Assembly: GCF_000520975.1 (NCBI RefSeq)
Contig: NZ_JACB01000010.1
Span: 62,001 to 126,000 of the forward strand
DNA length: 64,000 nt
Source of the DNA: Aquimarina megaterium XH134
Lineage (GTDB): Bacteria > Bacteroidota > Bacteroidia > Flavobacteriales > Flavobacteriaceae
Direction: 5' to 3'
The stretch's first letter is position 1. Every line of letters begins with the position of its first letter. The translations under genes were made by a program, and so were the position numbers. Shown one piece after another: positions 1-64,000 of this stretch. The notes under the pieces were generated by a model, which made no database searches, was not told the DNA's origin, and saw only the letters and a list, made by a program, of their open reading frames with translations.

Positions 1-1942
1 TCAAGTTGGAGAAGTTTCAAACAATAATGTATTTCAAATACCTTCAAATCTAGACATATGGAATCCTTCTAATGGCTCTGTGATAACTATAAACAATACA
101 AATGTACCGGATAATGAGGCACCTTCAGCACCAACAAACTTAACATCATCTAATATAACTGCAACTTCGGTATCTTTAAGCTGGAACGCATCAACCGATA
201 ATATAGCGGTTTCAGGATACGATGTATATCAAAATAATACTGTAATAGCTACTACAGCCTCTACAGGATATGCTGTAAACGGGTTATCTCCAAATTCTAC
301 TTACTCTTTCAAAATTAAAGCAAAAGATGCAGCAGGAAATGTTTCAGGATTTAGTACAACAAAAAGTATTACTACATTAGATGGATCTGCTACACTTTAT
401 ACACTAGGGATAACAACTATTGGAACCAGCGATTCAAAACACGCTACCCGTAGAGCTATGCCATATACAATGAGTGAAGATGGTATTTTGCAAAGTATTA
501 CAATGCATATTGCAGGTGGAACCGGAGATGTGCAATTAGGTGTATATGCAGATAACAATGGAGTACCTGGCAATAAGCTGGGGCAAACCAATGTTACTGT
601 AGTAAGGTCAACCAGGGGGTGGCAAACCGTTTCTTTACAAAGCCCGGTTACTGTAAATAATGGAGATACGATATGGTTGGCCTGGATATTCTCTAACAAT
701 CCTGGTATCGCTTATGTATCCGGAAGCCCGGGAAGATATCAGGCTACTGGATCAAGTTGGTCTGCAAACGGTAACAATATGCCATCAAGTTATGGTAGTG
801 GATCTCAAAGTAATTACAGATACTCGGTGTATGCAAATTATATGCGTAATCAATCTTCTACGACCTATACCTTAACTACAAGTACAGTAGGGCAAGGCTC
901 TATAAGCGGAGGAGGAACTTATAATGATGGGAGTTTGGCTACTGTTACTGCAACTGCAGCATCTGGATGGCAGTTTGATGGATGGAGTGGAGCACTTGCA
1001 GGAACCACAAACCCTGCCACCATTACTATGAATGCTAATAAAAATATTGCTGCTACTTTTAGCGAAACCTCTACAGGAGGGACGCAAACTATAGAAGTTG
1101 CTATTAGCAACGGTAGTGATGATGTAGAAGAGGACAAAAACGGAAGTTTATATACAAATAGTAGTGATTTAGAATTGGTTTATGATAGCAGTAATAATTC
1201 TAGTTACCAGGTTATTGGGTTACGATTCAGATCGATAGGAATACCCAAAAATGCAACCATAACCAATGCTTATCTACAGTTTACGGCAGACGAAAGTCAT
1301 AGTGCGGGAGCTACATTAGAAATATCACTTCATGATAGTAGTAATTCACCCGCATTTTCATCATCTAATAATGTTTCAGGAAGAGTAGTGTTTTCAAATA
1401 AAGTTACCTGGAGTCCACAATCCTGGTCCCGTAATCAAAGTGGAAATGCGCAGCGTTCTCCTGACTTGAAAAGTATGGTGCAAAGTTTGGTCAATAAAAA
1501 CAATTGGTCATCTGGTAACAATGTAAGCTTTATCATTAGAGGGAAGGGAAGTAGTTTAACCAGTACATCAGCAAAGAGAGTAGCAGATTCATATGAAGGA
1601 GGTGCTGCCAAAGCAGCTAGATTAATAGTAGAATATACAACTGTTAGTGCCAGATCTTCTGAAGCTGTTGTAATTGCACAAAAAGAATCTTTTATGGTGC
1701 ATCCTAACCCCTTTACTACAACAATTAATATTTCTACATCTTTACCAGAAAAGAATACATCTTATACAGCTGTCATTTATAACCTGGAAGGAAAAGTAAT
1801 TTACAAGGAGAAAGTTTTAACAACAGCATCAAATAAAACGATAACAATAACTCCAAAGAGCATTGATTCTGGGATTTACCTACTTTCAATAAAGAATCAA
1901 AACAGTGAGATTGTAAAAACACAACGATTAATAAAACAATGA
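1..1942 (+). CDS. Secreted multidomain protein, C-terminal part, with T9SS sorting tail (5' partial)
   Basis: The frame is open from the first bases of the window; a GTG at 80 is internal, so this is the last ~646 residues of a longer protein. Domains in order: fibronectin type III (about 115-390, ending in KAKDAAGNVSG), a beta-rich region of unknown family (about 395-845), a divergent InlB B-repeat-like domain (about 865-1065, with GQGSISGGGTYNDGS and FDGWSG), a DNRLRE-like beta module (about 1085-1650), and a C-terminal type A T9SS tail (about 1690-1939, with VHPNPF and GIYLLSI). The tail directs export across the outer membrane and surface attachment or release. FN3 plus carbohydrate-module-like domains suggest an adhesin or polysaccharide-acting enzyme, but the catalytic part, if any, lies outside the window. 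Confidence 0.85.
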   Translation, partial: QVGEVSNNNVFQIPSNLDIWNPSNGSVITINNTNVPDNEAPSAPTNLTSSNITATSVSLSWNASTDNIAVSGYDVYQNNTVIATTASTGYAVNGLSPNSTYSFKIKAKDAAGNVSGFSTTKSITTLDGSATLYTLGITTIGTSDSKHATRRAMPYTMSEDGILQSITMHIAGGTGDVQLGVYADNNGVPGNKLGQTNVTVVRSTRGWQTVSLQSPVTVNNGDTIWLAWIFSNNPGIAYVSGSPGRYQATGSSWSANGNNMPSSYGSGSQSNYRYSVYANYMRNQSSTTYTLTTSTVGQGSISGGGTYNDGSLATVTATAASGWQFDGWSGALAGTTNPATITMNANKNIAATFSETSTGGTQTIEVAISNGSDDVEEDKNGSLYTNSSDLELVYDSSNNSSYQVIGLRFRSIGIPKNATITNAYLQFTADESHSAGATLEISLHDSSNSPAFSSSNNVSGRVVFSNKVTWSPQSWSRNQSGNAQRSPDLKSMVQSLVNKNNWSSGNNVSFIIRGKGSSLTSTSAKRVADSYEGGAAKAARLIVEYTTVSARSSEAVVIAQKESFMVHPNPFTTTINISTSLPEKNTSYTAVIYNLEGKVIYKEKVLTTASNKTITITPKSIDSGIYLLSIKNQNSEIVKTQRLIKQ

Positions 1943-1976
1943 TATAATCTAAAAAAAGATTAAATATATATTGATA

Positions 1977-2013
1977 AGAGTCACTAATTTCATAATAAAT
2001 TAGTGGCTCTTTC
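1977..2013. terminator. Bidirectional intrinsic terminator
   Basis: A 14-bp stem (AGAGTCACTAATTT at 1977-1990 against AAATTAGTGGCTCT at 1997-2010, with one G-T pair) has a 6-nt loop and is flanked by T-rich or A-rich runs on either side. It lies between two convergent genes, so it can stop transcription from both. Confidence 0.85.
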
Positions 2014-2024
2014 TGTTGTAGTTT

Positions 2025-3236
2025 TTAAATCAAAGTAGTAATTACCTGTGTTTCGCTATGCAATGTCTTATGAACCGGGCATTTATCTGCGATTTGTAAG
2101 ATTCTGGTAATTTGTTTTTCGTCAAGATTTCCTTCTATCTTTATTTCTCTTTCGAAAGTATCGATTTTTGCTGTTGGATCTTCACAGTTTTCACAGTCTG
2201 CTATATGAGATTTACTATAGCTGGTATGAACTTCTACATGTTGCAAATCCCATCCTTTTCTGGCAACATACATTTTTATAGTCATAGCTGTACAAGCCGA
2301 TAATCCGGCTGATACATACTCATAGGGTGATGGTCCAAAATCATGACCTCCTACACTTTCTGGCTCATCTGCAATCATATAATGATTCCCCACTTTCATT
2401 TGTGTAGTATATCCTTCAGCATTTCCTAAACTGGCAACTACATGATGTTGGCTTTTAAGTTTTGGTTCTTCAGGAATCTCAATGTATCGTGATGACCATT
2501 CGGCAATAACATTTCCTGCATATACAGAATCTTCTTTTCGCATCAGTAAGTGATCTGCTCCATCTAGTGTTACAAAACTTTTTGGATGTCTTGCTGCATG
2601 ATAAATTTCTTCGGCATTTTTTATGCTTACTGTAGTATCCTGCGGAGAATGCATAACCAAAAGGGCTTTATTTAAATTCTTCGCAACATTAGGAAGCGAT
2701 TTGGTTTCCAGGTCATCCAAAAATTGTTTTTTTATTGTGAAATCTCTTCCGCTTAGATTAATTGTGGCTTTTCCGTTTATTTGAATTTCTTCTAAACCGC
2801 TTTTTAATAGATGGGCGACATGCTTTGGATTAGAAGGAGCGCCAATAGTTGTTACCGCTTTGATACTATCTATTTTTGCTGCTGCAAATATTGAAGCGGC
2901 ACCACCAAGAGAATGTCCGACAAGCAGGGAAGGAGCTTTATACTCTTTTGCTAAAAAATGTGCTGCAGCTACAAGATCTTCAACATTACCAGAAAAGTTA
3001 GTATCCTCAAAATCACCTTCGCTTTCTCCAAGCCCGGTAAAATCAAATCTCAATACACCAAACCCTTTAGAAGTAAGTCCTCGACTTATATTTCGTACCG
3101 CACCCAAGTTTTTATTACAAGTAAAACAATGCGCAAATAGCGCAAAATTATGGGGATGTTGATCTGCAGGAAGTTCTAAACGCCCAGATAGTACTTGACC
3201 TTCGGGATTGGTAAAAGTAACTTTAGAAAGACTCAT
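2025..3236 (-). CDS. Bifunctional alpha/beta hydrolase / OsmC family protein
   Basis: Two fused domains make this 403-residue cytoplasmic protein. Residues ~1-250 are an alpha/beta hydrolase with the nucleophile elbow GHSLGG (Ser109) and late acidic and His residues in a DGADHLL context. Residues ~260-403 are an OsmC/Ohr domain with the two cysteines expected for peroxidatic chemistry (LSACTAM and DKCPVHKTL). OsmC domains reduce organic hydroperoxides; the hydrolase substrate is unknown. This fusion and length are standard in Bacteroidota and Proteobacteria. The gene stands alone between two hairpins. The start is supported by the family's usual N-terminus and no better upstream ATG. Confidence 0.92.
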   Translation of the reverse strand: MSLSKVTFTNPEGQVLSGRLELPADQHPHNFALFAHCFTCNKNLGAVRNISRGLTSKGFGVLRFDFTGLGESEGDFEDTNFSGNVEDLVAAAHFLAKEYKAPSLLVGHSLGGAASIFAAAKIDSIKAVTTIGAPSNPKHVAHLLKSGLEEIQINGKATINLSGRDFTIKKQFLDDLETKSLPNVAKNLNKALLVMHSPQDTTVSIKNAEEIYHAARHPKSFVTLDGADHLLMRKEDSVYAGNVIAEWSSRYIEIPEEPKLKSQHHVVASLGNAEGYTTQMKVGNHYMIADEPESVGGHDFGPSPYEYVSAGLSACTAMTIKMYVARKGWDLQHVEVHTSYSKSHIADCENCEDPTAKIDTFEREIKIEGNLDEKQITRILQIADKCPVHKTLHSETQVITTLI

Positions 3237-3307
3237 ATTAATGATAGTTTGTACTAAAGGTCGAACTTTTTGCTTTAAAATAACATTTTAAGTACTAATA
3301 ATTTAAA

Positions 3308-3340
3308 CCTGTCAGGAATTCGTAGACTGACAGGCTTTTT
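3308..3340. terminator. Hairpin, probable intrinsic terminator
   Basis: CCTGTCAG (3308-3315) pairs perfectly with CTGACAGG (3327-3334) around an 11-nt loop and is followed by CTTTTT on the plus strand. On the minus strand, after the VOC-fusion gene, the T run is only three bases, so its strength for that gene is uncertain. Confidence 0.5.
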
Positions 3341-3353
3341 GATTTATACTTTT

Positions 3354-4226
3354 TTAATGTTGATCAACTAAAATAGGATTTCCATCAGGGTCGGTAATCA
3401 TAAAAGATGCAGGTCCCTCGTTCTTATCTGTACCATTAGACATTGTAACTGTAATTCCTTCTCCATTTACCTTTTTATGAATGTCACGAGCATTTTCTGA
3501 ATTAAAAGTAAGCGTGTTTTTAGGAAACATTCCCTGAAACAAACCAATTTTTGATGCTCCGTTTTTAAGGATAACCCATTTTTGATCCAAATTGCCATCG
3601 ATCATTGTAAAGCCCAGTTTTTCATAAAAGTCTTTAGAAATTTTAATATCCTTTACTGCTAATGAAATTGAAAAAATACCGAGATCCATGATTTTTTTGT
3701 TTTTGGTTATATGCCAAATGTACGACCTTCTTCTTTTCCATGTTTTGTTGGTTTGAATGTCGAATGAAGTGGTGATAAGTTCACCTTCTCTTAAACTGGA
3801 AAGATGCTTGTGAATATTTTTATTACCATTAGGATTTGTAAATTCCTGAATCATTTCGGTTTGATTTTCTTCTTTTAGAGTCATAGGGCCGATTCCTACT
3901 GTACCATCACTTCCATATTGAACAACAATACCCTGGTTTTTGGTAAAATCCCAATATTGACGAAACTCCCAAAAAGTTCCTTGTTTTTTTCCTTTAATTA
4001 ATCCGTAGAGTTTACCGGTGATACTTTGTTTTCCGATTCCCCATTTCCAATCCATACCGTATTGATCAAAGGGTTCATTTTTACTTTTATATGTTTTATT
4101 ATCTGTAACCCAGCTACCGATTGATTGTTCCATATTTTCAAGAAACCAATCAGGGATTTTTTGTTGAGAAAATATCGTGTGTGTAGAGATTAAAAATATA
4201 AATATTGTGATATATGTTTTCATCAT
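3354..4226 (-). CDS. Secreted lipocalin/DUF1579-like domain fused to a VOC (glyoxalase/bleomycin-resistance) domain
   Basis: This 290-residue reading frame begins with a signal peptide (about residues 1-21, ending IFSQ). Residues ~22-172 form a beta-rich domain resembling proteins that measure 'percent of residue effect' in DUF1579-type families; I do not recognise it firmly. Residues 180-290 are a complete VOC domain of the kind normally found as a stand-alone cytoplasmic protein, starting with its own Met180 (MDLGIFSISLAVKDI). The joint (ITKNKKI) is read from an A-rich stretch that looks like the untranslated leader of a second gene, so two adjacent genes may have been fused by a small indel. 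The downstream SRPBCC gene is 14 bp away in the same direction. Confidence 0.7.
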   Translation of the reverse strand: MMKTYITIFIFLISTHTIFSQQKIPDWFLENMEQSIGSWVTDNKTYKSKNEPFDQYGMDWKWGIGKQSITGKLYGLIKGKKQGTFWEFRQYWDFTKNQGIVVQYGSDGTVGIGPMTLKEENQTEMIQEFTNPNGNKNIHKHLSSLREGELITTSFDIQTNKTWKRRRSYIWHITKNKKIMDLGIFSISLAVKDIKISKDFYEKLGFTMIDGNLDQKWVILKNGASKIGLFQGMFPKNTLTFNSENARDIHKKVNGEGITVTMSNGTDKNEGPASFMITDPDGNPILVDQH

Positions 4227-4240
4227 ATTGCTTTTTGATT

Positions 4241-4789
4241 TTATTTTTCAGCTAATTTCTGCCAGTTGTTTAATAAAAATTCGGTGTCTTTTTCGGCTTG
4301 CTCTGTTCCCATTGATAAAAAATACCCACTTAGAAAAGGGCTTTTAAATTCGTAGGCAAAATCCAGAAAAAGACGGGTTTGCTTAGAACTTATAGCTTCT
4401 AATTTCCAGGAACCGGATAATGATTTTAGAGGAAAAGGGTAATCTTCTTTTTGAGTATTCACAACAAACTGAAACTCTTTACCAGGATTCCATAATGTAC
4501 AGGTTTCTTCCCAACTACTTCCATCGGGTGCACTACAAACACGTTTCATCCCTAAACCTTCTCCTTCAACAATCTCTACATGATTAATATTAGGAGCCGT
4601 TACTTCGTGGTAGTTACCTACATCAGAAATTATTTCCCAAACTTGATCTTTGGGAGCGTTAATGACTCGCTCGGCAGTAAAGTGCTGTACACCTTTTGCC
4701 TTTGGATATTGAACAAAACCATATACCAGTATAATAACAATATCAAGTACCAGAAATAAAGCTATTCCTTTTAAAATTTTACGTATCAT
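4241..4789 (-). CDS. SRPBCC (START-like / polyketide cyclase) family protein with N-terminal membrane anchor
   Basis: The 182-residue product has one hydrophobic segment at residues ~5-27 (ILKGIALFLVLDIVIILVYG) followed by a SRPBCC helix-grip domain (FTAERVINAPKDQVWEIISDV at its start and a long C-terminal helix with FLLNNWQKLAEK). These domains bind hydrophobic ligands; no ligand can be named here. It precedes the lipocalin/VOC fusion gene by 14 bp and is probably the first gene of that two-gene operon. It is divergent from the AraC regulator at 4944, which is a plausible controller. Confidence 0.8.
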   Translation of the reverse strand: MIRKILKGIALFLVLDIVIILVYGFVQYPKAKGVQHFTAERVINAPKDQVWEIISDVGNYHEVTAPNINHVEIVEGEGLGMKRVCSAPDGSSWEETCTLWNPGKEFQFVVNTQKEDYPFPLKSLSGSWKLEAISSKQTRLFLDFAYEFKSPFLSGYFLSMGTEQAEKDTEFLLNNWQKLAEK

Positions 4790-4943
4790 ATCTATTTTTT
4801 TAATTGTTTTTACACTTTAAAAGTACCTAAGAAAATCATGGAAAGCCTTGAAAATAGGGTGCACTCAATTAATTGAAACTCATTCGTTATATATTCTGCG
4901 TGATTCGGTTTTTCATTTAATTAAGTAGTACTATTTTTATACT

Positions 4944-6047
4944 ATGAATAGTATTGAGTCTTTTGCATTTATGGTTACTTTTCTGTTAGGAGGAGTTATT
5001 GTGGTTGGCGGTTTTGTTATTTTGGTAATTCTAAAAAGTACATCACTTAAACAATCGAGATATTTTCTGGCCATAACTCTTTTTGGTCTTATACAGCACT
5101 TATTTACTTACTTATTGTTTACTACTCAATTGATCAGGCAATGGCCACATATGTTAGGGGTTGGATATCCATTGTTATTTTTGGTAGGTCCCTGTTTTTA
5201 TCTATTTGTGAAGAGTTATGCAGATTCTTCTTTTAAGCTAAAGAAAATAGACGTGATTCATATTTTACCTTTTTTAATAATGTTGATACTTCTTTTTCCC
5301 AGGTATTTAGGAAGTTCAGAAGAAAAACAGGAAATCATACAATATTATTACGATATTTTACCAGGTGGTGCAGTAGCCTTTTCTGATTGGTTGCAGGCAA
5401 GTTTACATTTGATTTTATTATTGATATATTCGGTAGTAACCTTAGTAATGATATATAAAAAGGACAAAAAGAATAGTATTTTACTAAAACGATTTGGTGT
5501 CTTGCTGGCGATTTTAGCTTTTACCGAAATCATATTACAAACAGGTTTTTTACTTACAGGTGCTTCTGCAATAACGGCAGAGATTATTCTTTCTGGACTA
5601 ATGTCGATAACCATATTATTATTAGGGTATTGGATCGTGGATATAAAGCAAATTCTTCCGGTATTGGAAGGGAAAAAATATAAAACATCACCATTGTCTG
5701 AAATGCGATCACAGGAAATACAACAACAAATACAAGCTTTTTTTGAAAATGAAGACTGGTATGTAATACCTAACTTCAAAATTGCAGATTTGTCAAAGAC
5801 TATTGATGTACCATCTCACCATATCTCACAAGTATTGAGTGAGAAAATGAATTCTAATTTTTATGAAATTATCAATCATCATCGCATTAAAAAGGCTAAA
5901 AAAATGTTGCAATCGGGTGCGCTACAGAAAATATCAGTTCAAGCTATTGGAGAAGAGTGCGGATTTAGTAGTAAAACCAGTTTTTACAGAGCGTTTAAAA
6001 AAGTAACTTCGATGACGCCAACGGAATACCTAGATAAAGATTTTTAA
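4944..6047 (+). CDS. AraC-family transcriptional regulator with multi-helix membrane N-terminus
   Basis: Residues ~1-235 contain about seven hydrophobic segments (for example FMVTFLLGGVIVVGGFVILV). Residues ~265-367 are an AraC/XylS double helix-turn-helix domain (FKIADLSKTIDVPSHHISQVL and the signature region QAIGEECGFSSKTSFYRAFK, ending in TPTEYL). This membrane-anchored AraC type is common in Flavobacteriia, where the membrane part is presumed to sense an envelope signal. It is divergently transcribed from the SRPBCC/VOC pair across 154 bp. Two further proteins of the same architecture lie in the window (20122 and 26706). Confidence 0.9.
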   Translation: MNSIESFAFMVTFLLGGVIVVGGFVILVILKSTSLKQSRYFLAITLFGLIQHLFTYLLFTTQLIRQWPHMLGVGYPLLFLVGPCFYLFVKSYADSSFKLKKIDVIHILPFLIMLILLFPRYLGSSEEKQEIIQYYYDILPGGAVAFSDWLQASLHLILLLIYSVVTLVMIYKKDKKNSILLKRFGVLLAILAFTEIILQTGFLLTGASAITAEIILSGLMSITILLLGYWIVDIKQILPVLEGKKYKTSPLSEMRSQEIQQQIQAFFENEDWYVIPNFKIADLSKTIDVPSHHISQVLSEKMNSNFYEIINHHRIKKAKKMLQSGALQKISVQAIGEECGFSSKTSFYRAFKKVTSMTPTEYLDKDF

Positions 6048-6111
6048 ATAAAATACTGCTATAAGTTAATTATTAATGATTTCAGAAAAGTAAAAGAGAA
6101 TATAAATACCA

Positions 6112-7101
6112 CTAGGGTATCATGCTTTTTACTACCACCCAGTTTCCTGTATCTTTAGATTTTTCAGAAGCCATTCCTATGGCTTGTAATTCTGCAACCA
6201 GATGTGCATTAGCAAAACTTGGATTTCCACTTTCTACTGCGTCTAAAAAATGAGTAATCGATTCTCTCATTCCGGGCCAGTCTGCATATGGTTGCAGTGC
6301 AGGGAAATGTTCTGTTAAAGATTTTTCTTTAGTTCTTAATTTCAATTCTCCTGTTAAGATATCGATTAGAATCTCTCCTTTACTGCCAATAACCTCTACA
6401 GTAATGACCAGCTCATCCACACTATCTATATTAACTTTTAGTTCACCCCAAATACCGTTGTAATCAAAAAAACCAGAACTTCGGCTTTGTCTTCGTCCAC
6501 TAGTTCCATGACCATCCATAATAAGAACTCGATTTGGACTGGCATTAAGTAATATGTTAAGGACATGAACATACCAGAGTGATAAACGATTGATATTTGT
6601 TGTATCCTGATCAGGTTCTGGTCCCCAATTAGATCTTAAATCAATAGTTGCAGTTTGGATTTTTCCAATAGCTTCATTTTTTATGAGTTCGGCAGCTTTT
6701 GCTATAACAGGAATAAGCCCTAGTTCTAAATCGGCATGTGTGATTTGTGAAGCATTTACTAACTTTTTCAACACTTTAGGTATCAAATCTCTGGTATGAC
6801 CAATAGGAGGTTCATAAAAGATAGCTTTGCCAGAATCTAGTGCTTCCATTACAATTTTACCATGCAAGGCATCAGGTACAGCAATCATTACAGCATCAAT
6901 CGAAGGTGAATGTAGTAAATCTTCGTAATTATTATATATATCTATGGTATTTCCAAATTGTGATTTGATAGCCGCGATGGTAGCATCACTTTTTGCAGAG
7001 ATAGCAACAATATTAGCCCTGCCATCATATGTAAGAGCGGGTATATAAGCATCTTTGACCCAGTTGCCGTAGCCTATGATTCCTATCTTTATTTTAGACA
7101 T
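6112..7101 (-). CDS. Gfo/Idh/MocA family oxidoreductase
   Basis: The N-terminal Rossmann fold starts IKIGIIGYGNWVKDAYIPAL (GxGxxx nucleotide-binding loop at residues 8-13), followed by a C-terminal alpha/beta substrate domain; the length of 329 is normal. Family members oxidise or reduce sugars with NAD(P). The usual EKP motif, whose Lys helps catalysis, reads EPP here (residues 97-99, YEPPIG), so the enzyme may be altered or inactive. The start overlaps the end of the SemiSWEET-like gene by 8 bp, which suggests translational coupling with a possible sugar carrier. Confidence 0.85.
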   Translation of the reverse strand: MSKIKIGIIGYGNWVKDAYIPALTYDGRANIVAISAKSDATIAAIKSQFGNTIDIYNNYEDLLHSPSIDAVMIAVPDALHGKIVMEALDSGKAIFYEPPIGHTRDLIPKVLKKLVNASQITHADLELGLIPVIAKAAELIKNEAIGKIQTATIDLRSNWGPEPDQDTTNINRLSLWYVHVLNILLNASPNRVLIMDGHGTSGRRQSRSSGFFDYNGIWGELKVNIDSVDELVITVEVIGSKGEILIDILTGELKLRTKEKSLTEHFPALQPYADWPGMRESITHFLDAVESGNPSFANAHLVAELQAIGMASEKSKDTGNWVVVKSMIP

Positions 7102-7390
7102 GCTTATTTTTTTTATTTTTCTTAAAAACTATGATACATAAACCTATTTGTAGGAATAATGCAAGACTATTGGTTGTCCATAAAGCGATTGCTTCAAACC
7201 GAAGTCCATAGAGAGCCCAAAATGAATATACAAATAGCCAGCCCATAACATAACCCGGTGAAAGGCTACTAGATTGTTTTGATTTGTACTCTTTAATAAT
7301 TTGAATGGCGGTTATAACACAAACAAAAAAACCAATAGAAAAACCGATAATTTCAAATATTGATTCTGGAATAGATTGTAAAAAGTTCAT
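7094..7390 (-). CDS. SemiSWEET / PQ-loop-like small membrane transporter
   Basis: The 98-residue protein shows three hydrophobic helices (about residues 13-33, 45-64 and 67-90), the layout of a SemiSWEET half-transporter that works as a dimer. The stretch SLSPGYVMGWLFVYSFWALYG matches the region around the PQ-loop, although the motif is read as SP here. SemiSWEETs carry sugars across the inner membrane. It lies 2 bp after the acetyltransferase gene and overlaps the oxidoreductase by 8 bp, so all three are probably one transcript. It could also be an unrelated three-helix protein. Confidence 0.65.
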   Translation of the reverse strand: MNFLQSIPESIFEIIGFSIGFFVCVITAIQIIKEYKSKQSSSLSPGYVMGWLFVYSFWALYGLRFEAIALWTTNSLALFLQIGLCIIVFKKNKKNKHV

Positions 7391-7392
7391 TT

Positions 7393-7968
7393 TTATATGG
7401 TTTTTATAATTGCACAGGGGTTTCCGAAAGCTAAGGTGTTATCAGGAATGTCTTTGGTTACTACAGAACCTGCTCCTATGGTAACATTATTACCGATAGT
7501 AACTCCGGGTAATATAACACTGTTTCCACCTATCCATACATTATCTCCTATATGTACAGGGCTTGTTAATGTTGTAAAGGGAGCATTACCCGATTTTTGT
7601 ATTCTATCAGAGGCTTTTACAGGATGCTTTGCTGTATATATCTGAACAAAAGGCGCAATTAATCCATTTTTTCCAATGGTTATTGTATTATCATCGATAA
7701 ACATGCAATTGGTATTTATTACTGTGTTTTCTCCCACAGAAATATGTACTCCATAATCACAAAAAAAAGGTGGTTCGATCCATGCACCATCTCCTATACG
7801 GCCTAATAAATCTGATAGTGTTTGTTTTTTACCTTCAGTATCAGTAGAATCCAGAGTATTATATACCTGCATTAATTTTCTAGCTTTATGATACATTTTG
7901 ATTAATTCGGGATCCCTGGTATCATAGGACTCACCAGCCAGCATTTTTTCTTTTTCGGTCATATGCAT
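7393..7968 (-). CDS. Sugar O-acetyltransferase, Maa/NodL/LacA type
   Basis: An N-terminal Mac domain (MTEKEKMLAGESYDTRDPEL) precedes left-handed beta-helix hexapeptide repeats, ending with VHIGDNVWIGGNSVILPGV and GAGSVVTKDIPDNTLAFG. The catalytic His is in IYTAKHPVKA. These enzymes move acetyl from acetyl-CoA to a sugar hydroxyl. The length of 191 is slightly above usual. A start at the second Met (residue 3) is also possible. It sits between a Crp/Fnr regulator and the SemiSWEET-like gene, all on the same strand. Confidence 0.93.
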   Translation of the reverse strand: MHMTEKEKMLAGESYDTRDPELIKMYHKARKLMQVYNTLDSTDTEGKKQTLSDLLGRIGDGAWIEPPFFCDYGVHISVGENTVINTNCMFIDDNTITIGKNGLIAPFVQIYTAKHPVKASDRIQKSGNAPFTTLTSPVHIGDNVWIGGNSVILPGVTIGNNVTIGAGSVVTKDIPDNTLAFGNPCAIIKTI

Positions 7969-8030
7969 GTTTTCTTAAATTAAATAACGACCGTACAAAA
8001 TTAGCTTTGTTTGGGAAGAATATTTTTTAC

Positions 8031-8606
8031 CTATGTTAAAAAATGTTGTTTAGCTCTTAATCTACTTAAAGTAACTTGAGTAACTCCCAAAAAAGAAGCA
8101 ATATAGCCTAGCTTTACACGTTTAAATAAATCAAATTTCTCTTTTGTAAAAGTATCATAACGTTCTTTGGCAGACTGTGTAGCCAATGCAATATGACGTA
8201 ACTCGAGATCAAGAAATGCTTTTTGATGTGCTATTCTGGACCAATTCGCAATTTCAATATTGGTTTTGTATAATAAGTTTAATTCATGTACAGGAATAGC
8301 ATATATAATAGAATCTTCTAATAAATCCACACATTCGAATCCTGGTTTATTTTCATAACAGCTTAACATAGAAAATGCTAATTCTCCTTCTTTACTAAAC
8401 CATGTAGTAGCCTCTTCTCCATCAATAATACAATAAGAACGAGTCAACCCTTTTTCTATGAAATAGTAATTCTTGTCTACAACCCCGCTTTTAATGAGTA
8501 CATGCTTTTTAGGAAGATGTAGTTCTGTCATCTTACTGGTTAAAGATGCTATAGAAGCATCGCTTACAGCATACATACTTTTTATACTAGATATAATTTT
8601 TTCCAC
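8031..8606 (-). CDS. Crp/Fnr family transcriptional regulator
   Basis: The 191-residue protein has a cyclic-nucleotide-binding-like beta barrel (about residues 10-120, with VLIKSGVVDKNYYFIEKGL) and a short C-terminal helix-turn-helix (VKLGYIASFLGVTQVTLSRLR). The flavobacterial members of this group usually lack the residues for cAMP binding, and the ligand is unknown. It lies 62 bp upstream of the acetyltransferase in the same direction and may control or be co-transcribed with that group. Confidence 0.9.
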   Translation of the reverse strand: MEKIISSIKSMYAVSDASIASLTSKMTELHLPKKHVLIKSGVVDKNYYFIEKGLTRSYCIIDGEEATTWFSKEGELAFSMLSCYENKPGFECVDLLEDSIIYAIPVHELNLLYKTNIEIANWSRIAHQKAFLDLELRHIALATQSAKERYDTFTKEKFDLFKRVKLGYIASFLGVTQVTLSRLRAKQHFLT

Positions 8607-8782
8607 GTCTTTAGGGTATAGTTCTTATGATCAAAAGTAAGAATTTAGCGGTATCTCTTATCTTATTTTATATAATAAAGAAATTCTATATCTCTTTTAT
8701 AGTTTTAAACTAAAGAAACTTCTATCAAAGATCTTGAATTATTAAAAACAGAAATGAAGCAATATCAATGATAATTATGTAT

Positions 8783-9469
8783 CTAAGTAGACTTTATATA
8801 GTTTTGAAAGGCTACTTTATAGGATTGTCCGATTGATAATTTAGTACTATTAATTGTTACCGAATTAGAATCAAAAGCCGAAATATGGCTTACCTTAATA
8901 ATAGTTGATTTATGAATCTGTATAAACCCTTTTCCTAGTTCTTCCAGAGCATTTTTAATCGATTGCCTGGCCAGAATATTTTTATCTTTAGTAATGTAAC
9001 TTATATAATTACCATCTTTTTGAAGATATAAAATATCATCGATATTGGTTTTAAATTGTTGTTGACCACTTTTTATATAAATGATACCATTAGCTATTTT
9101 TTGTGGTTCTGGTTCTTCAATAGTGTCCTTAATCTTAAGTACAGCTTTTAGAAAACGTTCAAACGAAATGGGTTTTAATAAATAATCAGCAACCTGATAT
9201 TCATAACTCTCTACTGCATATTCAGAATATGCTGTTGTTAATATAATTTTAGGAGGGTTTTCTAATGTTTTTATAAAAGATATGCCAGATAATTGAGGCA
9301 TATTGATATCTAGAAATATTAAATCTACATCACATTCTTTTAAAAACACCAATGCTTCGATAGGATTTCTAAAACTACGAATGCATTCTACAAAAGATAA
9401 CTTTTTGATATAACCTTGTAATAACTCTATAGCATTAGGTTCATCATCTATAATTACAGCGGTAATCAT
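8783..9469 (-). CDS. LytTR-family response regulator
   Basis: An N-terminal receiver domain (acidic pair DDE at 8-10, phospho-acceptor Asp54 in IFLDINMP, Lys in LLKP) is followed by a LytTR DNA-binding domain (about residues 125-225, with QKDGNYISYI and IHKSTIIKVSHI). Its ATG lies inside the end of the sensor kinase gene (4-bp overlap), so the pair is translationally coupled. The likely target is the divergent serine-hydrolase lipoprotein at 10751 or the pair itself. Confidence 0.95.
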   Translation of the reverse strand: MITAVIIDDEPNAIELLQGYIKKLSFVECIRSFRNPIEALVFLKECDVDLIFLDINMPQLSGISFIKTLENPPKIILTTAYSEYAVESYEYQVADYLLKPISFERFLKAVLKIKDTIEEPEPQKIANGIIYIKSGQQQFKTNIDDILYLQKDGNYISYITKDKNILARQSIKNALEELGKGFIQIHKSTIIKVSHISAFDSNSVTINSTKLSIGQSYKVAFQNYIKST

Positions 9470-10542
9470 ATACTAAGATTAATTTTTAATAGTACATAAA
9501 AGATATGCTCATCTTCTTTGATATCCAAATTATATTGATTTGGATAGATTAGATTCAAGCGTTTTTTTACATTTTCTAAACCGATACCAGAGTATTTTTT
9601 TTCGAATTCAGTTTTTTTAAGGTGATGTTTTGAGTTTTTAACTTCAAAATGTAGTAGGTTATCTTTAAACTCGAGTTTGATATGAATAAAAGATTTGGTC
9701 TGGATATCAAGACCATGTTTAAACGCATTCTCGACAAATGGAATTAATAGTGTAGGTGCGATTTTTGGATCTTCATCATTTGTTTCTGTAATCAATGAAA
9801 TTTCAAAAGGATCTTCTGTACTATATTTTAATTTTTGAAGAGCAATGTAGTTTTCTATAAATTCAATTTCTTTGGAAAGTAATACTTGTTCCGCTTGAGT
9901 ATCATAAATCATAAATCGCAACAGATCCGACAGTTTTGTTATCCCCGAAGAAGTCTCTGTATTTTCTGACCGTTCTGATATCGCTAATAAATTGTTTAAT
10001 GCATTAAACATAAAGTGTGGATTGATCTGTGATTGCATCAATTGCAATTCGGCACTTATCTTTTCTTTTTCTAAAGCTTGTTGATGCGTTTCCATTTTTA
10101 ATTGATGTCTTATCATTCCATAGACCACTGCAGCAATAATAAAAAAGAGGTTATAAAATATAAAAAATCGTATCATGATAGGATGAAACGTCGTATTCTG
10201 AAGATATACAACTCCCAACTCAATTAACAGAAGATCGGCTAAACCTAAAAGGAGTAAGCCAGAAAAAATCAAATACTTTTTAGAGGAATAGTATCTTGGA
10301 GTTAAGTAAAAAGTAACGATATAAAAGAAAGGAATAATACTCATCATTCCTATAAAATTTGGAAGAATAAAAATCCCCATTTCTATGGTTTCCTGTATAA
10401 CGACTCCATCTACATCTTCTACAGTGTTTTCAACTATTCCTACCTCGGTTGTCAATAGTAAAATAGCAATAGAGGCAATCCAAAATAGAATATTCAGGAA
10501 GACCTCGATCCATCGTTGTAAAGTTATTTGTCGTATGCTCAC
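9466..10542 (-). CDS. LytS/YehU-type sensor histidine kinase
   Basis: About four membrane helices occupy residues ~10-145, followed by a coiled-coil linker, the His_kinase domain with phospho-acceptor His176 in QSQINPHFMFNALNNL, and a HATPase_c domain (N box PFVENAFKHG; G box SGIGLENVKKRL). The first loop (residues ~32-58) is acidic and periplasmic. The length of 358 fits the family. It is the first gene of the pair and is divergent from the lipoprotein gene at 10751 across 208 bp. Confidence 0.95.
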   Translation of the reverse strand: MSIRQITLQRWIEVFLNILFWIASIAILLLTTEVGIVENTVEDVDGVVIQETIEMGIFILPNFIGMMSIIPFFYIVTFYLTPRYYSSKKYLIFSGLLLLGLADLLLIELGVVYLQNTTFHPIMIRFFIFYNLFFIIAAVVYGMIRHQLKMETHQQALEKEKISAELQLMQSQINPHFMFNALNNLLAISERSENTETSSGITKLSDLLRFMIYDTQAEQVLLSKEIEFIENYIALQKLKYSTEDPFEISLITETNDEDPKIAPTLLIPFVENAFKHGLDIQTKSFIHIKLEFKDNLLHFEVKNSKHHLKKTEFEKKYSGIGLENVKKRLNLIYPNQYNLDIKEDEHIFYVLLKINLSI

Positions 10543-10750
10543 AATTCAAAAGTATAGATAATTGTTGAACCAATTCTGTAAAAGTGATGTACTCTTAATT
10601 TATGGTACAAAACAAAAAAATAAGGTAGGAATACGTTTGATAACCTGAGTTTTGATATATATAACTTAGTTTTTACCTAGGTAACATTTTGTTGTAAACT
10701 GCTGATAACCCTTTTAATATTGTCATTCAAAATCATAAAAAAAGGAACAG

Positions 10751-12190
10751 ATGAAACATGTATTTAAGATGATAGTACTGATAAGTTTTCTACTATCTTG
10801 TAAACAAGAACCAACAGTAGCACAGGAAGTAGTTAGTAGTGCTACTGTAACCAATAAAGATAAATTATCAGACTATCTCAATGAATTAGAAAAATCAGGA
10901 TTTTCTGGAAGTGTTTTGGTTGCTCAGAAAAGAAAAGTACTGCTGGAACAAGGATATGGGTATTCTAATCGAGAACGCAAAACCAATAGTACCTCTGAAA
11001 CAGTTTTCGATATTGGTTCGATCACTAAGCAATTTACGGGAGCTGCTATTTTAAAATTAGAAATGCAGGGTAAACTTTCTGTAGAAGATAACCTTTCTAA
11101 ATATATAGCTAACGTACCCGATGATAAAAAAGATATCACTTTACATCATCTACTTACGCATTCTTCTGGATTTCAATCAGCAATAGGAGATGATTATGAA
11201 GATATTTCTACTCAAGAGTTTATCGAAGAAGCTTTTAAAAGAAAATTAGTATTCAGACCAGGGACAAAGTATACATATTCTAATGTGGGATACAGTTTCT
11301 TAGGTATTATTATAGAAAAAGTTTCAGGAATGTCTTATGAAGAGTATTTGATGAAACATCTGTGGAAACCCTCTGGGATGCATCAAACCGGGTATAAAAA
11401 ACCTTTGTTTAAAGATATAGCAGTTGGATATCGCAAGAATAAACATTGGGGAAAGCCTACAGATAAAAAATGGGGTGTAGATGGGCCATACTGGCACTTA
11501 AAAGCAAATGGAGGAGTACTATCTACTACACAAGATATGTATAAATGGCACCAGGCATTGCTAGGAGATAAAATTCTGGATGCTACAGCAAAAACCAAGT
11601 ACTATGGTAAACATATTGAAGAAGGAGAGGGGGCAGGGTCATATTACGGATATGGATGGGCTATTTTCCCTACACCTCGTAATACCGAATTGATTGCTCA
11701 TAATGGAGGTAATGGAATTTTCTTTGCCGATATGTGGCGTTATCTTGATGAAGAGATTACTATTATTATAATGACCAATGCGGTAGACCGAAAATTCGAA
11801 AATATTACTTCTCAGATTGCTGGAATACTTTTAAAACCTGATTTCAAGCCTACTGTTAATAAACAATCAAAGGGAACAATAATCGGAGAAACGGCAGATC
11901 AATTAGTAGATGAATTTATGAAGACAATACATCAAAATGACCAGGATATCTGGAAATCTTTTATAGAAAACAGAATGACTCAAATGTTTAAAAATTCTTT
12001 TTCTATGCAAAGACATTTAGCGATGTTTAAACAATTACATGAGGATCTTAAAGGAGGAAAGATCGTGCAAATTATGGTAAAAGAAAATGAAGTAGCTCTT
12101 GGTGTTGAAACCAAAACCGGGGTAGAACAGATTCTATTTGATGTTACTCCCAATACTAAAGGAGAATTAAGGATAGAGGGTATCCGATAA
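10751..12190 (+). CDS. Beta-lactamase-fold serine hydrolase lipoprotein
   Basis: A lipoprotein signal ends in LLSC (Cys17). The PBP/class C beta-lactamase fold follows, with the SxxK nucleophile motif SITK at 90-93, the second motif YSN at 176-178, and HNGG for the third (KTG-like) box. A ~110-residue C-terminal extension has the shape of an NTF2/DUF3471-like accessory domain. Such proteins are usually esterases or D-peptidases rather than antibiotic-resistance enzymes; the substrate is unknown. It is transcribed away from the LytS/LytTR pair, which is the likely regulator. Confidence 0.88.
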   Translation: MKHVFKMIVLISFLLSCKQEPTVAQEVVSSATVTNKDKLSDYLNELEKSGFSGSVLVAQKRKVLLEQGYGYSNRERKTNSTSETVFDIGSITKQFTGAAILKLEMQGKLSVEDNLSKYIANVPDDKKDITLHHLLTHSSGFQSAIGDDYEDISTQEFIEEAFKRKLVFRPGTKYTYSNVGYSFLGIIIEKVSGMSYEEYLMKHLWKPSGMHQTGYKKPLFKDIAVGYRKNKHWGKPTDKKWGVDGPYWHLKANGGVLSTTQDMYKWHQALLGDKILDATAKTKYYGKHIEEGEGAGSYYGYGWAIFPTPRNTELIAHNGGNGIFFADMWRYLDEEITIIIMTNAVDRKFENITSQIAGILLKPDFKPTVNKQSKGTIIGETADQLVDEFMKTIHQNDQDIWKSFIENRMTQMFKNSFSMQRHLAMFKQLHEDLKGGKIVQIMVKENEVALGVETKTGVEQILFDVTPNTKGELRIEGIR

Positions 12191-12224
12191 GGGTGTAAAT
12201 AATATATTTCTTATCATAACTAAG

Positions 12225-12270
12225 CCTGTCGAAGTACTCCTATTGTATTTTTAAATGTCTTCGATAGGTT
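12225..12270. terminator. Bidirectional terminator between convergent genes
   Basis: CCTGTCGAAG (12225-12234) pairs with CTTCGATAGG (12259-12268), with one G-T pair, and TTTT follows. It sits between the serine hydrolase and the FAD monooxygenase, which converge. The word TGTCGAAG also belongs to a dispersed flavobacterial repeat type seen near 35.9 kb. Confidence 0.6.
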
Positions 12271-13437
12271 TTAGGTATTGCCACTGGGAATATGCTCTAA
12301 TGTATTTAAATATTCAATGTTAATTATGCGATTAAATCTTTTTTGGTACTGTTTTTTGGGAAGAAATCTCAATAGTAAAAGGAGTAGCTTTTTTTGAAAA
12401 TTATTATTTGTCATTGACATGCTACCAATTTTCCAGGATTGTTTCACAATATATTTAACTTTTTTAGATCTTATATTTTGATATTCAGAAAAAGCATTAT
12501 CGGTATTGTTTTTTAAACAAAGCCCCAACGTGTATGCATCTTCGATAGCTTGACAGGCTCCCTGTGCAAGATTTGGTGTAGTAGCATGAATAGAATCACC
12601 AATAAAAACAGTATTGTTTTTAAACCAATCTTTATAACTAGGATTTATATCTGCCAGTTCATTTTGAAGGATATCACTTTCGGTTGTTTTGTTTAACATA
12701 TCCAACACTATGGGAGCAAAATTTTGATACGTATCTAATAGGTATGATTTTAAAGATGTCGACACATCTTTATTGAAATTCTTTTTTTCCTGTACAGCTA
12801 ACCAGAATATTTTGGTATCGTTTAACGGTAAGAATAAGAACCGTAATGTCCCTTCAAAAAGCTCATAATACGTATGTTTTAGATCAGAATTAATATTAAA
12901 ATCAGTAATTCCTCTCCAAATTATTTGATGAGTATGTCTTATTCTAATTTCGGGGAAAATAGACTTTCTAACGGTAGAGTTAATTCCATCAGAAGCAATT
13001 AAAGTATCAAATTCTATAGCGGTATGATCCTTAAATGTAATCTTTACGCTTTCTTTATTTTCAATACTTTTAACTTCTTTACCTAGCTCATACGAGTTTT
13101 TATCTAATTTGCTAGAAATAACATCTATGATTGAAGCTCTGTGAATACAATAAACCTCTTCTGGGAAAGGAACCGTTTTTAGAATTTTTAATTTTTCGGT
13201 AGCAAGTATTGTTCTTTTTAGTAGGTGCCCTTTTGTTCTTAATTCTTCACCTATATGAAGTTTATCAAATATTTTTAAGGCATTAGAAGCAAGTCCGATA
13301 CCTGCTCCGACTTCTTTAAATTCATTAGATTTTTCAAAGAGCTTAAAATCCTGGTTATTCTTTTTTAGAGTTAGAGCCATTGTTAAGCCTCCGATTCCTC
13401 CTCCGACAATTGCAATCTTATCTGTTGTTTTTTTCAT
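12271..13437 (-). CDS. FAD-dependent aromatic-type monooxygenase (UbiH/salicylate hydroxylase-like)
   Basis: The FAD-binding Rossmann motif IVGGGIGG is at residues 10-17, and the second FAD motif FIGDSIHATTPNLAQGACQ is near 280. The length of 388 is normal for single-component flavoprotein hydroxylases that use NAD(P)H and O2, some of which inactivate antibiotics (TetX-like) while others hydroxylate small aromatics. The substrate cannot be told. It is in the same direction as the accessory array but its upstream spacer (13438-13601) carries none of the array's repeat motifs, so I place it just outside. Confidence 0.85.
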   Translation of the reverse strand: MKKTTDKIAIVGGGIGGLTMALTLKKNNQDFKLFEKSNEFKEVGAGIGLASNALKIFDKLHIGEELRTKGHLLKRTILATEKLKILKTVPFPEEVYCIHRASIIDVISSKLDKNSYELGKEVKSIENKESVKITFKDHTAIEFDTLIASDGINSTVRKSIFPEIRIRHTHQIIWRGITDFNINSDLKHTYYELFEGTLRFLFLPLNDTKIFWLAVQEKKNFNKDVSTSLKSYLLDTYQNFAPIVLDMLNKTTESDILQNELADINPSYKDWFKNNTVFIGDSIHATTPNLAQGACQAIEDAYTLGLCLKNNTDNAFSEYQNIRSKKVKYIVKQSWKIGSMSMTNNNFQKKLLLLLLRFLPKKQYQKRFNRIINIEYLNTLEHIPSGNT

Positions 13438-13601
13438 TTTATTGCTACTATGATCACATTATGATGTTGCGTGGATTAGCATTTAATTTTACAAGTATAC
13501 ACCAAACCGAAAATCCTTGGGGATTTTTCAGAAGTAGGTGAAAGCAAGCTATTATTTATTTGTGGGCATTGCTACAAATATTAGGTTAAGATTATCTATA
13601 G

Positions 13602-14504
13602 TTATTTGTTTATAAAATAATCCCAGGTTACTTTCGAAATATCGGATATCATTTTCTCATTAGTTTCAAAACTTTCTGCCGATTCTGTGATAAAAACACT
13701 TATGGTAAAGTATTTTCCATTAGGTAAAAAAACTATTCCGATGTTGTTTACTGCGGCAGTTATCCCTGTTTTTTTATGTGCTCCCGACCAGCCTGTTTTA
13801 TGCGCTACTATTGTTTCTTTAGGCAATTGCCCTCTTAACCTGTTTTTACCTGTTTTGGTTCCTTTCATTACACTCCACACAAATTCGTGGCTTTCTTTAG
13901 AAAGTAGACCGTTACTGTTCGTATAAAATGTTTCTAGGATCTTGTTCGCTTCTTTTGGTGTTGTCCAATTTAAAAACTGCAGATCCCAATTATTTTGCAT
14001 CGTTTCTTCATTTATTTTAACAGAAAAATCTTTAAAACCGAGGTTAGAAAAATAATTTTCAACAACTTGAGGTTTGCCAAGAAGTTTTAGTAATACATCA
14101 CAACCTACATTATCACTTAAAGCAACTGTATATTTTATAATTTCTGCTACAGTAAGTGTACCTCCTTCTGGATATTTTTTTCGTATAGGACTCCATAACC
14201 CAGGCAATAACTCACTTTTCTTGATATCAATTTTTTGCTCAAGAGAAAGGTTGTCTTTATCTATTTCAGATAAAATAGTTAATGCAATCGGAAACTTGAA
14301 TACACTTTGCATAGGAAAGTGTTTTTGTCCATTGATGCTCAACGTGTCTTTAGTTTCCATTCCATTGATTGCAACTCCAACAACTGCGTTTTTGGAATTT
14401 ATAATATCCTCAATTTTCTGCCTTAATGTTTCAATCTTTTGCGAATATCCTTGTGTGAAAATTATTAAAAAGATTAAGAATGTTATAGGTCTTTTTTTTA
14501 CCAT
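13602..14504 (-). CDS. bla: Class A beta-lactamase, A2 (PER/CfxA-like) subgroup
   Basis: A signal peptide (about 1-21) leads into a complete class A fold: nucleophile motif SVFK at 67-70, SDN at 130-132, omega-loop NEETMQ with Glu166, and HKTG at 235-238. The length of 300 and words such as MQSVFKFPIAL and DLQFLNWTTP match the A2 subgroup of Bacteroidota (PER, CepA, CfxA relatives). The residue four after Glu166 is Gln instead of the usual Asn; PER enzymes also deviate at this position. It should hydrolyse beta-lactams in the periplasm; the spectrum cannot be read. It is the last gene of the one-directional array, behind a linker repeat. Confidence 0.95.
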   Translation of the reverse strand: MVKKRPITFLIFLIIFTQGYSQKIETLRQKIEDIINSKNAVVGVAINGMETKDTLSINGQKHFPMQSVFKFPIALTILSEIDKDNLSLEQKIDIKKSELLPGLWSPIRKKYPEGGTLTVAEIIKYTVALSDNVGCDVLLKLLGKPQVVENYFSNLGFKDFSVKINEETMQNNWDLQFLNWTTPKEANKILETFYTNSNGLLSKESHEFVWSVMKGTKTGKNRLRGQLPKETIVAHKTGWSGAHKKTGITAAVNNIGIVFLPNGKYFTISVFITESAESFETNEKMISDISKVTWDYFINK

Positions 14505-14520
14505 AATTTTTCTTTTGCTT

Positions 14521-14715
14521 GTTGCTAATGGTCTTGTGTATGAAACATAGCGTATAAAAAGACGCTAACTTTTTGGATTAATACAGTACCAAATTTTTAT
14601 ATTTTGTTTTTAATTTTTAAAAGCCAAACCAACTATTTGACGGACTTGCTATGAAAACCAAATTTTCAATTTAGTAATGAACGCCTTATTGGGCATAACT
14701 ATTGTTATGTGCTGG
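14521..14715 (-). repeat. Cassette-linker repeat, long subfamily (attC-like)
   Basis: The left arm (14521-14542, containing CTAATGGTCTTGTGTATG) and right arm (14692-14715, GGCATAACTATTGTTATG) are imperfect inverted repeats. The right arm overlaps the last codons (HNNSYAQ) of the hydrolase gene ending at 14686. The interior shares GTGTATGAAACRTAGCGT and a TTTTTATATTTTGTTTTT core with the linkers at 25127 and 28624. Confidence 0.6.
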
Positions 14716-15975
14716 CTGTTCTACACTCAACCTATCAAAATATTCATTCATCTTATCCCAAATTGCATAGTATTCTAGTTCTTTAGAGCGTTCATCATTT
14801 CCCATATCTGTATTAATCACAATATACCTTCCTGTTTTTTTCTCTTTATCAAAATACATCCACGTTCCAACCCCCGCATCACCTCCTGAGTGTCCTACGT
14901 ACCCCAACGCACTATGCCCAATAAAAATTGCAGGACTGTAATCTCCATCGTACGGGTGATCAGCATTTCTTGATTCAAAGTTTTTCTCTTCTAATTGTTC
15001 TGTAAAGAGTTCTTTATAACTATTTTTTGAGAGTAATGTACCTTCACCACAATATCCTTTAATCAGTTCTGCTAAATATTTTGCCATATCGCTACTTGAT
15101 GAAATAAGCATTCCATCGGGATAAGTTATTGCAGTATAAAATGGTAAAAGTGTATTGTCATTTCTATACAACCTAGAATGCTTTTTTATATTAACATCTT
15201 TTAAGGACCAACCTGTCGAATTCATACCTAATGGTTTAAGTATATGTTCTTTTGTAAATGAATCGAATGTTTTACCTGTTGCTTTTTCAATTACTAAAGC
15301 ACACAAAGTAGCGCCTATATTTGAATAGTTATAACGTTCCCCTGGTTTGAAGTTTAGATAATTATCACCTTGATAAAATGTACCATTGATTTCTAAATAT
15401 CCTTTCAAGTATTCTTCCATAGGGATATTGAATTCAGATGAATTTAATCGCTGTGCAGGGTAATCTGTACTCACATCTGTTAAGTCTTGATTTTTTGTGA
15501 GAACCCAAGCTTTTTGCATATACTGCTCGGTATCATTGATACCCGATGTATGTGTGGCTAATTGTCTTATTGTTATTCTTTCATTTGGGTAATTAGGATT
15601 AATTACTTCGAATGGCAAATAATTGTGAATTGGGTCGTCAAGTTTTAATTTTCCAATTTCTTGTGCCTTCATTAATGAAATCCCTATTAAAGTTTTAGAT
15701 ACAGAAGCAATATGTTGAATTGTGTTTTCAGTATATTCTTCTTTTGTTTCTCGATTAGAATATCCAAACCCTTTTTCGTATAACACTCCGTTTTGGTTTA
15801 CCATAGCAACAGCAAACCCGTTTATTAGTCCACTTTTCTGAATAGAATCTAATTCTGCTGTCAAGGAATCCCTTACAGTTTGGCTTTCACTTTTAGGATT
15901 ATCGTTGTTTTTTTTACTTTGATTACAGGACGAAAATGCAATTCCTATGATTACTATTAAAGCTATTTTTCTCAT
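14686..15975 (-). CDS. Beta-lactamase-fold serine hydrolase lipoprotein
   Basis: A lipoprotein signal ends in FSSC (Cys17), followed by a Lys/Asn/Ser-rich linker and a PBP-like serine hydrolase domain: SVSK at 91-94, YSN in YNYSNIGATLC, and HSGG in GYVGHSGGDAGVG. The product has 429 residues. It is likely a cell-envelope esterase or peptidase. The last seven codons are provided by the arm of the linker repeat, as happens when a cassette recombination site overlaps a gene end. Upstream lies the RAYT/REP-containing linker. Confidence 0.88.
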   Translation of the reverse strand: MRKIALIVIIGIAFSSCNQSKKNNDNPKSESQTVRDSLTAELDSIQKSGLINGFAVAMVNQNGVLYEKGFGYSNRETKEEYTENTIQHIASVSKTLIGISLMKAQEIGKLKLDDPIHNYLPFEVINPNYPNERITIRQLATHTSGINDTEQYMQKAWVLTKNQDLTDVSTDYPAQRLNSSEFNIPMEEYLKGYLEINGTFYQGDNYLNFKPGERYNYSNIGATLCALVIEKATGKTFDSFTKEHILKPLGMNSTGWSLKDVNIKKHSRLYRNDNTLLPFYTAITYPDGMLISSSSDMAKYLAELIKGYCGEGTLLSKNSYKELFTEQLEEKNFESRNADHPYDGDYSPAIFIGHSALGYVGHSGGDAGVGTWMYFDKEKKTGRYIVINTDMGNDERSKELEYYAIWDKMNEYFDRLSVEQPAHNNSYAQ

Positions 15976-16113
15976 TTGTTCTTTTGGTTTCCTTAAAAGA
16001 TTAAAAAAATTGATTCTTGTTACAGTTTCGTTTTTTAGTTTGCCAATAATAACGTTATATATATTAGTACATATATACCCGATGGCGAATTTGCAATTTG
16101 TGTTTTTACAACT

Positions 16114-16248
16114 TCAAAATAAATTTAAAACAACAATTTCTAATTCATGATCTAAATCTGCATAATTTCTAGCAGAACTAAAAATATAACCCTCTGAATT
16201 TAAAACAATCTTATCTATAACCAAGTTATTGTGAATGTATTTTAACAA
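16114..16248 (-). pseudogene. C-terminal fragment of a REP-associated tyrosine (Y1/IS200-like) transposase
   Basis: An uninterrupted 44-codon stretch ends in TGA and reads YIHNNLVIDKIVL followed by YIFSSARNYADLDHELEIV. This matches the conserved end of RAYT/Y1 transposases (YIHxNPV...YSSARNY...LEI). There is no start or catalytic HUH/Tyr portion, so it is a remnant. Copies with more damage lie at 21291 and, internally deleted, at about 32520. Confidence 0.75.
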
Positions 16249-16276
16249 AAAAACAATCACATATAAGTGACTGTTT
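16245..16276 (-). terminator. Intrinsic terminator within the REP/RAYT remnant
   Basis: On the minus strand the sequence forms a stem ACAGTCACTTATATGTGATTGT followed by seven Ts (one mismatch). The same hairpin recurs at 21425, 23140 and 32583. It should end transcription from the C45 gene, isolating each unit. Confidence 0.7.
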
Positions 16277-16393
16277 TGATATGTTTTATGGATTGCAAAT
16301 CTTTGCCATCGGGGTTTTTACATTGACCTTTGCTTTAAGTTTATACTTTTTATCACTTAAACTGCGATTGCTTATACAGATTGTTGTGTAGGG

Positions 16394-17398
16394 TTATTTA
16401 TTTTTCTTTTTTAACCACCAATCAAGTCTCGTTTCTTGTTTATAATTTGTTAGTCTTGGTTTTGTTTCGGCTCTTTCAATTTTTAACTCGTTCAAATTTG
16501 CAACAACTGACCAAATAGTTCCAAATTTCTCCTTTTTTAAATTCAAACAGACACATTCACTAGATAAGATTTCTTTAGCTTTATTTAAATCTAAACTTCC
16601 TACAGACGAGAGGTTTTCTTTTATTCTGTTATAGCGTTCCGAACTTTTACTCCACTCTACATCACCTTTATCGTAAGGTTTCATTTCTTTTGATATGAAC
16701 TGATTGGTTATGGATATGAAATTTTCGTTTTTTTTTGGTCTTCGGATGAAACTCTTTTGTGGAGCGGATTCAACTACTGCTATATCAAAATTTTTATCAG
16801 CAATTAGGAAATTGTTTGCGGAGGCAACGGTTGTTTGTTGAATTAGATTTATGGCTTGTTCGGTAGTACTACAATTTTCAAGTACTTTCCTAATTATAAA
16901 ATGAAATCCAATTCCAGGTTGAACCTTTGTTCCATTTACAAACGACATTGCTATTGATAGCCCTTTTTCATTAATTCCATCTGAACGTCCAATAAAAACA
17001 TCAGATTGACTTATATATGAAAACTTATCTTTTGGTGCTATCAAACTACTTTCGGTAAATTTTTTAAACTCAAAAAGCATATCATAGTTTCTACCAACAA
17101 TTACAGAGTCATTATTTTTAAAAGCGAATACACTACATTGTCCGCTTGTTTCGAAAATACCAAGACTTAACAGGAAAGCTCCAAGGTTTTTAGGTTTGTC
17201 ATTAATTCCTTTTGCAAAACCTTTTATTTCATCTATGACTTCAGGATAAAAATTTTGTAATTCTTTATATGAATCAAGTCCAAATTCTTTCTTTTTAGAA
17301 CTTATTTCGGGAAGTACAAAATTTGCCTTTTCTTTAAGTAGTGCTCCATACTTAAGTCCCATTTCGTAAAATTCTCCATATAGTCTTGGATGATACAT
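16394..17398 (-). CDS. C45-family (acyl-CoA:6-APA acyltransferase / choloylglycine hydrolase-like) Ntn hydrolase
   Basis: The 334-residue protein has the family's layout: an N-terminal propeptide (PRLYGEFYEMGLKYG) and an internal nucleophile Cys88 (ETSGQCSVF) expected to become the N-terminus after self-cleavage, followed by the conserved GRNYDM at 102-107 and NQF later. These enzymes break or form linear amide bonds, including penicillin side chains, N-acyl amino acids and bile salts; the substrate here is unknown. It has no signal peptide. It follows the VGIGT-repeat gene by 18 bp in the same direction and is probably co-transcribed with it. Confidence 0.82.
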   Translation of the reverse strand: MYHPRLYGEFYEMGLKYGALLKEKANFVLPEISSKKKEFGLDSYKELQNFYPEVIDEIKGFAKGINDKPKNLGAFLLSLGIFETSGQCSVFAFKNNDSVIVGRNYDMLFEFKKFTESSLIAPKDKFSYISQSDVFIGRSDGINEKGLSIAMSFVNGTKVQPGIGFHFIIRKVLENCSTTEQAINLIQQTTVASANNFLIADKNFDIAVVESAPQKSFIRRPKKNENFISITNQFISKEMKPYDKGDVEWSKSSERYNRIKENLSSVGSLDLNKAKEILSSECVCLNLKKEKFGTIWSVVANLNELKIERAETKPRLTNYKQETRLDWWLKKKNK

Positions 17399-17416
17399 TC
17401 GTGTTATAAGCTTTTT

Positions 17417-18541
17417 TTACTTTTCAGATTCTAGCTTTTCAAGTCTTAATTGTAATTCAATAAGCTTTTTATTAATCGAGTTCAACTCTTCGTTTTTTCT
17501 TTCAAGATTTTTAATTTTTTTATCTTGCCGAATAGTATAAAGAGTCAATTCCTCAATTTTTTTAAGAAGATTCATATCCATTTCTGCTAGCATCACTCCG
17601 TTTTGTTCAAACTCTTTTGCAGATGGTATTTCTGGAAGGTGACTATTCTTTTTAATAAACCTTTCTACTTCTTCTATACTTCTTAAGTTATAATCTTTTT
17701 TAAAAACATAATCAGGAGCAGGAACATTCAGATCAATTTTCACTTCTTCTGCATGAATATTTCCTTTTACAGTTAATTTCATATCTGGATTCATCGTGCC
17801 TATACCTACATATCCATTCGATTCAATTGTCATTCTTTCGACCAGGCTTGAAGATTGTCCGATACCATTATTTGCTAATGATGTATAAAATTTGATTTCA
17901 CCATTACCTCCGCTGATTGAAGATGCTTTTACTGATGAATGGGTATTTATAAAACCGTTTCTATCAGCATTTGCTTGCGAAAACCAATTTATAAATCCAT
18001 ATCCTGACTTATTTCCAAAATTAAACCACTCTTGTTTATCTAGAGATAAAGTATTATTATATCCACTCGCAACAGATCCAACTACTTGTAGTTTCATACT
18101 AGGGTTTGATGTTCCAATTCCAACATTTCCATTACCTAATATTGTAAACTTTCTGCTCGAAGATCCACCATGAGTTCTAGTATCAATTCCTAAAGCATAT
18201 TCATAATTACCAGCAATCTGATAGTTAGGGCGGAAACCGTAGATTTTAACCCCAGATGTGTAAGTCCCGGATGAATTATATTTACTCCCAAATGATATTG
18301 TTCCTGTGATTCCATTAGAATTATATATTTGATCACTATACAAGCTTAGATTAAAATTTGTACCTGTGAAAAAAGCATTCGTTATACCTGTTGTTGATCC
18401 ATGATTTCTATTCCCGATTTCAAGTTTAGCATTAGGTGTCGTTGTTCCAATTCCTACGTTACCCGTTGTAGGAAATGTGTTTTGAGCTTTAATTCCAAAG
18501 CTTATTCCAATAAGTCCAATCAATAAGATTGTTTTTTTCAT
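17417..18541 (-). CDS. Secreted VGIGT-repeat / tail-fibre-like protein with C-terminal coiled coil
   Basis: A signal peptide (about 1-19) is followed by repeats of the form NVGIGTTTPNAKLEI (three clear copies near residues 28, 139 and 246), with beta-rich stretches between them. The last ~100 residues carry the typical Bacteroidota end: FKKDYNLRSIEEVERFIKK, SHLPEIPSAKEFEQNGV, MDMNLLKKIEELTLYTI and a coiled coil. Such proteins are common and surface- or phage-tail-like; their function is unknown. There is no T9SS tail. At 374 residues it is a compact member of the group. Confidence 0.8.
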   Translation of the reverse strand: MKKTILLIGLIGISFGIKAQNTFPTTGNVGIGTTTPNAKLEIGNRNHGSTTGITNAFFTGTNFNLSLYSDQIYNSNGITGTISFGSKYNSSGTYTSGVKIYGFRPNYQIAGNYEYALGIDTRTHGGSSSRKFTILGNGNVGIGTSNPSMKLQVVGSVASGYNNTLSLDKQEWFNFGNKSGYGFINWFSQANADRNGFINTHSSVKASSISGGNGEIKFYTSLANNGIGQSSSLVERMTIESNGYVGIGTMNPDMKLTVKGNIHAEEVKIDLNVPAPDYVFKKDYNLRSIEEVERFIKKNSHLPEIPSAKEFEQNGVMLAEMDMNLLKKIEELTLYTIRQDKKIKNLERKNEELNSINKKLIELQLRLEKLESEK

Positions 18542-18709
18542 AATTATTTTTGTTTCTCAGTTTACTATGTATGTCCTAGTAGTTGTATATGTTACTTAAA
18601 TATTTTTTAAGATTCTGATTAACGTTAATTTTTTCTGTTTTAAAATTACCACAAAAATTGGCTCGTTAGTTCAAAAAATTAATAGAGTTTCTTTGTGTGA
18701 GAGAATTGC

Positions 18710-18939
18710 TTATAACAATGTTATATGCGAAATAGTATACATATACCCGTTTGTACCTATTTATGAGCGTTTGTAAATATTTGTTTTATCATAATGCTGT
18801 ACATAAAGATGCTGCCATATATGTATAATAAAAATGTATGCGTCATGATATACCTCTGGTTTGTGATGAATAGTTATAAAAAAGTGATGATTTTAATGGG
18901 GTAGAACTCGATGACGCAGATTTGTAATCCTCGCCATCG
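18710..18939 (-). repeat. Cassette-linker end motif plus REP palindrome
   Basis: TTATAACAATGTTATATGCG (18710-18729) and the AGTATACATATACCC/TTTGTAAATATTTG stretch match the linker ends at 16042, 30454, 32411 and 33352. A full REP palindrome lies at 18909-18939 (CGATGACGCAGATT, 3-nt centre, AATCCTCGCCATCG). No transposase fragment remains. The rest of the 18542-18972 spacer is AT-rich leader in which I see nothing else. Confidence 0.55.
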
Positions 18940-18972
18940 GAAGTGATGTATTATAAACCGAGAATATCTGAT

Positions 18973-20019
18973 TTATTGTTTTGAGTTGATAAATTTGATA
19001 GCCACAATAATATTCTTATCTTTTGTTAAATCTTCAAAATTGTGTTGTTTTATAACCTCTATATCAGGAATAATAGTCTTAGTAAATTTAGCAGATCTAT
19101 CTGTCCCATAACTTTCAGTAATTGCAGCCTTTGTATCATATGGTAATTCATATAAGTCATTTGCAGTCGTACTCCCATAACTTTCTTCTCCAATCACAAT
19201 AGTATTTTTACGACCTCTAAAACCCAAAACTACAAATTCTCCTGCGCTGTTTGTCATAATTCCTGATATTAGAGCAACAGGAACCTGTGATATTGGTTTT
19301 AAGTTTGGTTTTACAGCTGTATTTATTTTATGATTTTTATATAAAGTACCATTATAAATGCTGGTAAGAATTTTTACATTTTTATCAATATCCAGAGACA
19401 AGTGAGTGGTACCATTTCCTAATAAATGATACAATCCAGCAAGCATTACATTAGAATTACCACCAATATTTAAACGAAGATCAATTATCCAGCCTTTAAT
19501 GTTGTGTGATTGATCTATTTTTGTAATGGCATCATAAATTTCTTGCGCCGCTTTATCCAATTCTTCTCTCGTGGCATCTTTTAACAGCATTCCTGGTATA
19601 AATACATAACCATATTCCTTCTCAATAACTTTTGCTTCAAAGGATTTTCCATTTTCATAGGCATCTGCAAGACTTTGATTAAATTGTTCTTGAGATAATT
19701 GTTTGCCAAGTGTACTTTTATACCAATCTTTTTCCGAAAAAAGAAGTAAATGATTTCCTTTAATGGTATCAAATAGTTTTACTGTAATTTTTAAAGACTC
19801 TTCAAAGGATTTACTTTTTAAAGCCTTCTCTTTTATATAAGGTTTCAGACCTAACCAATCTATATCTTTAGTATGTAAATAGTTCTCTTCTAGTTCTACA
19901 AATAGTTTATTATAAAATGTATTAATACTGTCTTTAACTGTTAGATATTCGTTTTGACTATAAGTGTTTAATGAGAAAAGTAAAAGACACATAGTAATAC
20001 CTGCAAAGATTGATTTCAT
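18973..20019 (-). CDS. S41 family (C-terminal processing / IRBP-like) serine peptidase, secreted
   Basis: A signal peptide (about 1-21, ending NTYSQ) precedes a helical N-terminal domain and an S41 core with the nucleophile in GIMTNSAGEF and the downstream VIGEESYGSTTAND; the Lys of the classical Ser-Lys dyad is not at its usual place, as in the IRBP/tricorn type that uses His/Glu. There is no PDZ domain. Its 348 residues fit the short flavobacterial members. It lies 102 bp behind an AraC regulator, with a palindrome between them, so regulator and peptidase probably travel and act as a unit. Confidence 0.85.
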   Translation of the reverse strand: MKSIFAGITMCLLLFSLNTYSQNEYLTVKDSINTFYNKLFVELEENYLHTKDIDWLGLKPYIKEKALKSKSFEESLKITVKLFDTIKGNHLLLFSEKDWYKSTLGKQLSQEQFNQSLADAYENGKSFEAKVIEKEYGYVFIPGMLLKDATREELDKAAQEIYDAITKIDQSHNIKGWIIDLRLNIGGNSNVMLAGLYHLLGNGTTHLSLDIDKNVKILTSIYNGTLYKNHKINTAVKPNLKPISQVPVALISGIMTNSAGEFVVLGFRGRKNTIVIGEESYGSTTANDLYELPYDTKAAITESYGTDRSAKFTKTIIPDIEVIKQHNFEDLTKDKNIIVAIKFINSKQ

Positions 20020-20094
20020 AATGTTATTTTTTTGTTTTTATGAAAACAAAACTAAAGGCAATCATAATGTTTTTTAAGAAAAATGGCCAAAAGG

Positions 20095-20120
20095 ATGTCC
20101 AGAAAAAAGATACTGGACAT
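20095..20120. promoter_or_regulatory. Perfect 8-bp palindrome between AraC regulator and S41 peptidase
   Basis: ATGTCCAG (20095-20102) and CTGGACAT (20113-20120) are separated by 10 nt and begin 2 bp after the regulator's stop codon. In the transcribed direction a T-rich loop but no clean T run follows, so an operator for the regulator or a weak terminator/processing hairpin are both possible. Confidence 0.45.
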
Positions 20121-20121
20121 A

Positions 20122-21228
20122 TTAGTTTTTAAGACTTGCTTTGTATTGGGAAGGAGTTAAGCCAGTAAATTTCTTAAAAACAGCATTAAATGAAGATTTC
20201 GAACTAAAACCAGCATTTTCGGCTATGGCTAATAGTGTGTACTTTTTTTGATCTTCGGTTTTTAAAAGCGTCTTAACTTTTTCAATTCTAAACCTATTGA
20301 TATACTCTGAGAACGACATTTCAAATGATTCGTAAATGAATACCGATAATTCTTTTTCATTTATTTCAATTAGATAGGCTAAGTCTGACAGTTTTAAATT
20401 TTTATTTTTAAAAACCTCTTCCACTTTCATATAGTGTTCAAGTTTTTGGGCTAATATACTAGGTGTTTTATCTTCAATCGAATTTTGCTTTTTAAGTGTA
20501 AACGTATTGAATAAATAGTTTGATTTTGTAAGCGACTCGAATCCTACCCAATAGATGTATATTGAATTTAAAATTAAAATAATTGAATAGATTATTCCAT
20601 TATATAGATCGCCTACAATATGCACAATTACTGCTAATACTATGTTTAAAATTATGACAACTATAAATACATAAGAAAATTTTAAGAGCCATTCCCAGTT
20701 TTTTTGAGAAACCTTAGTTCCTCTTATTTGGGTTTTGTATCTCGTTAAAAATTTTATTGCCAGGCTTACTAAAAGAAGATTAAAAATTAAATAGACGTAT
20801 TCGTTATATGTAAAGAATCCCATTTTATATACATTCCAAAAGATATCTTTATCTAAACCTGTATGAAGTTTTATATACCAATAAATTCGTAATATACCAT
20901 AAAAAAAAGCTGGTAAAAATAGGAGGTATTCATATTTTGAAATGATTTTTTCTTCTTTGGATATTTGACTTCTTATAAAAAAATAAAAGCCAACTGCAAT
21001 AAGATACTTATATGGAAAAGGGAAAGAAGTTAAAGGAATAAATCCCAGGGTTGAAATCTTCATATACATTAGTGCATATATGAAATTAAAAAAGGATAAT
21101 GAGAATAAAAAAAGAATAAAATTATTGAATGCCTTTTTATTATCTTTTTTTTTGAAATATAAATACATACAAAGTAAAAAACCTTGTATGGCTCCAAAAA
21201 GAACAATTATAGCAATTATATTTAGCAT
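20122..21228 (-). CDS. AraC-family transcriptional regulator with multi-helix membrane N-terminus
   Basis: About seven hydrophobic segments span residues ~1-230 (starting LNIIAIIVLFGAIQGFLLCM) and an AraC double helix-turn-helix domain spans ~260-368 (LKLSDLAYLIEINEKELSVFI; AIAENAGFSSKSSFNAVFKK; GLTPSQYK). Length and layout equal the regulators at 4944 and 26706. It is the promoter-proximal gene of a two-gene unit with the S41 peptidase. The spacer upstream (21229-21500) is almost entirely a REP/RAYT remnant. Confidence 0.9.
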   Translation of the reverse strand: MLNIIAIIVLFGAIQGFLLCMYLYFKKKDNKKAFNNFILFLFSLSFFNFIYALMYMKISTLGFIPLTSFPFPYKYLIAVGFYFFIRSQISKEEKIISKYEYLLFLPAFFYGILRIYWYIKLHTGLDKDIFWNVYKMGFFTYNEYVYLIFNLLLVSLAIKFLTRYKTQIRGTKVSQKNWEWLLKFSYVFIVVIILNIVLAVIVHIVGDLYNGIIYSIILILNSIYIYWVGFESLTKSNYLFNTFTLKKQNSIEDKTPSILAQKLEHYMKVEEVFKNKNLKLSDLAYLIEINEKELSVFIYESFEMSFSEYINRFRIEKVKTLLKTEDQKKYTLLAIAENAGFSSKSSFNAVFKKFTGLTPSQYKASLKN

Positions 21229-21258
21229 TCAGCAGTGTTTTAAGATTATTAACCCTGT

Positions 21259-21499
21259 AACGCAGATTTGCAATCCGTGCTATTAAAACTTCAAAATAAA
21301 TTTAAAACAACAATTTCTAATTCATGATCTAAATCTGCATAATTTCTAGTAGAACTAAAAAAATATTCCTTCTGGATTTAAAACAATCGTACCTATAATT
21401 GGATTATTATAAATGTATTTTAACAAAAAAACAATCACATAATAAGTGACTGTTTTGATATTTTGATATGTTTCACGGATTATGAATCCGCATTATAGG
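21259..21499 (-). repeat. REP-bounded RAYT remnant element
   Basis: Inverted REP palindromes (AACGCAGATTTGCAATCCGTG from 21259 and CACGGATTATGAATCCGC from 21474) enclose a decayed RAYT tail (from 21291, the same sequence as at 16114 but with frame damage near TATTTTTTTAG) and a terminator (21425-21456). The right REP touches the stop codon of the gene ending at 21501, so it also serves as that gene's terminator region. Confidence 0.7.
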
Positions 21500-21500
21500 A

Positions 21501-22985
21501 CTACTCGGTATCATTAAGTAATTCATTGAGCTTTTTCTGAGAAAAATCCTGATCAGGGTTCATTTTCAGTGCTTTTTTGTACCATTGAATGGCCAGGTCA
21601 ATACTGTCCATTTCTCTGTATGCATCTGCAACACTGTCGAACCAACCAGAATCTTCTGGCTCGAGTTCGACATTAAATTTAAATAGGTCTAATGCTTTTT
21701 CGGGATAATTTCGATCTATTAACCAATAGCCTAATTCGTCTATATAGCCACCTCCGAATACATAGTTTTGATTAGGCTTTTGCTGCTCCCTAAGATAAAC
21801 CGCTTTGGTTTTGGCAATCCCATCTTTAAGAATATGATCTTTGAGTTTTAAGTGGATGGGTGCTTTTGGTATTATGGAATCGTTAAAAATTAAGTTTTTT
21901 AGTATAGTTCCTGAAGCATAATTTGACCAGAAATAATCGGCGTTGACCATCATAACAATAGCAGATTTTTTAGCTGGAATAAATGCAAAAAAGGTACTGT
22001 ATCCCGTATCTCCTCCCTGATGAAATACTATTTTATAATCGTTTATATTATTTAAAAACCAACTTAAGCCTACACTTTTAGTTTTATTAACTTTAGTTTG
22101 GGAGGTTGTGAGCAACTCATAGGAACTTTCTTTATAAATTCTTTTTTTATTGATGATTCCTTTATTCATATTGACTTCTGCCCATAACAACATATCTTCG
22201 ATATTAGAATGTAGTGTAGAACTTCCGGCATGTTTCCTGTTATAAGGGTAGATCTTACTTACGACTATGTTTAGGCTGTCACCAATAACGTGGGGTTTTG
22301 TAGCCAAATTTTTTGGTACATCAGGTTTAAAAAAAGTACTGTTTTCCATTCCCACAGGCTCAAAAATATTTGCTTTCATATAATTTTCGAAGGTCATTCC
22401 GGAGACTTTTGAAATGACATCGCATAAAATATCAAAAGCAGCATTGCTGTAACTGTATTGATCGCCAGGAGCAAAGTCGAGTTTGATGGATTGCTGACTT
22501 CTGGAATACCGTTCGGCAGCTCTGTCATCATACTGCGGATTGTCCCATTCATAATCATCAACATTAGGTATTCCAGAGGTATGATTAAGCATGTGCTTAA
22601 TAGTAATGTCTTTGTAGCGTTCATCAGCCATGACAAAATATGGCAGGTAATGTATTAGTTTTTCTTCTAAATCAATTTTTCCTTTCTCCATGAGCTGAAT
22701 AATAGCAGTTGCCACAAAAGGTTTTGATACAGAAGCCATGTGAAATAAAGATTTGGTGGTCAAGGAATCTCCTGTGTCTAATCCCTTAACTCCATGTGCA
22801 TTGGCATAAACAATGTTACCATTTTTAATTATTCCCACGGCGATACCGGGGACATCGAATACTTTTTTTTGTTTAAGAACCGTGTTTTCAATTTTTAAAG
22901 CTTCTGGTGATAAAGTCTTTTGAGGTTTATCCTTACAACCAAACATCGAAGTAAAACAAATACCAATGAGTACTATCTTTCTCAT
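21501..22985 (-). CDS. Beta-lactamase-fold serine hydrolase lipoprotein with C-terminal TPR
   Basis: A lipoprotein signal ends in MFGC (Cys17). The serine hydrolase fold has SVSK at 85-88, YSN in YSYSNAAFD and HQGG in VFHQGGDTGYS. Residues ~410-490 form about two TPR motifs (EKALDLFKFNVELEPEDSG; AIQWYKKALKMNPDQ), giving 494 residues in total. A protein-interaction tail on this fold is widespread in Bacteroidota. The substrate is unknown. Confidence 0.88.
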   Translation of the reverse strand: MRKIVLIGICFTSMFGCKDKPQKTLSPEALKIENTVLKQKKVFDVPGIAVGIIKNGNIVYANAHGVKGLDTGDSLTTKSLFHMASVSKPFVATAIIQLMEKGKIDLEEKLIHYLPYFVMADERYKDITIKHMLNHTSGIPNVDDYEWDNPQYDDRAAERYSRSQQSIKLDFAPGDQYSYSNAAFDILCDVISKVSGMTFENYMKANIFEPVGMENSTFFKPDVPKNLATKPHVIGDSLNIVVSKIYPYNRKHAGSSTLHSNIEDMLLWAEVNMNKGIINKKRIYKESSYELLTTSQTKVNKTKSVGLSWFLNNINDYKIVFHQGGDTGYSTFFAFIPAKKSAIVMMVNADYFWSNYASGTILKNLIFNDSIIPKAPIHLKLKDHILKDGIAKTKAVYLREQQKPNQNYVFGGGYIDELGYWLIDRNYPEKALDLFKFNVELEPEDSGWFDSVADAYREMDSIDLAIQWYKKALKMNPDQDFSQKKLNELLNDTE

Positions 22986-22994
22986 AACAATTAT

Positions 22995-23210
22995 GTTAGC
23001 AGTTAATGTATAGATAAAAGATTTAGATCTTTGTTACACCAATAGTGTCATTTTTTATAAAACTGTAATGTTGTCTACATTCTATAGAAACGAATTGGGC
23101 TTGATTATATAAGAAGTAGTTCATAATGTACTTTAACAAAAAAGCAGTCACAATAAGTGACTGCTTTTATATTTTGGTATGCTTGACGGGTTGTAAATCC
23201 GTGCTATTAA
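22995..23210 (-). repeat. Degenerate linker: REP palindrome and terminator
   Basis: A REP palindrome (GACGGGTTGTAAATCCGTG around 23185-23203) and a perfect 12-bp terminator hairpin (23140-23168, T run on the minus strand) match the REP/RAYT remnants, but no transposase sequence is left. GTTAGCAGTTAATGTATAG (22995-23013) weakly resembles the linker left arm. The terminator serves the SnoaL gene. Confidence 0.5.
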
Positions 23211-23260
23211 ATTTTTTTCATTTGTTTGTATTCTTCTTTAAGCTCTTTTTTTGTTTTCAT
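23207..23260 (-). pseudogene. 17-codon N-terminal remnant, probably of a GIY-YIG nuclease family gene
   Basis: Starting 2 bp after the SnoaL stop codon, ATG begins a 17-codon frame reading MKTKKELKEEYKQMKKI, whose stop codon merges into the REP palindrome. The words resemble the start of a common flavobacterial GIY-YIG nuclease family (from memory, not searched). The rest of the gene is absent, so this is a stub replaced by the REP element. Confidence 0.4.
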
Positions 23261-23261
23261 A

Positions 23262-23675
23262 TTACATAAATCCTAATTGTTTCATAACAGTTATTCTGTC
23301 AAAAACCTGAGTGTGTCCATTAATCAAATTGTTCTTAAAATGATAAATTGTTATGCCTTTTGTATTTATCGTTTTTTTGGTCGGTGGAAATTCTCCTATC
23401 ATTCCTAGGTTTGTTCCAGTTAATATCCAAGTTATAACAACGTGATTTTCTTCTGAAATTGCAGAAGTTATTTCAAAATTCATATCAGGAAATGAGTTGA
23501 ATGAAAAATTCAATCGCTCTTTGAATTCAGAATGAGACAATGTTTTTCCCTCCCAGGGGTCAGCTGTGTCAAGATGAATTGTATATTCTGGATGAACATA
23601 TTGCTCAACTTTGTCAAATTTTTTTTTATTCCAAATTTCAGTCATAAATTCCCGCAGGAAAGATTCTTTGTTCAT
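23262..23675 (-). CDS. SnoaL-like / ester cyclase family protein
   Basis: The 137-residue protein has an NTF2-like SnoaL fold: N-terminal helix with EFMTEIWNKKKFDKVEQYVHPEYTIH, then GKTLSHSEFKERL, FSFNSFPDMNFEI and the strand VVITWILTGTNLG. Members include polyketide cyclases and small hydrolases or binding proteins; no activity can be assigned. It is cytoplasmic. Linker repeats sit on both sides, making it a typical single-gene unit. Confidence 0.82.
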   Translation of the reverse strand: MNKESFLREFMTEIWNKKKFDKVEQYVHPEYTIHLDTADPWEGKTLSHSEFKERLNFSFNSFPDMNFEITSAISEENHVVITWILTGTNLGMIGEFPPTKKTINTKGITIYHFKNNLINGHTQVFDRITVMKQLGFM

Positions 23676-23687
23676 CGTCTTTTTTGA

Positions 23688-23828
23688 GTTAGTGCTAACG
23701 GTTTTGGTTATGATTTTGTTACAGAATGGTACGCGAGTATCATTCTACCGCAACCATAAATTTAGCAAAAAGGCTTGAAATTCCTACTCAGAATTTCAGC
23801 CGTAATGAACTGTAGTCGTTGTTACCAG
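23688..23828 (-). repeat. Cassette-linker repeat, short subfamily (attC-like)
   Basis: The left arm GTGCTAACGGTTTTGGTTATG (within 23688-23712) and right arm GTAATGAACTGTAGTCGTTGTTACC (from 23802, given here by position 23802-23828) are imperfect inverted repeats with unpaired bases. The right arm begins 6 bp after the stop of the retropepsin gene. Length 141 bp, close to the linkers at 29441 and 30699. Confidence 0.6.
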
Positions 23829-23834
23829 TAGTAT

Positions 23835-25040
23835 TTATTCAGTAATTATTATATCGGATTTGATAATCTCAATTGAGTGAGTTTTATTTTTACGTTTGAT
23901 TAGAAGTATAATTGTTTGATTCTTATTTAAAAGCTCTCTTGTGAAATCGTAAAAGTCGCAATATGATTCTCCGTTTAGTTTTTTTCCATTAATTGAAACA
24001 ACTATGTCATTTAATTTCAATCCAGCTTTATCAGCAGATAGATTCTTAAAAATTTTACTTACATAAATGTTATTTTTATTCTTGTTTAAATCAAATCCAA
24101 ATGATTTTTCAGATTTTACTTTTTCTGTTTTTTGAATCGGTTTGAGATAGAGTTCTTTTTGCTTAAAATTTAAAGTAACAATAAAATGCTTTGTGAGCCC
24201 TGTGCCAATAAGATTAAAATTGTTAGATTTAGAGTAGTATGCAAGTTGATTTGGGATTTCAAATTGTCCAATTTTTAAGTTTTCTATGTTTTTAATAAAC
24301 ATACTTTCATTCAGAATTCCATTGGCACTTACATTTCCTTCTCCAACTATTTCAATTATTTCTTTAGATTCTAGATGTACTCCTTCTTTTTCTGTTAATG
24401 AGATAAACCCTCCATAACCAAAGTCAAGTAAAAATGATTTCATTTCACCATTAACTTTAACTTTTATGAATGGATTGAATAGTTTATCTAATTTTACCTT
24501 GACTTTAATTGCACCTTTAAGATTTTTTAGGTTATCAAGATTATCTGTTAATATAATTTTTTTCGTCTGTTCATTTATTTGCCAAATAGCTTCCTTTATT
24601 ATGCTTTTGCCAATAAGTCCCCCATTGGTATAACAGTTAATTTGTGGAGATTTTTCAAAATCGAAATTAAAAGCTCCAATTTCCTTGAAGTCAATACCTC
24701 CAATAGTAACAGAAGGTATTTTTGTTAAAGTAATTTTAGATTTTATTTGATTACTACTTCCAGTTTCAACTTCCATTAAGTTAGGAAGTTTATTTTTGTT
24801 CATAATTTTGGAAGTCAATGTATTATAGCCTCCAGTATCAAAGATATATTCGTAAATATCATTCCCAATTATCACTGGAATTATTAAATAGCCAAATTTA
24901 TCTTGAAAATCAATTTCTTGAAAAAATCCAGTATCCTCAAGTTTTACCGAGTTTACGAGTCTTAATTGTTCTTTAGCTGATTGAGCATAGTTAAAACTTA
25001 TAGAGAGCAAGAGTACAATTGTTAATATTATTTTTCGCAT
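23835..25040 (-). CDS. Secreted retropepsin-like aspartic protease with C-terminal PDZ domain
   Basis: A signal peptide (1-19, ending FNYAQ) precedes two retropepsin-like halves: the first has the catalytic-type motif FDTGGYNTLTS (near residue 66) and the second has LLDFGYGGFIS (near 206), where DTG is changed to DFG. A PDZ domain covers ~310-395 (YVSKIFKNLSADKAGLKLND; SINGKKLNG). Clan AA proteases with PDZ domains are frequent in Bacteroidota; the role is unknown. The altered second motif suggests one active aspartate per chain half. Confidence 0.82.
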   Translation of the reverse strand: MRKIILTIVLLLSISFNYAQSAKEQLRLVNSVKLEDTGFFQEIDFQDKFGYLIIPVIIGNDIYEYIFDTGGYNTLTSKIMNKNKLPNLMEVETGSSNQIKSKITLTKIPSVTIGGIDFKEIGAFNFDFEKSPQINCYTNGGLIGKSIIKEAIWQINEQTKKIILTDNLDNLKNLKGAIKVKVKLDKLFNPFIKVKVNGEMKSFLLDFGYGGFISLTEKEGVHLESKEIIEIVGEGNVSANGILNESMFIKNIENLKIGQFEIPNQLAYYSKSNNFNLIGTGLTKHFIVTLNFKQKELYLKPIQKTEKVKSEKSFGFDLNKNKNNIYVSKIFKNLSADKAGLKLNDIVVSINGKKLNGESYCDFYDFTRELLNKNQTIILLIKRKNKTHSIEIIKSDIIITE

Positions 25041-25126
25041 TGGTCTTGTTGTTTTTCTATATAGACGTAAATAAGGTGCAAATGGTTGTCTTTGTTAAGA
25101 ATATTGTTCGTTAGCCTAACATTACT

Positions 25127-25257
25127 GGCAACAGCTAAGTGTATGAAACGTAGCGTGTAAAAAAATACTACATTTTGGTTTTAGCAGAGAGCCGATTTTT
25201 TATATTTTGATTTAACTTTTTTTTATTTTAAAATCGGTACTATCAGGTTATCTTTCG
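25127..25257 (-). repeat. Cassette-linker repeat, long subfamily (attC-like)
   Basis: GGCAACAGCTAAGTGTATG (25127-25145) continues with AAACGTAGCGTGTAAAAA, nearly the same as the linker at 14521. A 10-bp inverted repeat (GCCGATTTTT / AAAATCGGTAC) and the TTTTTATATTTTG core are shared too. The right arm next to the stop at 25258 is poorly conserved. Confidence 0.5.
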
Positions 25258-26643
25258 TTATTTTTTAAATACGATTGGGAAACCTTTGTTAGAAATCATT
25301 TCAAACTTATTCCTTGCTTGTTTTTTAAAAGTTATAGTTTCATTATTTCTCTCAATGAAAAAAGTATTCCCGTTAATTGGCATTAATGGCAATAATCCAA
25401 ATCTTTTGCTTTCCAAGTATAGTTTACCTTCTTTTTCTACTATAATTTTAACCTCTTTAGAAAGGGATGAGTGGTATGTCCCAGCATATTCTCTTAAGAG
25501 TGTTTTGTTTGGATAATCCTTATTAAAATATTCGGAATTGAGTAACATTGACGCGATTCTGATTGGTGCGCTATATGATAGTCCGATATCATATTTACAA
25601 TACCCACAATTTCTTAAATGCGCAATAAAAAGTTTTGATTTTGGAAAATACAATACTATTGAACCGTAACCCCAACCTAAACCATCGTGTAGTATAAAAT
25701 TATGTCCATTTATGTTTCCTGTAAATACGCCATATCCATTTCCAGCATAGGTGCCGTCATTGTATTTAACAGGTGTAATAAGTTTTTCTACATTATGTTT
25801 ACTTATTATCTTGTAATTCATTAGAGTTTCATACCAAATTGATAAATCTTTAACTGTCGACATAAGTCCACCTGCCGAGTAAAAATAAGAATCATCACTG
25901 TCTATTTTTCTAATTTGATAATCATTTTCGTTAAACGAATCGTATCCAATTGCTCTATTTTTTATGACTTTGGTAGAGCTTTCTAAAAAGGTATTGTTCA
26001 TTTTTAGCGGAGTAAAGAAAACCTCTTTTAGATATGTTTCATAGGTTTTATCACTAACTAGTTCAATAATGTATCCCAGCAATTGATAGGCTACATTGTT
26101 ATAATCAAATTTATTTCCTGGGCCTGCGTCAAACTTTTCTTTTGTGAAATATTCAAGAATAAAATTAGAGTCATTTTCATTTCTATTTTTAATTGCTCTT
26201 TTAAAGTCATTACGTTGCTTTTCATCGTTCTTGTATTCCATACCCGAACTATGAGATAACAAATGCCCTATAGTAATATCCTTTCCTTCTTTTGGAAAGT
26301 TGGGCACAAATTTCGAGACTTTATCATGTAAAGAAATTTCTCCTTTTTCTATTAATGTAAAGATTGCTACTGCAGTGAATGGTTTAGTAACAGATGCAAT
26401 GTTCAAGACATTATTTAATTGCATATCTACACCTAATTCAAGGTTGCTCTTTCCTAGTGCCGCCGAAGCGATATGTTTTCCATTTTGTGTTACAAGAAAA
26501 GTTCCTCCTGGTTCATCAGCAGGAAAAAATGACAAAATCTCGGCAATTTTTTTACCACTTATTTTAATTTTTGGGTTTTGAGAACTGCAGGGTAGTGAAA
26601 AAAGGCATAGCGTGATTAGTATAATTAATTTGTAAGGTTTCAT
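25258..26643 (-). CDS. Beta-lactamase-fold serine hydrolase, secreted
   Basis: A signal peptide or lipoprotein signal (SLPCSSQ, Cys19) precedes the serine hydrolase core: SVTK at 84-87, the second motif reads YNN in FDYNNVAYQ instead of YSN, and the third box is HDGLGWGYGS. A ~90-residue beta-rich C-terminal domain follows (LLREYAGTYHSSL onwards), the usual DUF3471-like lipocalin tail. It lies 62 bp behind the AraC regulator at 26706 and probably forms a unit with it. Confidence 0.87.
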   Translation of the reverse strand: MKPYKLIILITLCLFSLPCSSQNPKIKISGKKIAEILSFFPADEPGGTFLVTQNGKHIASAALGKSNLELGVDMQLNNVLNIASVTKPFTAVAIFTLIEKGEISLHDKVSKFVPNFPKEGKDITIGHLLSHSSGMEYKNDEKQRNDFKRAIKNRNENDSNFILEYFTKEKFDAGPGNKFDYNNVAYQLLGYIIELVSDKTYETYLKEVFFTPLKMNNTFLESSTKVIKNRAIGYDSFNENDYQIRKIDSDDSYFYSAGGLMSTVKDLSIWYETLMNYKIISKHNVEKLITPVKYNDGTYAGNGYGVFTGNINGHNFILHDGLGWGYGSIVLYFPKSKLFIAHLRNCGYCKYDIGLSYSAPIRIASMLLNSEYFNKDYPNKTLLREYAGTYHSSLSKEVKIIVEKEGKLYLESKRFGLLPLMPINGNTFFIERNNETITFKKQARNKFEMISNKGFPIVFKK

Positions 26644-26705
26644 AATTGTAGAAATATTTTTACCCCAAAAAACAACTATAAAACCGAGTTATACGACCGA
26701 ATAAT

Positions 26706-27848
26706 TTATTCGAACCCTTTTTTTTGAAACTTTTTTCTGTAAACAGTAGGTGTAATTCCTGTTGCTTTTTTAAAAGCGGTATTAAATGAAGATTTAGAGT
26801 TATATCCTACTTGGTATAAAATTTCGAGTATTGTAAGTTTTGATTGTGATGTGTCTTCTAATATTTTTTTTGCTTTATTTATTCTATACTTATTTATAAA
26901 TTCATAGAAGTTCAAATTCAATTGTGTATTTATTAAAATCGAAAGATCTCTTTCTTCCATTTGCATTTGATTGGCTAAACTCTTAATGGTTAAATCTGAA
27001 TCTAAATAAGGTTCTTTTTCTGACATAAACTCTTTAAGTTTTGTTTTTTGACTATTCCAGAGGTCTATTTCAGGATTAGTTTTTTCTATTTTTAATATAG
27101 ATGCCAATTGTAAGTTTGAAGAAATTCCTCTAAATAATTTAGGGGCATTTAATGCTTTAAAAATTAACCAACAAGTAAAGCCTAGCATTATTAAAGAAGT
27201 AGAGAATCTTAAAGTAGAGATAAAACCAAAATGATTTCCAAAACGATATATGTTTTTTACGAGTGCAAAAATGAATAAAAGCAAACAAATCATATTCATT
27301 TGAAACAACCATTTATAATTTGTGTTTATACTTTTAGAATAGTTTTCGAATACTAGTTTTTTGTATCTAGCAAGTAAAATAAAAGTAATTATGATGTAAA
27401 ATAAATTTTGAAGATGCGCTAAAGTATAGGATAATTTACCTTCTAATGTATGTGTATAATTATGATAGAATAGAAGCTGTTCACTTTCATTTGCCAAATA
27501 AAAATTTGGAAGTAATACTACTGTACTAACAATAAATGGAAGTAATAATATAAGATGTTTTGATGAGAGTTTAAAATCGGAATAGATTACTGATAATGTA
27601 AATAAGAAAAGTAATGGTGCTTGAAAAAATGCTCCAATATCCATTCTTAAAATATCAATAACTGGTGTTAATTTTAAAAAAACAAAAGTAGATGGAAATA
27701 TATCAACAGTTCTAACAATTAAAAAAATAGCTAGAAAAATATTGCCTATTTTATTCTTTGATTTTAGATAGAGTAAGAAGAATGTGAAAAATAGTGATGT
27801 AAAAATTAGTAGAATATTTGTGTAATGAAGGAGTAAATCAGTATTCAT
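26706..27848 (-). CDS. AraC-family transcriptional regulator with multi-helix membrane N-terminus
   Basis: Hydrophobic segments cover residues ~8-235 (starting YTNILLIFTSLFFTFFLLYL) and an AraC double helix-turn-helix domain covers ~275-380 (LTIKSLANQMQMEERDLSILI; ILYQVGYNSKSSFNTAFKKA; GITPTVYRKKF). It is the upstream gene of a regulator/hydrolase unit with the serine hydrolase at 25258. The same arrangement occurs with the S41 peptidase at 18973. Confidence 0.9.
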   Translation of the reverse strand: MNTDLLLHYTNILLIFTSLFFTFFLLYLKSKNKIGNIFLAIFLIVRTVDIFPSTFVFLKLTPVIDILRMDIGAFFQAPLLFLFTLSVIYSDFKLSSKHLILLLPFIVSTVVLLPNFYLANESEQLLFYHNYTHTLEGKLSYTLAHLQNLFYIIITFILLARYKKLVFENYSKSINTNYKWLFQMNMICLLLFIFALVKNIYRFGNHFGFISTLRFSTSLIMLGFTCWLIFKALNAPKLFRGISSNLQLASILKIEKTNPEIDLWNSQKTKLKEFMSEKEPYLDSDLTIKSLANQMQMEERDLSILINTQLNLNFYEFINKYRINKAKKILEDTSQSKLTILEILYQVGYNSKSSFNTAFKKATGITPTVYRKKFQKKGFE

Positions 27849-27880
27849 AAATTGGAAAAATGGATTATAAATTCATGCTC

Positions 27881-28076
27881 TGATAATGGTTTTCATAATT
27901 AATGCCAATGCCAAATATATGAATTAGAGCATGGCAAGTATACCTGAACCAATTGATCTATCTGCGTATTTTTATTTCTTATTCAATTTATAAAAATCTA
28001 GCACGATTGCAAAAAGGAAATGACCTTTCGATATAGCACAAAACATTGTTCTGATTTTATATATCTTATTGTGTAC
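27881..28076 (-). repeat. Cassette-linker repeat, degenerate (attC-like)
   Basis: TGATAATGGTTTTCATAATT (from 27881) matches the left-arm consensus CTAATGGTCTTGTGTATG, and TATATATCTTATTGTGTAC (to 28076) matches the right arm. The right arm contains the stop codon of the gene ending at 28066, as in the linker at 14521. The interior is not clearly related to the others. Confidence 0.4.
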
Positions 28077-28617
28077 GGTTTATTGATATTTCACGTATTA
28101 CTTTTCCTTTTTCGAATTCAAATTCAAGTCTCATTTTTTTGTCATTCAATGTACGTAATCTCCTTATAGATTTCACATCATCAATTCCAAAAAAATCATC
28201 GTTTATTTCAAAATCAAACTCAGTTTTACCAATTTCGCGTTCAAATATCCAATAATTCTTTAATACCGATATATAAGGTAATGCGATGACACTTTTTGAA
28301 GTTTCTCGAATATGAATTTCACTGTCAATTTTAATAGAGTCTTCGTCAACTAAAGCAAATCCTATTATGGTTAAAAAAGGAACCATCATAGGTAATAAGC
28401 TAATCCCAATGAGAGCGATTAGGATAAACCCATAAATTTTTGCCCATTTCTTTTTAATAAATTTAAAAACTATATAAAATGTACAAATAAACCATACCCA
28501 AAATATAATTCGATCTATTAAATTTCCAATAAATGAAATATCTAAAGTACAATAAAGAATTAAATCCAATAGCAATAAAATGCTAATCGCAATATATATT
28601 TTGATTTGATTATTCAT
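28066..28617 (-). CDS. Hypothetical membrane protein
   Basis: I do not recognise this 183-residue product. Hydrophobic segments lie at about residues 5-22, 29-50 and 57-82 from MNNQIKIYIAISILLLLDLI; the remaining ~100 residues are polar with a beta-like pattern (SEIHIRETSKSVIALPYIS). I chose the ATG at 28617 rather than the one at 28689, because the longer version would begin with 24 residues read from the linker repeat (28624-28824) and would lose the N-terminal hydrophobic start. Confidence 0.7.
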   Translation of the reverse strand: MNNQIKIYIAISILLLLDLILYCTLDISFIGNLIDRIIFWVWFICTFYIVFKFIKKKWAKIYGFILIALIGISLLPMMVPFLTIIGFALVDEDSIKIDSEIHIRETSKSVIALPYISVLKNYWIFEREIGKTEFDFEINDDFFGIDDVKSIRRLRTLNDKKMRLEFEFEKGKVIREISINRTQ

Positions 28618-28623
28618 TTTTTT

Positions 28624-28824
28624 GATGGTACACGACGTATAGCTATGCGTAGTGCTGAAGCAGAAAGTCACTGATTTTCGAACTTGCACTTAGCCAAAGT
28701 TTATGTTTTGTTTTTATCTGTTCTATTTTAAAAGCTAAATTTAAAATTTTGGTGGATTTTACAAATAAGTGCAAACCTTTCAGAAAGCCTTTGTTAGCTA
28801 TGTTTTATACACGTTGTTGTAGGT
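28624..28824 (-). repeat. Cassette-linker repeat, long subfamily (attC-like)
   Basis: The right arm TATACACGTTGTTGTAGGT (to 28824) starts 5 bp after the stop of the gene ending at 28830 and matches the right arms at 29553 and 30808. Inside, TTGCACTT pairs with AAGTGCAA and TTTTGTTTTTAT...TTTTAAAAGC is shared with 14521 and 25127. The left arm (from 28624) is poorly conserved. Confidence 0.55.
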
Positions 28825-28829
28825 GGTTT

Positions 28830-29423
28830 TTATTTCCAGATAATTGAAATAATTTTAGAGTTAGAGTTTTTAATATCATCTAAAGAATATTCTTCCTTAT
28901 CTGGACCCTCATAATTTCCTAATGACATTTCATATGCAATATTCGAACCTTCTTTGTGTAAATAAATATGATAATGTTCTGTTGAAATACTCATATTTGG
29001 ACGCTTTTTATTAATATCAATGTAAGTCATTCCTAACTTAATTCCATATTCATCAGATACTTTAGAGTTCTTATTTATCCATACTTGAGATAATGTCTCA
29101 CTTTCTGTATTTGGTGTCGTTAGTGTTGCTTCAGTTCCAATCTCGTAATAATAATAATTTGGTCCATCTTGTTCTCCAATATTTTTCGATACCGAAAAAT
29201 CAACAAATAACTCTTTTATTTTTGATTCTTCAAGAGGTATTCCTTTTTCTAATTTTAATTTTCCAAATGTATTTTCTGTTAAAATTAGCTTATTTACCTT
29301 TTGAATTGATTCTTCTTGCACCTTCACCTCTTTTGTAATAGAATCTTTTGATTTATTATCCGTCTTACAAGAAGAAATTATCATAAGAATTGATAATAAA
29401 AATATGGTTTTTACTGTTTTCAT
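28830..29423 (-). CDS. Hypothetical lipoprotein
   Basis: The 197-residue product has a lipoprotein signal (MKTVKTIFLLSILMIISSC, Cys19) and a Lys/Glu-rich linker. The mature part begins near NKLILTENTFGKLKLEKGIP, a pattern seen in DUF1131-like and related flavobacterial lipoproteins, but I cannot assign a family. It is a single-gene unit with linker repeats on both sides. Confidence 0.7.
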   Translation of the reverse strand: MKTVKTIFLLSILMIISSCKTDNKSKDSITKEVKVQEESIQKVNKLILTENTFGKLKLEKGIPLEESKIKELFVDFSVSKNIGEQDGPNYYYYEIGTEATLTTPNTESETLSQVWINKNSKVSDEYGIKLGMTYIDINKKRPNMSISTEHYHIYLHKEGSNIAYEMSLGNYEGPDKEEYSLDDIKNSNSKIISIIWK

Positions 29424-29440
29424 ATGTTTGTTCCTAAATT

Positions 29441-29578
29441 ACCTACAACGGACTTGTGTATGGTTAATGCGTTGGGACTAAAGATAGCAAAAGGGGGGCG
29501 AATCTGAGGGGAATTCGGAGAATTTTCCGATATTAGTACCTGCCAAACTCCGGCAATTAATTATACACGTTGTTGGCA
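29441..29578 (-). repeat. Cassette-linker repeat, short subfamily (attC-like)
   Basis: The left arm (29441-29463, ACCTACAACGGACTTGTGTA) and right arm (29553-29578, TTATACACGTTGTTGGCA) pair as CAACG/CGTTG and TGTAT/ATACA, with GACT left unpaired in the left arm. The right arm starts 6 bp after the PIG-L stop. The interior holds a second hairpin (GAATTCGGAGAATTTTCCGAT). Length 138 bp. Confidence 0.65.
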
Positions 29579-29584
29579 AATCGT

Positions 29585-30433
29585 TTATTCAACCACAGTG
29601 TAATACTCAGTACTAAAAGCGTTTGAATGTTTTTTTAATTCCCCTTTTTTTGCAATCATATAGAATTTATCTAAGATTTTAAATTGAGATTTGTGACAGA
29701 GAGCTACGTCATTTTTTGTTTTCCAATAATCAGTTATGTTAAGTGCAACATCTGGATTGGGTAATCCTTTGCTATTTGTTAATGTCTTTGAATAATCATA
29801 AGCAGGAATCTCACTTAACATGAAGTTTTCCAATTTATCAGGTAGGCTGAATTGATAAATTTTCTCAAGGGAAAACAAAGAATCTGTTTTCTTTTCATGA
29901 AATATTTCTTCAGTCAGTTGTGCAGATATACGATGCTCTGGATGGCCATATCCGCCTATCTCAGTATCATATGTGATCAATATTTGAGGTTTATACCTTT
30001 CTATCTTATTTAAAATTATTGATTTAATGCTATCTTTTTTGTCATACCAAAATGAAATATTATCACTCATGATATCATCCCATTTGTTAATTACTAAGCC
30101 AGCTATTTCTAATTTTTCTACACCCATTTTAGTTGCAGAACAATTTAATTCTTCAATCCTAGTTTCATTGATTTTGGTTTTAGAGTTGTGTCCAAGAGTT
30201 AACATATGTATTCTTGCTCCTTGTGATTTTAAATAAGAAGTAAGCCCAACACAAGTAATCTCGTCATCTGCATGAGGGAAAATAAGTAAAACACGTGTGT
30301 TTACATCAGCTTCAACTTCCAGTTTTTTAATAGAATTATCTTGAAAAGAAGCAATTTCTTCATAATCAACTCGATCATCATCGCAACTAACAAGAATTAG
30401 CGATATTAGCAAAAAGTAAAACTTGTAATTCAT
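29585..30433 (-). CDS. PIG-L family deacetylase lipoprotein
   Basis: A lipoprotein signal (SLILVSC, Cys17) is followed by a LmbE/PIG-L domain with the zinc-binding PHADDE at 53-58, a conserved R-x-x-E-L (TRIEELNCSATKMGV) and the GGYGHPEHR motif that supplies another ligand. These enzymes remove acetyl groups from N-acetylglucosamine-type sugars. Being lipid-anchored it should act on periplasmic or surface substrates. Its start codon lies 20 bp from a linker end, and a linker follows its stop by 6 bp, so it is a clean single-gene unit. Confidence 0.87.
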   Translation of the reverse strand: MNYKFYFLLISLILVSCDDDRVDYEEIASFQDNSIKKLEVEADVNTRVLLIFPHADDEITCVGLTSYLKSQGARIHMLTLGHNSKTKINETRIEELNCSATKMGVEKLEIAGLVINKWDDIMSDNISFWYDKKDSIKSIILNKIERYKPQILITYDTEIGGYGHPEHRISAQLTEEIFHEKKTDSLFSLEKIYQFSLPDKLENFMLSEIPAYDYSKTLTNSKGLPNPDVALNITDYWKTKNDVALCHKSQFKILDKFYMIAKKGELKKHSNAFSTEYYTVVE

Positions 30434-30453
30434 TATGCTTTTCTTAAATGTTT

Positions 30454-30590
30454 GCCAACAACATTATATATGCAGTGGTACATATATATCCGTTTGTAAA
30501 TATTTGTATGTATTATACAGTAAAGATATCACGAAATATCTAAAACAAAAATATTGCATAGAACTCGATGGAGCGGATTTGTAATCCGTG
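30454..30590 (-). repeat. Linker end motif plus REP palindrome
   Basis: GCCAACAACATTATATATGC (30454-30473) and the following ACATATATATCCGTTTGTAAATA match the linkers at 18710, 32411 and 33352. The other end is a REP palindrome (AACTCGATGGAGCGGATTT, 30563 onward, with GTAATCCGTG). It shares TAGAACTCGATG with the REP at 18909. Confidence 0.55.
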
Positions 30591-30593
30591 TTT

Positions 30594-30683
30594 CTAAAAC
30601 TCCAACGATCCGAATACTTCATCTCTTATTTTTGCGAATTTTTCTTCTTCGTTATGTTCTTCGGGTTTTAGGTTGAATCTCAT
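30594..30683 (-). CDS. 29-codon mini-ORF filling a cassette between two linker repeats
   Basis: Between the repeat ending at 30590 and the one starting at 30699 there is just enough room for one frame: ATG at 30683 to TAG at 30594, 29 codons beginning MRFNLKPEEHNEEEKF, charged and soluble. A purine-rich GAAACGAAAA precedes the ATG. I do not recognise the product. It may be a tiny gene or the leftover start of a longer one, as with the stub at 23207. Confidence 0.4.
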   Translation of the reverse strand: MRFNLKPEEHNEEEKFAKIRDEVFGSLEF

Positions 30684-30698
30684 TTTTCGTTTCTAATT

Positions 30699-30832
30699 GC
30701 AACTAATGGTCTTGTGTATGATTAGTTACAGAAAAGGATGTAAATCATTTTCCATCGTAGTGGAAAGGTAATTAATTAAGAATGAATTTTCGGCAAATAA
30801 TTCAGAAGCAATTAATTATACACGTTGTTGGC
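30699..30832 (-). repeat. Cassette-linker repeat, short subfamily (attC-like)
   Basis: The left arm (30699-30725, CTAATGGTCTTGTGTATG) and right arm (30808-30832, AATTATACACGTTGTTGGC) are imperfect inverted repeats with unpaired GTCTT in the left arm. The right arm is nearly identical to that at 29553. Length 134 bp. A 93-bp spacer to the upstream gene's stop (30926) holds a small hairpin (TCACTT / AAGTGA). Confidence 0.65.
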
Positions 30833-30925
30833 AATGGTTTTAAAAACACCTATTATCTTGCTTTTTGAAATTTCAATTTAATTTGAGTCACTTTTGTTTT
30901 CAGTAAGTGATATTAGTTACTAAAT

Positions 30926-32176
30926 CTATTTTTTATAGTCTCTAATATCGTCTGTAGCTGCTGTAAGAGTTTTCATGAGAATAGAATCGTATCTGAAAAG
31001 CAGATTCTTAAATTTCTTATTGTCTATTTTAATTTTCCCATTGTAAATGGCCTTTTTAAGAGGTCTTAAGTCTAAGAGGGTCCACATATTTTCTTTCTGA
31101 TGTTCAAATAATTTTTTATATTCTGGAACATACTTCAATCGGTCAATTTTTTCACCACTACTTCTAATATAGTATCTGCCGGCAAGAGCAAGATTGAAAC
31201 TTTTAGAATTATTTAATATTGCTAATTCATATAAGGTATTTCCAATGTCATAAATAGTTAATGGGTTTTTCCCATAAGTAGTATGCATACTACCCATTTT
31301 TAAAATCATTTTAGGATTTGACTCCTTTAATAAAGCTTTTTTGTAATAGTCGAAAAAGTAATGTTTCATCATAATTGCTCTGGAATTATTACTTTCAAAA
31401 TATTGCTTTGTCGGACCATTTCCATAAGCATATATTTTCCAGCTTTTTTCTAATTCTATCAATAGGGTAGTTATCTCTTTATCTATCCCTTTTGATTCAG
31501 AAATAAATTCACAAATATTCTTATCCTTTAAAAGAAGATTAAATTTAGATTTTGATTTCGTTGTAAGATGTTTTATTAGAGAAATTTGAGTTTTTTTATA
31601 GAGATTTTCATAGTCTTCAGAATTATTTTTTGATTTGTTAATCTTATTAAAGATATCATCAAATAAAAAGGAAGCTGCATAAACAAACTCTTGATCGATT
31701 CCCCAAATATTATAATCATTGGTTAAAGCAACTTCTAACATTCTAACTTCATCAATTCCATCAAAAAAGGGAATAGGATTAGTTAAACCATTTGAATTGT
31801 ATTTTTTGTAAAATTTTGACAAAGAATCAACACCATTTTTTTGTTCAATAATAGAGAGTAATTTTTTCTTACTAAAAGGACCAATTTCAACAGCAAAATT
31901 GTTGTACCCTTCAGGCTTTAATAATTTAAGAATTGCAGAAGTAAATTTTGGTGTTTCTTTATTTCCATGTAATTCACCAATCATGAAGAATTGAGAATTT
32001 TTAGCTTCATTTATAAGGAAGTCTTTACCACTTCCAACTAGTTCATTGTTTACAATTTTAAAAGTATACTTGTTTAACTGAATAATCGAGTCAATAGATG
32101 AGTTATTTTGCGCAAATGATATTTTTACGGTAAAACCGATAAGTAATAAGATTACAAAAAATAAAGATTTTCTCAT
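30926..32176 (-). CDS. Secreted EreA/ChaN-like (erythromycin esterase-type superfamily) protein
   Basis: A signal peptide (1-22, ending ISFAQ) precedes a 390-residue domain whose start FFMIGELHGNKETPKFTSAI carries the GExHG motif of the EreA/ChaN/TraB-Tiki superfamily, followed by YNNFAVEIGPFSKK and PIPFFDGIDE and, near the end, LKMGSMHTTYG. It is clearly a paralogue of the lipoprotein at 37987 (shared GE-HG, EVGP/EIGP, IPFFDG and NIWG[LI]DQE). Activity is unknown; the family includes metal-dependent hydrolases. It is the array member with the longest leader (235 bp). Confidence 0.7.
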   Translation of the reverse strand: MRKSLFFVILLLIGFTVKISFAQNNSSIDSIIQLNKYTFKIVNNELVGSGKDFLINEAKNSQFFMIGELHGNKETPKFTSAILKLLKPEGYNNFAVEIGPFSKKKLLSIIEQKNGVDSLSKFYKKYNSNGLTNPIPFFDGIDEVRMLEVALTNDYNIWGIDQEFVYAASFLFDDIFNKINKSKNNSEDYENLYKKTQISLIKHLTTKSKSKFNLLLKDKNICEFISESKGIDKEITTLLIELEKSWKIYAYGNGPTKQYFESNNSRAIMMKHYFFDYYKKALLKESNPKMILKMGSMHTTYGKNPLTIYDIGNTLYELAILNNSKSFNLALAGRYYIRSSGEKIDRLKYVPEYKKLFEHQKENMWTLLDLRPLKKAIYNGKIKIDNKKFKNLLFRYDSILMKTLTAATDDIRDYKK

Positions 32177-32410
32177 TTTTTATATTTAAAAGATTATTGT
32201 TGTTGTAAAGATCGATTAGCATTGTAAATGTTACAGTTTGCTTATTAGAAAAACTAAACAAGGAATTATTTTTTTGATAATTAATATAAACTTGTATGTG
32301 ATGAATTTACTTTTTGGGAAAAATTGGCATGAATAAGATCTAATTAAATTTCTCCTTCCACACTATGCAAGGGAGTGATTAATCTAAATCATCATACTCT
32401 TTAAGTATTT

Positions 32411-32657
32411 CCAACAACGTTATATATGCAATAGTACATATATACCTGTTTGTACTTATTTATAATCGTTTGTAAATATTTGTATGTATTATACAGTAAA
32501 GACATTACGAAATATCTAAAACTTCAAAATAAATTTAAAACAATCGTATCTATAATTGGATTATTGTGAATGTATTATAACAAAAAAACAGTCACATTAT
32601 AAGTGACTGTTTTGATATTTTAGTATGTTTCACGGATTACAAATCCGTGCTATCGGG
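32411..32657 (-). repeat. Linker end motif with internally deleted REP/RAYT remnant and terminator
   Basis: The left end CCAACAACGTTATATATGC (32411) and ATAGTACATATATACC lead into a RAYT tail fragment that has lost about 70 bp between two TTGTTTTAAAT repeats, a perfect terminator hairpin (32583-32614, T run on the minus strand) and a REP palindrome (CACGGATTACAAATCCGTG at 32631-32649). The remaining 32177-32410 is leader DNA for the gene at 30926 with no other feature I can support. Confidence 0.65.
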
Positions 32658-32678
32658 ATTTGTTATATAGTGCTCTCA

Positions 32679-33335
32679 TTAGTTTTCTTTATCATGTTTT
32701 AAATATTTTTCTATTACATTAATGCAATCTCTATATTTTTGGGTTTTATTTTGACTTGTTTGACTGTAGGAAGCCAATATGTTTTTGAATAATTTTGATT
32801 TATAAATCTCTTCGTCTTGTCTTTTCCCATCGACAAGGTCAAAGTTGTTTTTTAAATATGGGTAGTAATCTTGCATGTAAAGGCTTCTCGAAATTTCATC
32901 GAATGATTCAACCCACTTATAGTATTCATACAAATCGATTATTTTTTGCTTTGTGTCAAAGTTTTTGATAAATCTTATATCGCCTGATTCTACAAGGTTT
33001 TGAAAGGCATTTTTTCTAAAATATGCCCCACTTAAATTAAGAAGCTCAATAGATAATTGGTTTATTCTGTTATAATCTTCTTTTTGATTTATTAGAACAA
33101 ATACAGTATCAATTTTAGCCAAATTCGATTCACTTAGTTTTAATGCGGATTCAAGAAATCTTTTGTTGATTTCTGTTTCCTTTTTTATTTGTTCTAAGTG
33201 AATAGAAATTGTTTTCTCTTGCTGGTTTTCTGCAGAGCATTTGTTTAACTGAAAAGCTATAAGAATTCCAAATATTACTACTATGAATTCTAAGCCATGA
33301 TTTAGCCAATCAATATGTTTTTTCCTTGTATTCAT
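32679..33335 (-). CDS. DUF6090-like membrane-anchored protein
   Basis: The 218-residue product has one membrane helix at ~13-30 (GLEFIVVIFGILIAFQL) and a long helical, charged remainder with NAFQNLVESGDIRFIKNFD, typical of the DUF6090 family of Bacteroidota (recognised from memory). Function unknown; the helical part should lie in the periplasm. It is the first gene (5'-most) of the one-directional array. Confidence 0.65.
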   Translation of the reverse strand: MNTRKKHIDWLNHGLEFIVVIFGILIAFQLNKCSAENQQEKTISIHLEQIKKETEINKRFLESALKLSESNLAKIDTVFVLINQKEDYNRINQLSIELLNLSGAYFRKNAFQNLVESGDIRFIKNFDTKQKIIDLYEYYKWVESFDEISRSLYMQDYYPYLKNNFDLVDGKRQDEEIYKSKLFKNILASYSQTSQNKTQKYRDCINVIEKYLKHDKEN

Positions 33336-33351
33336 TGATTTTAATTGATGA

Positions 33352-33440
33352 GAACAATGTTATATAATTAATAGTACACATATACCTGTTTGTAAATATT
33401 TGTATGTATCGTACAATAAAGATATCACCAAATTTCAAAA
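33352..33440 (-). repeat. Linker end motif, outermost copy
   Basis: AACAATGTTATATAATTAAT, then AGTACACATATACCTG and TTTGTAAATATTTGTATGTA, match the linker ends at 18710, 30454 and 32411. No REP palindrome or other arm follows, so this is the last recognisable copy and marks the 5' limit of the array. Confidence 0.5.
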
Positions 33441-33464
33441 ATAAAAATAGTATATATAACCATA

Positions 33465-33639
33465 CACCAACCATTTTGCTTTAATCAAAAATTTATATTG
33501 CACTTATATATTTTGAATTCACCATAGATCATTTTATAACCACCAATATATATTTAATAAAAATCACATGATATTTTGTAATCACCATAATGTTGGTTTT
33601 TGTATCTTGTATGGTGGTCATTTATTTATATATGGTGGT
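33465..33639. promoter_or_regulatory. Cluster of CACCATA/TATGGTG repeats spaced about two helical turns
   Basis: Copies of CACCAWA lie at 33465, 33520, 33541, (CACATGATA) 33565 and 33583 on the plus strand, and TATGGTGGT at 33610 and 33631 in the opposite orientation. Spacings of 21, 24, 18 and 21 bp suggest binding by an oligomeric protein on one DNA face. It sits in the 362-bp spacer between the 234-residue unknown gene and the first array gene. The rest of the spacer shows nothing else. Confidence 0.45.
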
Positions 33640-33697
33640 TCCAAAATGTATTATGGGGATTATTGTATCAAGCGCGGGGACCAATAATAATAGTATG

Positions 33698-34402
33698 TTA
33701 AGATTTTCTGTATGTGCTAATGTACCCTTTAAATCGATCTGGATTGCTTTTAAAAATATACTTGCCGGCATTACGTATTTCGTCTACAGCTTCTTTTAAA
33801 TGCGTATACGACTGGTTCCTTGTTTTTACAACCTCACCACTTTGTTTTATGGCACTATTTACCTGGGCGAGTAGTTGTGCCATCTCTTTAGAAAGCTGTT
33901 CGGCATGATCTAATTTCTGTATATCAAAATTTATGCTTTTTAGCTTAGCGACATTAGCTTTCCCCAAAACACTAAGACTACTAAGATCCTGTATCAAATC
34001 TGCATAGCTTTTTCCTTTAGCAATATCTCTAATAGTACTTATAAGTTCTTTATGATTACGAAATGTATACCTAAAACCGGCTAATAGCTCTTTGCGCAAT
34101 TCATAAGCTATAGGGAGCTTTTGTTTCCATTCTTTTTGGGATTCTTCCTGGCCGTTTTTTCTTCTTATCCATAAGGATTGTGCATATCGTAACGCCCCTG
34201 TACGTTTTGTGAGATCATCTACATAATGTTGCCAATCAAAGTTGATGTTAAGAAAATCCTCTTTATCCTCCTGTACCCATAGATATAGATCTTCAGCTTC
34301 CTGAAGGTATACGTCTATGGGAATATTGGCAATCTTAATATTAGCATGCGGGATCGCTTGTAATACTGCAAGCTTATTTTCATAATTGTGTTTAGACATC
34401 AC
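33698..34402 (-). CDS. Hypothetical cytoplasmic protein
   Basis: I do not recognise this 234-residue protein. It has no signal or membrane segment; it is predicted largely helical, with a central basic part (KNGQEESQKEWKQKLPIAYE, RYTFRNHKELISTIRDIAKG) and a C-terminal coiled-coil-like stretch (AEQLSKEMAQLLAQVNSAI). It lies 13 bp behind the isochorismatase-like hydrolase and is the last gene of that operon. The start could be Met1 or Met2. Confidence 0.75.
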   Translation of the reverse strand: MMSKHNYENKLAVLQAIPHANIKIANIPIDVYLQEAEDLYLWVQEDKEDFLNINFDWQHYVDDLTKRTGALRYAQSLWIRRKNGQEESQKEWKQKLPIAYELRKELLAGFRYTFRNHKELISTIRDIAKGKSYADLIQDLSSLSVLGKANVAKLKSINFDIQKLDHAEQLSKEMAQLLAQVNSAIKQSGEVVKTRNQSYTHLKEAVDEIRNAGKYIFKSNPDRFKGYISTYRKS

Positions 34403-34415
34403 CCAGGTTTTTGGC

Positions 34416-34988
34416 TTAACTTAGAGTATTAAGAAGTGTTTCTGTAGATACAATTGTAGCAAATTCATCTTTTAGACTTGCTATGGCCGTATCATGTATT
34501 AATTGTGCACTATACTCTTGCCCGTTAACGCCTATCTTATTAAAAGTAGCAACAGCATCTTCTATCAAATAGGTGTTAAACCCAAAATTACCTGCCATTC
34601 TGGTTGTGGTAGATACACAATGATCTGTAGTTAACCCTATAATAACCAGAGTATCTATATTCTTGTGCTCTAATTGTTCTTTAAGATCGGTTCCTATAAA
34701 AGCACTATTCACATCCTTTTCGATAATAGGTTCATGGGTTAGCGGAGTATTAAAATCCATAAATTCATTACCTATATTACCTTTGGCCAGGGGAGAAGCA
34801 GGAGTAGTAGAGCAGTGCTTGATATGAAATACCGGAAGATTATGCGTTCTCCAAAATACCAGGAGCTTTTCCATATTGGTTTCGGCATCAAGGTTGTTAC
34901 GCTCTCCACCCCAATAAGCAATATCTTCAAACCCTTTCTGAATATCTATTAATAATAATGCCGGAGTATTATCTTTTGAAATACGCAT
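34416..34988 (-). CDS. Cysteine hydrolase, isochorismatase family
   Basis: The 190-residue enzyme carries the family's catalytic triad: Asp15 (LLLIDIQKGF), Lys91 (IEKDVNSAF) and Cys124 (IIGLTTDHCVSTTTR), on an alpha/beta fold. Related enzymes hydrolyse amides such as nicotinamide or ureidoacrylate, or vinyl ethers. Substrate unknown. Its ATG overlaps the stop codon of the DUF2490 gene by one base, so the two are translationally coupled. Confidence 0.9.
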   Translation of the reverse strand: MRISKDNTPALLLIDIQKGFEDIAYWGGERNNLDAETNMEKLLVFWRTHNLPVFHIKHCSTTPASPLAKGNIGNEFMDFNTPLTHEPIIEKDVNSAFIGTDLKEQLEHKNIDTLVIIGLTTDHCVSTTTRMAGNFGFNTYLIEDAVATFNKIGVNGQEYSAQLIHDTAIASLKDEFATIVSTETLLNTLS

Positions 34989-35677
34989 TAGTTTTTTTCT
35001 TTTTTTCTAAAGTCAGTATTATAAATCACGCCTAACTGTAATCGATCATAATTAACACCGGTAAAATGATTTTTGAGATATCCCAGTTGTATACTAAAAT
35101 TAGATTTTACATTATACCCTACGGCACCATATAATCTGTTTTGACCAAAAATAGGCTCTTGTAGATTAATAAATACTTCGTCATAGACATTTAGAAACCA
35201 TTTTTGATTAATAGGATAGGTGAGTTGTAAACGATATCGTGCTCTATGCTCGGTAAAATCATCATTCTGTGTGCTTATAAATCGTTGCTCGAGACGGTAT
35301 CGATGTTCGAATTTAAATTTTCCTACAGTATTCTTCAAAATAAACTGCTCGAAGATTCGATGTTCATTTGTGTTTTCTTCACCAGGAGTATCTTCAAATG
35401 TACCATCGGTGCTAATAAAACCATATCCCAAGGTAGCTATTGCTTTATCGCTAATATGATAATTTAACCCTGTTCTTAATAGTAATTGATTAAAACTTGA
35501 AGCTACTTCATAAAACCGAAACTGCGCTTCAGAATGAATACTAAGTTTATCACTTACACGATTTGTCCCAAAATACATGTACCAGGCTCCCAACTCATTT
35601 TCGCCGTTATCCTGGGCATTAGAAAAATTAAATGTTGCAAATAGTAATAGAAAGAGAAATAAGATCTTTGTGTTCAT
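34988..35677 (-). CDS. DUF2490 domain outer-membrane protein
   Basis: From MNTKILFLFLLLFATFNFSN the product has a signal peptide and ~205 residues of amphipathic beta-strands (ELGAWYMYFGTNRVSDKLSI, EHRIFEQFILKN, FEHRYRLEQRFI), the DUF2490 barrel-like pattern. I chose the ATG at 35677; an upstream one at 35707 would add ten residues ahead of the signal peptide. It is the first gene of a three-gene operon with the isochorismatase-like hydrolase. Confidence 0.85.
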   Translation of the reverse strand: MNTKILFLFLLLFATFNFSNAQDNGENELGAWYMYFGTNRVSDKLSIHSEAQFRFYEVASSFNQLLLRTGLNYHISDKAIATLGYGFISTDGTFEDTPGEENTNEHRIFEQFILKNTVGKFKFEHRYRLEQRFISTQNDDFTEHRARYRLQLTYPINQKWFLNVYDEVFINLQEPIFGQNRLYGAVGYNVKSNFSIQLGYLKNHFTGVNYDRLQLGVIYNTDFRKKEKN

Positions 35678-35815
35678 AATGTAGAATACGTTTTGAGTTT
35701 TTTCCAAAATTAATAAAGTAATTCTGTTGAAAATCTAATTTAATGTGAAAACTAGCACAAATTTAAAATAAACAAATATCCTTTACCTGTTGTGTATTTT
35801 AAAACTAATACTATA

Positions 35816-35990
35816 AAAAGCGTCAATTCGAGTGGTTTTTCATAGTGAAACGAAGAAAAATTGTACTTCGGAAAGCTCAGCAGGACTATCGAGAATAGCT
35901 TTTTTATCCCAAATCCTTGTCATTCTGAGTGTATCAAAGGGCTCGATACACTTCTTCCTATGGTCGAAGCACTCAATTTGACGGCTTTTA
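35816..35990. repeat. Long intergenic inverted repeat (flavobacterial REP/BIME-like)
   Basis: AAAGCGTCAATTCGAGTG (from 35817) pairs with CACTCAATTTGACGGCTTTT (35970-35989), enclosing subrepeats TATCGAGAATAG and GTCATTCTGAGTGTATC/GATACACTTC. A partial second copy lies at 39312. It occupies most of the 35678-36033 spacer; I see no promoter motif I could defend. Confidence 0.6.
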
Positions 35991-36033
35991 AAAACTAAAT
36001 CCTTACATCGAATTCACGTTAAACTAATATATC

Positions 36034-36744
36034 TTACAACTTTCTTTTGCTAATCATTTCAAAAAAGGCTTTGCGATAGGTATCGCTTATAGGCAGTGTC
36101 TTATCATAAATATAAACATGAAGAGAATCTGTCTTGATGATGTGATTAATCGAAACGATGTATGATTTATGAACCTTAATAAAGGTAGTAGAAGGGAGAG
36201 TACTTTCTATATGTTTTAAAGTACTATAGGTAATAATCTGTTTGTTTAATAAATGAATCGCGACATAGTTTTTTAATCCTTCTATATACAGGATATCGTC
36301 TAGATACACTTTTTCATAATTGTTTTTACCATCTGTCTTGATAAATACGTATTCTTTTGTAGCTGTAGTAGTATGAGATAATCCTTCTTTTTGTTTCACC
36401 TTGAGAACAGCCTGGTAAAAACGATCAAATTCGAAAGGTTTTAATAAATAGTCCACAGCATTTAGGTCATATCCTTCTATGGCAAATTGCGGATAGGCTG
36501 TAGTAAAAATAATCTGTACTTTATCTTTGATGATTTTTGATAATTGAATACCAGATAAATCTGGCATCTGAATATCCAGAAATACTAAATCAATAGCATC
36601 ACTTTCGATATGTTTTAGAGCTTCCAGAGCCTTTGTGGTACTAGCAATACACTCCAAAAAAGATACTTTTTCTACATAATTTTCTAACAAACGTATCGCA
36701 GGCGGTTCATCATCTACAATAAGACAACGTAATGATGTATTCAT
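36034..36744 (-). CDS. LytTR-family response regulator
   Basis: Receiver domain (DDE at 11-13, phospho-acceptor Asp57 in VFLDIQMPDLSG, Lys in LLKP) followed by a LytTR domain (about 130-230; IEGLKNYVAIHL and FIKVHKSYIVSINHI). The start overlaps the kinase gene by 4 bp. The pair repeats the arrangement at 8783-10542, though the proteins are not close copies. The divergent lipoprotein gene at 37987 is the likely target. Confidence 0.95.
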   Translation of the reverse strand: MNTSLRCLIVDDEPPAIRLLENYVEKVSFLECIASTTKALEALKHIESDAIDLVFLDIQMPDLSGIQLSKIIKDKVQIIFTTAYPQFAIEGYDLNAVDYLLKPFEFDRFYQAVLKVKQKEGLSHTTTATKEYVFIKTDGKNNYEKVYLDDILYIEGLKNYVAIHLLNKQIITYSTLKHIESTLPSTTFIKVHKSYIVSINHIIKTDSLHVYIYDKTLPISDTYRKAFFEMISKRKL

Positions 36745-37784
36745 AATGGTATTTTTAAATAGGCCTCAAAATAAGGCTTTTCTTCTTTACGGTATAATAT
36801 GAAATCATTTTTGAAAAGAGTAGTTAACCTCTTATGAATACTTGCATATCCTATTCCTTGCTCCACATATTTTTCTGAAGTAGCAATTTTATTTTTAGTG
36901 CTGATTTCAATAGCATTAGGGAGGATAGTAATGGTAATATTTGCCCTGGCAGAGGTATCATTAACAATCCCATGCTTAAAAACATTCTCTATAAAATGAA
37001 TCAATAACATGGCAGGTATTTCTTGATCTGTTATAGTACCATTTACCTGGTAATCTACTGCCAGATTATCTTCATAGCGTTTTTGAAAAAAGTAAATATA
37101 ATCTGCAATAAACTTAAGATCCTTTTTTAAGAGTATTTTATCCTGCTGAGTTTCATAAGTCACAAATCGCAACAAATCTGAAAGTCTGTGAATATCTGCT
37201 GCAATTTTTGGCTGACTTTCTATAAGTAGTTCCGAGTAAAAGCTGTTAAGCGTATTAAAAAGAAAATGCGGTCCCAATTGTGATTTAAGCAATCTTAATT
37301 CGGCCTTTTTGTTTTCGATTTTTAATTGATGGATTGCTTCTTTATGATCTACAAACCGAAAGAAAAGATATATGGCCGTACTAAACAACAAACTTTTTGA
37401 GGCATAGTATGAGTTGTCGAATACGTAATACCCAAAATGGCGAAAGTTGTCTCCATAATTATGTAGTCCCGTAATAGAATAAAGTATCACTTCTTCTAAC
37501 AAATAACGAATGCCTGCATATAGAAACACCAATAGAACTACGCCAAAGCAGTATTGTATAATACGTTTTCGCGAAAGCATAAGAGGGCATAATACTTTAT
37601 AATTAATCACATAAATGCTAAAAAAAGTAATGTACATTGTGATACCGAATAAGAATATTGGGTACTCAAAATAGTCTGCCCAACTCGTTTTCTGCTTGTA
37701 GATATAATCTCCATAGATATCCATTATAATAATTAGTATGCCAAGCAGTATATGGTATCTCCAACGGTATTTAAATACGATCAT
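36741..37784 (-). CDS. LytS/YehU-type sensor histidine kinase
   Basis: About four membrane helices in residues 10-145, a short coiled coil, the His_kinase domain with His173 in SQLGPHFLFNTLNSF, and a HATPase_c domain (FIENVFKHGIVND; GIGYASIHKRL). It has 347 residues. It leads the kinase/regulator operon and is divergent from the EreA/ChaN-like lipoprotein across 202 bp. Confidence 0.95.
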   Translation of the reverse strand: MIVFKYRWRYHILLGILIIIMDIYGDYIYKQKTSWADYFEYPIFLFGITMYITFFSIYVINYKVLCPLMLSRKRIIQYCFGVVLLVFLYAGIRYLLEEVILYSITGLHNYGDNFRHFGYYVFDNSYYASKSLLFSTAIYLFFRFVDHKEAIHQLKIENKKAELRLLKSQLGPHFLFNTLNSFYSELLIESQPKIAADIHRLSDLLRFVTYETQQDKILLKKDLKFIADYIYFFQKRYEDNLAVDYQVNGTITDQEIPAMLLIHFIENVFKHGIVNDTSARANITITILPNAIEISTKNKIATSEKYVEQGIGYASIHKRLTTLFKNDFILYRKEEKPYFEAYLKIPL

Positions 37785-37986
37785 GATTCAAAAATAGTAT
37801 TTTGAATAGGTAATCTATACGTTTCTGGTTACAATGCCCTTTTTTTTTATACCAAACCGGTAAACCATACAACCAAATATCAAATAGTGCTGTTACCCCT
37901 CTTTTGTCCGGTAAATCTCTGTAGAAGTGTAAACCTGCGATCTGTTATGCCAGTATCGCCTTTTTTTGCTTTAAAATCGAAAAACA

Positions 37987-39282
37987 ATGAAATCACTTAT
38001 TACACTTGGTACCATTATACTATTACTATTTTTTTCTTGTAAAGAGGAGCCAGTAGATGCTGTTGCAATCAAAGAAGAAAAAACAAGTCCGGCACCCGTT
38101 ATAGATGCATCATATATCGCTACAAAGACAGCGTATTTTACAGTTGCAGATACTGCTATTGTTGGAGAAGGCCGCGCAATGCTAGAGCGTATTATTTCTA
38201 AATCACAGTTTGTGATGTTTGGAGAACGCCACGGATCAAAAGCTACCTCGCAATTGATTACAAAACTCATTCCCATGTTACACGAAGCGGGATTTAATCA
38301 CACCGCCTTCGAAGTAGGTCCGTACTCGGCAAAAAAATTGGTGGACCTTTCTACACCGCCATCGGCTACAGTAGAGAACCTTAAGCAGTTTACCACACGA
38401 TATGCTCTCGAAGAAGATCATGAGATTCCGATCCCTTTCTTTGATGGTCTCGAAGACGCTTATTTTCTTCAGGCAATTCGCGAGCGTAATATGAACATCT
38501 GGGGGCTTGATCAGGAGTATTTTTCATCTACATTATATTTTATGGATGAGCTACTCACTTTTGTTGCCGATACTCCAGACTATGCCATCATCAAATCAGA
38601 AAAAGAACAAGCTTCTAAAATCATTGCTTCCTGGTATGCAAAAGATAATGTACCAGGTGCAGAAATTAAGCTTTTTGAGGAAATTCAAAAAGAACCTGCT
38701 GTGCAACAATATTTAAATCGCTTTCGCGGAAATGAGAATACCAAAAAGATAATTAAAGACTTAGAAATTAGTTGGGATATTTATACCCGTTGGCGAGAAG
38801 ATTCACATGCAGATCGAATAAGCTATATGCGTAATAACTTTTTAACACATTATAAAAAAGCATTACAAGCAGAATCAAACCCTAAAGTATTCCTGAAATT
38901 CGGAAATCTACACGCTTCAAAAATTTTAACCAATGGTTGTTATGATTTGGGGGATCTGGTTACTCAACTTGCCAAAGAACAAGGGAGTAAAGCCACTATC
39001 ATAAACACATGGCACCGTTATTACAGTAATGAAAAAGGAGAAGAAATTGATTACTTAGAAAAATACGCTTCTTACTATAAACGTCTACGAGATTTTATGA
39101 GCCTGGCAAAACGGGATCAATGGACCATCATTGATTTAGAAGCTATACGTAGTGACATCCAAGAAGGACGAATAGCGCTACCAATAAATGGCGATTACCA
39201 CAAGATTAAGAGTTTAATTGATGGCTATGATTATCAACTCATTCTACCTATCGACAAAAGAGTAACCCCAAACAAAAACTAG
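37987..39282 (+). CDS. EreA/ChaN-like (erythromycin esterase-type superfamily) lipoprotein
   Basis: A lipoprotein signal ends LLLFFSC (Cys17). The 410-residue domain opens with FVMFGERHGSKATSQLITKL (GExHG), continues with FEVGPYSAKKLVDL, IPIPFFDGLEDAYFL and NIWGLDQEYF, and near the end has LKFGNLHASK. It is a paralogue of the protein at 30926, sharing each of these motifs. The superfamily comprises metal-dependent hydrolases and haem-binding ChaN proteins; no activity can be assigned. It is followed 163 bp later by a DUF5694 lipoprotein of the same broad superfamily. Confidence 0.72.
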   Translation: MKSLITLGTIILLLFFSCKEEPVDAVAIKEEKTSPAPVIDASYIATKTAYFTVADTAIVGEGRAMLERIISKSQFVMFGERHGSKATSQLITKLIPMLHEAGFNHTAFEVGPYSAKKLVDLSTPPSATVENLKQFTTRYALEEDHEIPIPFFDGLEDAYFLQAIRERNMNIWGLDQEYFSSTLYFMDELLTFVADTPDYAIIKSEKEQASKIIASWYAKDNVPGAEIKLFEEIQKEPAVQQYLNRFRGNENTKKIIKDLEISWDIYTRWREDSHADRISYMRNNFLTHYKKALQAESNPKVFLKFGNLHASKILTNGCYDLGDLVTQLAKEQGSKATIINTWHRYYSNEKGEEIDYLEKYASYYKRLRDFMSLAKRDQWTIIDLEAIRSDIQEGRIALPINGDYHKIKSLIDGYDYQLILPIDKRVTPNKN

Positions 39283-39311
39283 TACAAACCAGGGGTCGAG
39301 ATAAGAAAATG

Positions 39312-39379
39312 ATGTCAATTCGAGTGGTCTGATACTTCGACATAGCTCAATACAGGCTGGAAGATTGTATCGAGAATAG
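39312..39379. repeat. Partial copy of the intergenic repeat at 35.8 kb
   Basis: GTCAATTCGAGTGGTCTGAT (from 39314) and TATCGAGAATAG (39368-39379) match the left half of the repeat at 35816-35903. The inverted partner arm is missing, so this copy does not form a full palindrome. Confidence 0.55.
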
Positions 39380-39445
39380 TGATTTTCTTATGTTGAACTC
39401 TGGTTACAATACACTTAATTCAATAATTTAAAAAATAATACTATT

Positions 39446-40282
39446 ATGCGTAACCTCATTTTGATTTTTATTACTGTATTCACTCTATGTTTATCCTGTA
39501 AAGCTCAGGATCAAAAACCTGTTATTAGTATTTTGGGTATGATGCATTTGCATAACCCGGGAGCCGATGAAGTAAATATGGATATGGGTAATATTCATTC
39601 TGATAAAAGACAGGCAGAATTAAAAGAACTTATTGATTTGATCGCTAAGTTTAAACCCACCAAGATTGCTATAGAATCGTCGTTAGGAGATACCTTATGG
39701 AGTCAGACCTATTATACCAAGTATCTAAATGGAGTATTAGAAAAAGAAATAAGTAAAGAAGATAAGTGGAGGTTATCTAGCGAAACTGTCCAGATATCTT
39801 ATCCCTTGGCAAAACAGATGGGACATGATAAATTGTATCCTATAGATACACATACAGAATTTGATACGGCTCCTGTTATAGCCTATGCCGAACAAAACAA
39901 TCAGCAAGTACAATTGGCAGCATTTAAAAAGTTGATTAGCAGTATGCAAAATAGTATAGAATCTATATCCAAACGCTCTGTTTTAGATATTGTGAGGTTT
40001 GCCAATTCTGAAGATTTTGATAAAAACTACAATCAAACGTTTTATTTGAAACACCTGGTTTCTTTTGGTAAAGAAGGTAATTATATAGGTGCCGATGTGG
40101 TTGCAAAATGGTATTATAGAAATTTAAAGATTTTTACTAATCTTAACAGAATTGTTACTCCTAAGGATAGAGTCTTGGTTATTTATGGTGCAGGCCATAA
40201 AGATATCCTGGTTGACCTTATTAAAGATAGAGCAGATTGGGAGTATTATGATATTAATAAATTACTGTATTTTAAAAAATAA
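39446..40282 (+). CDS. DUF5694 domain lipoprotein (TraB/Tiki/ChaN-like)
   Basis: A lipoprotein signal ends LCLSC (Cys18). The 278-residue protein begins PVISILGMMHLHNPGADEVN and KFKPTKIAIESSLGD, and ends with VLVIYGAGHKDILVDLI, which is the DUF5694 pattern: an N-terminal G-x-x-H and a C-terminal GAGH motif, comparable with TraB/Tiki metal-site motifs. It may be a membrane-anchored peptidase or hydrolase. Transcribed with, but 163 bp behind, the EreA/ChaN-like gene, with a REP-like repeat between them. Confidence 0.78.
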   Translation: MRNLILIFITVFTLCLSCKAQDQKPVISILGMMHLHNPGADEVNMDMGNIHSDKRQAELKELIDLIAKFKPTKIAIESSLGDTLWSQTYYTKYLNGVLEKEISKEDKWRLSSETVQISYPLAKQMGHDKLYPIDTHTEFDTAPVIAYAEQNNQQVQLAAFKKLISSMQNSIESISKRSVLDIVRFANSEDFDKNYNQTFYLKHLVSFGKEGNYIGADVVAKWYYRNLKIFTNLNRIVTPKDRVLVIYGAGHKDILVDLIKDRADWEYYDINKLLYFKK

Positions 40283-40489
40283 TATACTTCGCAAAGGGTT
40301 TACCATAAGCAAAGAAGGTATAAAATATAATATGTTAGCGCAATTGGTAAATAATGCTTCGTAACCTTTTTGGGATGGTTTTAAGTTTGTAACTTAGTGA
40401 CACACAAACTATTTTGAATTTTTGCTGAGGAAGGTTTATGGGGCCAGAATCATAACTAAGTAAAGATTCAAAATCTTAAAACCAAAAAA

Positions 40490-42586
40490 ATGAAACGTAT
40501 ATTAACAATCGCCATTGCCTTTTTTACGGTAATGAGCTTTGCGCAAACTCAACCACAAAAACCCAGTGAACTAGTAGCCCAGCAAAAATCCTCGGGTTCA
40601 AGTTTTGAAACTACTCAAATTTTTACTGCAATTACTAAAAAAAGTAATGTACAGATTCCGAAAGAACTTAAGGATTATGTATTACTTTCTTTAGATCAAA
40701 GTAAAATGAAATCTTTACAAGGTAATTTCCCGAATACGATGAACTTAAGTATTCCGGGGAAGAAATCAGCAATGTCACTAGACCTTGTTAAAGTAAGCAT
40801 TAGAACAGACGATTTTTCGGCTATAGATATGCCTTCGGGTAAGGTGCTTTCTCGTGATAACGTAGCGCACTATCGAGGTGTAGTAAAAGGCCAGTCTAAC
40901 TCTCTGGTCGCTCTAAGTTTTTATGAAGATAAGGTATCTGGTTTTATTAGTATCGATGGCCAGGATGGTAATATGGTAGTAGGACCTGTAGATAACAGTA
41001 AGAGCCATATTCTTTATAAGGATAAGGAAGTTAGTTATTTATATGATATTTCTTGCCAGGTAGAAGAAGATATCGAAAAAGGAGGATACACTATTGAAGA
41101 ATTGGCAGATAATCCGCAAAGCAAAGCTGCTGCAAAGTGCGTGAAAATATTCTTCGACATATGTACAGATGTTGTAAGTGATAAAGGAGGCGCTCAGGCG
41201 GCTTCTAATTATATCGAAGCTGTATTTAATCAAGTAGCTGCATTATATGCCAATGATCAGATATCTCTTAAATTATCGGGTACCAAAGCCTGGACCTCTA
41301 ATCAGCCTTTTAGCAATAATAGTCTTGATAGCTATATCAGCTATAAAAACCAAAACGGCCTTAATGGAGATTTAGCACATATGGTAAATTATAGTTTTGG
41401 AGGAGGACTAGCAGGAGGAATAGGAACCCTGTGTAACTCATCTAGAAAAGCTGCAGTTTCTGGTATCAGAGGTAGTTATCAAAATATACCTACCTATTCT
41501 TTTGATGTATTCTTAATATCTCATGAGGTAGGACATAATGTAGGATCACGACATACACATGCATGTGTATGGAATGGTAATAATACTGCTATAGATGGTT
41601 GTGCCGGTTTTACAGAAGGAAGCTGTTCGATACCAGGAAACCCTGCTGGAGGAGGAACCATTATGAGCTATTGTCCTAATACTAGTGTTGGAGTAAATTT
41701 CAACAAAGGATTTGGTTCACAACCTGCTAATGTGATCCGTAATTATATCGCAGGATCAAGTTGTTTACAAACTTGTGATGGTGGTGGATGTAATACGGGA
41801 GATGCTGTATCGGTAACATTTACCAATAATACAGACTGTACCTTAGAGTATTACCAGAATAATTCTTTACAGGGATCTGCTAATGCCGGAGGCTCGTATA
41901 ATGCAAATACTACAGTAGGAACTGCATGGCAAGCCAAAAAAGCTTCGGGAGGAGATACCGTAGATAATTTTACTATTGCTTGTGGTCAAGCAACCTATAA
42001 TTCTACAGGAAATTGTAGTAGTGGTGGCGGTAATTGTGATGGTGTAGCGCCTTGGTCTCCAAATGTTAACTACAGTGTTGGTGATCGAGTAACCTATAAC
42101 GGATCTCTGTATGAAAGAACTGCTACAGGATGGACTAATTTAGGACCATGTACTACAACAACCGATCCTTGTGCAGGAGTAGCACCATATTCTTCGGGTA
42201 CTGTATATAATGTGGGTGACCGTGTAACGTATAATGGATATCTGTACGAAAGAACTGCTACAGGATGGACGAACTTAGGTGCTTGTGGAGGATCATTTAG
42301 TAGTGCTTTCAAAGGAGATGGACCAGCAGGAGGATTGCAATTGAAAGCATTCCCTAACCCGGCAAAAAATCTTTTAAATCTTGAAATTAGTAATGCAAAA
42401 TCTTCTTCTCAGATCAATATCAAAGATATAAACGGAAGAACATTAGAGATCATAGATTTTAAAATGCCTCCAGAAGGAAATGTAGTAAGAAAGACTGTAG
42501 ATATTAGTAAGTTATCTACCGGTATCTATTTTGTACAAATTACTACCGATAGTAAAACACTTACTCAAAAGATTTTTGTGAAATAA
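40490..42586 (+). CDS. Secreted M12B (reprolysin-like) zinc metalloprotease with two chitin-binding-type repeats and T9SS tail
   Basis: A signal peptide (1-18) and a propeptide-like N-terminus (~19-210) precede a reprolysin-type catalytic domain with the extended zinc motif HEVGHNVGSRH (His345, His349, His355), and a Met-turn-like IMSYCPN. Then come a beta domain (~430-515), two 39-residue CBM5/12-like repeats (~516-554 and 561-599, each with VGDRVTYNG and RTATGWTNLG), and a T9SS tail (~625-698, with FPNPA and GIYFVQI). It should be released or surface-bound and digest protein on chitin- or polysaccharide-rich material. Confidence 0.9.
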   Translation: MKRILTIAIAFFTVMSFAQTQPQKPSELVAQQKSSGSSFETTQIFTAITKKSNVQIPKELKDYVLLSLDQSKMKSLQGNFPNTMNLSIPGKKSAMSLDLVKVSIRTDDFSAIDMPSGKVLSRDNVAHYRGVVKGQSNSLVALSFYEDKVSGFISIDGQDGNMVVGPVDNSKSHILYKDKEVSYLYDISCQVEEDIEKGGYTIEELADNPQSKAAAKCVKIFFDICTDVVSDKGGAQAASNYIEAVFNQVAALYANDQISLKLSGTKAWTSNQPFSNNSLDSYISYKNQNGLNGDLAHMVNYSFGGGLAGGIGTLCNSSRKAAVSGIRGSYQNIPTYSFDVFLISHEVGHNVGSRHTHACVWNGNNTAIDGCAGFTEGSCSIPGNPAGGGTIMSYCPNTSVGVNFNKGFGSQPANVIRNYIAGSSCLQTCDGGGCNTGDAVSVTFTNNTDCTLEYYQNNSLQGSANAGGSYNANTTVGTAWQAKKASGGDTVDNFTIACGQATYNSTGNCSSGGGNCDGVAPWSPNVNYSVGDRVTYNGSLYERTATGWTNLGPCTTTTDPCAGVAPYSSGTVYNVGDRVTYNGYLYERTATGWTNLGACGGSFSSAFKGDGPAGGLQLKAFPNPAKNLLNLEISNAKSSSQINIKDINGRTLEIIDFKMPPEGNVVRKTVDISKLSTGIYFVQITTDSKTLTQKIFVK

Positions 42587-42619
42587 TTTTTTAAATACCA
42601 ATAAAAATTGGCCCTAATT

Positions 42620-42650
42620 AAAGGCTGCTCATATGGGCAGCCTTTTTTTT
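42620..42650 (+). terminator. Intrinsic terminator after the metalloprotease gene
   Basis: AAAGGCTGC (42620-42628) pairs with GCAGCCTTT (42637-42645), extended by further pairs around a 4-nt loop, and a run of eight Ts follows. Confidence 0.9.
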
Positions 42651-42869
42651 GTGATCTATTTACCGAGAAATAATATGATAATAAGAATAATTATAAAATA
42701 CCCCTGAAAAACGGGTAGTGATAAATATAAAAAACCGATAGGTTTGTTGATGACTATTCAATTGTAAAAGTAAAAGTTGAAGGATTAACAGGAACTCCAG
42801 ATTGGTAAAAAATAATTTGCAATACAATTACATAAAGAGATATCATTTAACCTTAAAATAAAATATAAA

Positions 42870-43784
42870 ATGAAAACGATACGTGAGCATATTGGGGCAC
42901 ATCAGATTAACCTTTCGGGTTGCAATGTTTCTTCAAAATTAGAGGGAGAGATTCCAATTTTTGTTTTTGATTATCTGTCTATGAGTAAAACGCTGAGGTA
43001 TCAGCTATCTACTCACACCTGTGAACTTTGTGGATATAATCCAGGTTCATTAGATATTATCTGGGTAGATGGGCAAGATGAACTTCTTAAAGAAGATGTA
43101 TCTTCATTTTGGTTTTGGGATGATAATGGATTAATTCCGTTTGCGTATATCGGAGAAGGAGCAGAAAAAGGCCCTTTTAGTGAACACGAAGGTGTTTTGT
43201 TTTTGAATACAATGAATACCAGAGAATTTGATCAGATGTCGATTGTGGTACTTAATGTAGAAAAAGATAATGTTATACTTACCACAATTGCCGATAATTT
43301 TGAAGCTTTAAAGATTATCAAAAGTGAAACTAACCGTCAACTTTCAGAACAATTAAAACAAGAAGGAAATAGTTTTTTTGGTGAAGGTAACTTTGATGCA
43401 GCTGTCCAAAATTTTTGTAAGGCAATACAAGCAGATTATACAAACCCTAATCCGTACAATAACATAGGAATGATTTCGCAGGCAACCAATGACTATTTAG
43501 ATAGGGGTGAAGCTTTTTTTCAATTATCTTATCTAGTAGATCCAGAATATACTAACGGAATGCGAGGATATAGTGGTATACTTGCCAGTAGAGGGAACCT
43601 GGAAAAAGCAATAGAAATTATGAAGGATTGTATCCAAATAGAAGAATCAGCAGTAAACTTTGCTATTTTGAGCCGTTATTGCTTAGATAACGGTGATAAA
43701 GAAAATGCAGAAAAGTTTTATTTAAAAGGAGCAAATATCGATCAAAATCATCCAGAGTTACAAAAGATAAAAGATAGTTTGTAA
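42870..43784 (+). CDS. TPR-containing protein of unknown function
   Basis: The 304-residue protein has no signal peptide. Residues ~1-150 are a beta-rich domain with a CELC motif (THTCELCGYNPGS) and IVVLNVEKDNVILTTIADNF; residues ~165-300 contain about three TPR motifs (EGNSFFGEGNFDAAVQNFCK; RGYSGILASRGNLEKAIEIM; ENAEKFYLKGANIDQ). I do not recognise the N-terminal family. It lies alone between terminators. Confidence 0.78.
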   Translation: MKTIREHIGAHQINLSGCNVSSKLEGEIPIFVFDYLSMSKTLRYQLSTHTCELCGYNPGSLDIIWVDGQDELLKEDVSSFWFWDDNGLIPFAYIGEGAEKGPFSEHEGVLFLNTMNTREFDQMSIVVLNVEKDNVILTTIADNFEALKIIKSETNRQLSEQLKQEGNSFFGEGNFDAAVQNFCKAIQADYTNPNPYNNIGMISQATNDYLDRGEAFFQLSYLVDPEYTNGMRGYSGILASRGNLEKAIEIMKDCIQIEESAVNFAILSRYCLDNGDKENAEKFYLKGANIDQNHPELQKIKDSL

Positions 43785-43816
43785 CGTTATTGTTACCATG
43801 ACTATCATGAATAATA

Positions 43817-43861
43817 AAAGAGGCTGAATTCTTTGTTTTTAACTTAGGATTCAGCCTCTTT
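43817..43861. terminator. Bidirectional terminator between convergent genes
   Basis: AAAGAGGCTGAAT (43817-43829) pairs with ATTCAGCCTCTTT (43849-43861), a 13-bp perfect stem flanked by A and T runs, between the TPR and S9 peptidase genes. Confidence 0.88.
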
Positions 43862-43887
43862 ATGATATAAAATTTTAAACTCTTTTT

Positions 43888-45837
43888 TTAAGACTCCGAA
43901 TCAATCTTAGTAGATTCGGTTTTACCGTCATTAATCATTTCGGTACCTGCACTTTTTAGATATTTATCTAAGAATTTCAAAATTCTACCATAAGCTTCGA
44001 TTTGATTTTCTTTTTTTACAAATCCATGTCCTTCATCTTCAAATAATACATATTCTACAGGAACACCACTTTTCTTAACTCCTTCTACAATTTCATCAGA
44101 TTCTACTTTTAAAACTCTGGGATCTTTGGCTCCTTGAAGAACAATCAATGGTTTTGTAACTTTTTCGGTGTGAAAAAGTGGAGAAATTTGTCGTAAACGA
44201 ACAGAATCAGCGGTATTTGGATCTCCCATTTCTGTGTACAACGCTTCTTTAAAAGATTCCCACCATGGCGGAATACTTTTTAGCGTTCTTAACCAATTTG
44301 TAACTCCAAAAATATTTACACCAACCTTAAACTCTTCTGGAGTATAAGTAAGGGCTGCCATAGTCATATACCCTCCATAAGAACCACCGATGATTCCTAT
44401 TTTATCGGCGTCTACGATATCTTGTTTTGCCAGCCAGTCTTTTCCTGCAACACAATCTTTTAAATCCTTATCCCCGTGATTTCGGTCATCCATTTTGAAA
44501 AAAGTTTTACCATAACCACTACTACCTCTGTTGTTTACAGCCAGTACAGCATATCCATGATTTACCAAATACTGAATTATAGAACTAAACCCTTGTCTGG
44601 ATTGTCCTCCGGGGCCACCATGAACCCAAACTAATGCAGGAACTTTATGATCAACAGTTGCTTGTTTAGGCTTATAATATATAGCAGGAATATCTAATCC
44701 ATCAAAAGATTTAAAACGAACTACTTCTGAAGTAACCAAATGATCTGGATTGATATCTTTATTTAAAACATCTGTTAGCTTATGGTATTTTTTGGTTGCA
44801 AGATCATAAGAGTATGAATTGGTAGGCGTATTTGACCCTCCAACGCTAAGTAAAGCCATAGATTCATCTCTCGAAAAACGTGCCCTATTAATTTGTTGAT
44901 TTTCTATAGAAGGGAAATCAACAATAGTACCTGTGGCTACTTCTTTTACCTCCATAACCGTCTTAGCATCTTCATTGGTAAACATTACCTGATATTTTCC
45001 GTTTCGGGTAAAATAAAAACCAGAAATATCCCAGTTTTTTTCTAAAACCTTTTCTTTACTACCATCTTCAAGATTATACTTCATTAGATAACTAAATTCT
45101 GCATTATCATCGGTAGTATAATAGAATGATTTACCATCTGGAGAAAAATCCTCTGGTGAGTTTCCACTTAAGTTATCATTAATCTTAACTTTTTCTTTGG
45201 TTTCGGTATTCAATAGGTAAAGATCATTATCATTAGTATTGATAGACTTAGATAGTGCTATATACTTTCTATCTTCAGACATTCCGCCAAAATCCATCCC
45301 ATCAGTATTCTGATAAATTAATTTGGAGGTAAAATCAGCAATATCCATCTCATAGTGATCCATATATTTAGGATCTCTTTCGTTACTACCATAAAAGAAA
45401 CTCTTGCCATCTTTTGCCCATCCTCTAAATAAAGCTCTTACATTCTTTTCTGGAGTTAGACGTTTGATACCAGAGCTGTCTTTAACAAAGATTTTATAAA
45501 TTTCATCACCATTACCATCCATTCTGAATAAGATTCTATCATCCTCGGGGAAATATGATAACCCAAAAACCGATGCACTATCAGATTTGGTTACAGGCAT
45601 AAGTTCGCCACCATTGGTAGCAACTGTATACATATTATAAATCCCAGAACGGTTGCTCGTCATAAGCACTTTAGACTTATCTGCAGAAAATCCATCCGAA
45701 AATGCATTTTCGTTATCCATAAATTGTTCTATCGAATACTGGTCGATCTTGATAGGCTGAGCGATTTCTTCTTTTTTTTCTTGCTTACAAGAGTAGAAGA
45801 GGAGTAGACCCATACTAAATGTGAGTAGTTTTTTCAT
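43888..45837 (-). CDS. S9 family (acylaminoacyl/dipeptidyl) serine peptidase lipoprotein
   Basis: A lipoprotein signal ends FYSC (Cys16). Residues ~30-380 form a beta-propeller (repeats such as DGFSADKSKVLMTSNRSG and NSPEDFSPDGKSFYYTT), followed by an alpha/beta hydrolase domain with the nucleophile in GIIGGSYGGYMTMAAL, Asp in LQGAKDPRVLK and His in FEDEGHGFVKKEN. It has 649 residues. It cleaves short peptides at the outer envelope. It is the last of three genes; the propeller gene is 14 bp upstream. Confidence 0.92.
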   Translation of the reverse strand: MKKLLTFSMGLLLFYSCKQEKKEEIAQPIKIDQYSIEQFMDNENAFSDGFSADKSKVLMTSNRSGIYNMYTVATNGGELMPVTKSDSASVFGLSYFPEDDRILFRMDGNGDEIYKIFVKDSSGIKRLTPEKNVRALFRGWAKDGKSFFYGSNERDPKYMDHYEMDIADFTSKLIYQNTDGMDFGGMSEDRKYIALSKSINTNDNDLYLLNTETKEKVKINDNLSGNSPEDFSPDGKSFYYTTDDNAEFSYLMKYNLEDGSKEKVLEKNWDISGFYFTRNGKYQVMFTNEDAKTVMEVKEVATGTIVDFPSIENQQINRARFSRDESMALLSVGGSNTPTNSYSYDLATKKYHKLTDVLNKDINPDHLVTSEVVRFKSFDGLDIPAIYYKPKQATVDHKVPALVWVHGGPGGQSRQGFSSIIQYLVNHGYAVLAVNNRGSSGYGKTFFKMDDRNHGDKDLKDCVAGKDWLAKQDIVDADKIGIIGGSYGGYMTMAALTYTPEEFKVGVNIFGVTNWLRTLKSIPPWWESFKEALYTEMGDPNTADSVRLRQISPLFHTEKVTKPLIVLQGAKDPRVLKVESDEIVEGVKKSGVPVEYVLFEDEGHGFVKKENQIEAYGRILKFLDKYLKSAGTEMINDGKTESTKIDSES

Positions 45838-45851
45838 GAGTGTTTATTTAT

Positions 45852-48800
45852 TTATTCTAAAGTAAAATTCTTAATTTCTTTAAAAGGAGAGGCATCTAAC
45901 TTCTCAATAGCTTCGCGATAGGGTTTCCAATCGTTTATAAAAAATTCGTTGGTCTTTACCAGCGCATCTTGTAATGCATCTTTAGCTTGTTTTATCAAGG
46001 TGTTCTCTGTAGAAGTTAGTCCGTTTTGACGACTACCCACATACCATCCTGCTGTACCCATACGTTGCATCACCGTTACTTCTGGATTACGAGTGATTCC
46101 TTGACGCTTATCTTCCTTACCAAGATAGATAGCAATTACACTATCGATTTTTTTAGAAATATCTTTAGATAATTTAATCTGGTCTTTATATTTCTTTTTA
46201 TCTAATTTTTTAAGCTCTTTCTGGTATTTTGAGGCTATATCCTTACTCTCTACCAATTGTTTTACAGCATCTGCTGCAGACTGCCTCATTTTTTCCATGT
46301 TTTTTGAAGCAGCATAAATTTCGTTGATATTCTTCTGGGATATTTGTAATCTAGGATCAGATTTAACCTCGATCATGGTTTCAGATTTTTGATCCCCATA
46401 TTCTAATACCAGTTTATATTTACCAGGTTTTACATCAGTACCACCAGGTTCTCTATCTTGTTTTTGGATTTTTCGCGAAGGTCGATCAACACCTTTTTCA
46501 TTCATAAACCATTTTGTTTTATGAAATCCTGTAGAATCCGGGGTCTTTTCTTTTAAAGTTCTAATCAAACGATCACCATCATAGATTTTAAGATGAATAG
46601 AATCCCATTTTACCTTGGCTTCTTCTTTCTCACTATCAGACTCATCTTCATCGCTTTCCTTTTTATTCTCTTCTTTGCTAGGTTCTTCTTTTTTCTTTTC
46701 TTCTACTTTTATGTAATATGAAATAAGAGCTCCATAGTCACGATTTTCACCATTATATAAGGCGTCTCCTCCAAAACGACTACCTGTAGGTTGTTGATAA
46801 GCGGCCTGATATGCGATTGGAGGCTCAAAAAGATGTAATTTCTGACTTAAAATAGTACTGTTTTTTGCCAATGCTCTTAGTGGTCGTATATCATCTAATA
46901 CCCATGCGGCTCTACCAAAAGTACCAATAACCAAATCATGTTCTCTGGGTTGTATTACCAAATCTTTTACCGATACGGTAGGAAAACCTTTGGTCCATTT
47001 TGTCCAACTGTTTCCTGCATTAAGAGAAATGTATAATCCATCATCTGTACCCAGGAATAATAGATTTTTTTCTATAGGATCTTCAACAATACTAAGCGTA
47101 TAGCTTTTTACATCATTTTGGTCAACAATACGTTTCCAGGTCTTACCATAATCAGTAGTTCTAAATGCATATGGTGTATAGTTAAATCTTCTGTAATCAT
47201 TAGCGACCAAAAGAGCTTCTCCTTTCTTTTTGTTTGAAGCTTTGATTTGCACAATCCAACTTCCTTTTGGTAATTCTTTTATATTACCCGATACATCAGT
47301 CCAATTTGCTCCTCCGTTTTGAGTGATATGTACTCGCCCGTCATCTGTAGCTGCCCAAAGCATATTTTGCTCTAGCGGCGAAGGCTCAACAACCAAAACA
47401 GTACAGTGATTTTCTGCACCTGTAGCATCCATCGTTAATCCACCACTTTCTGCTTGTTTTAGTTTTTCGGGATCGTTTGTTGAAAGATCAGGAGATATTA
47501 TTTTCCAGGTAAGTCCTTTATCTGTGCTCTTGTGTACAAACTGACTTCCGAAATAGATTGTATTATTATCGAATGGATCAATATTGATCGCTGCATTCCA
47601 GTTAAAACGTAATTTTACTTTAGGATCGGGGTGAGTAGGGCGCACAGTATAATTGTTACCCGTCATCCAATCATAGCGGCTTACATATCCTTGCTGGCTC
47701 ATCGTCCATCCATATCTAGAGTCATCTTTATCGGGTACAACATCAAACCCATCACCAAAGGATATTTCTTGCCAGTATGAGTTTCTGATTCCTTGTGCTT
47801 TCCATACATAAGCAGGGCCTCTCCAGCTGCCATTATCCTGCATACCTCCGTATACATTATAAGGAAATTCATTATCTACATTGATATGATAAAATTGTGC
47901 GACAGGAAGATTTCCTATAAAACGCCAGGATTTACCTCCATCTCTTGTGATGTTTAATCCCCCATCATTACCATCGATCATATAACTCCCATCATTAGGA
48001 TGAATCCACCATGCATGATGATCTGGATGTACTCCATTATCAACACCATATGCAGGCATTAACTGTGTAAAGTTTTTACCACCATCTTCAGAAACATTTA
48101 CATAGGTAAATACAGAATATACTCGATTCTCATTTTGTGGATCTACAAATATATCAGAGTAATAAAAAGGACGATTACCGATATCTTTTTTATCATTAAT
48201 TTTTTTCCACTTAAACCCTCCGTCTGTTGATTTGTATAGTGCATTCTTTTTGGCTTCTACCAATGCATAAACAATATTAGGCTTATTAGCTGCTATTGCT
48301 AATCCTATTCTACCTAAATTACCTTTTGGAAGTCCGTCTTTATCAGTGCGTTCTTCCCAATTTTTTCCTCCATCATGAGTGATGTAGAGACCAGAACCTT
48401 CTCCTCCCGAATTAAAAAACCAGGGATCACGCTTATGTTCCCACATGGCAACTATTAACTTGTTAGGATTTGTAGGATCCATGACAAGGTCTGCAGCTCC
48501 GGTTTTATTATTATTGAATAGAATTTTAGTCCAGGTAGCACCGCCATCGGTAGTTTTAAAAACTCCTCTTTCTGGATGTTCTCCCCAGGGAGATCCAATT
48601 GCTGCAACATAAACGATATCAGGATTAGTAGGATCAATGATTACTTTATGTATATGACGGGTTTTCTCTAACCCCATAAGTTTCCAATTTTTACCACCAT
48701 CCAGAGATCTATAGATACCATATCCACCGTTAAGACTATTTCTAGGATTTCCTTCTCCGGTACCTACCCAAATTACTGATGGATTTGATTGTTGAATAGC

Positions 48801-49073
48801 CACGGCCCCTATAGAAGCAGTAGCTTCATTATTAAAAATTGGAGCCCATTTGATTCCTCCAGAAGTAGATTTCCAGAGTCCACCAGAAGCGGTCCCTGCA
48901 TATATAATATCAGGATTGGTAGTTACCACATCTATAGCAGTGACACGACCACTCATTCCCCCAGGACCTATATTACGTGGAGTATTATCTTTAATAAGGT
49001 CCATGGTGAATTTCTGAGCAGATAATGTAGAAATCACACCTAGTAGTAACAGTAAAAATATTCGTTTTTTCAT
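45852..49073 (-). CDS. Secreted sortilin/VPS10-like BNR beta-propeller protein
   Basis: A signal peptide (1-19) leads into two or more seven-bladed propellers rich in BNR/Asp-box repeats (for example SLDGGKNWKLM, TTDGGATWTKI, THDGGKNWEER, QNGGANWTDV, TTDYGKTWKRI). The last ~330 residues include an acidic/basic low-complexity stretch (about residues 796-830) and a helical end. Such ~1070-residue proteins are common in Bacteroidota, are annotated as glycosyl hydrolases because of the BNR repeats, and usually stand next to S9 peptidases, as here. True activity unknown. Confidence 0.88.
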   Translation of the reverse strand: MKKRIFLLLLLGVISTLSAQKFTMDLIKDNTPRNIGPGGMSGRVTAIDVVTTNPDIIYAGTASGGLWKSTSGGIKWAPIFNNEATASIGAVAIQQSNPSVIWVGTGEGNPRNSLNGGYGIYRSLDGGKNWKLMGLEKTRHIHKVIIDPTNPDIVYVAAIGSPWGEHPERGVFKTTDGGATWTKILFNNNKTGAADLVMDPTNPNKLIVAMWEHKRDPWFFNSGGEGSGLYITHDGGKNWEERTDKDGLPKGNLGRIGLAIAANKPNIVYALVEAKKNALYKSTDGGFKWKKINDKKDIGNRPFYYSDIFVDPQNENRVYSVFTYVNVSEDGGKNFTQLMPAYGVDNGVHPDHHAWWIHPNDGSYMIDGNDGGLNITRDGGKSWRFIGNLPVAQFYHINVDNEFPYNVYGGMQDNGSWRGPAYVWKAQGIRNSYWQEISFGDGFDVVPDKDDSRYGWTMSQQGYVSRYDWMTGNNYTVRPTHPDPKVKLRFNWNAAINIDPFDNNTIYFGSQFVHKSTDKGLTWKIISPDLSTNDPEKLKQAESGGLTMDATGAENHCTVLVVEPSPLEQNMLWAATDDGRVHITQNGGANWTDVSGNIKELPKGSWIVQIKASNKKKGEALLVANDYRRFNYTPYAFRTTDYGKTWKRIVDQNDVKSYTLSIVEDPIEKNLLFLGTDDGLYISLNAGNSWTKWTKGFPTVSVKDLVIQPREHDLVIGTFGRAAWVLDDIRPLRALAKNSTILSQKLHLFEPPIAYQAAYQQPTGSRFGGDALYNGENRDYGALISYYIKVEEKKKEEPSKEENKKESDEDESDSEKEEAKVKWDSIHLKIYDGDRLIRTLKEKTPDSTGFHKTKWFMNEKGVDRPSRKIQKQDREPGGTDVKPGKYKLVLEYGDQKSETMIEVKSDPRLQISQKNINEIYAASKNMEKMRQSAADAVKQLVESKDIASKYQKELKKLDKKKYKDQIKLSKDISKKIDSVIAIYLGKEDKRQGITRNPEVTVMQRMGTAGWYVGSRQNGLTSTENTLIKQAKDALQDALVKTNEFFINDWKPYREAIEKLDASPFKEIKNFTLE

Positions 49074-49092
49074 TTTTTTGGTTGTGAATTAA

Positions 49093-49866
49093 TTATAGTT
49101 GTATTTGTTGTTCTAATGTTGTGAGAAATGATATATTGGGATATCTGTTTTTTAAATCTAAAAGTTCTTTCTTTTTTATTTGGGGCGAAATATGGGTAGC
49201 GATTACCTTTTTCGGATTGATATATTTTTTGATCAATATTGATGCATCATCTTGTAAAAGCATCCAATACGGCAGAATAGCAACGTCGATACTAGCATCA
49301 TGCAATTGTAGCTTACTAAATAATTCAATTTCTTCGAGCCAGTTGGTATCTCCTACATGCAGAAATTTCTTATTGTTTATTTTAATAATGTATCCTACAT
49401 TTTGTACAGCAACATGTCTTTTGCCGGCATGATTTATTTTAAGCCCAGTAACCTTTACTTTACCAACATCTATAGTTTGTTTGGTATAATCTTTTGTAGT
49501 GATTGTAAATACTCTACCTTTAAAATCAGAGAAATTCTTAGTGATTTGATTTGCTCCAAAAAGGACAGCATTTTTGTTTAGGACTAAATATTCCCGAGAT
49601 AACGAGGCGCTAAAATGATCCCCATGATAGTGTGTGAATAAAATAGCATTAGGTTTAAATCTGGTATTGATTTTATGCACTACTTCTTTAGAAGGAAATA
49701 GATAATCATCTCCATATTTTGTGTGCAGACCATCAATTAGTACAGAAGATTGATGATCAGATATTAAAACACCCATATTACCTGTATAGGTAAGTGTTAT
49801 ATTTTCTTGTGAAATGCCAGAAATACTATAAAGAAGACCAGAGAGAAAGAAGAATATTTTTAACAC
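49093..49866 (-). CDS. Secreted MBL-fold metallo-hydrolase
   Basis: A signal peptide (1-19) precedes a metallo-beta-lactamase fold with the zinc motif FTHYHGDHFS (HxHxDH), a later His in INHAGKRHVAV, Asp in HVGDTNWLEEI and a final His in ATHISPQ. It has 257 residues and is related to the UlaG/YycJ-like L-ascorbate-lactonase type. Substrate unknown. It is the first gene of the operon with the propeller and S9 peptidase (19 bp gap). Confidence 0.88.
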   Translation of the reverse strand: MLKIFFFLSGLLYSISGISQENITLTYTGNMGVLISDHQSSVLIDGLHTKYGDDYLFPSKEVVHKINTRFKPNAILFTHYHGDHFSASLSREYLVLNKNAVLFGANQITKNFSDFKGRVFTITTKDYTKQTIDVGKVKVTGLKINHAGKRHVAVQNVGYIIKINNKKFLHVGDTNWLEEIELFSKLQLHDASIDVAILPYWMLLQDDASILIKKYINPKKVIATHISPQIKKKELLDLKNRYPNISFLTTLEQQIQL

Positions 49867-49981
49867 GTTCTAATGGATTGATTTTGAAAAGCCTAAAGTA
49901 AATAAAATGAATACGCTAAAGTCTTAAAGCCGTGTTAAGGTAAAATGAGGTAAATTTGAAAGATTAAAAATCGTATTAGTA

Positions 49982-50218
49982 ATGAAATTTATAGAACTCA
50001 CACTCAAGAATCATACAATCCTTCATGGCTTTGATGCTCGAAATCGAGAAGTTACAGAAGAAGTAGAAGTAGAAGAGGCTTCAAAAAAAATAGTAGCGGT
50101 TAAGAGAATTTTATCGATCAGCGAAAAGTATATTTTAATAAAATATGCATATGATAGAGTTATATACTGGGAATATATGGAGGATTATGAAACTATAAAA
50201 AAGATGCTTGTATCATAA
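49982..50218 (+). CDS. Small hypothetical protein
   Basis: A 78-codon frame beginning MKFIELTLKNHTILHGFD, with a patterned charged protein (SKKIVAVKRILSISEKYILI) and no signal or membrane segment. It is convergent with the DASS transporter gene (7-bp gap) and has an AT-rich upstream region. I do not recognise it; the sequence resembles small flavobacterial proteins of unknown function that support surface-adhesion or DNA-binding only by guess. Confidence 0.6.
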   Translation: MKFIELTLKNHTILHGFDARNREVTEEVEVEEASKKIVAVKRILSISEKYILIKYAYDRVIYWEYMEDYETIKKMLVS

Positions 50219-50225
50219 ATGATTG

Positions 50226-51701
50226 CTATATTTTTTTAAATTCCTTTGGAAAAGAAGAAGGTTCAAAATCCCAGAAATAGGGAAGTAGATAGTAAGTGAT
50301 TACTATAATTAAGATAATAGATATAATGTTTAACCAAAATCCTTTTTTCATCATATCGGGAATGGTTAAATAGCCCGACCCAAATACCACTGCGTTAGGC
50401 GGAGTAGCTACAGGAAGCATGAATGCACATGATGCTGCGATTGTTGCGCCTACCATAAGAATAAATGGATGTACATCAAGTGATAGCGCCATTGATGCCA
50501 AAACGGGTAATAACATTGAAGTAGTAGCAACATTTGAAGTGATTTCGGTTAAGAAATTTACAGCAGTAACAATAAAGGCCAAAAGAGTAATCAAATAAAC
50601 TCCTTGCAATAATGTCATTTGCGTACCGATCCAAAGCGCTAATCCCGATTCTTTAAAACCAGATGCCAAAGCAAGACCACCACCAAATAGTAAAAGTACG
50701 CCCCATGGTAACTTTACTGCCGATTGCCAGTTCATTAATGGTTTTCCTTTTTCTCTACTGGGTAGAAGAAAAAGAAGTAATGCTGCAGTAATGGCAATTA
50801 TGGTATCGTCTATAGCCGAAAAAATAGGCTGTAATAAAAAAGACCTTGTGATCCAGGCAAAAGCAGTGCATATAAATACTGCGAGTACTAGTTTTTCTTC
50901 AAAAGATATTGTACCTAATTCTTTCAGTTGTCTTTTTACCTCATTTTTCCCTCCAGGAAATTCTTTCTGTTTAAAAGAAAATGCGATTTGAACCAAATAA
51001 CGCCAACAGATGAATAACATTACTAACGAGATGGGTAAACCTATAACAATCCAATTGGTAAATGTGATCTCAAAACCATAGATTTCTTTAACAATCCCAG
51101 CTAGAATAAGATTAGTAGGAGTTCCTATAAGTGAAGCAACTCCTCCGATAGATGCACTATACGCTATAGCCAGCATTAGCGCTTTTCCGAAGATTTTATT
51201 TTCATCTTCGATAGTGTTTGGATTATCGGTAAGTTGAGTAATTATGGCAATACCAATAGGTAACATCATTACAGATGTTGCAGTGTTAGAAATCCACATT
51301 GATAAAAATGCTGTAGCAATCATAAAACCAAGAATCATGGTTTTAACATTGGTACCAATAATATTTATAATACTTAACGCGATACGTTTATGTAGATTCC
51401 ACCTCTCTATCCCAATAGCCAATATAAACCCACCTGCATATAAGAAAATATTATGATTGCCAAATGCTGCAGTTGTTGTTTTAATATCCAAACCACCAGA
51501 TAACGGAAATAAAATAATGGGCAACAGTGAAGTGGCTGCAATAGGAATTGCCTCGGTAATCCACCATATAGCAATCCATAAAGTACTAGCCAGTATCGCA
51601 TTGGCTTCTTTACTTAAACCCTCGGGGTGAAAAAAAAATAATACAAGAAAAAAAATTGCAGGGCCAGATATGGCTCCTATTTTTTTAATACTTACATTCA
51701 T
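50226..51701 (-). CDS. SLC13/DASS family sodium:carboxylate symporter
   Basis: About 11-12 hydrophobic helices in 491 residues. The DASS signatures are present: SNTATSVMMLPIGIAI in the first half and SNVATTSMLLPVLASMA with PVATPPNAVVFGSG in the second, which contain the SNT/TPP-type sodium and substrate motifs. It should import di- or tricarboxylates, or sulfate. It stands alone. Confidence 0.93.
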   Translation of the reverse strand: MNVSIKKIGAISGPAIFFLVLFFFHPEGLSKEANAILASTLWIAIWWITEAIPIAATSLLPIILFPLSGGLDIKTTTAAFGNHNIFLYAGGFILAIGIERWNLHKRIALSIINIIGTNVKTMILGFMIATAFLSMWISNTATSVMMLPIGIAIITQLTDNPNTIEDENKIFGKALMLAIAYSASIGGVASLIGTPTNLILAGIVKEIYGFEITFTNWIVIGLPISLVMLFICWRYLVQIAFSFKQKEFPGGKNEVKRQLKELGTISFEEKLVLAVFICTAFAWITRSFLLQPIFSAIDDTIIAITAALLLFLLPSREKGKPLMNWQSAVKLPWGVLLLFGGGLALASGFKESGLALWIGTQMTLLQGVYLITLLAFIVTAVNFLTEITSNVATTSMLLPVLASMALSLDVHPFILMVGATIAASCAFMLPVATPPNAVVFGSGYLTIPDMMKKGFWLNIISIILIIVITYYLLPYFWDFEPSSFPKEFKKI

Positions 51702-51891
51702 GCGATGCTGTTGTTAAGAAATCATAGGTTTAGTAAATGATTGATAAAAGTATAGATAAAAGAATTAAATCTTTCTCCCAAAGCATAGAAATATTACTTT
51801 GGGAGTATAAGGTAATAGTTAGCGTGGTCTCCATAAATTCTATAAAAAAGATATGGCAGAAAGAAAAAAGATGTATTGTATAAATGGGTTT

Positions 51892-52254
51892 TTAAGGTAT
51901 CATAACCTTAGATTTGTCACTATTTCGTGCAGAAATAAGATGAAAGTTTTTATCAACTTTTACAATAATTATTTTACCAGTATGTAAATTAACCATCTTC
52001 CATCTAAAACCATAAGATGTTTCGAAAATCGCAGATCTAGCTGTTTTTCGTAAATCAATTTCATCAATGTTTTCGACGATTTGATTCGCCAAAAGATCAA
52101 GTCCTCTTTCTTTAACTTCTTCAGCAGAAAGTTTACGATCGCGAGGGTTTTGACTTTGATCAATAGTAATTTGGTATGAAGATGCTTCAATACTACTATT
52201 GGGAAATACTAAAAAAGAGAAAAATACTAAAAAAGAGAGTATGTAATTTTTCAT
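51892..52254 (-). CDS. Hypothetical secreted protein
   Basis: The 120-residue product has a signal peptide (about 1-25, YILSFLVFFSFLVFPNSSIEA) and a mature part of ~95 residues, mixed helix and strand (RKLSAEEVKERGLDLLANQI; GFRWKMVNLHTGKIIIVKVD). I do not recognise it. It stands alone between long AT-rich spacers (51702-51891 and 52255-52513) in which I see no other feature. Confidence 0.75.
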   Translation of the reverse strand: MKNYILSFLVFFSFLVFPNSSIEASSYQITIDQSQNPRDRKLSAEEVKERGLDLLANQIVENIDEIDLRKTARSAIFETSYGFRWKMVNLHTGKIIIVKVDKNFHLISARNSDKSKVMIP

Positions 52255-52513
52255 AATCTAACGATTTTGTGAATTACATACTATATCACTGAATAATATG
52301 CAATTACGTTGGGTTTACGTGTATTGTCATAAGTATTTGTATAGTGCTTAACAATTATCTTAAAAAAGGGGTATTGTAAAATTAACGTTTAAATACCTTT
52401 TTTAGGATATTATTATGTTAAAAAAATGATAATATCTCTTAAAATTTTGCTTTTCTACCTTTTATTGTTATAAAAATCAATATCGTAGTTTTAATACGGT
52501 GATTATTTCATTC

Positions 52514-53983
52514 TCATTTCTTATATAGTTTTTTACCAGCTTCATAATATTTATCTCCTTCTATCCAAAAAGGAGTTGTCTCGTTGTTAGCAATGTTTCT
52601 GCACGCTAAAACATAAGACTGAAAAAACTTAAATAAATAGTCGTAATCCAAGGTCTCTGGATTGTCGGTAACCTGGTGGTAGTACTTTGTGATTTCTTCG
52701 TCAAAAGCTGTGAATCCCATACTAAAAGTAGGTGCAGGAATCCCTTTTGCAGCAAAGTTTACATTATCAGACCGATCAAATAATCCTTGTTCAGGAGCAG
52801 GATCATCGATGGCTTTTAGTCCAAATTTGGTAGTGGCGTCTTCGATATCTTTTTGTGCGGTTGTTCTGCTCAAACCAATAATCGTTGCCAGTGTTGTATC
52901 ATTATAGCCTCCATTATCACTATTAAAACAATATACCATTTGATGTAAAGGAATTACCGGGTGGTCTACATACCATTTACTTCCTAACAACCCTTTTTCT
53001 TCTCCTGTAAACAGGATAAAAAGCGCTGATCTTTTGGTTGGATATTTTGCAATATTTTCTGCTGCAGAAAGTACAGTAACCGTACCTACAGCATTATCTC
53101 TTGCTCCGTTATATATCGAATCATTTTCAACAGCTTTACCGATACCCACATGATCGTAATGAGCAGAATAAATGATGTATTCATTTTTAAGTTTGGGATC
53201 AGTACCTTCTACATAACCAACGACGTTTTGTGAGGTAACCGCACTTTTTTTAATTCCTTCAATAGTAAATTCGATATCAATCTCTTTATTTGTCGCAAAT
53301 AGTTTACTAATATCTTCATTTTTGTCATTTATCCATGTATGAGAAAAGCTATCTGCATCTTCTTTTTGATCCGCGACAATCATTTTTTCACCGTTTAAAT
53401 AGTGTTCTAATCTCATCCACGTTGGGTCATCAAGATTGGAAACCTCAATAATACCTATGGCACCTTTTTCTTTGGCGAGGGTATTCTTTTCTTTTGCTGC
53501 AGAAAAAGCAGGTCTGATATTTTTATTGTCTTTAGTTCCTATAATGGCAATTACATATTTCCCTTTTACATCAATACCATTATAATCTTCTTCTAGACCG
53601 TGATTTATGAAAACAGCTTTTCCTTTATAACTGGCATTTCCAGATGCTACAGTAGCTATTTTATTAAGCACTAAAGCTCCTGTTTTAAATTCGGTCTTTG
53701 TAGCTCCAGATGTTTTCTCCAGATCTACATTTTGAAGATAGCTGGTTGTCTTGGGAATTGGTTTTACTCCGTACCCTCGTAGCATATTAGCAAGGTATTG
53801 CGCAGCAATTTTATTTTCGGGGCTTCCGGTTTGCCTACCTTTTAGTTCATCTGAAGCCAGAAAATAAATATGCCCTTCAATTTCACTTTTAGAAACAGTA
53901 GATTTTACTTTTTCGACATCATCCTGTGCCGAAATAGAGATTGTAAAAAGAAAAAGTAACGAGAGTATAATAGATTTTTTCAT
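52514..53983 (-). CDS. M28 family metallopeptidase with PA domain, secreted
   Basis: A signal peptide (1-19) is followed by an N-terminal part, a protease-associated (PA) insert (~105-235) and an M28 catalytic domain. Zinc motifs are visible: YSAHYDHVGIG (His), GARDNAVGTV (Asp), FTGEEKGLLGS (Glu-Glu, catalytic and ligand), NSDNGGYND (Asp) and a late His in YYHQVTD. It has 489 residues. It removes N-terminal amino acids from peptides. Isolated gene. Confidence 0.93.
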   Translation of the reverse strand: MKKSIILSLLFLFTISISAQDDVEKVKSTVSKSEIEGHIYFLASDELKGRQTGSPENKIAAQYLANMLRGYGVKPIPKTTSYLQNVDLEKTSGATKTEFKTGALVLNKIATVASGNASYKGKAVFINHGLEEDYNGIDVKGKYVIAIIGTKDNKNIRPAFSAAKEKNTLAKEKGAIGIIEVSNLDDPTWMRLEHYLNGEKMIVADQKEDADSFSHTWINDKNEDISKLFATNKEIDIEFTIEGIKKSAVTSQNVVGYVEGTDPKLKNEYIIYSAHYDHVGIGKAVENDSIYNGARDNAVGTVTVLSAAENIAKYPTKRSALFILFTGEEKGLLGSKWYVDHPVIPLHQMVYCFNSDNGGYNDTTLATIIGLSRTTAQKDIEDATTKFGLKAIDDPAPEQGLFDRSDNVNFAAKGIPAPTFSMGFTAFDEEITKYYHQVTDNPETLDYDYLFKFFQSYVLACRNIANNETTPFWIEGDKYYEAGKKLYKK

Positions 53984-54193
53984 GAGTGAGAATGATATAA
54001 TTGTGTGATCAAATTAATGGTATAGCGTATAATTAAATATAGCTACCTTCTTTTCAAAGATAACAATTGTTTGTACTTTGTTATAATACAAGAAGTTGTT
54101 TTCTAATAAATATTGTCAAAAACAAATGTTAATTCTCATTTCTTCGATAGATAATAAGTTCTTATCTTTTATAAATTATACTAACTTTATCTA

Positions 54194-55324
54194 ATGAAAA
54201 AAGAAAAAAAAGTATTTAGAAAAGGCTTTGCATTCAAAATCTTTGAGGCACCAGAACAGTCTCTGTTTGATAAGCTTTTTGATATTTTTCAGGAAGTTAT
54301 CACTCATACTTCGGGAGATCTTGATGAGGCTTTAGACTGGATGAGAGAATTAGATAAAGAATATCAACTTACTGATGAGAATTACACGCTGGATGATTTT
54401 GTAGAGGATTTAAAAAAGAAGGGGTACATTCGAGAAGAGATCAAACCAGATGGTAAAGGAGGGATGTCTATTACAGCCAAAACCGAACAGGCAATTCGCA
54501 AAAGGGCATTAGATCAAATTTTTGGAAAGCTAAAACGAAGCGGAGCAGGGAATCACAGAACAAATTATATTGGTAAAGGGGATGAACACTCTGGGGAGTT
54601 TCGTAATTATCAGTATGGAGATTCGTTAGAGCAAATATCAATAACAGAAAGCCTTAAAAATGCACAGATCAATCATGGTATTGGTGATTTAAATCTTACC
54701 GAAGATGACCTTGTAGTCGAAGAAACTCAGTTTAAAGCACAAATGAGTACAGTACTAATGATTGATATTAGTCACAGTATGATTCTGTATGGTGAGGATC
54801 GTATAACTCCTGCCAAGAAAGTTGCAATGGCACTTGCAGAGCTTATTATTACCAAATACCCTAAAGACACATTGGATATCTTGGTTTTTGGTAATGATGC
54901 ATGGCCAATTGCGATCAAAGATTTGCCTTACTTACAGGTAGGACCATATCATACGAATACTGTAGCAGGTTTACAGTTGGCTATGGACATGTTGCGAAGA
55001 AAGCGTAATACAAACAAGCAGATTTTTATGATTACCGATGGTAAACCCAGTTGTTTAAGAATGCCAGATGGACAATACTATAAAAATAGTAATGGATTAG
55101 ATAGGTACATCGTAAGCAAATGTTATATGATGGCTCAACAAGCCAGGAAATTACATATCCCCATAACGACTTTTATGATTGCACAAGACCCTTATTTGAT
55201 GCAATTTGTAAGAGAGTTTACCTATGCGAATCAAGGAAAAGCATTTTATACCGGCCTTAATGGTTTAGGAGAAATGATTTTTGAAGATTATGAAACGAAT
55301 AGAAAAAAAAGGATACGAGGATAA
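54194..55324 (+). CDS. VWA-domain protein (MoxR/chelatase-associated type)
   Basis: The 376-residue cytoplasmic protein has an N-terminal helical and linker region and a von Willebrand A domain (~180-376) with an intact MIDAS motif DISHS (Asp191, Ser193, Ser195), and a later Asp in MITDGKPS. It is followed 45 bp later by the AAA+ ATPase. Such pairs act like MoxR/VWA or magnesium-chelatase ChlI/ChlD systems to remodel or activate a partner, not identified here. Confidence 0.88.
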   Translation: MKKEKKVFRKGFAFKIFEAPEQSLFDKLFDIFQEVITHTSGDLDEALDWMRELDKEYQLTDENYTLDDFVEDLKKKGYIREEIKPDGKGGMSITAKTEQAIRKRALDQIFGKLKRSGAGNHRTNYIGKGDEHSGEFRNYQYGDSLEQISITESLKNAQINHGIGDLNLTEDDLVVEETQFKAQMSTVLMIDISHSMILYGEDRITPAKKVAMALAELIITKYPKDTLDILVFGNDAWPIAIKDLPYLQVGPYHTNTVAGLQLAMDMLRRKRNTNKQIFMITDGKPSCLRMPDGQYYKNSNGLDRYIVSKCYMMAQQARKLHIPITTFMIAQDPYLMQFVREFTYANQGKAFYTGLNGLGEMIFEDYETNRKKRIRG

Positions 55325-55369
55325 ACTCGTTTTGAATTTAAAAGTAATTGTAAGAACGAAAAAGAAAAG

Positions 55370-56833
55370 ATGAAAATTTTAGATATAAAGACATTAGGCC
55401 AATTAAAAAAATCGGGATATAAAAGTATATCAATAAAAGATGAATTAAGAAATAATCTAAGAACTAAGATTAGTAATAACGAAGATACTTTTACAGGTAT
55501 TCATGGGTATGAAAATACAGTGATTCCCGAATTAGAAAGAGCAATTCTTTCTAGGCATAATATTAATTTATTAGGGTTACGGGGTCAGGCAAAAACCCGT
55601 TTGGCAAGACAAATGATAAATCTGCTGGATGAATGGGTTCCTGTGGTAGAGGGGTCAGAAATTAATGATGATCCGTTTCATCCTATTTCTAGATATGCGA
55701 CTAACTTGATAGAAGAAAAAGGAGACAACACGCCCATTAGCTGGTTACATCGATCAGAACGTTTTGCAGAAAAATTAGCAACTCCAGATGTTACTGTGGC
55801 AGATATTATAGGAGATGTAGATCCAATAAAAGCCGCTAATCTAAAATTAAGCTATGCAGATGATCGTGTGATTCATTTTGGGATGATCCCAAGAGCAAAC
55901 AGGAGTATTTTTGTTATTAATGAATTACCAGATTTACAAGCTCGTATACAAGTGGCATTATTTAATATTTTACAAGAAGGTGATATCCAGATTAGAGGAT
56001 TTAAACTTCGATTACCATTAGATATACAGTTTGTGTTTACAGCAAATCCAGAAGATTATACGAATCGAGGAAGCATTGTAACACCTTTAAAAGATAGAAT
56101 AGGATCACAGATTCTTACTCACTACCCCAAAACTGTAGCAATAGCAAAAACAATTACCCAGCAAGAGGCTAAATTAGATTCGTGGCAAGCCGATTTGGTT
56201 TATGTACCAGAGATTGCAAAGGACTTATTAGAACAAATTAGTTTTCAGGCTAGGGAAAGTGAGTTTATTGATCATAAAAGTGGTATAAGTGCCAGGATGA
56301 GTATTACTGCTTATGAAAATTTGTTAAGTATGGCAGAATACCGGGCATTGCGATCTGGCGATGATCAAACAGTATTGCGATTAAGTGATTTTACCGGGGT
56401 TATTCCTGCTATTACCGGCAAAGTAGAATTGGTATACGAAGGAGAGCAGGAGGGAGCTGCTTCTGTAGCAAATTCCTTAATTGCTGATGCTATCAAGACT
56501 TTATTTCCCGAATACTTTCCGAAAATCGAAAAACTAGAGAAAGAAGGTTATGAAAGCCCATATCAGAATCTGATAAATTGGTTTTTTGAAGAGAGCGGAT
56601 TCGAATTACTAGATGATATATCAGATAAAGAGTATAAAGAAAAACTAGATGCCATTACGCCGCTTAAGAATCTGATTAATGAATATCATCCCGAAATGAG
56701 TACAGAAGAAACTTATTTTATGATGGAATTCTTATTGTGGGGATTGGTAGAATTTAAAAAACTAAGTAAACATAGATTATCAGAAGGATTTCATTTTAAT
56801 GATCTTTATGGAAGTTATATAAGTGGACTATAG
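55370..56833 (+). CDS. AAA+ ATPase, magnesium chelatase / MoxR-like
   Basis: The 487-residue protein has Walker A GLRGQAKT at 69-76, a sensor/Walker B region IFVINELPDL, and IQFVFTANPEDYTNRGSIV with the arginine-finger type region DRIGSQI, all features of the ChlI/MoxR-like helix-2-insert AAA+ clade. Walker B ends in NE rather than DE. It should drive the VWA partner (54194). The pair forms an operon. No chelatase large subunit or porphyrin genes are nearby. Confidence 0.9.
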   Translation: MKILDIKTLGQLKKSGYKSISIKDELRNNLRTKISNNEDTFTGIHGYENTVIPELERAILSRHNINLLGLRGQAKTRLARQMINLLDEWVPVVEGSEINDDPFHPISRYATNLIEEKGDNTPISWLHRSERFAEKLATPDVTVADIIGDVDPIKAANLKLSYADDRVIHFGMIPRANRSIFVINELPDLQARIQVALFNILQEGDIQIRGFKLRLPLDIQFVFTANPEDYTNRGSIVTPLKDRIGSQILTHYPKTVAIAKTITQQEAKLDSWQADLVYVPEIAKDLLEQISFQARESEFIDHKSGISARMSITAYENLLSMAEYRALRSGDDQTVLRLSDFTGVIPAITGKVELVYEGEQEGAASVANSLIADAIKTLFPEYFPKIEKLEKEGYESPYQNLINWFFEESGFELLDDISDKEYKEKLDAITPLKNLINEYHPEMSTEETYFMMEFLLWGLVEFKKLSKHRLSEGFHFNDLYGSYISGL

Positions 56834-56837
56834 TTGG

Positions 56838-57042
56838 TAACGTTTACCACCAAACTAAAAAAAACATTAATAAGAATCTTCATTACTTCTCATCCAGAGT
56901 AATGGAGATTTTTTTGTGATAATAATATCTGCTCCTGCTCTTTTATATCTTCAAAAGAAAACCAGGCGTCACTATATTTTGGATTAGTAACCCAATGTGT
57001 CTTCTCCTTTTTTATAGAATATTTAAAAACATCATTCAGCAT
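56838..57042 (-). pseudogene. Decayed C-terminal fragment of a DUF1853 paralogue
   Basis: The last ~50 codons here resemble the end of the intact DUF1853 gene at 58460 (HWVTNPKYSDAWFSFEDIKE here, DWVTDPKYSDVWFSFENIKE there) and the DNA alignment runs on through its stop region (ACCACCAAACTA/ACCACCAAACCA). One T is missing from an 8-T run, shifting the frame and ending it early at 56890; a further stop (TCTTATTAA) lies in the original frame. No 5' part is left, so this is a remnant. Confidence 0.75.
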
Positions 57043-57119
57043 TATAAAAATATGTAAAACTTAAGTAACATTTTAGATCACTAAGACATATATAGATACA
57101 CAAAAAAAACTTAATTCAA

Positions 57120-58427
57120 ATGATTAAAATATTCACATTACTATTAATGTTGTCATCATTTATTTCATTAGGGCAGCAAACAACAGAATTTATTATTTCC
57201 GGCGGTATACAGGATAACGATCCAAATATTAATAATGTTTTATCAGATGCGGTTACAAGTCTTAACGGAAACGGTACTATTACAATAAAAGGAGATATAG
57301 AAGTTCGTGTTGATTTCAATATTCCTGAAGGTATCGAACTAAAGTTTTTTAAAGGGAATAAATTTATAATAAAGGGTAATACTACACTAACCATAAATGG
57401 TAGTATTAATGCAGGTCAATATCAAATTTTCGAATTAGAGGATAATGGAACTGTCGAAGATTGTTTTTGGGATAGATGGGATTTTACCTTAGATGACGGT
57501 AAAGTTAGAGGTAATTTAAAAAACAATTATATAATACCACAATGGTGGGATATTGATGATACTGGTGTTATTCCGTGTGGTCAAAATTTTCAAAAAGCAA
57601 TTGAATCATTTCCAAGTGTTCAAAAATTTGTAGCAAATGGAAAATTTTTACTTGAAAAGACTTTACATTTAAATCAAAACAACCACTATTATGATTTTAG
57701 TGGTGCTACTTTTGTCGGGGTTAATGAAGATAGGGACGTATGTCAAGCTTTTAAGGATAGTTATCTATTATGGTATAATACTCCCGCACCTCATGGGTTG
57801 CCAACAACATTTCCAGCTACTGATACAGGTGGTTTAATTAATATAGGAAAACTTAGAGACTTAACAGAAACGTCTCCTTATTCGGTTGTAAATGTAACTT
57901 TATACGGAGGTATTTATATCCCTAAGAATAAATATGACAATGCACTAGGAATATTAAATGCCAAGAATATAAAAATTTTAAACGTAACTATAGACTGTTA
58001 TAATGGACAAAGAGGAATTGCGCTCCAACCTCATAAAAACTGGAATGTCCCAACAAGGACAGACCATATAATTGTTAGAGACGTTATTCAACAAGGAGGA
58101 ACTAACGTTTTCAATATAGATATTGACTCAAATAGTAATACATCTAATGTTATTGTTTCTAATGTTGTTGGACATGATATTGGAGGTCATACAGCTGACC
58201 CAAATGATAGTATTAGAGAAGCGGCTTTTAGAATTTCCTCTGGAGGTTCTATTCAAAAAATTCATAATATTACAATTTCTGAAGTAATACTTTCAAGCGT
58301 TTATAAAGCTTTTAATGTTAGTGGAGCTAGCGGTATTCTTTCAAATATTCAAGTTATTAATTCAGAAACGAATTGGTTAGAGGGAACTAATCCAGATTTA
58401 AAAGTTGAAAATGTTAGAATACATTGA
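57120..58427 (+). CDS. Secreted right-handed beta-helix repeat protein
   Basis: A signal peptide (1-18, ending ISLGQ) is followed by 417 residues with the spaced Asn/Val/Ile pattern of parallel beta-helices (ILNVTIDCYNGQRGIALQPH, ISEVILSSVYKAFNVSGAS), as in pectate-lyase or phage-tailspike folds. The segment CGQNFQKAIESFPSVQKFVA resembles the N-terminal region of pectate-lyase superfamily proteins. It has no T9SS tail. The gene lies exactly between two DUF1853 ends (56838 remnant and the intact gene), so it was probably inserted here. Enzyme activity, if any, unknown. Confidence 0.8.
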   Translation: MIKIFTLLLMLSSFISLGQQTTEFIISGGIQDNDPNINNVLSDAVTSLNGNGTITIKGDIEVRVDFNIPEGIELKFFKGNKFIIKGNTTLTINGSINAGQYQIFELEDNGTVEDCFWDRWDFTLDDGKVRGNLKNNYIIPQWWDIDDTGVIPCGQNFQKAIESFPSVQKFVANGKFLLEKTLHLNQNNHYYDFSGATFVGVNEDRDVCQAFKDSYLLWYNTPAPHGLPTTFPATDTGGLINIGKLRDLTETSPYSVVNVTLYGGIYIPKNKYDNALGILNAKNIKILNVTIDCYNGQRGIALQPHKNWNVPTRTDHIIVRDVIQQGGTNVFNIDIDSNSNTSNVIVSNVVGHDIGGHTADPNDSIREAAFRISSGGSIQKIHNITISEVILSSVYKAFNVSGASGILSNIQVINSETNWLEGTNPDLKVENVRIH

Positions 58428-58459
58428 TTTACCATTTAATCTAAATCAAATAGAATAAA

Positions 58460-59284
58460 TTACCACCAAACCACAAAAAAACGGTCATAAGAATCTTCAT
58501 TGCTTTTCATCCAAAGTAATGGAGATTTTTTTTGCGACAATGCTACCTGTACCTGCTCTTTTATATTTTCAAAAGAAAACCAGACATCACTATATTTTGG
58601 ATCGGTAACCCAATCTTTTTTCTTCGGAATATTAAAATGACAACTACCATATTGTTCTGAAGTAAAATCCTTTAATGGTATCCAAAAACCAACAATGCAT
58701 TGATTGTTTATAATAGGAAATAGCTCTTTTTTCATAGATAAAGGAACAAAAAGATTTGCCATATAACATACACATTGATGAATACTTTTTGGATCTATAT
58801 GCAAGTCTTCTAGAATAGGTAAGGTCTCGTTTCTGTAGAGTAAGGGCAATTGTTTTGTCTTCAGTTTTTCTACTTTTTGAAGTAAAGCATCTTTACGGTT
58901 TGGGCCAATCCATTGTAGAAGTTCACCTTGAATTAATGGGTCATACAGATAAAATTTGTATACAATTTCAATATGTAAAGTGTTATTATTTCTACGATCT
59001 TTTACCAGAAAATCTAATTCTCCGATGGTGATTTTATCCTGGTATACCTGAATATTCTTTGCTATAATCTCGTACTTATCAGTATTGGTAATACCATATT
59101 CAAAAAAAAACTCTATACGCTTACCTAATACTTCATTATCCCGAATATTAATTTCTGTTTCGTTAGGTAAAACATCGTTTTCTAGTACTTCTTCGATATC
59201 AAAAGGAGATAATCCTAAAAGAGTTTTGTCGGTCCATAAGGGTTTACTATTTAAAAACCCTAGATATTCATTTTTGATTGACAT
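58460..59284 (-). CDS. DUF1853 family protein
   Basis: The 274-residue protein matches DUF1853: the conserved block ITIGELDFLVKDRRNNN then LHIEIVYKFYLYDP, QWIGPNRKDALLQKVEKL and TKQLPLL. GELDFLV and EIVYK are spaced like the acidic and Lys residues of a PD-(D/E)xK nuclease fold, but that is an inference. Cytoplasmic. Its ATG lies 7 bp behind the end of the hybrid kinase gene, so they are probably one operon. Function unknown. Confidence 0.82.
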   Translation of the reverse strand: MSIKNEYLGFLNSKPLWTDKTLLGLSPFDIEEVLENDVLPNETEINIRDNEVLGKRIEFFFEYGITNTDKYEIIAKNIQVYQDKITIGELDFLVKDRRNNNTLHIEIVYKFYLYDPLIQGELLQWIGPNRKDALLQKVEKLKTKQLPLLYRNETLPILEDLHIDPKSIHQCVCYMANLFVPLSMKKELFPIINNQCIVGFWIPLKDFTSEQYGSCHFNIPKKKDWVTDPKYSDVWFSFENIKEQVQVALSQKKSPLLWMKSNEDSYDRFFVVWW

Positions 59285-59291
59285 TTAAGCT

Positions 59292-61370
59292 TTAGGTAAA
59301 TTTTGATTTTGAAAAAACCGAAAAGTATTTATTAATGATAGGTTTCAGTATTTTTCTATCTACAGGTTTAGAAACAAAATCATCGCATCCTGCATCTAAT
59401 GCTTTTTGGATATCTTCTTCTGTAGAATACGCCGTTTGCGCTACAATAGGTAATCCGGGTCTCATTTTCTTTATCTTTCTTGTAGCTGTATACCCATCCA
59501 TTACAGGCATTCTTATATCCATGAGAATTAAATCTATATGTTCATTTTTTTTACAAATCTCTACTGCTTTCTTACCATTTTCTGCACGATGAATTACAAA
59601 TTTATACCCTTTCATTTTAAGTAATATCGTTTTAAGGAATAAAAAATTTACATCTCCGTCCTCTACAATTAAAATAACTTGTTTTATAGGAATATCCGGA
59701 ATCTTTTCTTTATCCAAAGGAGTATCAGATGTCACAGGATTAACAATGGGATTGTATGGTACAGTTAATGTAAATATTGAACCTTTATTAACCATTGAAA
59801 CAAAAGTAACATTACCACCGATTAGATTGGCGTTTTTCTGAGCAATTGATAAACCTAATCCAAGACCATCATAGCTTTTTGTAGCTTCTTTTTCGGATTG
59901 TGAGAAGTTTCTAAATATTAGTTCCTGATCTTCGGGTTTAATGCCGATTCCCGTATCTATTATGGTAATGACCAAAGAACTATTTTCAATTTCGCAAGAA
60001 ATTTCTATCATACCTTTGGTTGTAAATTTAATTGCATTATCAATAAGATTTTGTAAAATCTTGTGGATTTTTAGTTTATCCATAAGTATGATCCCCTGAT
60101 CATCTGTTAATTTATTATTGAGGTATATTGCAATATTTTTGCTAATCGCTTTACTCTGAAAATCGGAAAATAGTTTTTGCAACGTCTCATTAATATTTAT
60201 TTCTTCAAAACGAACTTCGACCTGATTAGTCTCTAATTTTGAAATTTCGATGATATCATCGATAATGTTGATTAATTGATTACTACTATTTATAATAATT
60301 TTTGAATATTCTTTTTGTTGATCCGATGTAATTTGTGGGTCATTAAGTAATTCAGAAAAACCAATAATACCATTCATAGGCGTACGTACTTCATGAGAAA
60401 TATTATGAATAAATGCGGTTTTTAATTTATTACTCTCTTCGGCTCGTTCTTTAGCAATTTTTAATTCTTTTGTTTTTTGTTTGATTAAGTATTTAAGATA
60501 TCTGTTAAGAAGAAGAATAACAATTAACGACAATAGAATAATTCCGGTAAGTGTAATCCAGAAGCTTGCTTTTTTATAAAAAGGAACGACGGCATTATAT
60601 AGCCAATTGTCAAAAATGATTTCCTTTTCATGATCAGTAATATTATTAGTCGTCTTAGCAATAATATCACTAAGCATAGCATTACTTTTTTGAACTGCAA
60701 GGCTTGGAGCGTATGTATATGGAGTTTCTGAAACAATTTTAAGATTATCTAGGTTTTCTGTTTTTATAAGGTAATTGGCTACTGCTTTTGGTCCTATATA
60801 AGCATGGTATTTTCCTGAGCTAACTTTTTTTAAACAACTTAAATCATCTATTTCTGTAGAAATGTTGAGGTCTTTTTCATACTCTTTTAGGATCTCATAT
60901 ATCGCATAATCTTTAGGAACTGTAATTATTTTGTCGTTATAGTCTTTTAGATGTGTACCATAATCAACATCTTTTTGAGTTACAATAGTATGACTAGACT
61001 CAAAGAGTTGTGAGTAAAAATTAAAGTAAGCATCTCTTTTATTGGTTTGTTGGATTTCTAAAACGATTTCAATTTTATTATTTTTTGCATCATTTAGAAG
61101 TTGTTCCCAATTAGTATACAGTTTTCGTTGAAATTTGTGATTTGTTTTCTTTTCGATAAGGGAAAGATAATCGATTAAGATACCATCTATTTCGTTATTC
61201 TCATTAATAAATTGATATGGGGCATAATATGGAAAAAGCCCAACAGAAATACTATCATTGTTATGTAGCCAATCTTTCTCTTTGTCACTTAAGACGGTAG
61301 ATTTCGAACAAGAAAAAAACCCTATCCATATACTAAAGAAACAGAAAATATATAGTAATTTTTTTGCCAT
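59292..61370 (-). CDS. Hybrid sensor histidine kinase with N-terminal solute-binding (SBP_bac_3) domain
   Basis: A lipobox-like N-terminus (GFFSC, Cys21) precedes a periplasmic type 3 solute-binding domain (~35-265, with SVGLFPYYAPYQFINENNEI and KYHAYIGPKAVANYL), one membrane helix (~272-292, SFWITLTGIILLSLIVILLL), a HisKA domain (FIHNISHEVRTPMNGIIGFSELL), a HATPase_c domain (LIDNAIKFT; DTGIGI; GLGLGLSIAQ) and a receiver domain (LILMDIRMPVMDG; FVSKPV). It has 692 residues. Close paralogue of the kinase at 61532. Ligand likely a small amino-acid-like molecule. Confidence 0.93.
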   Translation of the reverse strand: MAKKLLYIFCFFSIWIGFFSCSKSTVLSDKEKDWLHNNDSISVGLFPYYAPYQFINENNEIDGILIDYLSLIEKKTNHKFQRKLYTNWEQLLNDAKNNKIEIVLEIQQTNKRDAYFNFYSQLFESSHTIVTQKDVDYGTHLKDYNDKIITVPKDYAIYEILKEYEKDLNISTEIDDLSCLKKVSSGKYHAYIGPKAVANYLIKTENLDNLKIVSETPYTYAPSLAVQKSNAMLSDIIAKTTNNITDHEKEIIFDNWLYNAVVPFYKKASFWITLTGIILLSLIVILLLNRYLKYLIKQKTKELKIAKERAEESNKLKTAFIHNISHEVRTPMNGIIGFSELLNDPQITSDQQKEYSKIIINSSNQLINIIDDIIEISKLETNQVEVRFEEININETLQKLFSDFQSKAISKNIAIYLNNKLTDDQGIILMDKLKIHKILQNLIDNAIKFTTKGMIEISCEIENSSLVITIIDTGIGIKPEDQELIFRNFSQSEKEATKSYDGLGLGLSIAQKNANLIGGNVTFVSMVNKGSIFTLTVPYNPIVNPVTSDTPLDKEKIPDIPIKQVILIVEDGDVNFLFLKTILLKMKGYKFVIHRAENGKKAVEICKKNEHIDLILMDIRMPVMDGYTATRKIKKMRPGLPIVAQTAYSTEEDIQKALDAGCDDFVSKPVDRKILKPIINKYFSVFSKSKFT

Positions 61371-61531
61371 AGCTTTTTACTAGTTATCCCTTACTTTTCT
61401 TGCTCCTTATTAATAAAGATACTATTTAATAGTAACACTTTCAAGAAACACCAGGCTTATTTATAGAACAAAGTGAATTAATATAAATTGATAAATCATA
61501 AACTTTTATATCCTAAGACATTGTATTTCTT

Positions 61532-63604
61532 TTAGAAAGAATATATAGATAAATGTTTATGGATAACTTTTTTTAAAATTTCTGGATCAATAGGTTTAGC
61601 TATAAAATCATCACATCCAGCAGCAAAAACGTTTAGTATATCTTCTTTGTTAGCATAGGCTGTTTGTGCAATCACAGGAAGTTCTGGATGTAATTTTTTT
61701 ATCAGTTTTGTAGCATCATATCCATCCATTTCTGGCATCTTCATGTCCATAAACACCAGGCTTATGGGATTGTTTTCTTTACAAAATATTACTGCTTCTT
61801 TTCCATTTTTAGCACGATGAATGGTAAAGTGATAATTTTCTATTTTTAGTAAGATTGTTTTAAGGACCAAAAAATTAACGTCGCCATCTTCTGCAATCAG
61901 GATGGTGTGTTGCCTGGTTTTTGTGTCTTTGTATAATGTAGATGATATTGTATTAAGAGGATTAGAAATGGTAATAGGGCGATAGGGCAACTCAACTCGA
62001 AATGTAGATCCTTTGTCAGGAATAGAAGAAAAAGATAACTCACCTTTCATCAGGTTAGTGTACTCTTTGGCGATAGTAAGCCCCAATCCTAATCCTCCAT
62101 ATTTTCTTGAAATTTGATTTTCTGATTGAGAAAAACTCTTAAATATAAGCTGTTGATTCTTAGGGTCAATTCCTATTCCAGAGTCCCGTACATTAATAAC
62201 CAAAAGATCTGCTTGTAACATAACCGAAATAAGTACAGCTCCTCTTTGAGTGTATTTAACCGCATTTTTAACTAGACTAGTTATAATTTTGATAAGCTTA
62301 GATTTGTCAATATGCACATAACGTTGATTGTCCAACAGGTTATTATTAAGTATAAGGGAAATCCCTTTTTTCTTTGCTATTATTTCGAAAGTTGAAAAAA
62401 CAATATCAAAAACTTCGTATAGGTCAGTCTCTTCCCGAGTAAGAATGACCTGTTTAGTTTGTAGTTTAGAAATTTCAAGTATGTTATCCATACTATCAAT
62501 TAATTGTTTACTGCTGTCAACTATAATTTTGGTGTATTTTGCTTTTTGGTTATCTGTTGTGCTAGATTCTTTAAGAAGTCTCGAAAAACCAATAATACCA
62601 TTCATTGGTGTTCGAATTTCATGAGATATGTTATAAATAAATGCTGTTTTTAATTGATTATCCTTTTCGGCATTATCTTTTGCTATTCTAAGTGCTTTTG
62701 TCCTATGTTTTACAGTGTAACCCAAATAAAAGTTGATCCCTAAAACAATGAGTAAACCTAGCAATATAAAAAAGACAAGAGGAATCAAAAAATTGGGATT
62801 TTTATAAAATGGTTTTGTTTTAGTGTAAAGCCAGTTTTCTACAATATTTTGTTTTTCGCTATCAGAAATATTGTTAATTGTTTTTTGAATGATTTTATTT
62901 AAAACAGTATTGTCTTTATCTACAGCAATACTCGGGATATAAGAGTATTTAGTCTCGGCTATGATTTTAAGATTGTCGAAGTTTTTAGACTTTATTAAAA
63001 AATTAGCTACAGTTTTTGGACCAAAATACGCATCGTGTTTTCCTGTCTGCACCATTTGTAGTGCTATACTTTCGTTGAGATAAGTTTTCAGTTTGATTTC
63101 TGGATGCTTTTTTCTTAAGTATTCTTCTGAAGAATACCCAAGAGGAACTGTTATAGTTTTTGTGCTAAAATCTTTTAAAGTAAGTCCATCAGGAGTATCT
63201 TTTGAAGCTACAAGAACAAAAGGAGTGTTAAAGAATTCGGTATAAAAATTTAGATATTGACTACGATCCCAGGTTTGTTGAGCTTCCAGAATCATATCAA
63301 TCTTTTTACTCTTGGCATCCTTTACCAGTTGTGACCAATTAGAATAATACCTTTTTTTAAATTTATGATCTATTTTATCTTCAATCAGGTTAAAATATTC
63401 AATAAAAATACCTTCAATAGTAGTGTTGTTATTTATAAATTGATACGGAGGGTAGTACGGAAATAAAGCAATTGTAATAGAATCATTTTGTTTTAACCAA
63501 TCCGCTTCAGCGTTCGTTACTATTTTTTCTTTTGAACAAGAAAAAAATAAAATTGAACACAGAAAAAACAGAAAGGGTAAAAGAAATGTTTTTCGATTAC
63601 GCAT
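61532..63604 (-). CDS. Hybrid sensor histidine kinase with N-terminal solute-binding (SBP_bac_3) domain
   Basis: Same architecture and length (690) as the kinase at 59292: lipobox-like signal (ILFFSC), solute-binding domain (TIALFPYYPPYQFINNNTTI, HDAYFGPKTVANFL), membrane helix (~275-295), HisKA with FIYNISHEIRTPMNGIIGFSRLL, HATPase_c (DSGIGI; GLGLGLTIAK) and receiver (LVFMDMKMPEMDGYDA; FIAKPI). The two are tandem duplicates separated by 161 bp. Differences in the binding domain suggest different ligands. Confidence 0.93.
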   Translation of the reverse strand: MRNRKTFLLPFLFFLCSILFFSCSKEKIVTNAEADWLKQNDSITIALFPYYPPYQFINNNTTIEGIFIEYFNLIEDKIDHKFKKRYYSNWSQLVKDAKSKKIDMILEAQQTWDRSQYLNFYTEFFNTPFVLVASKDTPDGLTLKDFSTKTITVPLGYSSEEYLRKKHPEIKLKTYLNESIALQMVQTGKHDAYFGPKTVANFLIKSKNFDNLKIIAETKYSYIPSIAVDKDNTVLNKIIQKTINNISDSEKQNIVENWLYTKTKPFYKNPNFLIPLVFFILLGLLIVLGINFYLGYTVKHRTKALRIAKDNAEKDNQLKTAFIYNISHEIRTPMNGIIGFSRLLKESSTTDNQKAKYTKIIVDSSKQLIDSMDNILEISKLQTKQVILTREETDLYEVFDIVFSTFEIIAKKKGISLILNNNLLDNQRYVHIDKSKLIKIITSLVKNAVKYTQRGAVLISVMLQADLLVINVRDSGIGIDPKNQQLIFKSFSQSENQISRKYGGLGLGLTIAKEYTNLMKGELSFSSIPDKGSTFRVELPYRPITISNPLNTISSTLYKDTKTRQHTILIAEDGDVNFLVLKTILLKIENYHFTIHRAKNGKEAVIFCKENNPISLVFMDMKMPEMDGYDATKLIKKLHPELPVIAQTAYANKEDILNVFAAGCDDFIAKPIDPEILKKVIHKHLSIYSF

Positions 63605-63700
63605 TTAAATCAAATCTTCTAAGGTGATGATAATGATGTTGTTAACATATGTTAGAATTAAAGATAAGCATTATTTGTCCAACTATTAAGATAAGATATG

Positions 63701-64000
63701 CTACTTTTTTATTTCTGTACCGTCGGGATATAAAGCGAACCTGCCTTTAGAAGGGGAATGCACATGATCATAACTATCCCAAGGCCAACCTCCAAATTCT
63801 GTTTGTTGATATTCTTGTATAGCTTCCCTGATTTCTATTTGGCTGTTCATAACAAATGGCCCATGTTTTACTACAGGTTCGTTAATAGGCTTACCTTGCA
63901 ATAGTAATATATGAGCTTCTGTATTACCGTTTTTCAAAGTAAATTCCTGATCTGCGTTTAGAATAATTTCATGCTGTACAGGAATAGTATATCCTTCACT
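63701..64000 (-). CDS. Pirin family protein (5' part outside the window)
   Basis: The frame is open to the last base of the window. Only the C-terminal cupin of pirin is seen: GYTIPVQHEIILNADQEFTL, then HILLLQGKPINEPVVKHGPF and NSQIEIREAIQEYQQTEFGG, ending GRFALYPDGTEIKK, typical of the pirin C-terminal domain, whose metal site resembles quercetin dioxygenases. The N-terminal metal-binding cupin is outside the window. Confidence 0.85.
   Translation of the reverse strand, partial: SEGYTIPVQHEIILNADQEFTLKNGNTEAHILLLQGKPINEPVVKHGPFVMNSQIEIREAIQEYQQTEFGGWPWDSYDHVHSPSKGRFALYPDGTEIKK

Follow-up and report, generated by a model that had tools for sequence, protein, structure and literature searches.

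Miniature elements that appear internally deleted from a RAYT gene lie in a variable gene hotspot of Aquimarina megaterium XH134

The window analysed here is a 64,000-nucleotide stretch of the genome of the marine bacterium Aquimarina megaterium XH134. It includes a variable gene hotspot in which short elements, built of REP palindromes, a hairpin and the remnant of a gene for a REP-associated tyrosine transposase (RAYT), occupy linkers between genes. The features are as follows, with the element hairpins being putative terminators as judged by folding.

12191-33500, no strand assigned: variable gene hotspot holding the elements; its right flank is found in seven relatives.
16078-16314, minus strand: E1, comprising a REP, a hairpin, a 44-codon RAYT remnant and an inverted REP.
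16078-16103, plus strand: right REP of E1, inverted and degenerate.
16114-16248, minus strand: RAYT C-terminal remnant of E1, frame open to the stop, matching residues 142-184 of intact parents.
16251-16276, minus strand: terminator-like hairpin of E1 with a T run after it (raw folding energy of a 55-base piece, -14.1 kcal/mol, with no shuffle baseline).
16287-16314, minus strand: left REP of E1.
18910-18938, no strand assigned: lone palindromic REP.
21256-21499, minus strand: E2, comprising a REP, a hairpin, a RAYT remnant with interrupted frame and an inverted REP.
21429-21455, minus strand: terminator-like hairpin of E2 (-13.9 kcal/mol).
23114-23208, minus strand: E4, a partial element with REP and hairpin (-20.4 kcal/mol), the RAYT remnant nearly gone.
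30567-30590, plus strand: lone REP.
32520-32657, minus strand: E3, a short form with REP, hairpin and ~16 codons, the second REP missing.
32586-32612, minus strand: terminator-like hairpin of E3 (-16.2 kcal/mol).

A first-pass annotation had reported one package (REP, terminator and RAYT C-terminal codons) in three linkers. The package is present at all three (16078-16314, 21256-21499 and 32520-32657), where the order on the minus strand is REP, hairpin and RAYT remnant. Likewise, the frame of the 44 codons ending at 16114 is open, and two of the three copies are indeed bounded by inverted REPs: the elements at 16 kb and 21 kb (E1 and E2) are each closed by an inverted REP after the remnant. 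The end of E2 adjoins the stop codon of the ORF at 21501-22985. E4 and the two lone REPs are additional to the three linkers first noticed. As read from the sequence, E3 lost its inner part between two GTTTTAAAT repeats and its second REP where a GTTTTA is shared with the D2 repeat.

A 19-base pattern that spans the A-tract and one hairpin arm has four matches at ≤3 mismatches, compared with 0.24 expected, and none of 100 shuffles reaches four. Thus, the recurrence of the element is not due to chance. The short REP core gives a weaker signal, with 11 matches at ≤2 mismatches against 3.6 expected and one of 100 shuffles reaching 11.

Related Aquimarina genomes carry an intact RAYT flanked by such palindromes, as the first-pass annotation had anticipated. 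This parent consists of a left REP, a leader hairpin, a RAYT gene of 184 codons and an inverted right REP. Parents with long open frames of 185-209 codons occur in five relatives, and a further frame of 178 codons (L022) is apparently broken near its start. Two intact parents were scanned, giving 99 bits with the NCBIfam model NF047646 (REP_Tyr_transpos; cut-off 80) and 45 bits with Pfam Y1_Tnp. In 58 of 80 related loci, a REP core is present no more than 600 bp upstream or 250 bp downstream of the gene, with cores on both sides in 38, whereas control windows 2 kb away contain one in 3 of 59 cases. The strict asymmetric REP, when upstream, is on the gene's strand in 36 of the 80 loci and on the opposite strand in 2; downstream, it is on the opposite strand in 28 and on the same strand in 4, and the full inverted pair is found in 18. 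With its curated profile match and inverted flanking REPs, the parent is a RAYT. Its HUH-type motif is SHIH (residues 59-62). The outer bases of the REPs that flank parents are CCCGATR or close to it, by inspection and with no systematic count. The REPs inspected do not have the unpaired GTAG at one end that, in the available text of PMC3733652, defines the GTAG-tagged REP superfamily, and they are not assigned to it.

The E1 fragment aligns with parent residues 142-184, and in a genome search it is 84% identical to the end of the RAYT of relative G032. The first-pass annotation had proposed that the fragment would match RAYT profiles, a proposal that failed: scanned alone, its 48 residues match neither Pfam nor NCBIfam models at any E-value up to 10. 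This is because alignment of the NCBIfam RAYT model stops at residue 164 of the two scanned parents, so that only ~23 residues of the fragment can be covered. Because the fragment begins at parent residue ~142, past the HUH-type motif, it does not have the HUH motif that, together with a catalytic tyrosine, marks such a transposase. The window fragment is a RAYT remnant, not a transposase. A 38-sequence tree puts 10 of 11 elements together with the RAYT of G032 (FastTree support 0.98), a G061 element falling outside; a twelfth element (C16) could not be placed and is excluded from this count.

Because intact parents have the same REP ends and the same leader hairpin, the window copies are best seen as internally deleted, non-autonomous derivatives resembling REPINs or MITEs. 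This modifies two earlier claims. A RAYT origin for the supposedly decayed tails stands, since intact parents carry the same palindromes on both sides, but the elements are internally deleted and keep the parental ends. Similarly, every element has a terminator-like hairpin, but its original place is different from that proposed: the parental hairpin is part of the 5' leader, after the left REP and ahead of the start codon, and not 3' of the transposase end. E1, E2 and a copy at C7:26040-26152 have two inverted REPs, no transposase of their own and ends in common with the parent, and in these features have the make-up of REPINs or RAYT-derived MITEs; E3, E4 and the lone REPs each lack part of this set.

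Comparison with the parent shows a deletion at an imperfect direct repeat, which fused the leader with codons ~141-148. Its product, of about 240 bp, consists of a REP, the hairpin, the last ~44 codons and a REP. A second loss, between the two GTTTTAAAT repeats, leads to a ~150-bp form, and REP-hairpin-REP forms (~113 bp) and lone REPs are also present. The junction region is common to six of seven long hotspot copies, G009_b being the exception, and the deletion in C36 was resolved at a slightly different point. One gene side has the short form in G017 and the long form in G009, G063 and G064, and the short form may thus form locally on repeated occasions. At the gene side matching the lone REP at 18910-18938, G009 has a complete deleted element.

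No movement of an element was seen, and no clean pre-insertion (empty) site of a deleted element was found. The lone REP at C51 was considered as a scar left by excision of the RAYT found in G032: both lie in one intergenic gap, but their flanks are too unlike for a scar to be distinguished from a target; G034 has neither lone REP nor RAYT at this locus. The D2/D3 repeat was rejected as part of the element, because in G064, G009 and G063 the distance from its copies to the closest REP or tail detected ranges from 682 bp to 17 kb. G032 also has copies of this repeat with no REP or tail nearby.

We favor the reading, at a probability of roughly 0.8, that these are miniature elements internally deleted from one RAYT, spread in trans and now stranded, whose hairpins terminate transcription and whose copies recombine. 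While present, the RAYT would have spread the deleted elements in trans by single-stranded DNA HUH transposition, as proposed for REPINs. A genome search found no intact RAYT of the G032 type in XH134, which suggests that the elements are now stranded there. The hairpin and T run would end transcription of the gene directly upstream. Because the scattered copies have a common orientation, they could act as short direct repeats, and recombination at them would add, remove or swap whole genes. REP sequences were reportedly described as recombination hot spots by Shyamala in 1990.

The comparisons point to recombination at the copies at two loci, with no support at a third. At one locus, two species (C41 against G063) differ by the presence or absence of gene B plus exactly one linker with RAYT tail and REP. 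In G063, the one linker is like linker 1 on its left side and like linker 2 from a point at the RAYT tail or just ahead of it. Gene A of C41 was considered as a RAYT with swapped cargo, and in C41 and G063 alike it is preceded by a RAYT-like leader. However, the G063 stretch examined has no REP or hairpin, and cargo capture is therefore unproven. Chimaeric elements were set aside as proof of recombination, their halves being indistinguishable.

Elements are concentrated in the hotspot, whose left flank gene is found in four relatives (G009, G034, G032 and G017). By counts that were merged by eye and are lower bounds, 4 of 13 elements in XH134 lie within the 21-kb hotspot (P about 1e-7 under random placement), as do 7 of 13 in G009. 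Gene sides in this hotspot have a changed neighbor in 8 of 8 cases with an element and 6 of 19 without (p = 0.002, the units not being independent). A second hotspot did not reproduce this gene-side association (3 of 4 with an element, 25 of 38 without; p = 1.0), and we rejected the proposal that elements drive turnover as a general rule; pairwise comparison in the second hotspot gave 15 of 17 and 70 of 126 (p = 0.016). Moreover, gene content in the first hotspot differs between G034 and G032, although in neither was an element detected there. Thus, the elements are not the sole cause of turnover.

These last observations also suit an alternative that we regard as unlikely, though worth weighing: the elements might be passive relics of separate RAYT insertions in harmless sites, each having decayed where it stood through one and the same fragile repeat, with the cause of turnover lying elsewhere and the elements simply occupying tolerated gaps between unrelated genes. 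Deletions at direct repeats could fire repeatedly, as the short form probably does, and in the second hotspot gene sides with elements show no excess. Against separate insertions, one RAYT lineage takes in nearly all the elements placed in the tree, and most long hotspot copies have the same junction region. That the C41 and G063 loci differ by one gene and exactly one linker, switching beside the remnant, also argues against mere relics.

A more far-reaching version of the favored reading, which we hold as a doubtful conjecture, is that RAYT-derived elements have come to serve as functional borders in a gene cassette system that has no integrase. Each would supply a gene end (a stop codon in the REP loop and a terminator) and a short homology, and arrays would exchange single genes plus one element.

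The first-pass annotation had placed the elements in a cassette array, and elements inserted into attC sites of an integron-type array are a further alternative. A simple box search did find attC-arm-like boxes in a few linkers of the window (three exact left and three exact right). However, no integron integrase (IntI) exceeds the cut-off in the XH134 genome, where five sub-threshold matches occur, as such matches do in all 14 control genomes. In addition, the hotspot regions of seven relatives have a single box at ≤2 substitutions, a right box in G034. An integron origin is therefore improbable, and "variable gene hotspot" fits better than "cassette array." Still less credible is the mobilization of REP-bounded gene modules as composite single-strand transposons with a RAYT acting in trans: although two modules (a 348/368-aa pair and a 315/182/164-aa triple) have an element, partial element or lone REP at both ends and outer neighbors that vary between genomes, the modules common to XH134 and G009 are mostly colinear and show about the same similarity as the flanks (83-95% compared with 91-93%), so that vertical descent with local swaps suffices, and XH134 has no detected intact RAYT of this type to act.

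The current view is that RAYT transposases, which are relatives of the IS200/IS605 family, spread REPINs, and to our knowledge the intermediate stages between transposase gene and REPIN have seldom been shown. Here, a series can be compared, from parent through deleted copy with transposase codons, shorter copy and REP-hairpin-REP to lone REPs, with some forms at corresponding sites of related species. The coincidence of elements with gene-swap boundaries in one hotspot also makes gene turnover that is relic-shaped and integrase-free a testable proposition.

In the part of Bertels and Rainey (2011, PMC3116915) available, REPINs are REP doublets that form hairpins and are mobilized by RAYTs, and deletion between two REPs of a pair is one named source of lone REPs. 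By that account, the XH134 elements are like REPINs in being short and non-autonomous, with two inverted REPs and a link to a RAYT. They differ in that many copies keep RAYT codons and the leader hairpin, which makes visible how a transposase gene turns stepwise into a REPIN; copy number is also low (about 13 found), and the copies are clustered. The parent resembles TnpA_REP subclass 2.6, as given in the accessible sections of Quentin et al. (2018, PMC6006769), in its occurrence in Bacteroidetes, its length near 179 aa, its WQ, YIH[QN]NP and SS motifs, its flanking secondary structures and the copies elsewhere in the genome. However, its HUH motif is SHIH rather than NH[LIV]H (N to S), the other motifs agreeing, and its flanks are regular inverted palindromes, whereas those of the subclass are called "atypical" and were found by manual inspection. 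Searches of open-licence literature found no paper on RAYT in Flavobacterium, and the portions available of papers on RAYT in Bacteroidetes, on Aquimarina transposases or REPs and on REPINs with RAYTs contain no description of such elements. MITEs that flank a resistance gene and integron, as presented in excerpts of PMC3934969, are a similar case in that exchanged genes have miniature elements at their borders; those MITEs are on a plasmid, whereas the XH134 boundaries lie in a chromosomal hotspot. As in the portion of PMC11708052 at hand on REP recombination hot spots, dispersed REPs here are candidate sites of rearrangement; at the one resolved switch, though, the homology includes the RAYT remnant beside the REP, and the result is that one gene is gained or lost.

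Linkers of the array hold elements derived from a REP-associated tyrosine transposase (RAYT). The first-pass annotation placed a package of a REP palindrome, a terminator and a RAYT C-terminal end in three linkers of the window, which spans C10:62001-126000 of a 6.2-Mb genome, and the package is present in all three. The array genes occupy the minus strand, and along that strand the package runs from the gene stop through REP, a hairpin with its T run and the C-terminal RAYT remnant to the inverted REP. The 44 intact codons reported for the first copy were recovered in E1, and the two copies described as bounded by inverted REPs are E1 and E2; E3 has one REP. A partial copy, E4, and two lone REPs are absent from that annotation.

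Features of the window
16078-16314, minus strand: E1, 44 open RAYT codons
21256-21499, minus strand: E2, RAYT frame interrupted
32520-32657, minus strand: E3, about 16 RAYT codons and one REP
23114-23208: E4, partial copy
18910-18938 and 30567-30590: lone REPs
18712-18840, 30444-30560, 32389-32519 and 33340-33460 (core also 16042-16077), minus strand: D2/D3 repeat, ...TATGTACTATTGCATATATAACGTTGTTGG, just 5' of genes
28805-28819, 29561-29575, 30816-30830 and 14527-14542, 29447-29462, 30705-30720, minus strand: boxes CAACAACGTGTATAA and CATACACAAGNCCRTT, like recombination-site arms
13602-14504, 14686-15975, 21501-22985 and 25258-26643: beta-lactamase / serine hydrolase superfamily proteins (Pfam Beta-lactamase or Beta-lactamase2)

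By itself, the fragment assigned to a RAYT produced no match to Pfam or NCBIfam profiles. In translated searches, 23 of 66 genus genomes match it, including long open frames. Five of these frames were aligned, each of 184 residues; a sixth, at locus L022, is apparently broken close to its start. Two intact parents were scanned; both score 99 bits with the REP-associated tyrosine transposase model NF047646, against a cut-off of 80, and 45 bits with Y1_Tnp. The window fragment corresponds to parent residues 142-184 and is without the HUH-type motif at residues 59-62. An intact RAYT flanked by palindromes of the same type, for which the first-pass annotation had proposed a search, was found in relatives. 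The clearest copies (loci L017, L020 and L021) have REP CCCGATRGCGCGGATTTGYAATCCGTG or a near variant on one side, its inverse on the other, and a hairpin in the leader.

REPs were surveyed at the best 80 of 125 RAYT relatives, drawn from 84,980 species genomes. Among these 80, a REP core lies near the RAYT gene at 58 loci and on both sides at 38, compared with 3 of 59 control windows; the other 21 loci, whose sequence was too short, gave no control window. In the same 80, strict asymmetric REPs take the expected rather than the wrong orientation 36 versus 2 times upstream and 28 versus 4 downstream, and 18 loci have a complete inverted pair. Outer stem pairs are mostly conserved, at times through changes on both sides; among upstream cores the first outer pair turns from G-C to A-T in 15 of 76, and among downstream cores in 4 of 78.

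On the gene strand, the pieces that contain the E1-E4 hairpins have predicted folding energies of -13.9 to -20.4 kcal/mol, and a T run comes after each hairpin; the opposite strand gives -9.5 to -20.1 kcal/mol. These terminator-like hairpins are predicted terminators. Parents have a hairpin in the same position, although its sequence differs in those of G052 and G019.

Alignment with the intact parent of G032 places the deletion junction at an imperfect direct repeat, AATAAATCATTAATAAT in the leader and AATAAAGTACATTCATAATAAT at codons ~141-148. The junction region is common to six of seven long hotspot copies (the exception is G009_b), and in the C36 copy it resolves to a slightly different point. 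A form of ~150 bp, without the segment between two GTTTTAAAT copies, occurs in this genome and in G009, G017, G023 and G063. At one gene side G017 has the short form where three other genomes have the long one, so the short form can arise in place. A REP-hairpin-REP form lies at C7:26040-26152. In the remnant tree, 10 of 11 elements join the G032 RAYT (support 0.98, from a short alignment) and the G061 copy falls outside; a twelfth element, from C16, was left unplaced. In that tree, the RAYT ends of five genomes of the genus stand at zero distance from loci on public contigs, three belonging to named species (A. mytili, A. pacifica and A. aquimarini), from which the genus Aquimarina is inferred. 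Searches of the window's own genome found no RAYT of the G032 type and two other Y1 transposases, one a 49% match to the fragment. In this genome, a Y1 transposase gene with a 221-codon frame, around 1440-2250 of L002 (C32:41713-45054), has a different palindrome, AGACCTCACAGGTCTCTAAGACCWGTGAGGTCT, on both flanks.

Matches to the elements or RAYT ends occur in 18 of 57 genus genomes (DNA search, E ≤ 0.001), several of them weak. Copies were merged by eye with 13 candidate stretches scored per genome, so that the following counts are lower bounds: 4 of 13 merged copies in this genome lie inside 21 kb (window 12.2-33.5 kb), and 7 of 13 in G009 and 2 of 7 in G063 lie inside the orthologous stretch. 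Under an assumption of random placement, P for the clustering in this genome is about 1e-7. The stretch is a variable hotspot: seven relatives share its right flank, four (G009, G034, G032 and G017) have its left flank gene, and these flanks are about 87-96% identical, but the interior differs. Four beta-lactamase / serine hydrolase superfamily proteins share one 13-kb part of it. The D2/D3 repeat is often near a REP in the window, but relatives' hotspots also have copies of it at a distance from every detected REP; the CAACAACGTGTATAA and CATACACAAGNCCRTT boxes are almost missing from relatives' copies.

All 14 RAYT tails detected in this hotspot have the orientation of the array genes; because those genes share one strand, the agreement cannot separate cause from confounding. 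In G009 (L075, 4870-5442 and 10402-10878), two genes terminate at a TAA within the REP loop, one REP being degenerate; thus, the element supplies their stop codon.

In the first hotspot, with each shared gene side counted once, flank genes excluded and a longest linker of at least 60 bp, the neighbour changed at 8 of 8 sides where one or more genomes carry an element versus 6 of 19 without (p = 0.002). With all families and any linker the counts are 12 of 12 versus 16 of 41, and by genome pair 27 of 29 versus 51 of 168; the units of these counts are not independent of one another. A second hotspot (G009:C4:258-276 kb; C10:157.5-175.5 kb here) showed no excess by gene side (3 of 4 versus 25 of 38, p = 1.0); by genome pair the counts were 15 of 17 versus 70 of 126 (p = 0.016). 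In the first hotspot, no element was detected in G034 or G032, yet their contents differ. Elements thus mark change points of the first hotspot and are not required for change.

One locus permits a direct comparison. In C41 of this genome, gene B stands between genes A and C with a linker on each side, gene A being RDD-like as judged by eye, whereas G063:C2 has a single linker between A and C (identity 92% on the A side, 98% on the C side). Both C41 linkers hold a RAYT tail and REP. At inner sites that differ between them, the G063 linker matches linker 1 at three of four left sites; a 7-base gap immediately ahead of the RAYT tail is where it starts to agree with linker 2. The simplest reading is that gene B was gained or lost together with exactly one linker, through recombination at the RAYT remnant or immediately ahead of it. 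By sequence reading, the locus is downstream of an Rhs-type gene. Elements of this family are likewise near genes judged to be of Rhs type, by sequence reading and DNA similarity to C41, and near the small genes after them in L077 (C41:1-14000, at 3200-6220), L078 (G065) and L082 (G023).

PMC3116915 establishes REPINs together with their RAYTs and counts deletion between two REPs among the sources of lone REPs. Sections of PMC6006769 describe, for TnpA_REP subclass 2.6 of Bacteroidetes, flanking structures with copies elsewhere in the genome, and recombination hot spots at REPs appear in part of PMC11708052. The open-licence literature searched held no REPIN-like elements that combine RAYT codons and a leader hairpin, cross-species parent and decay stages, and gene-hotspot clustering.
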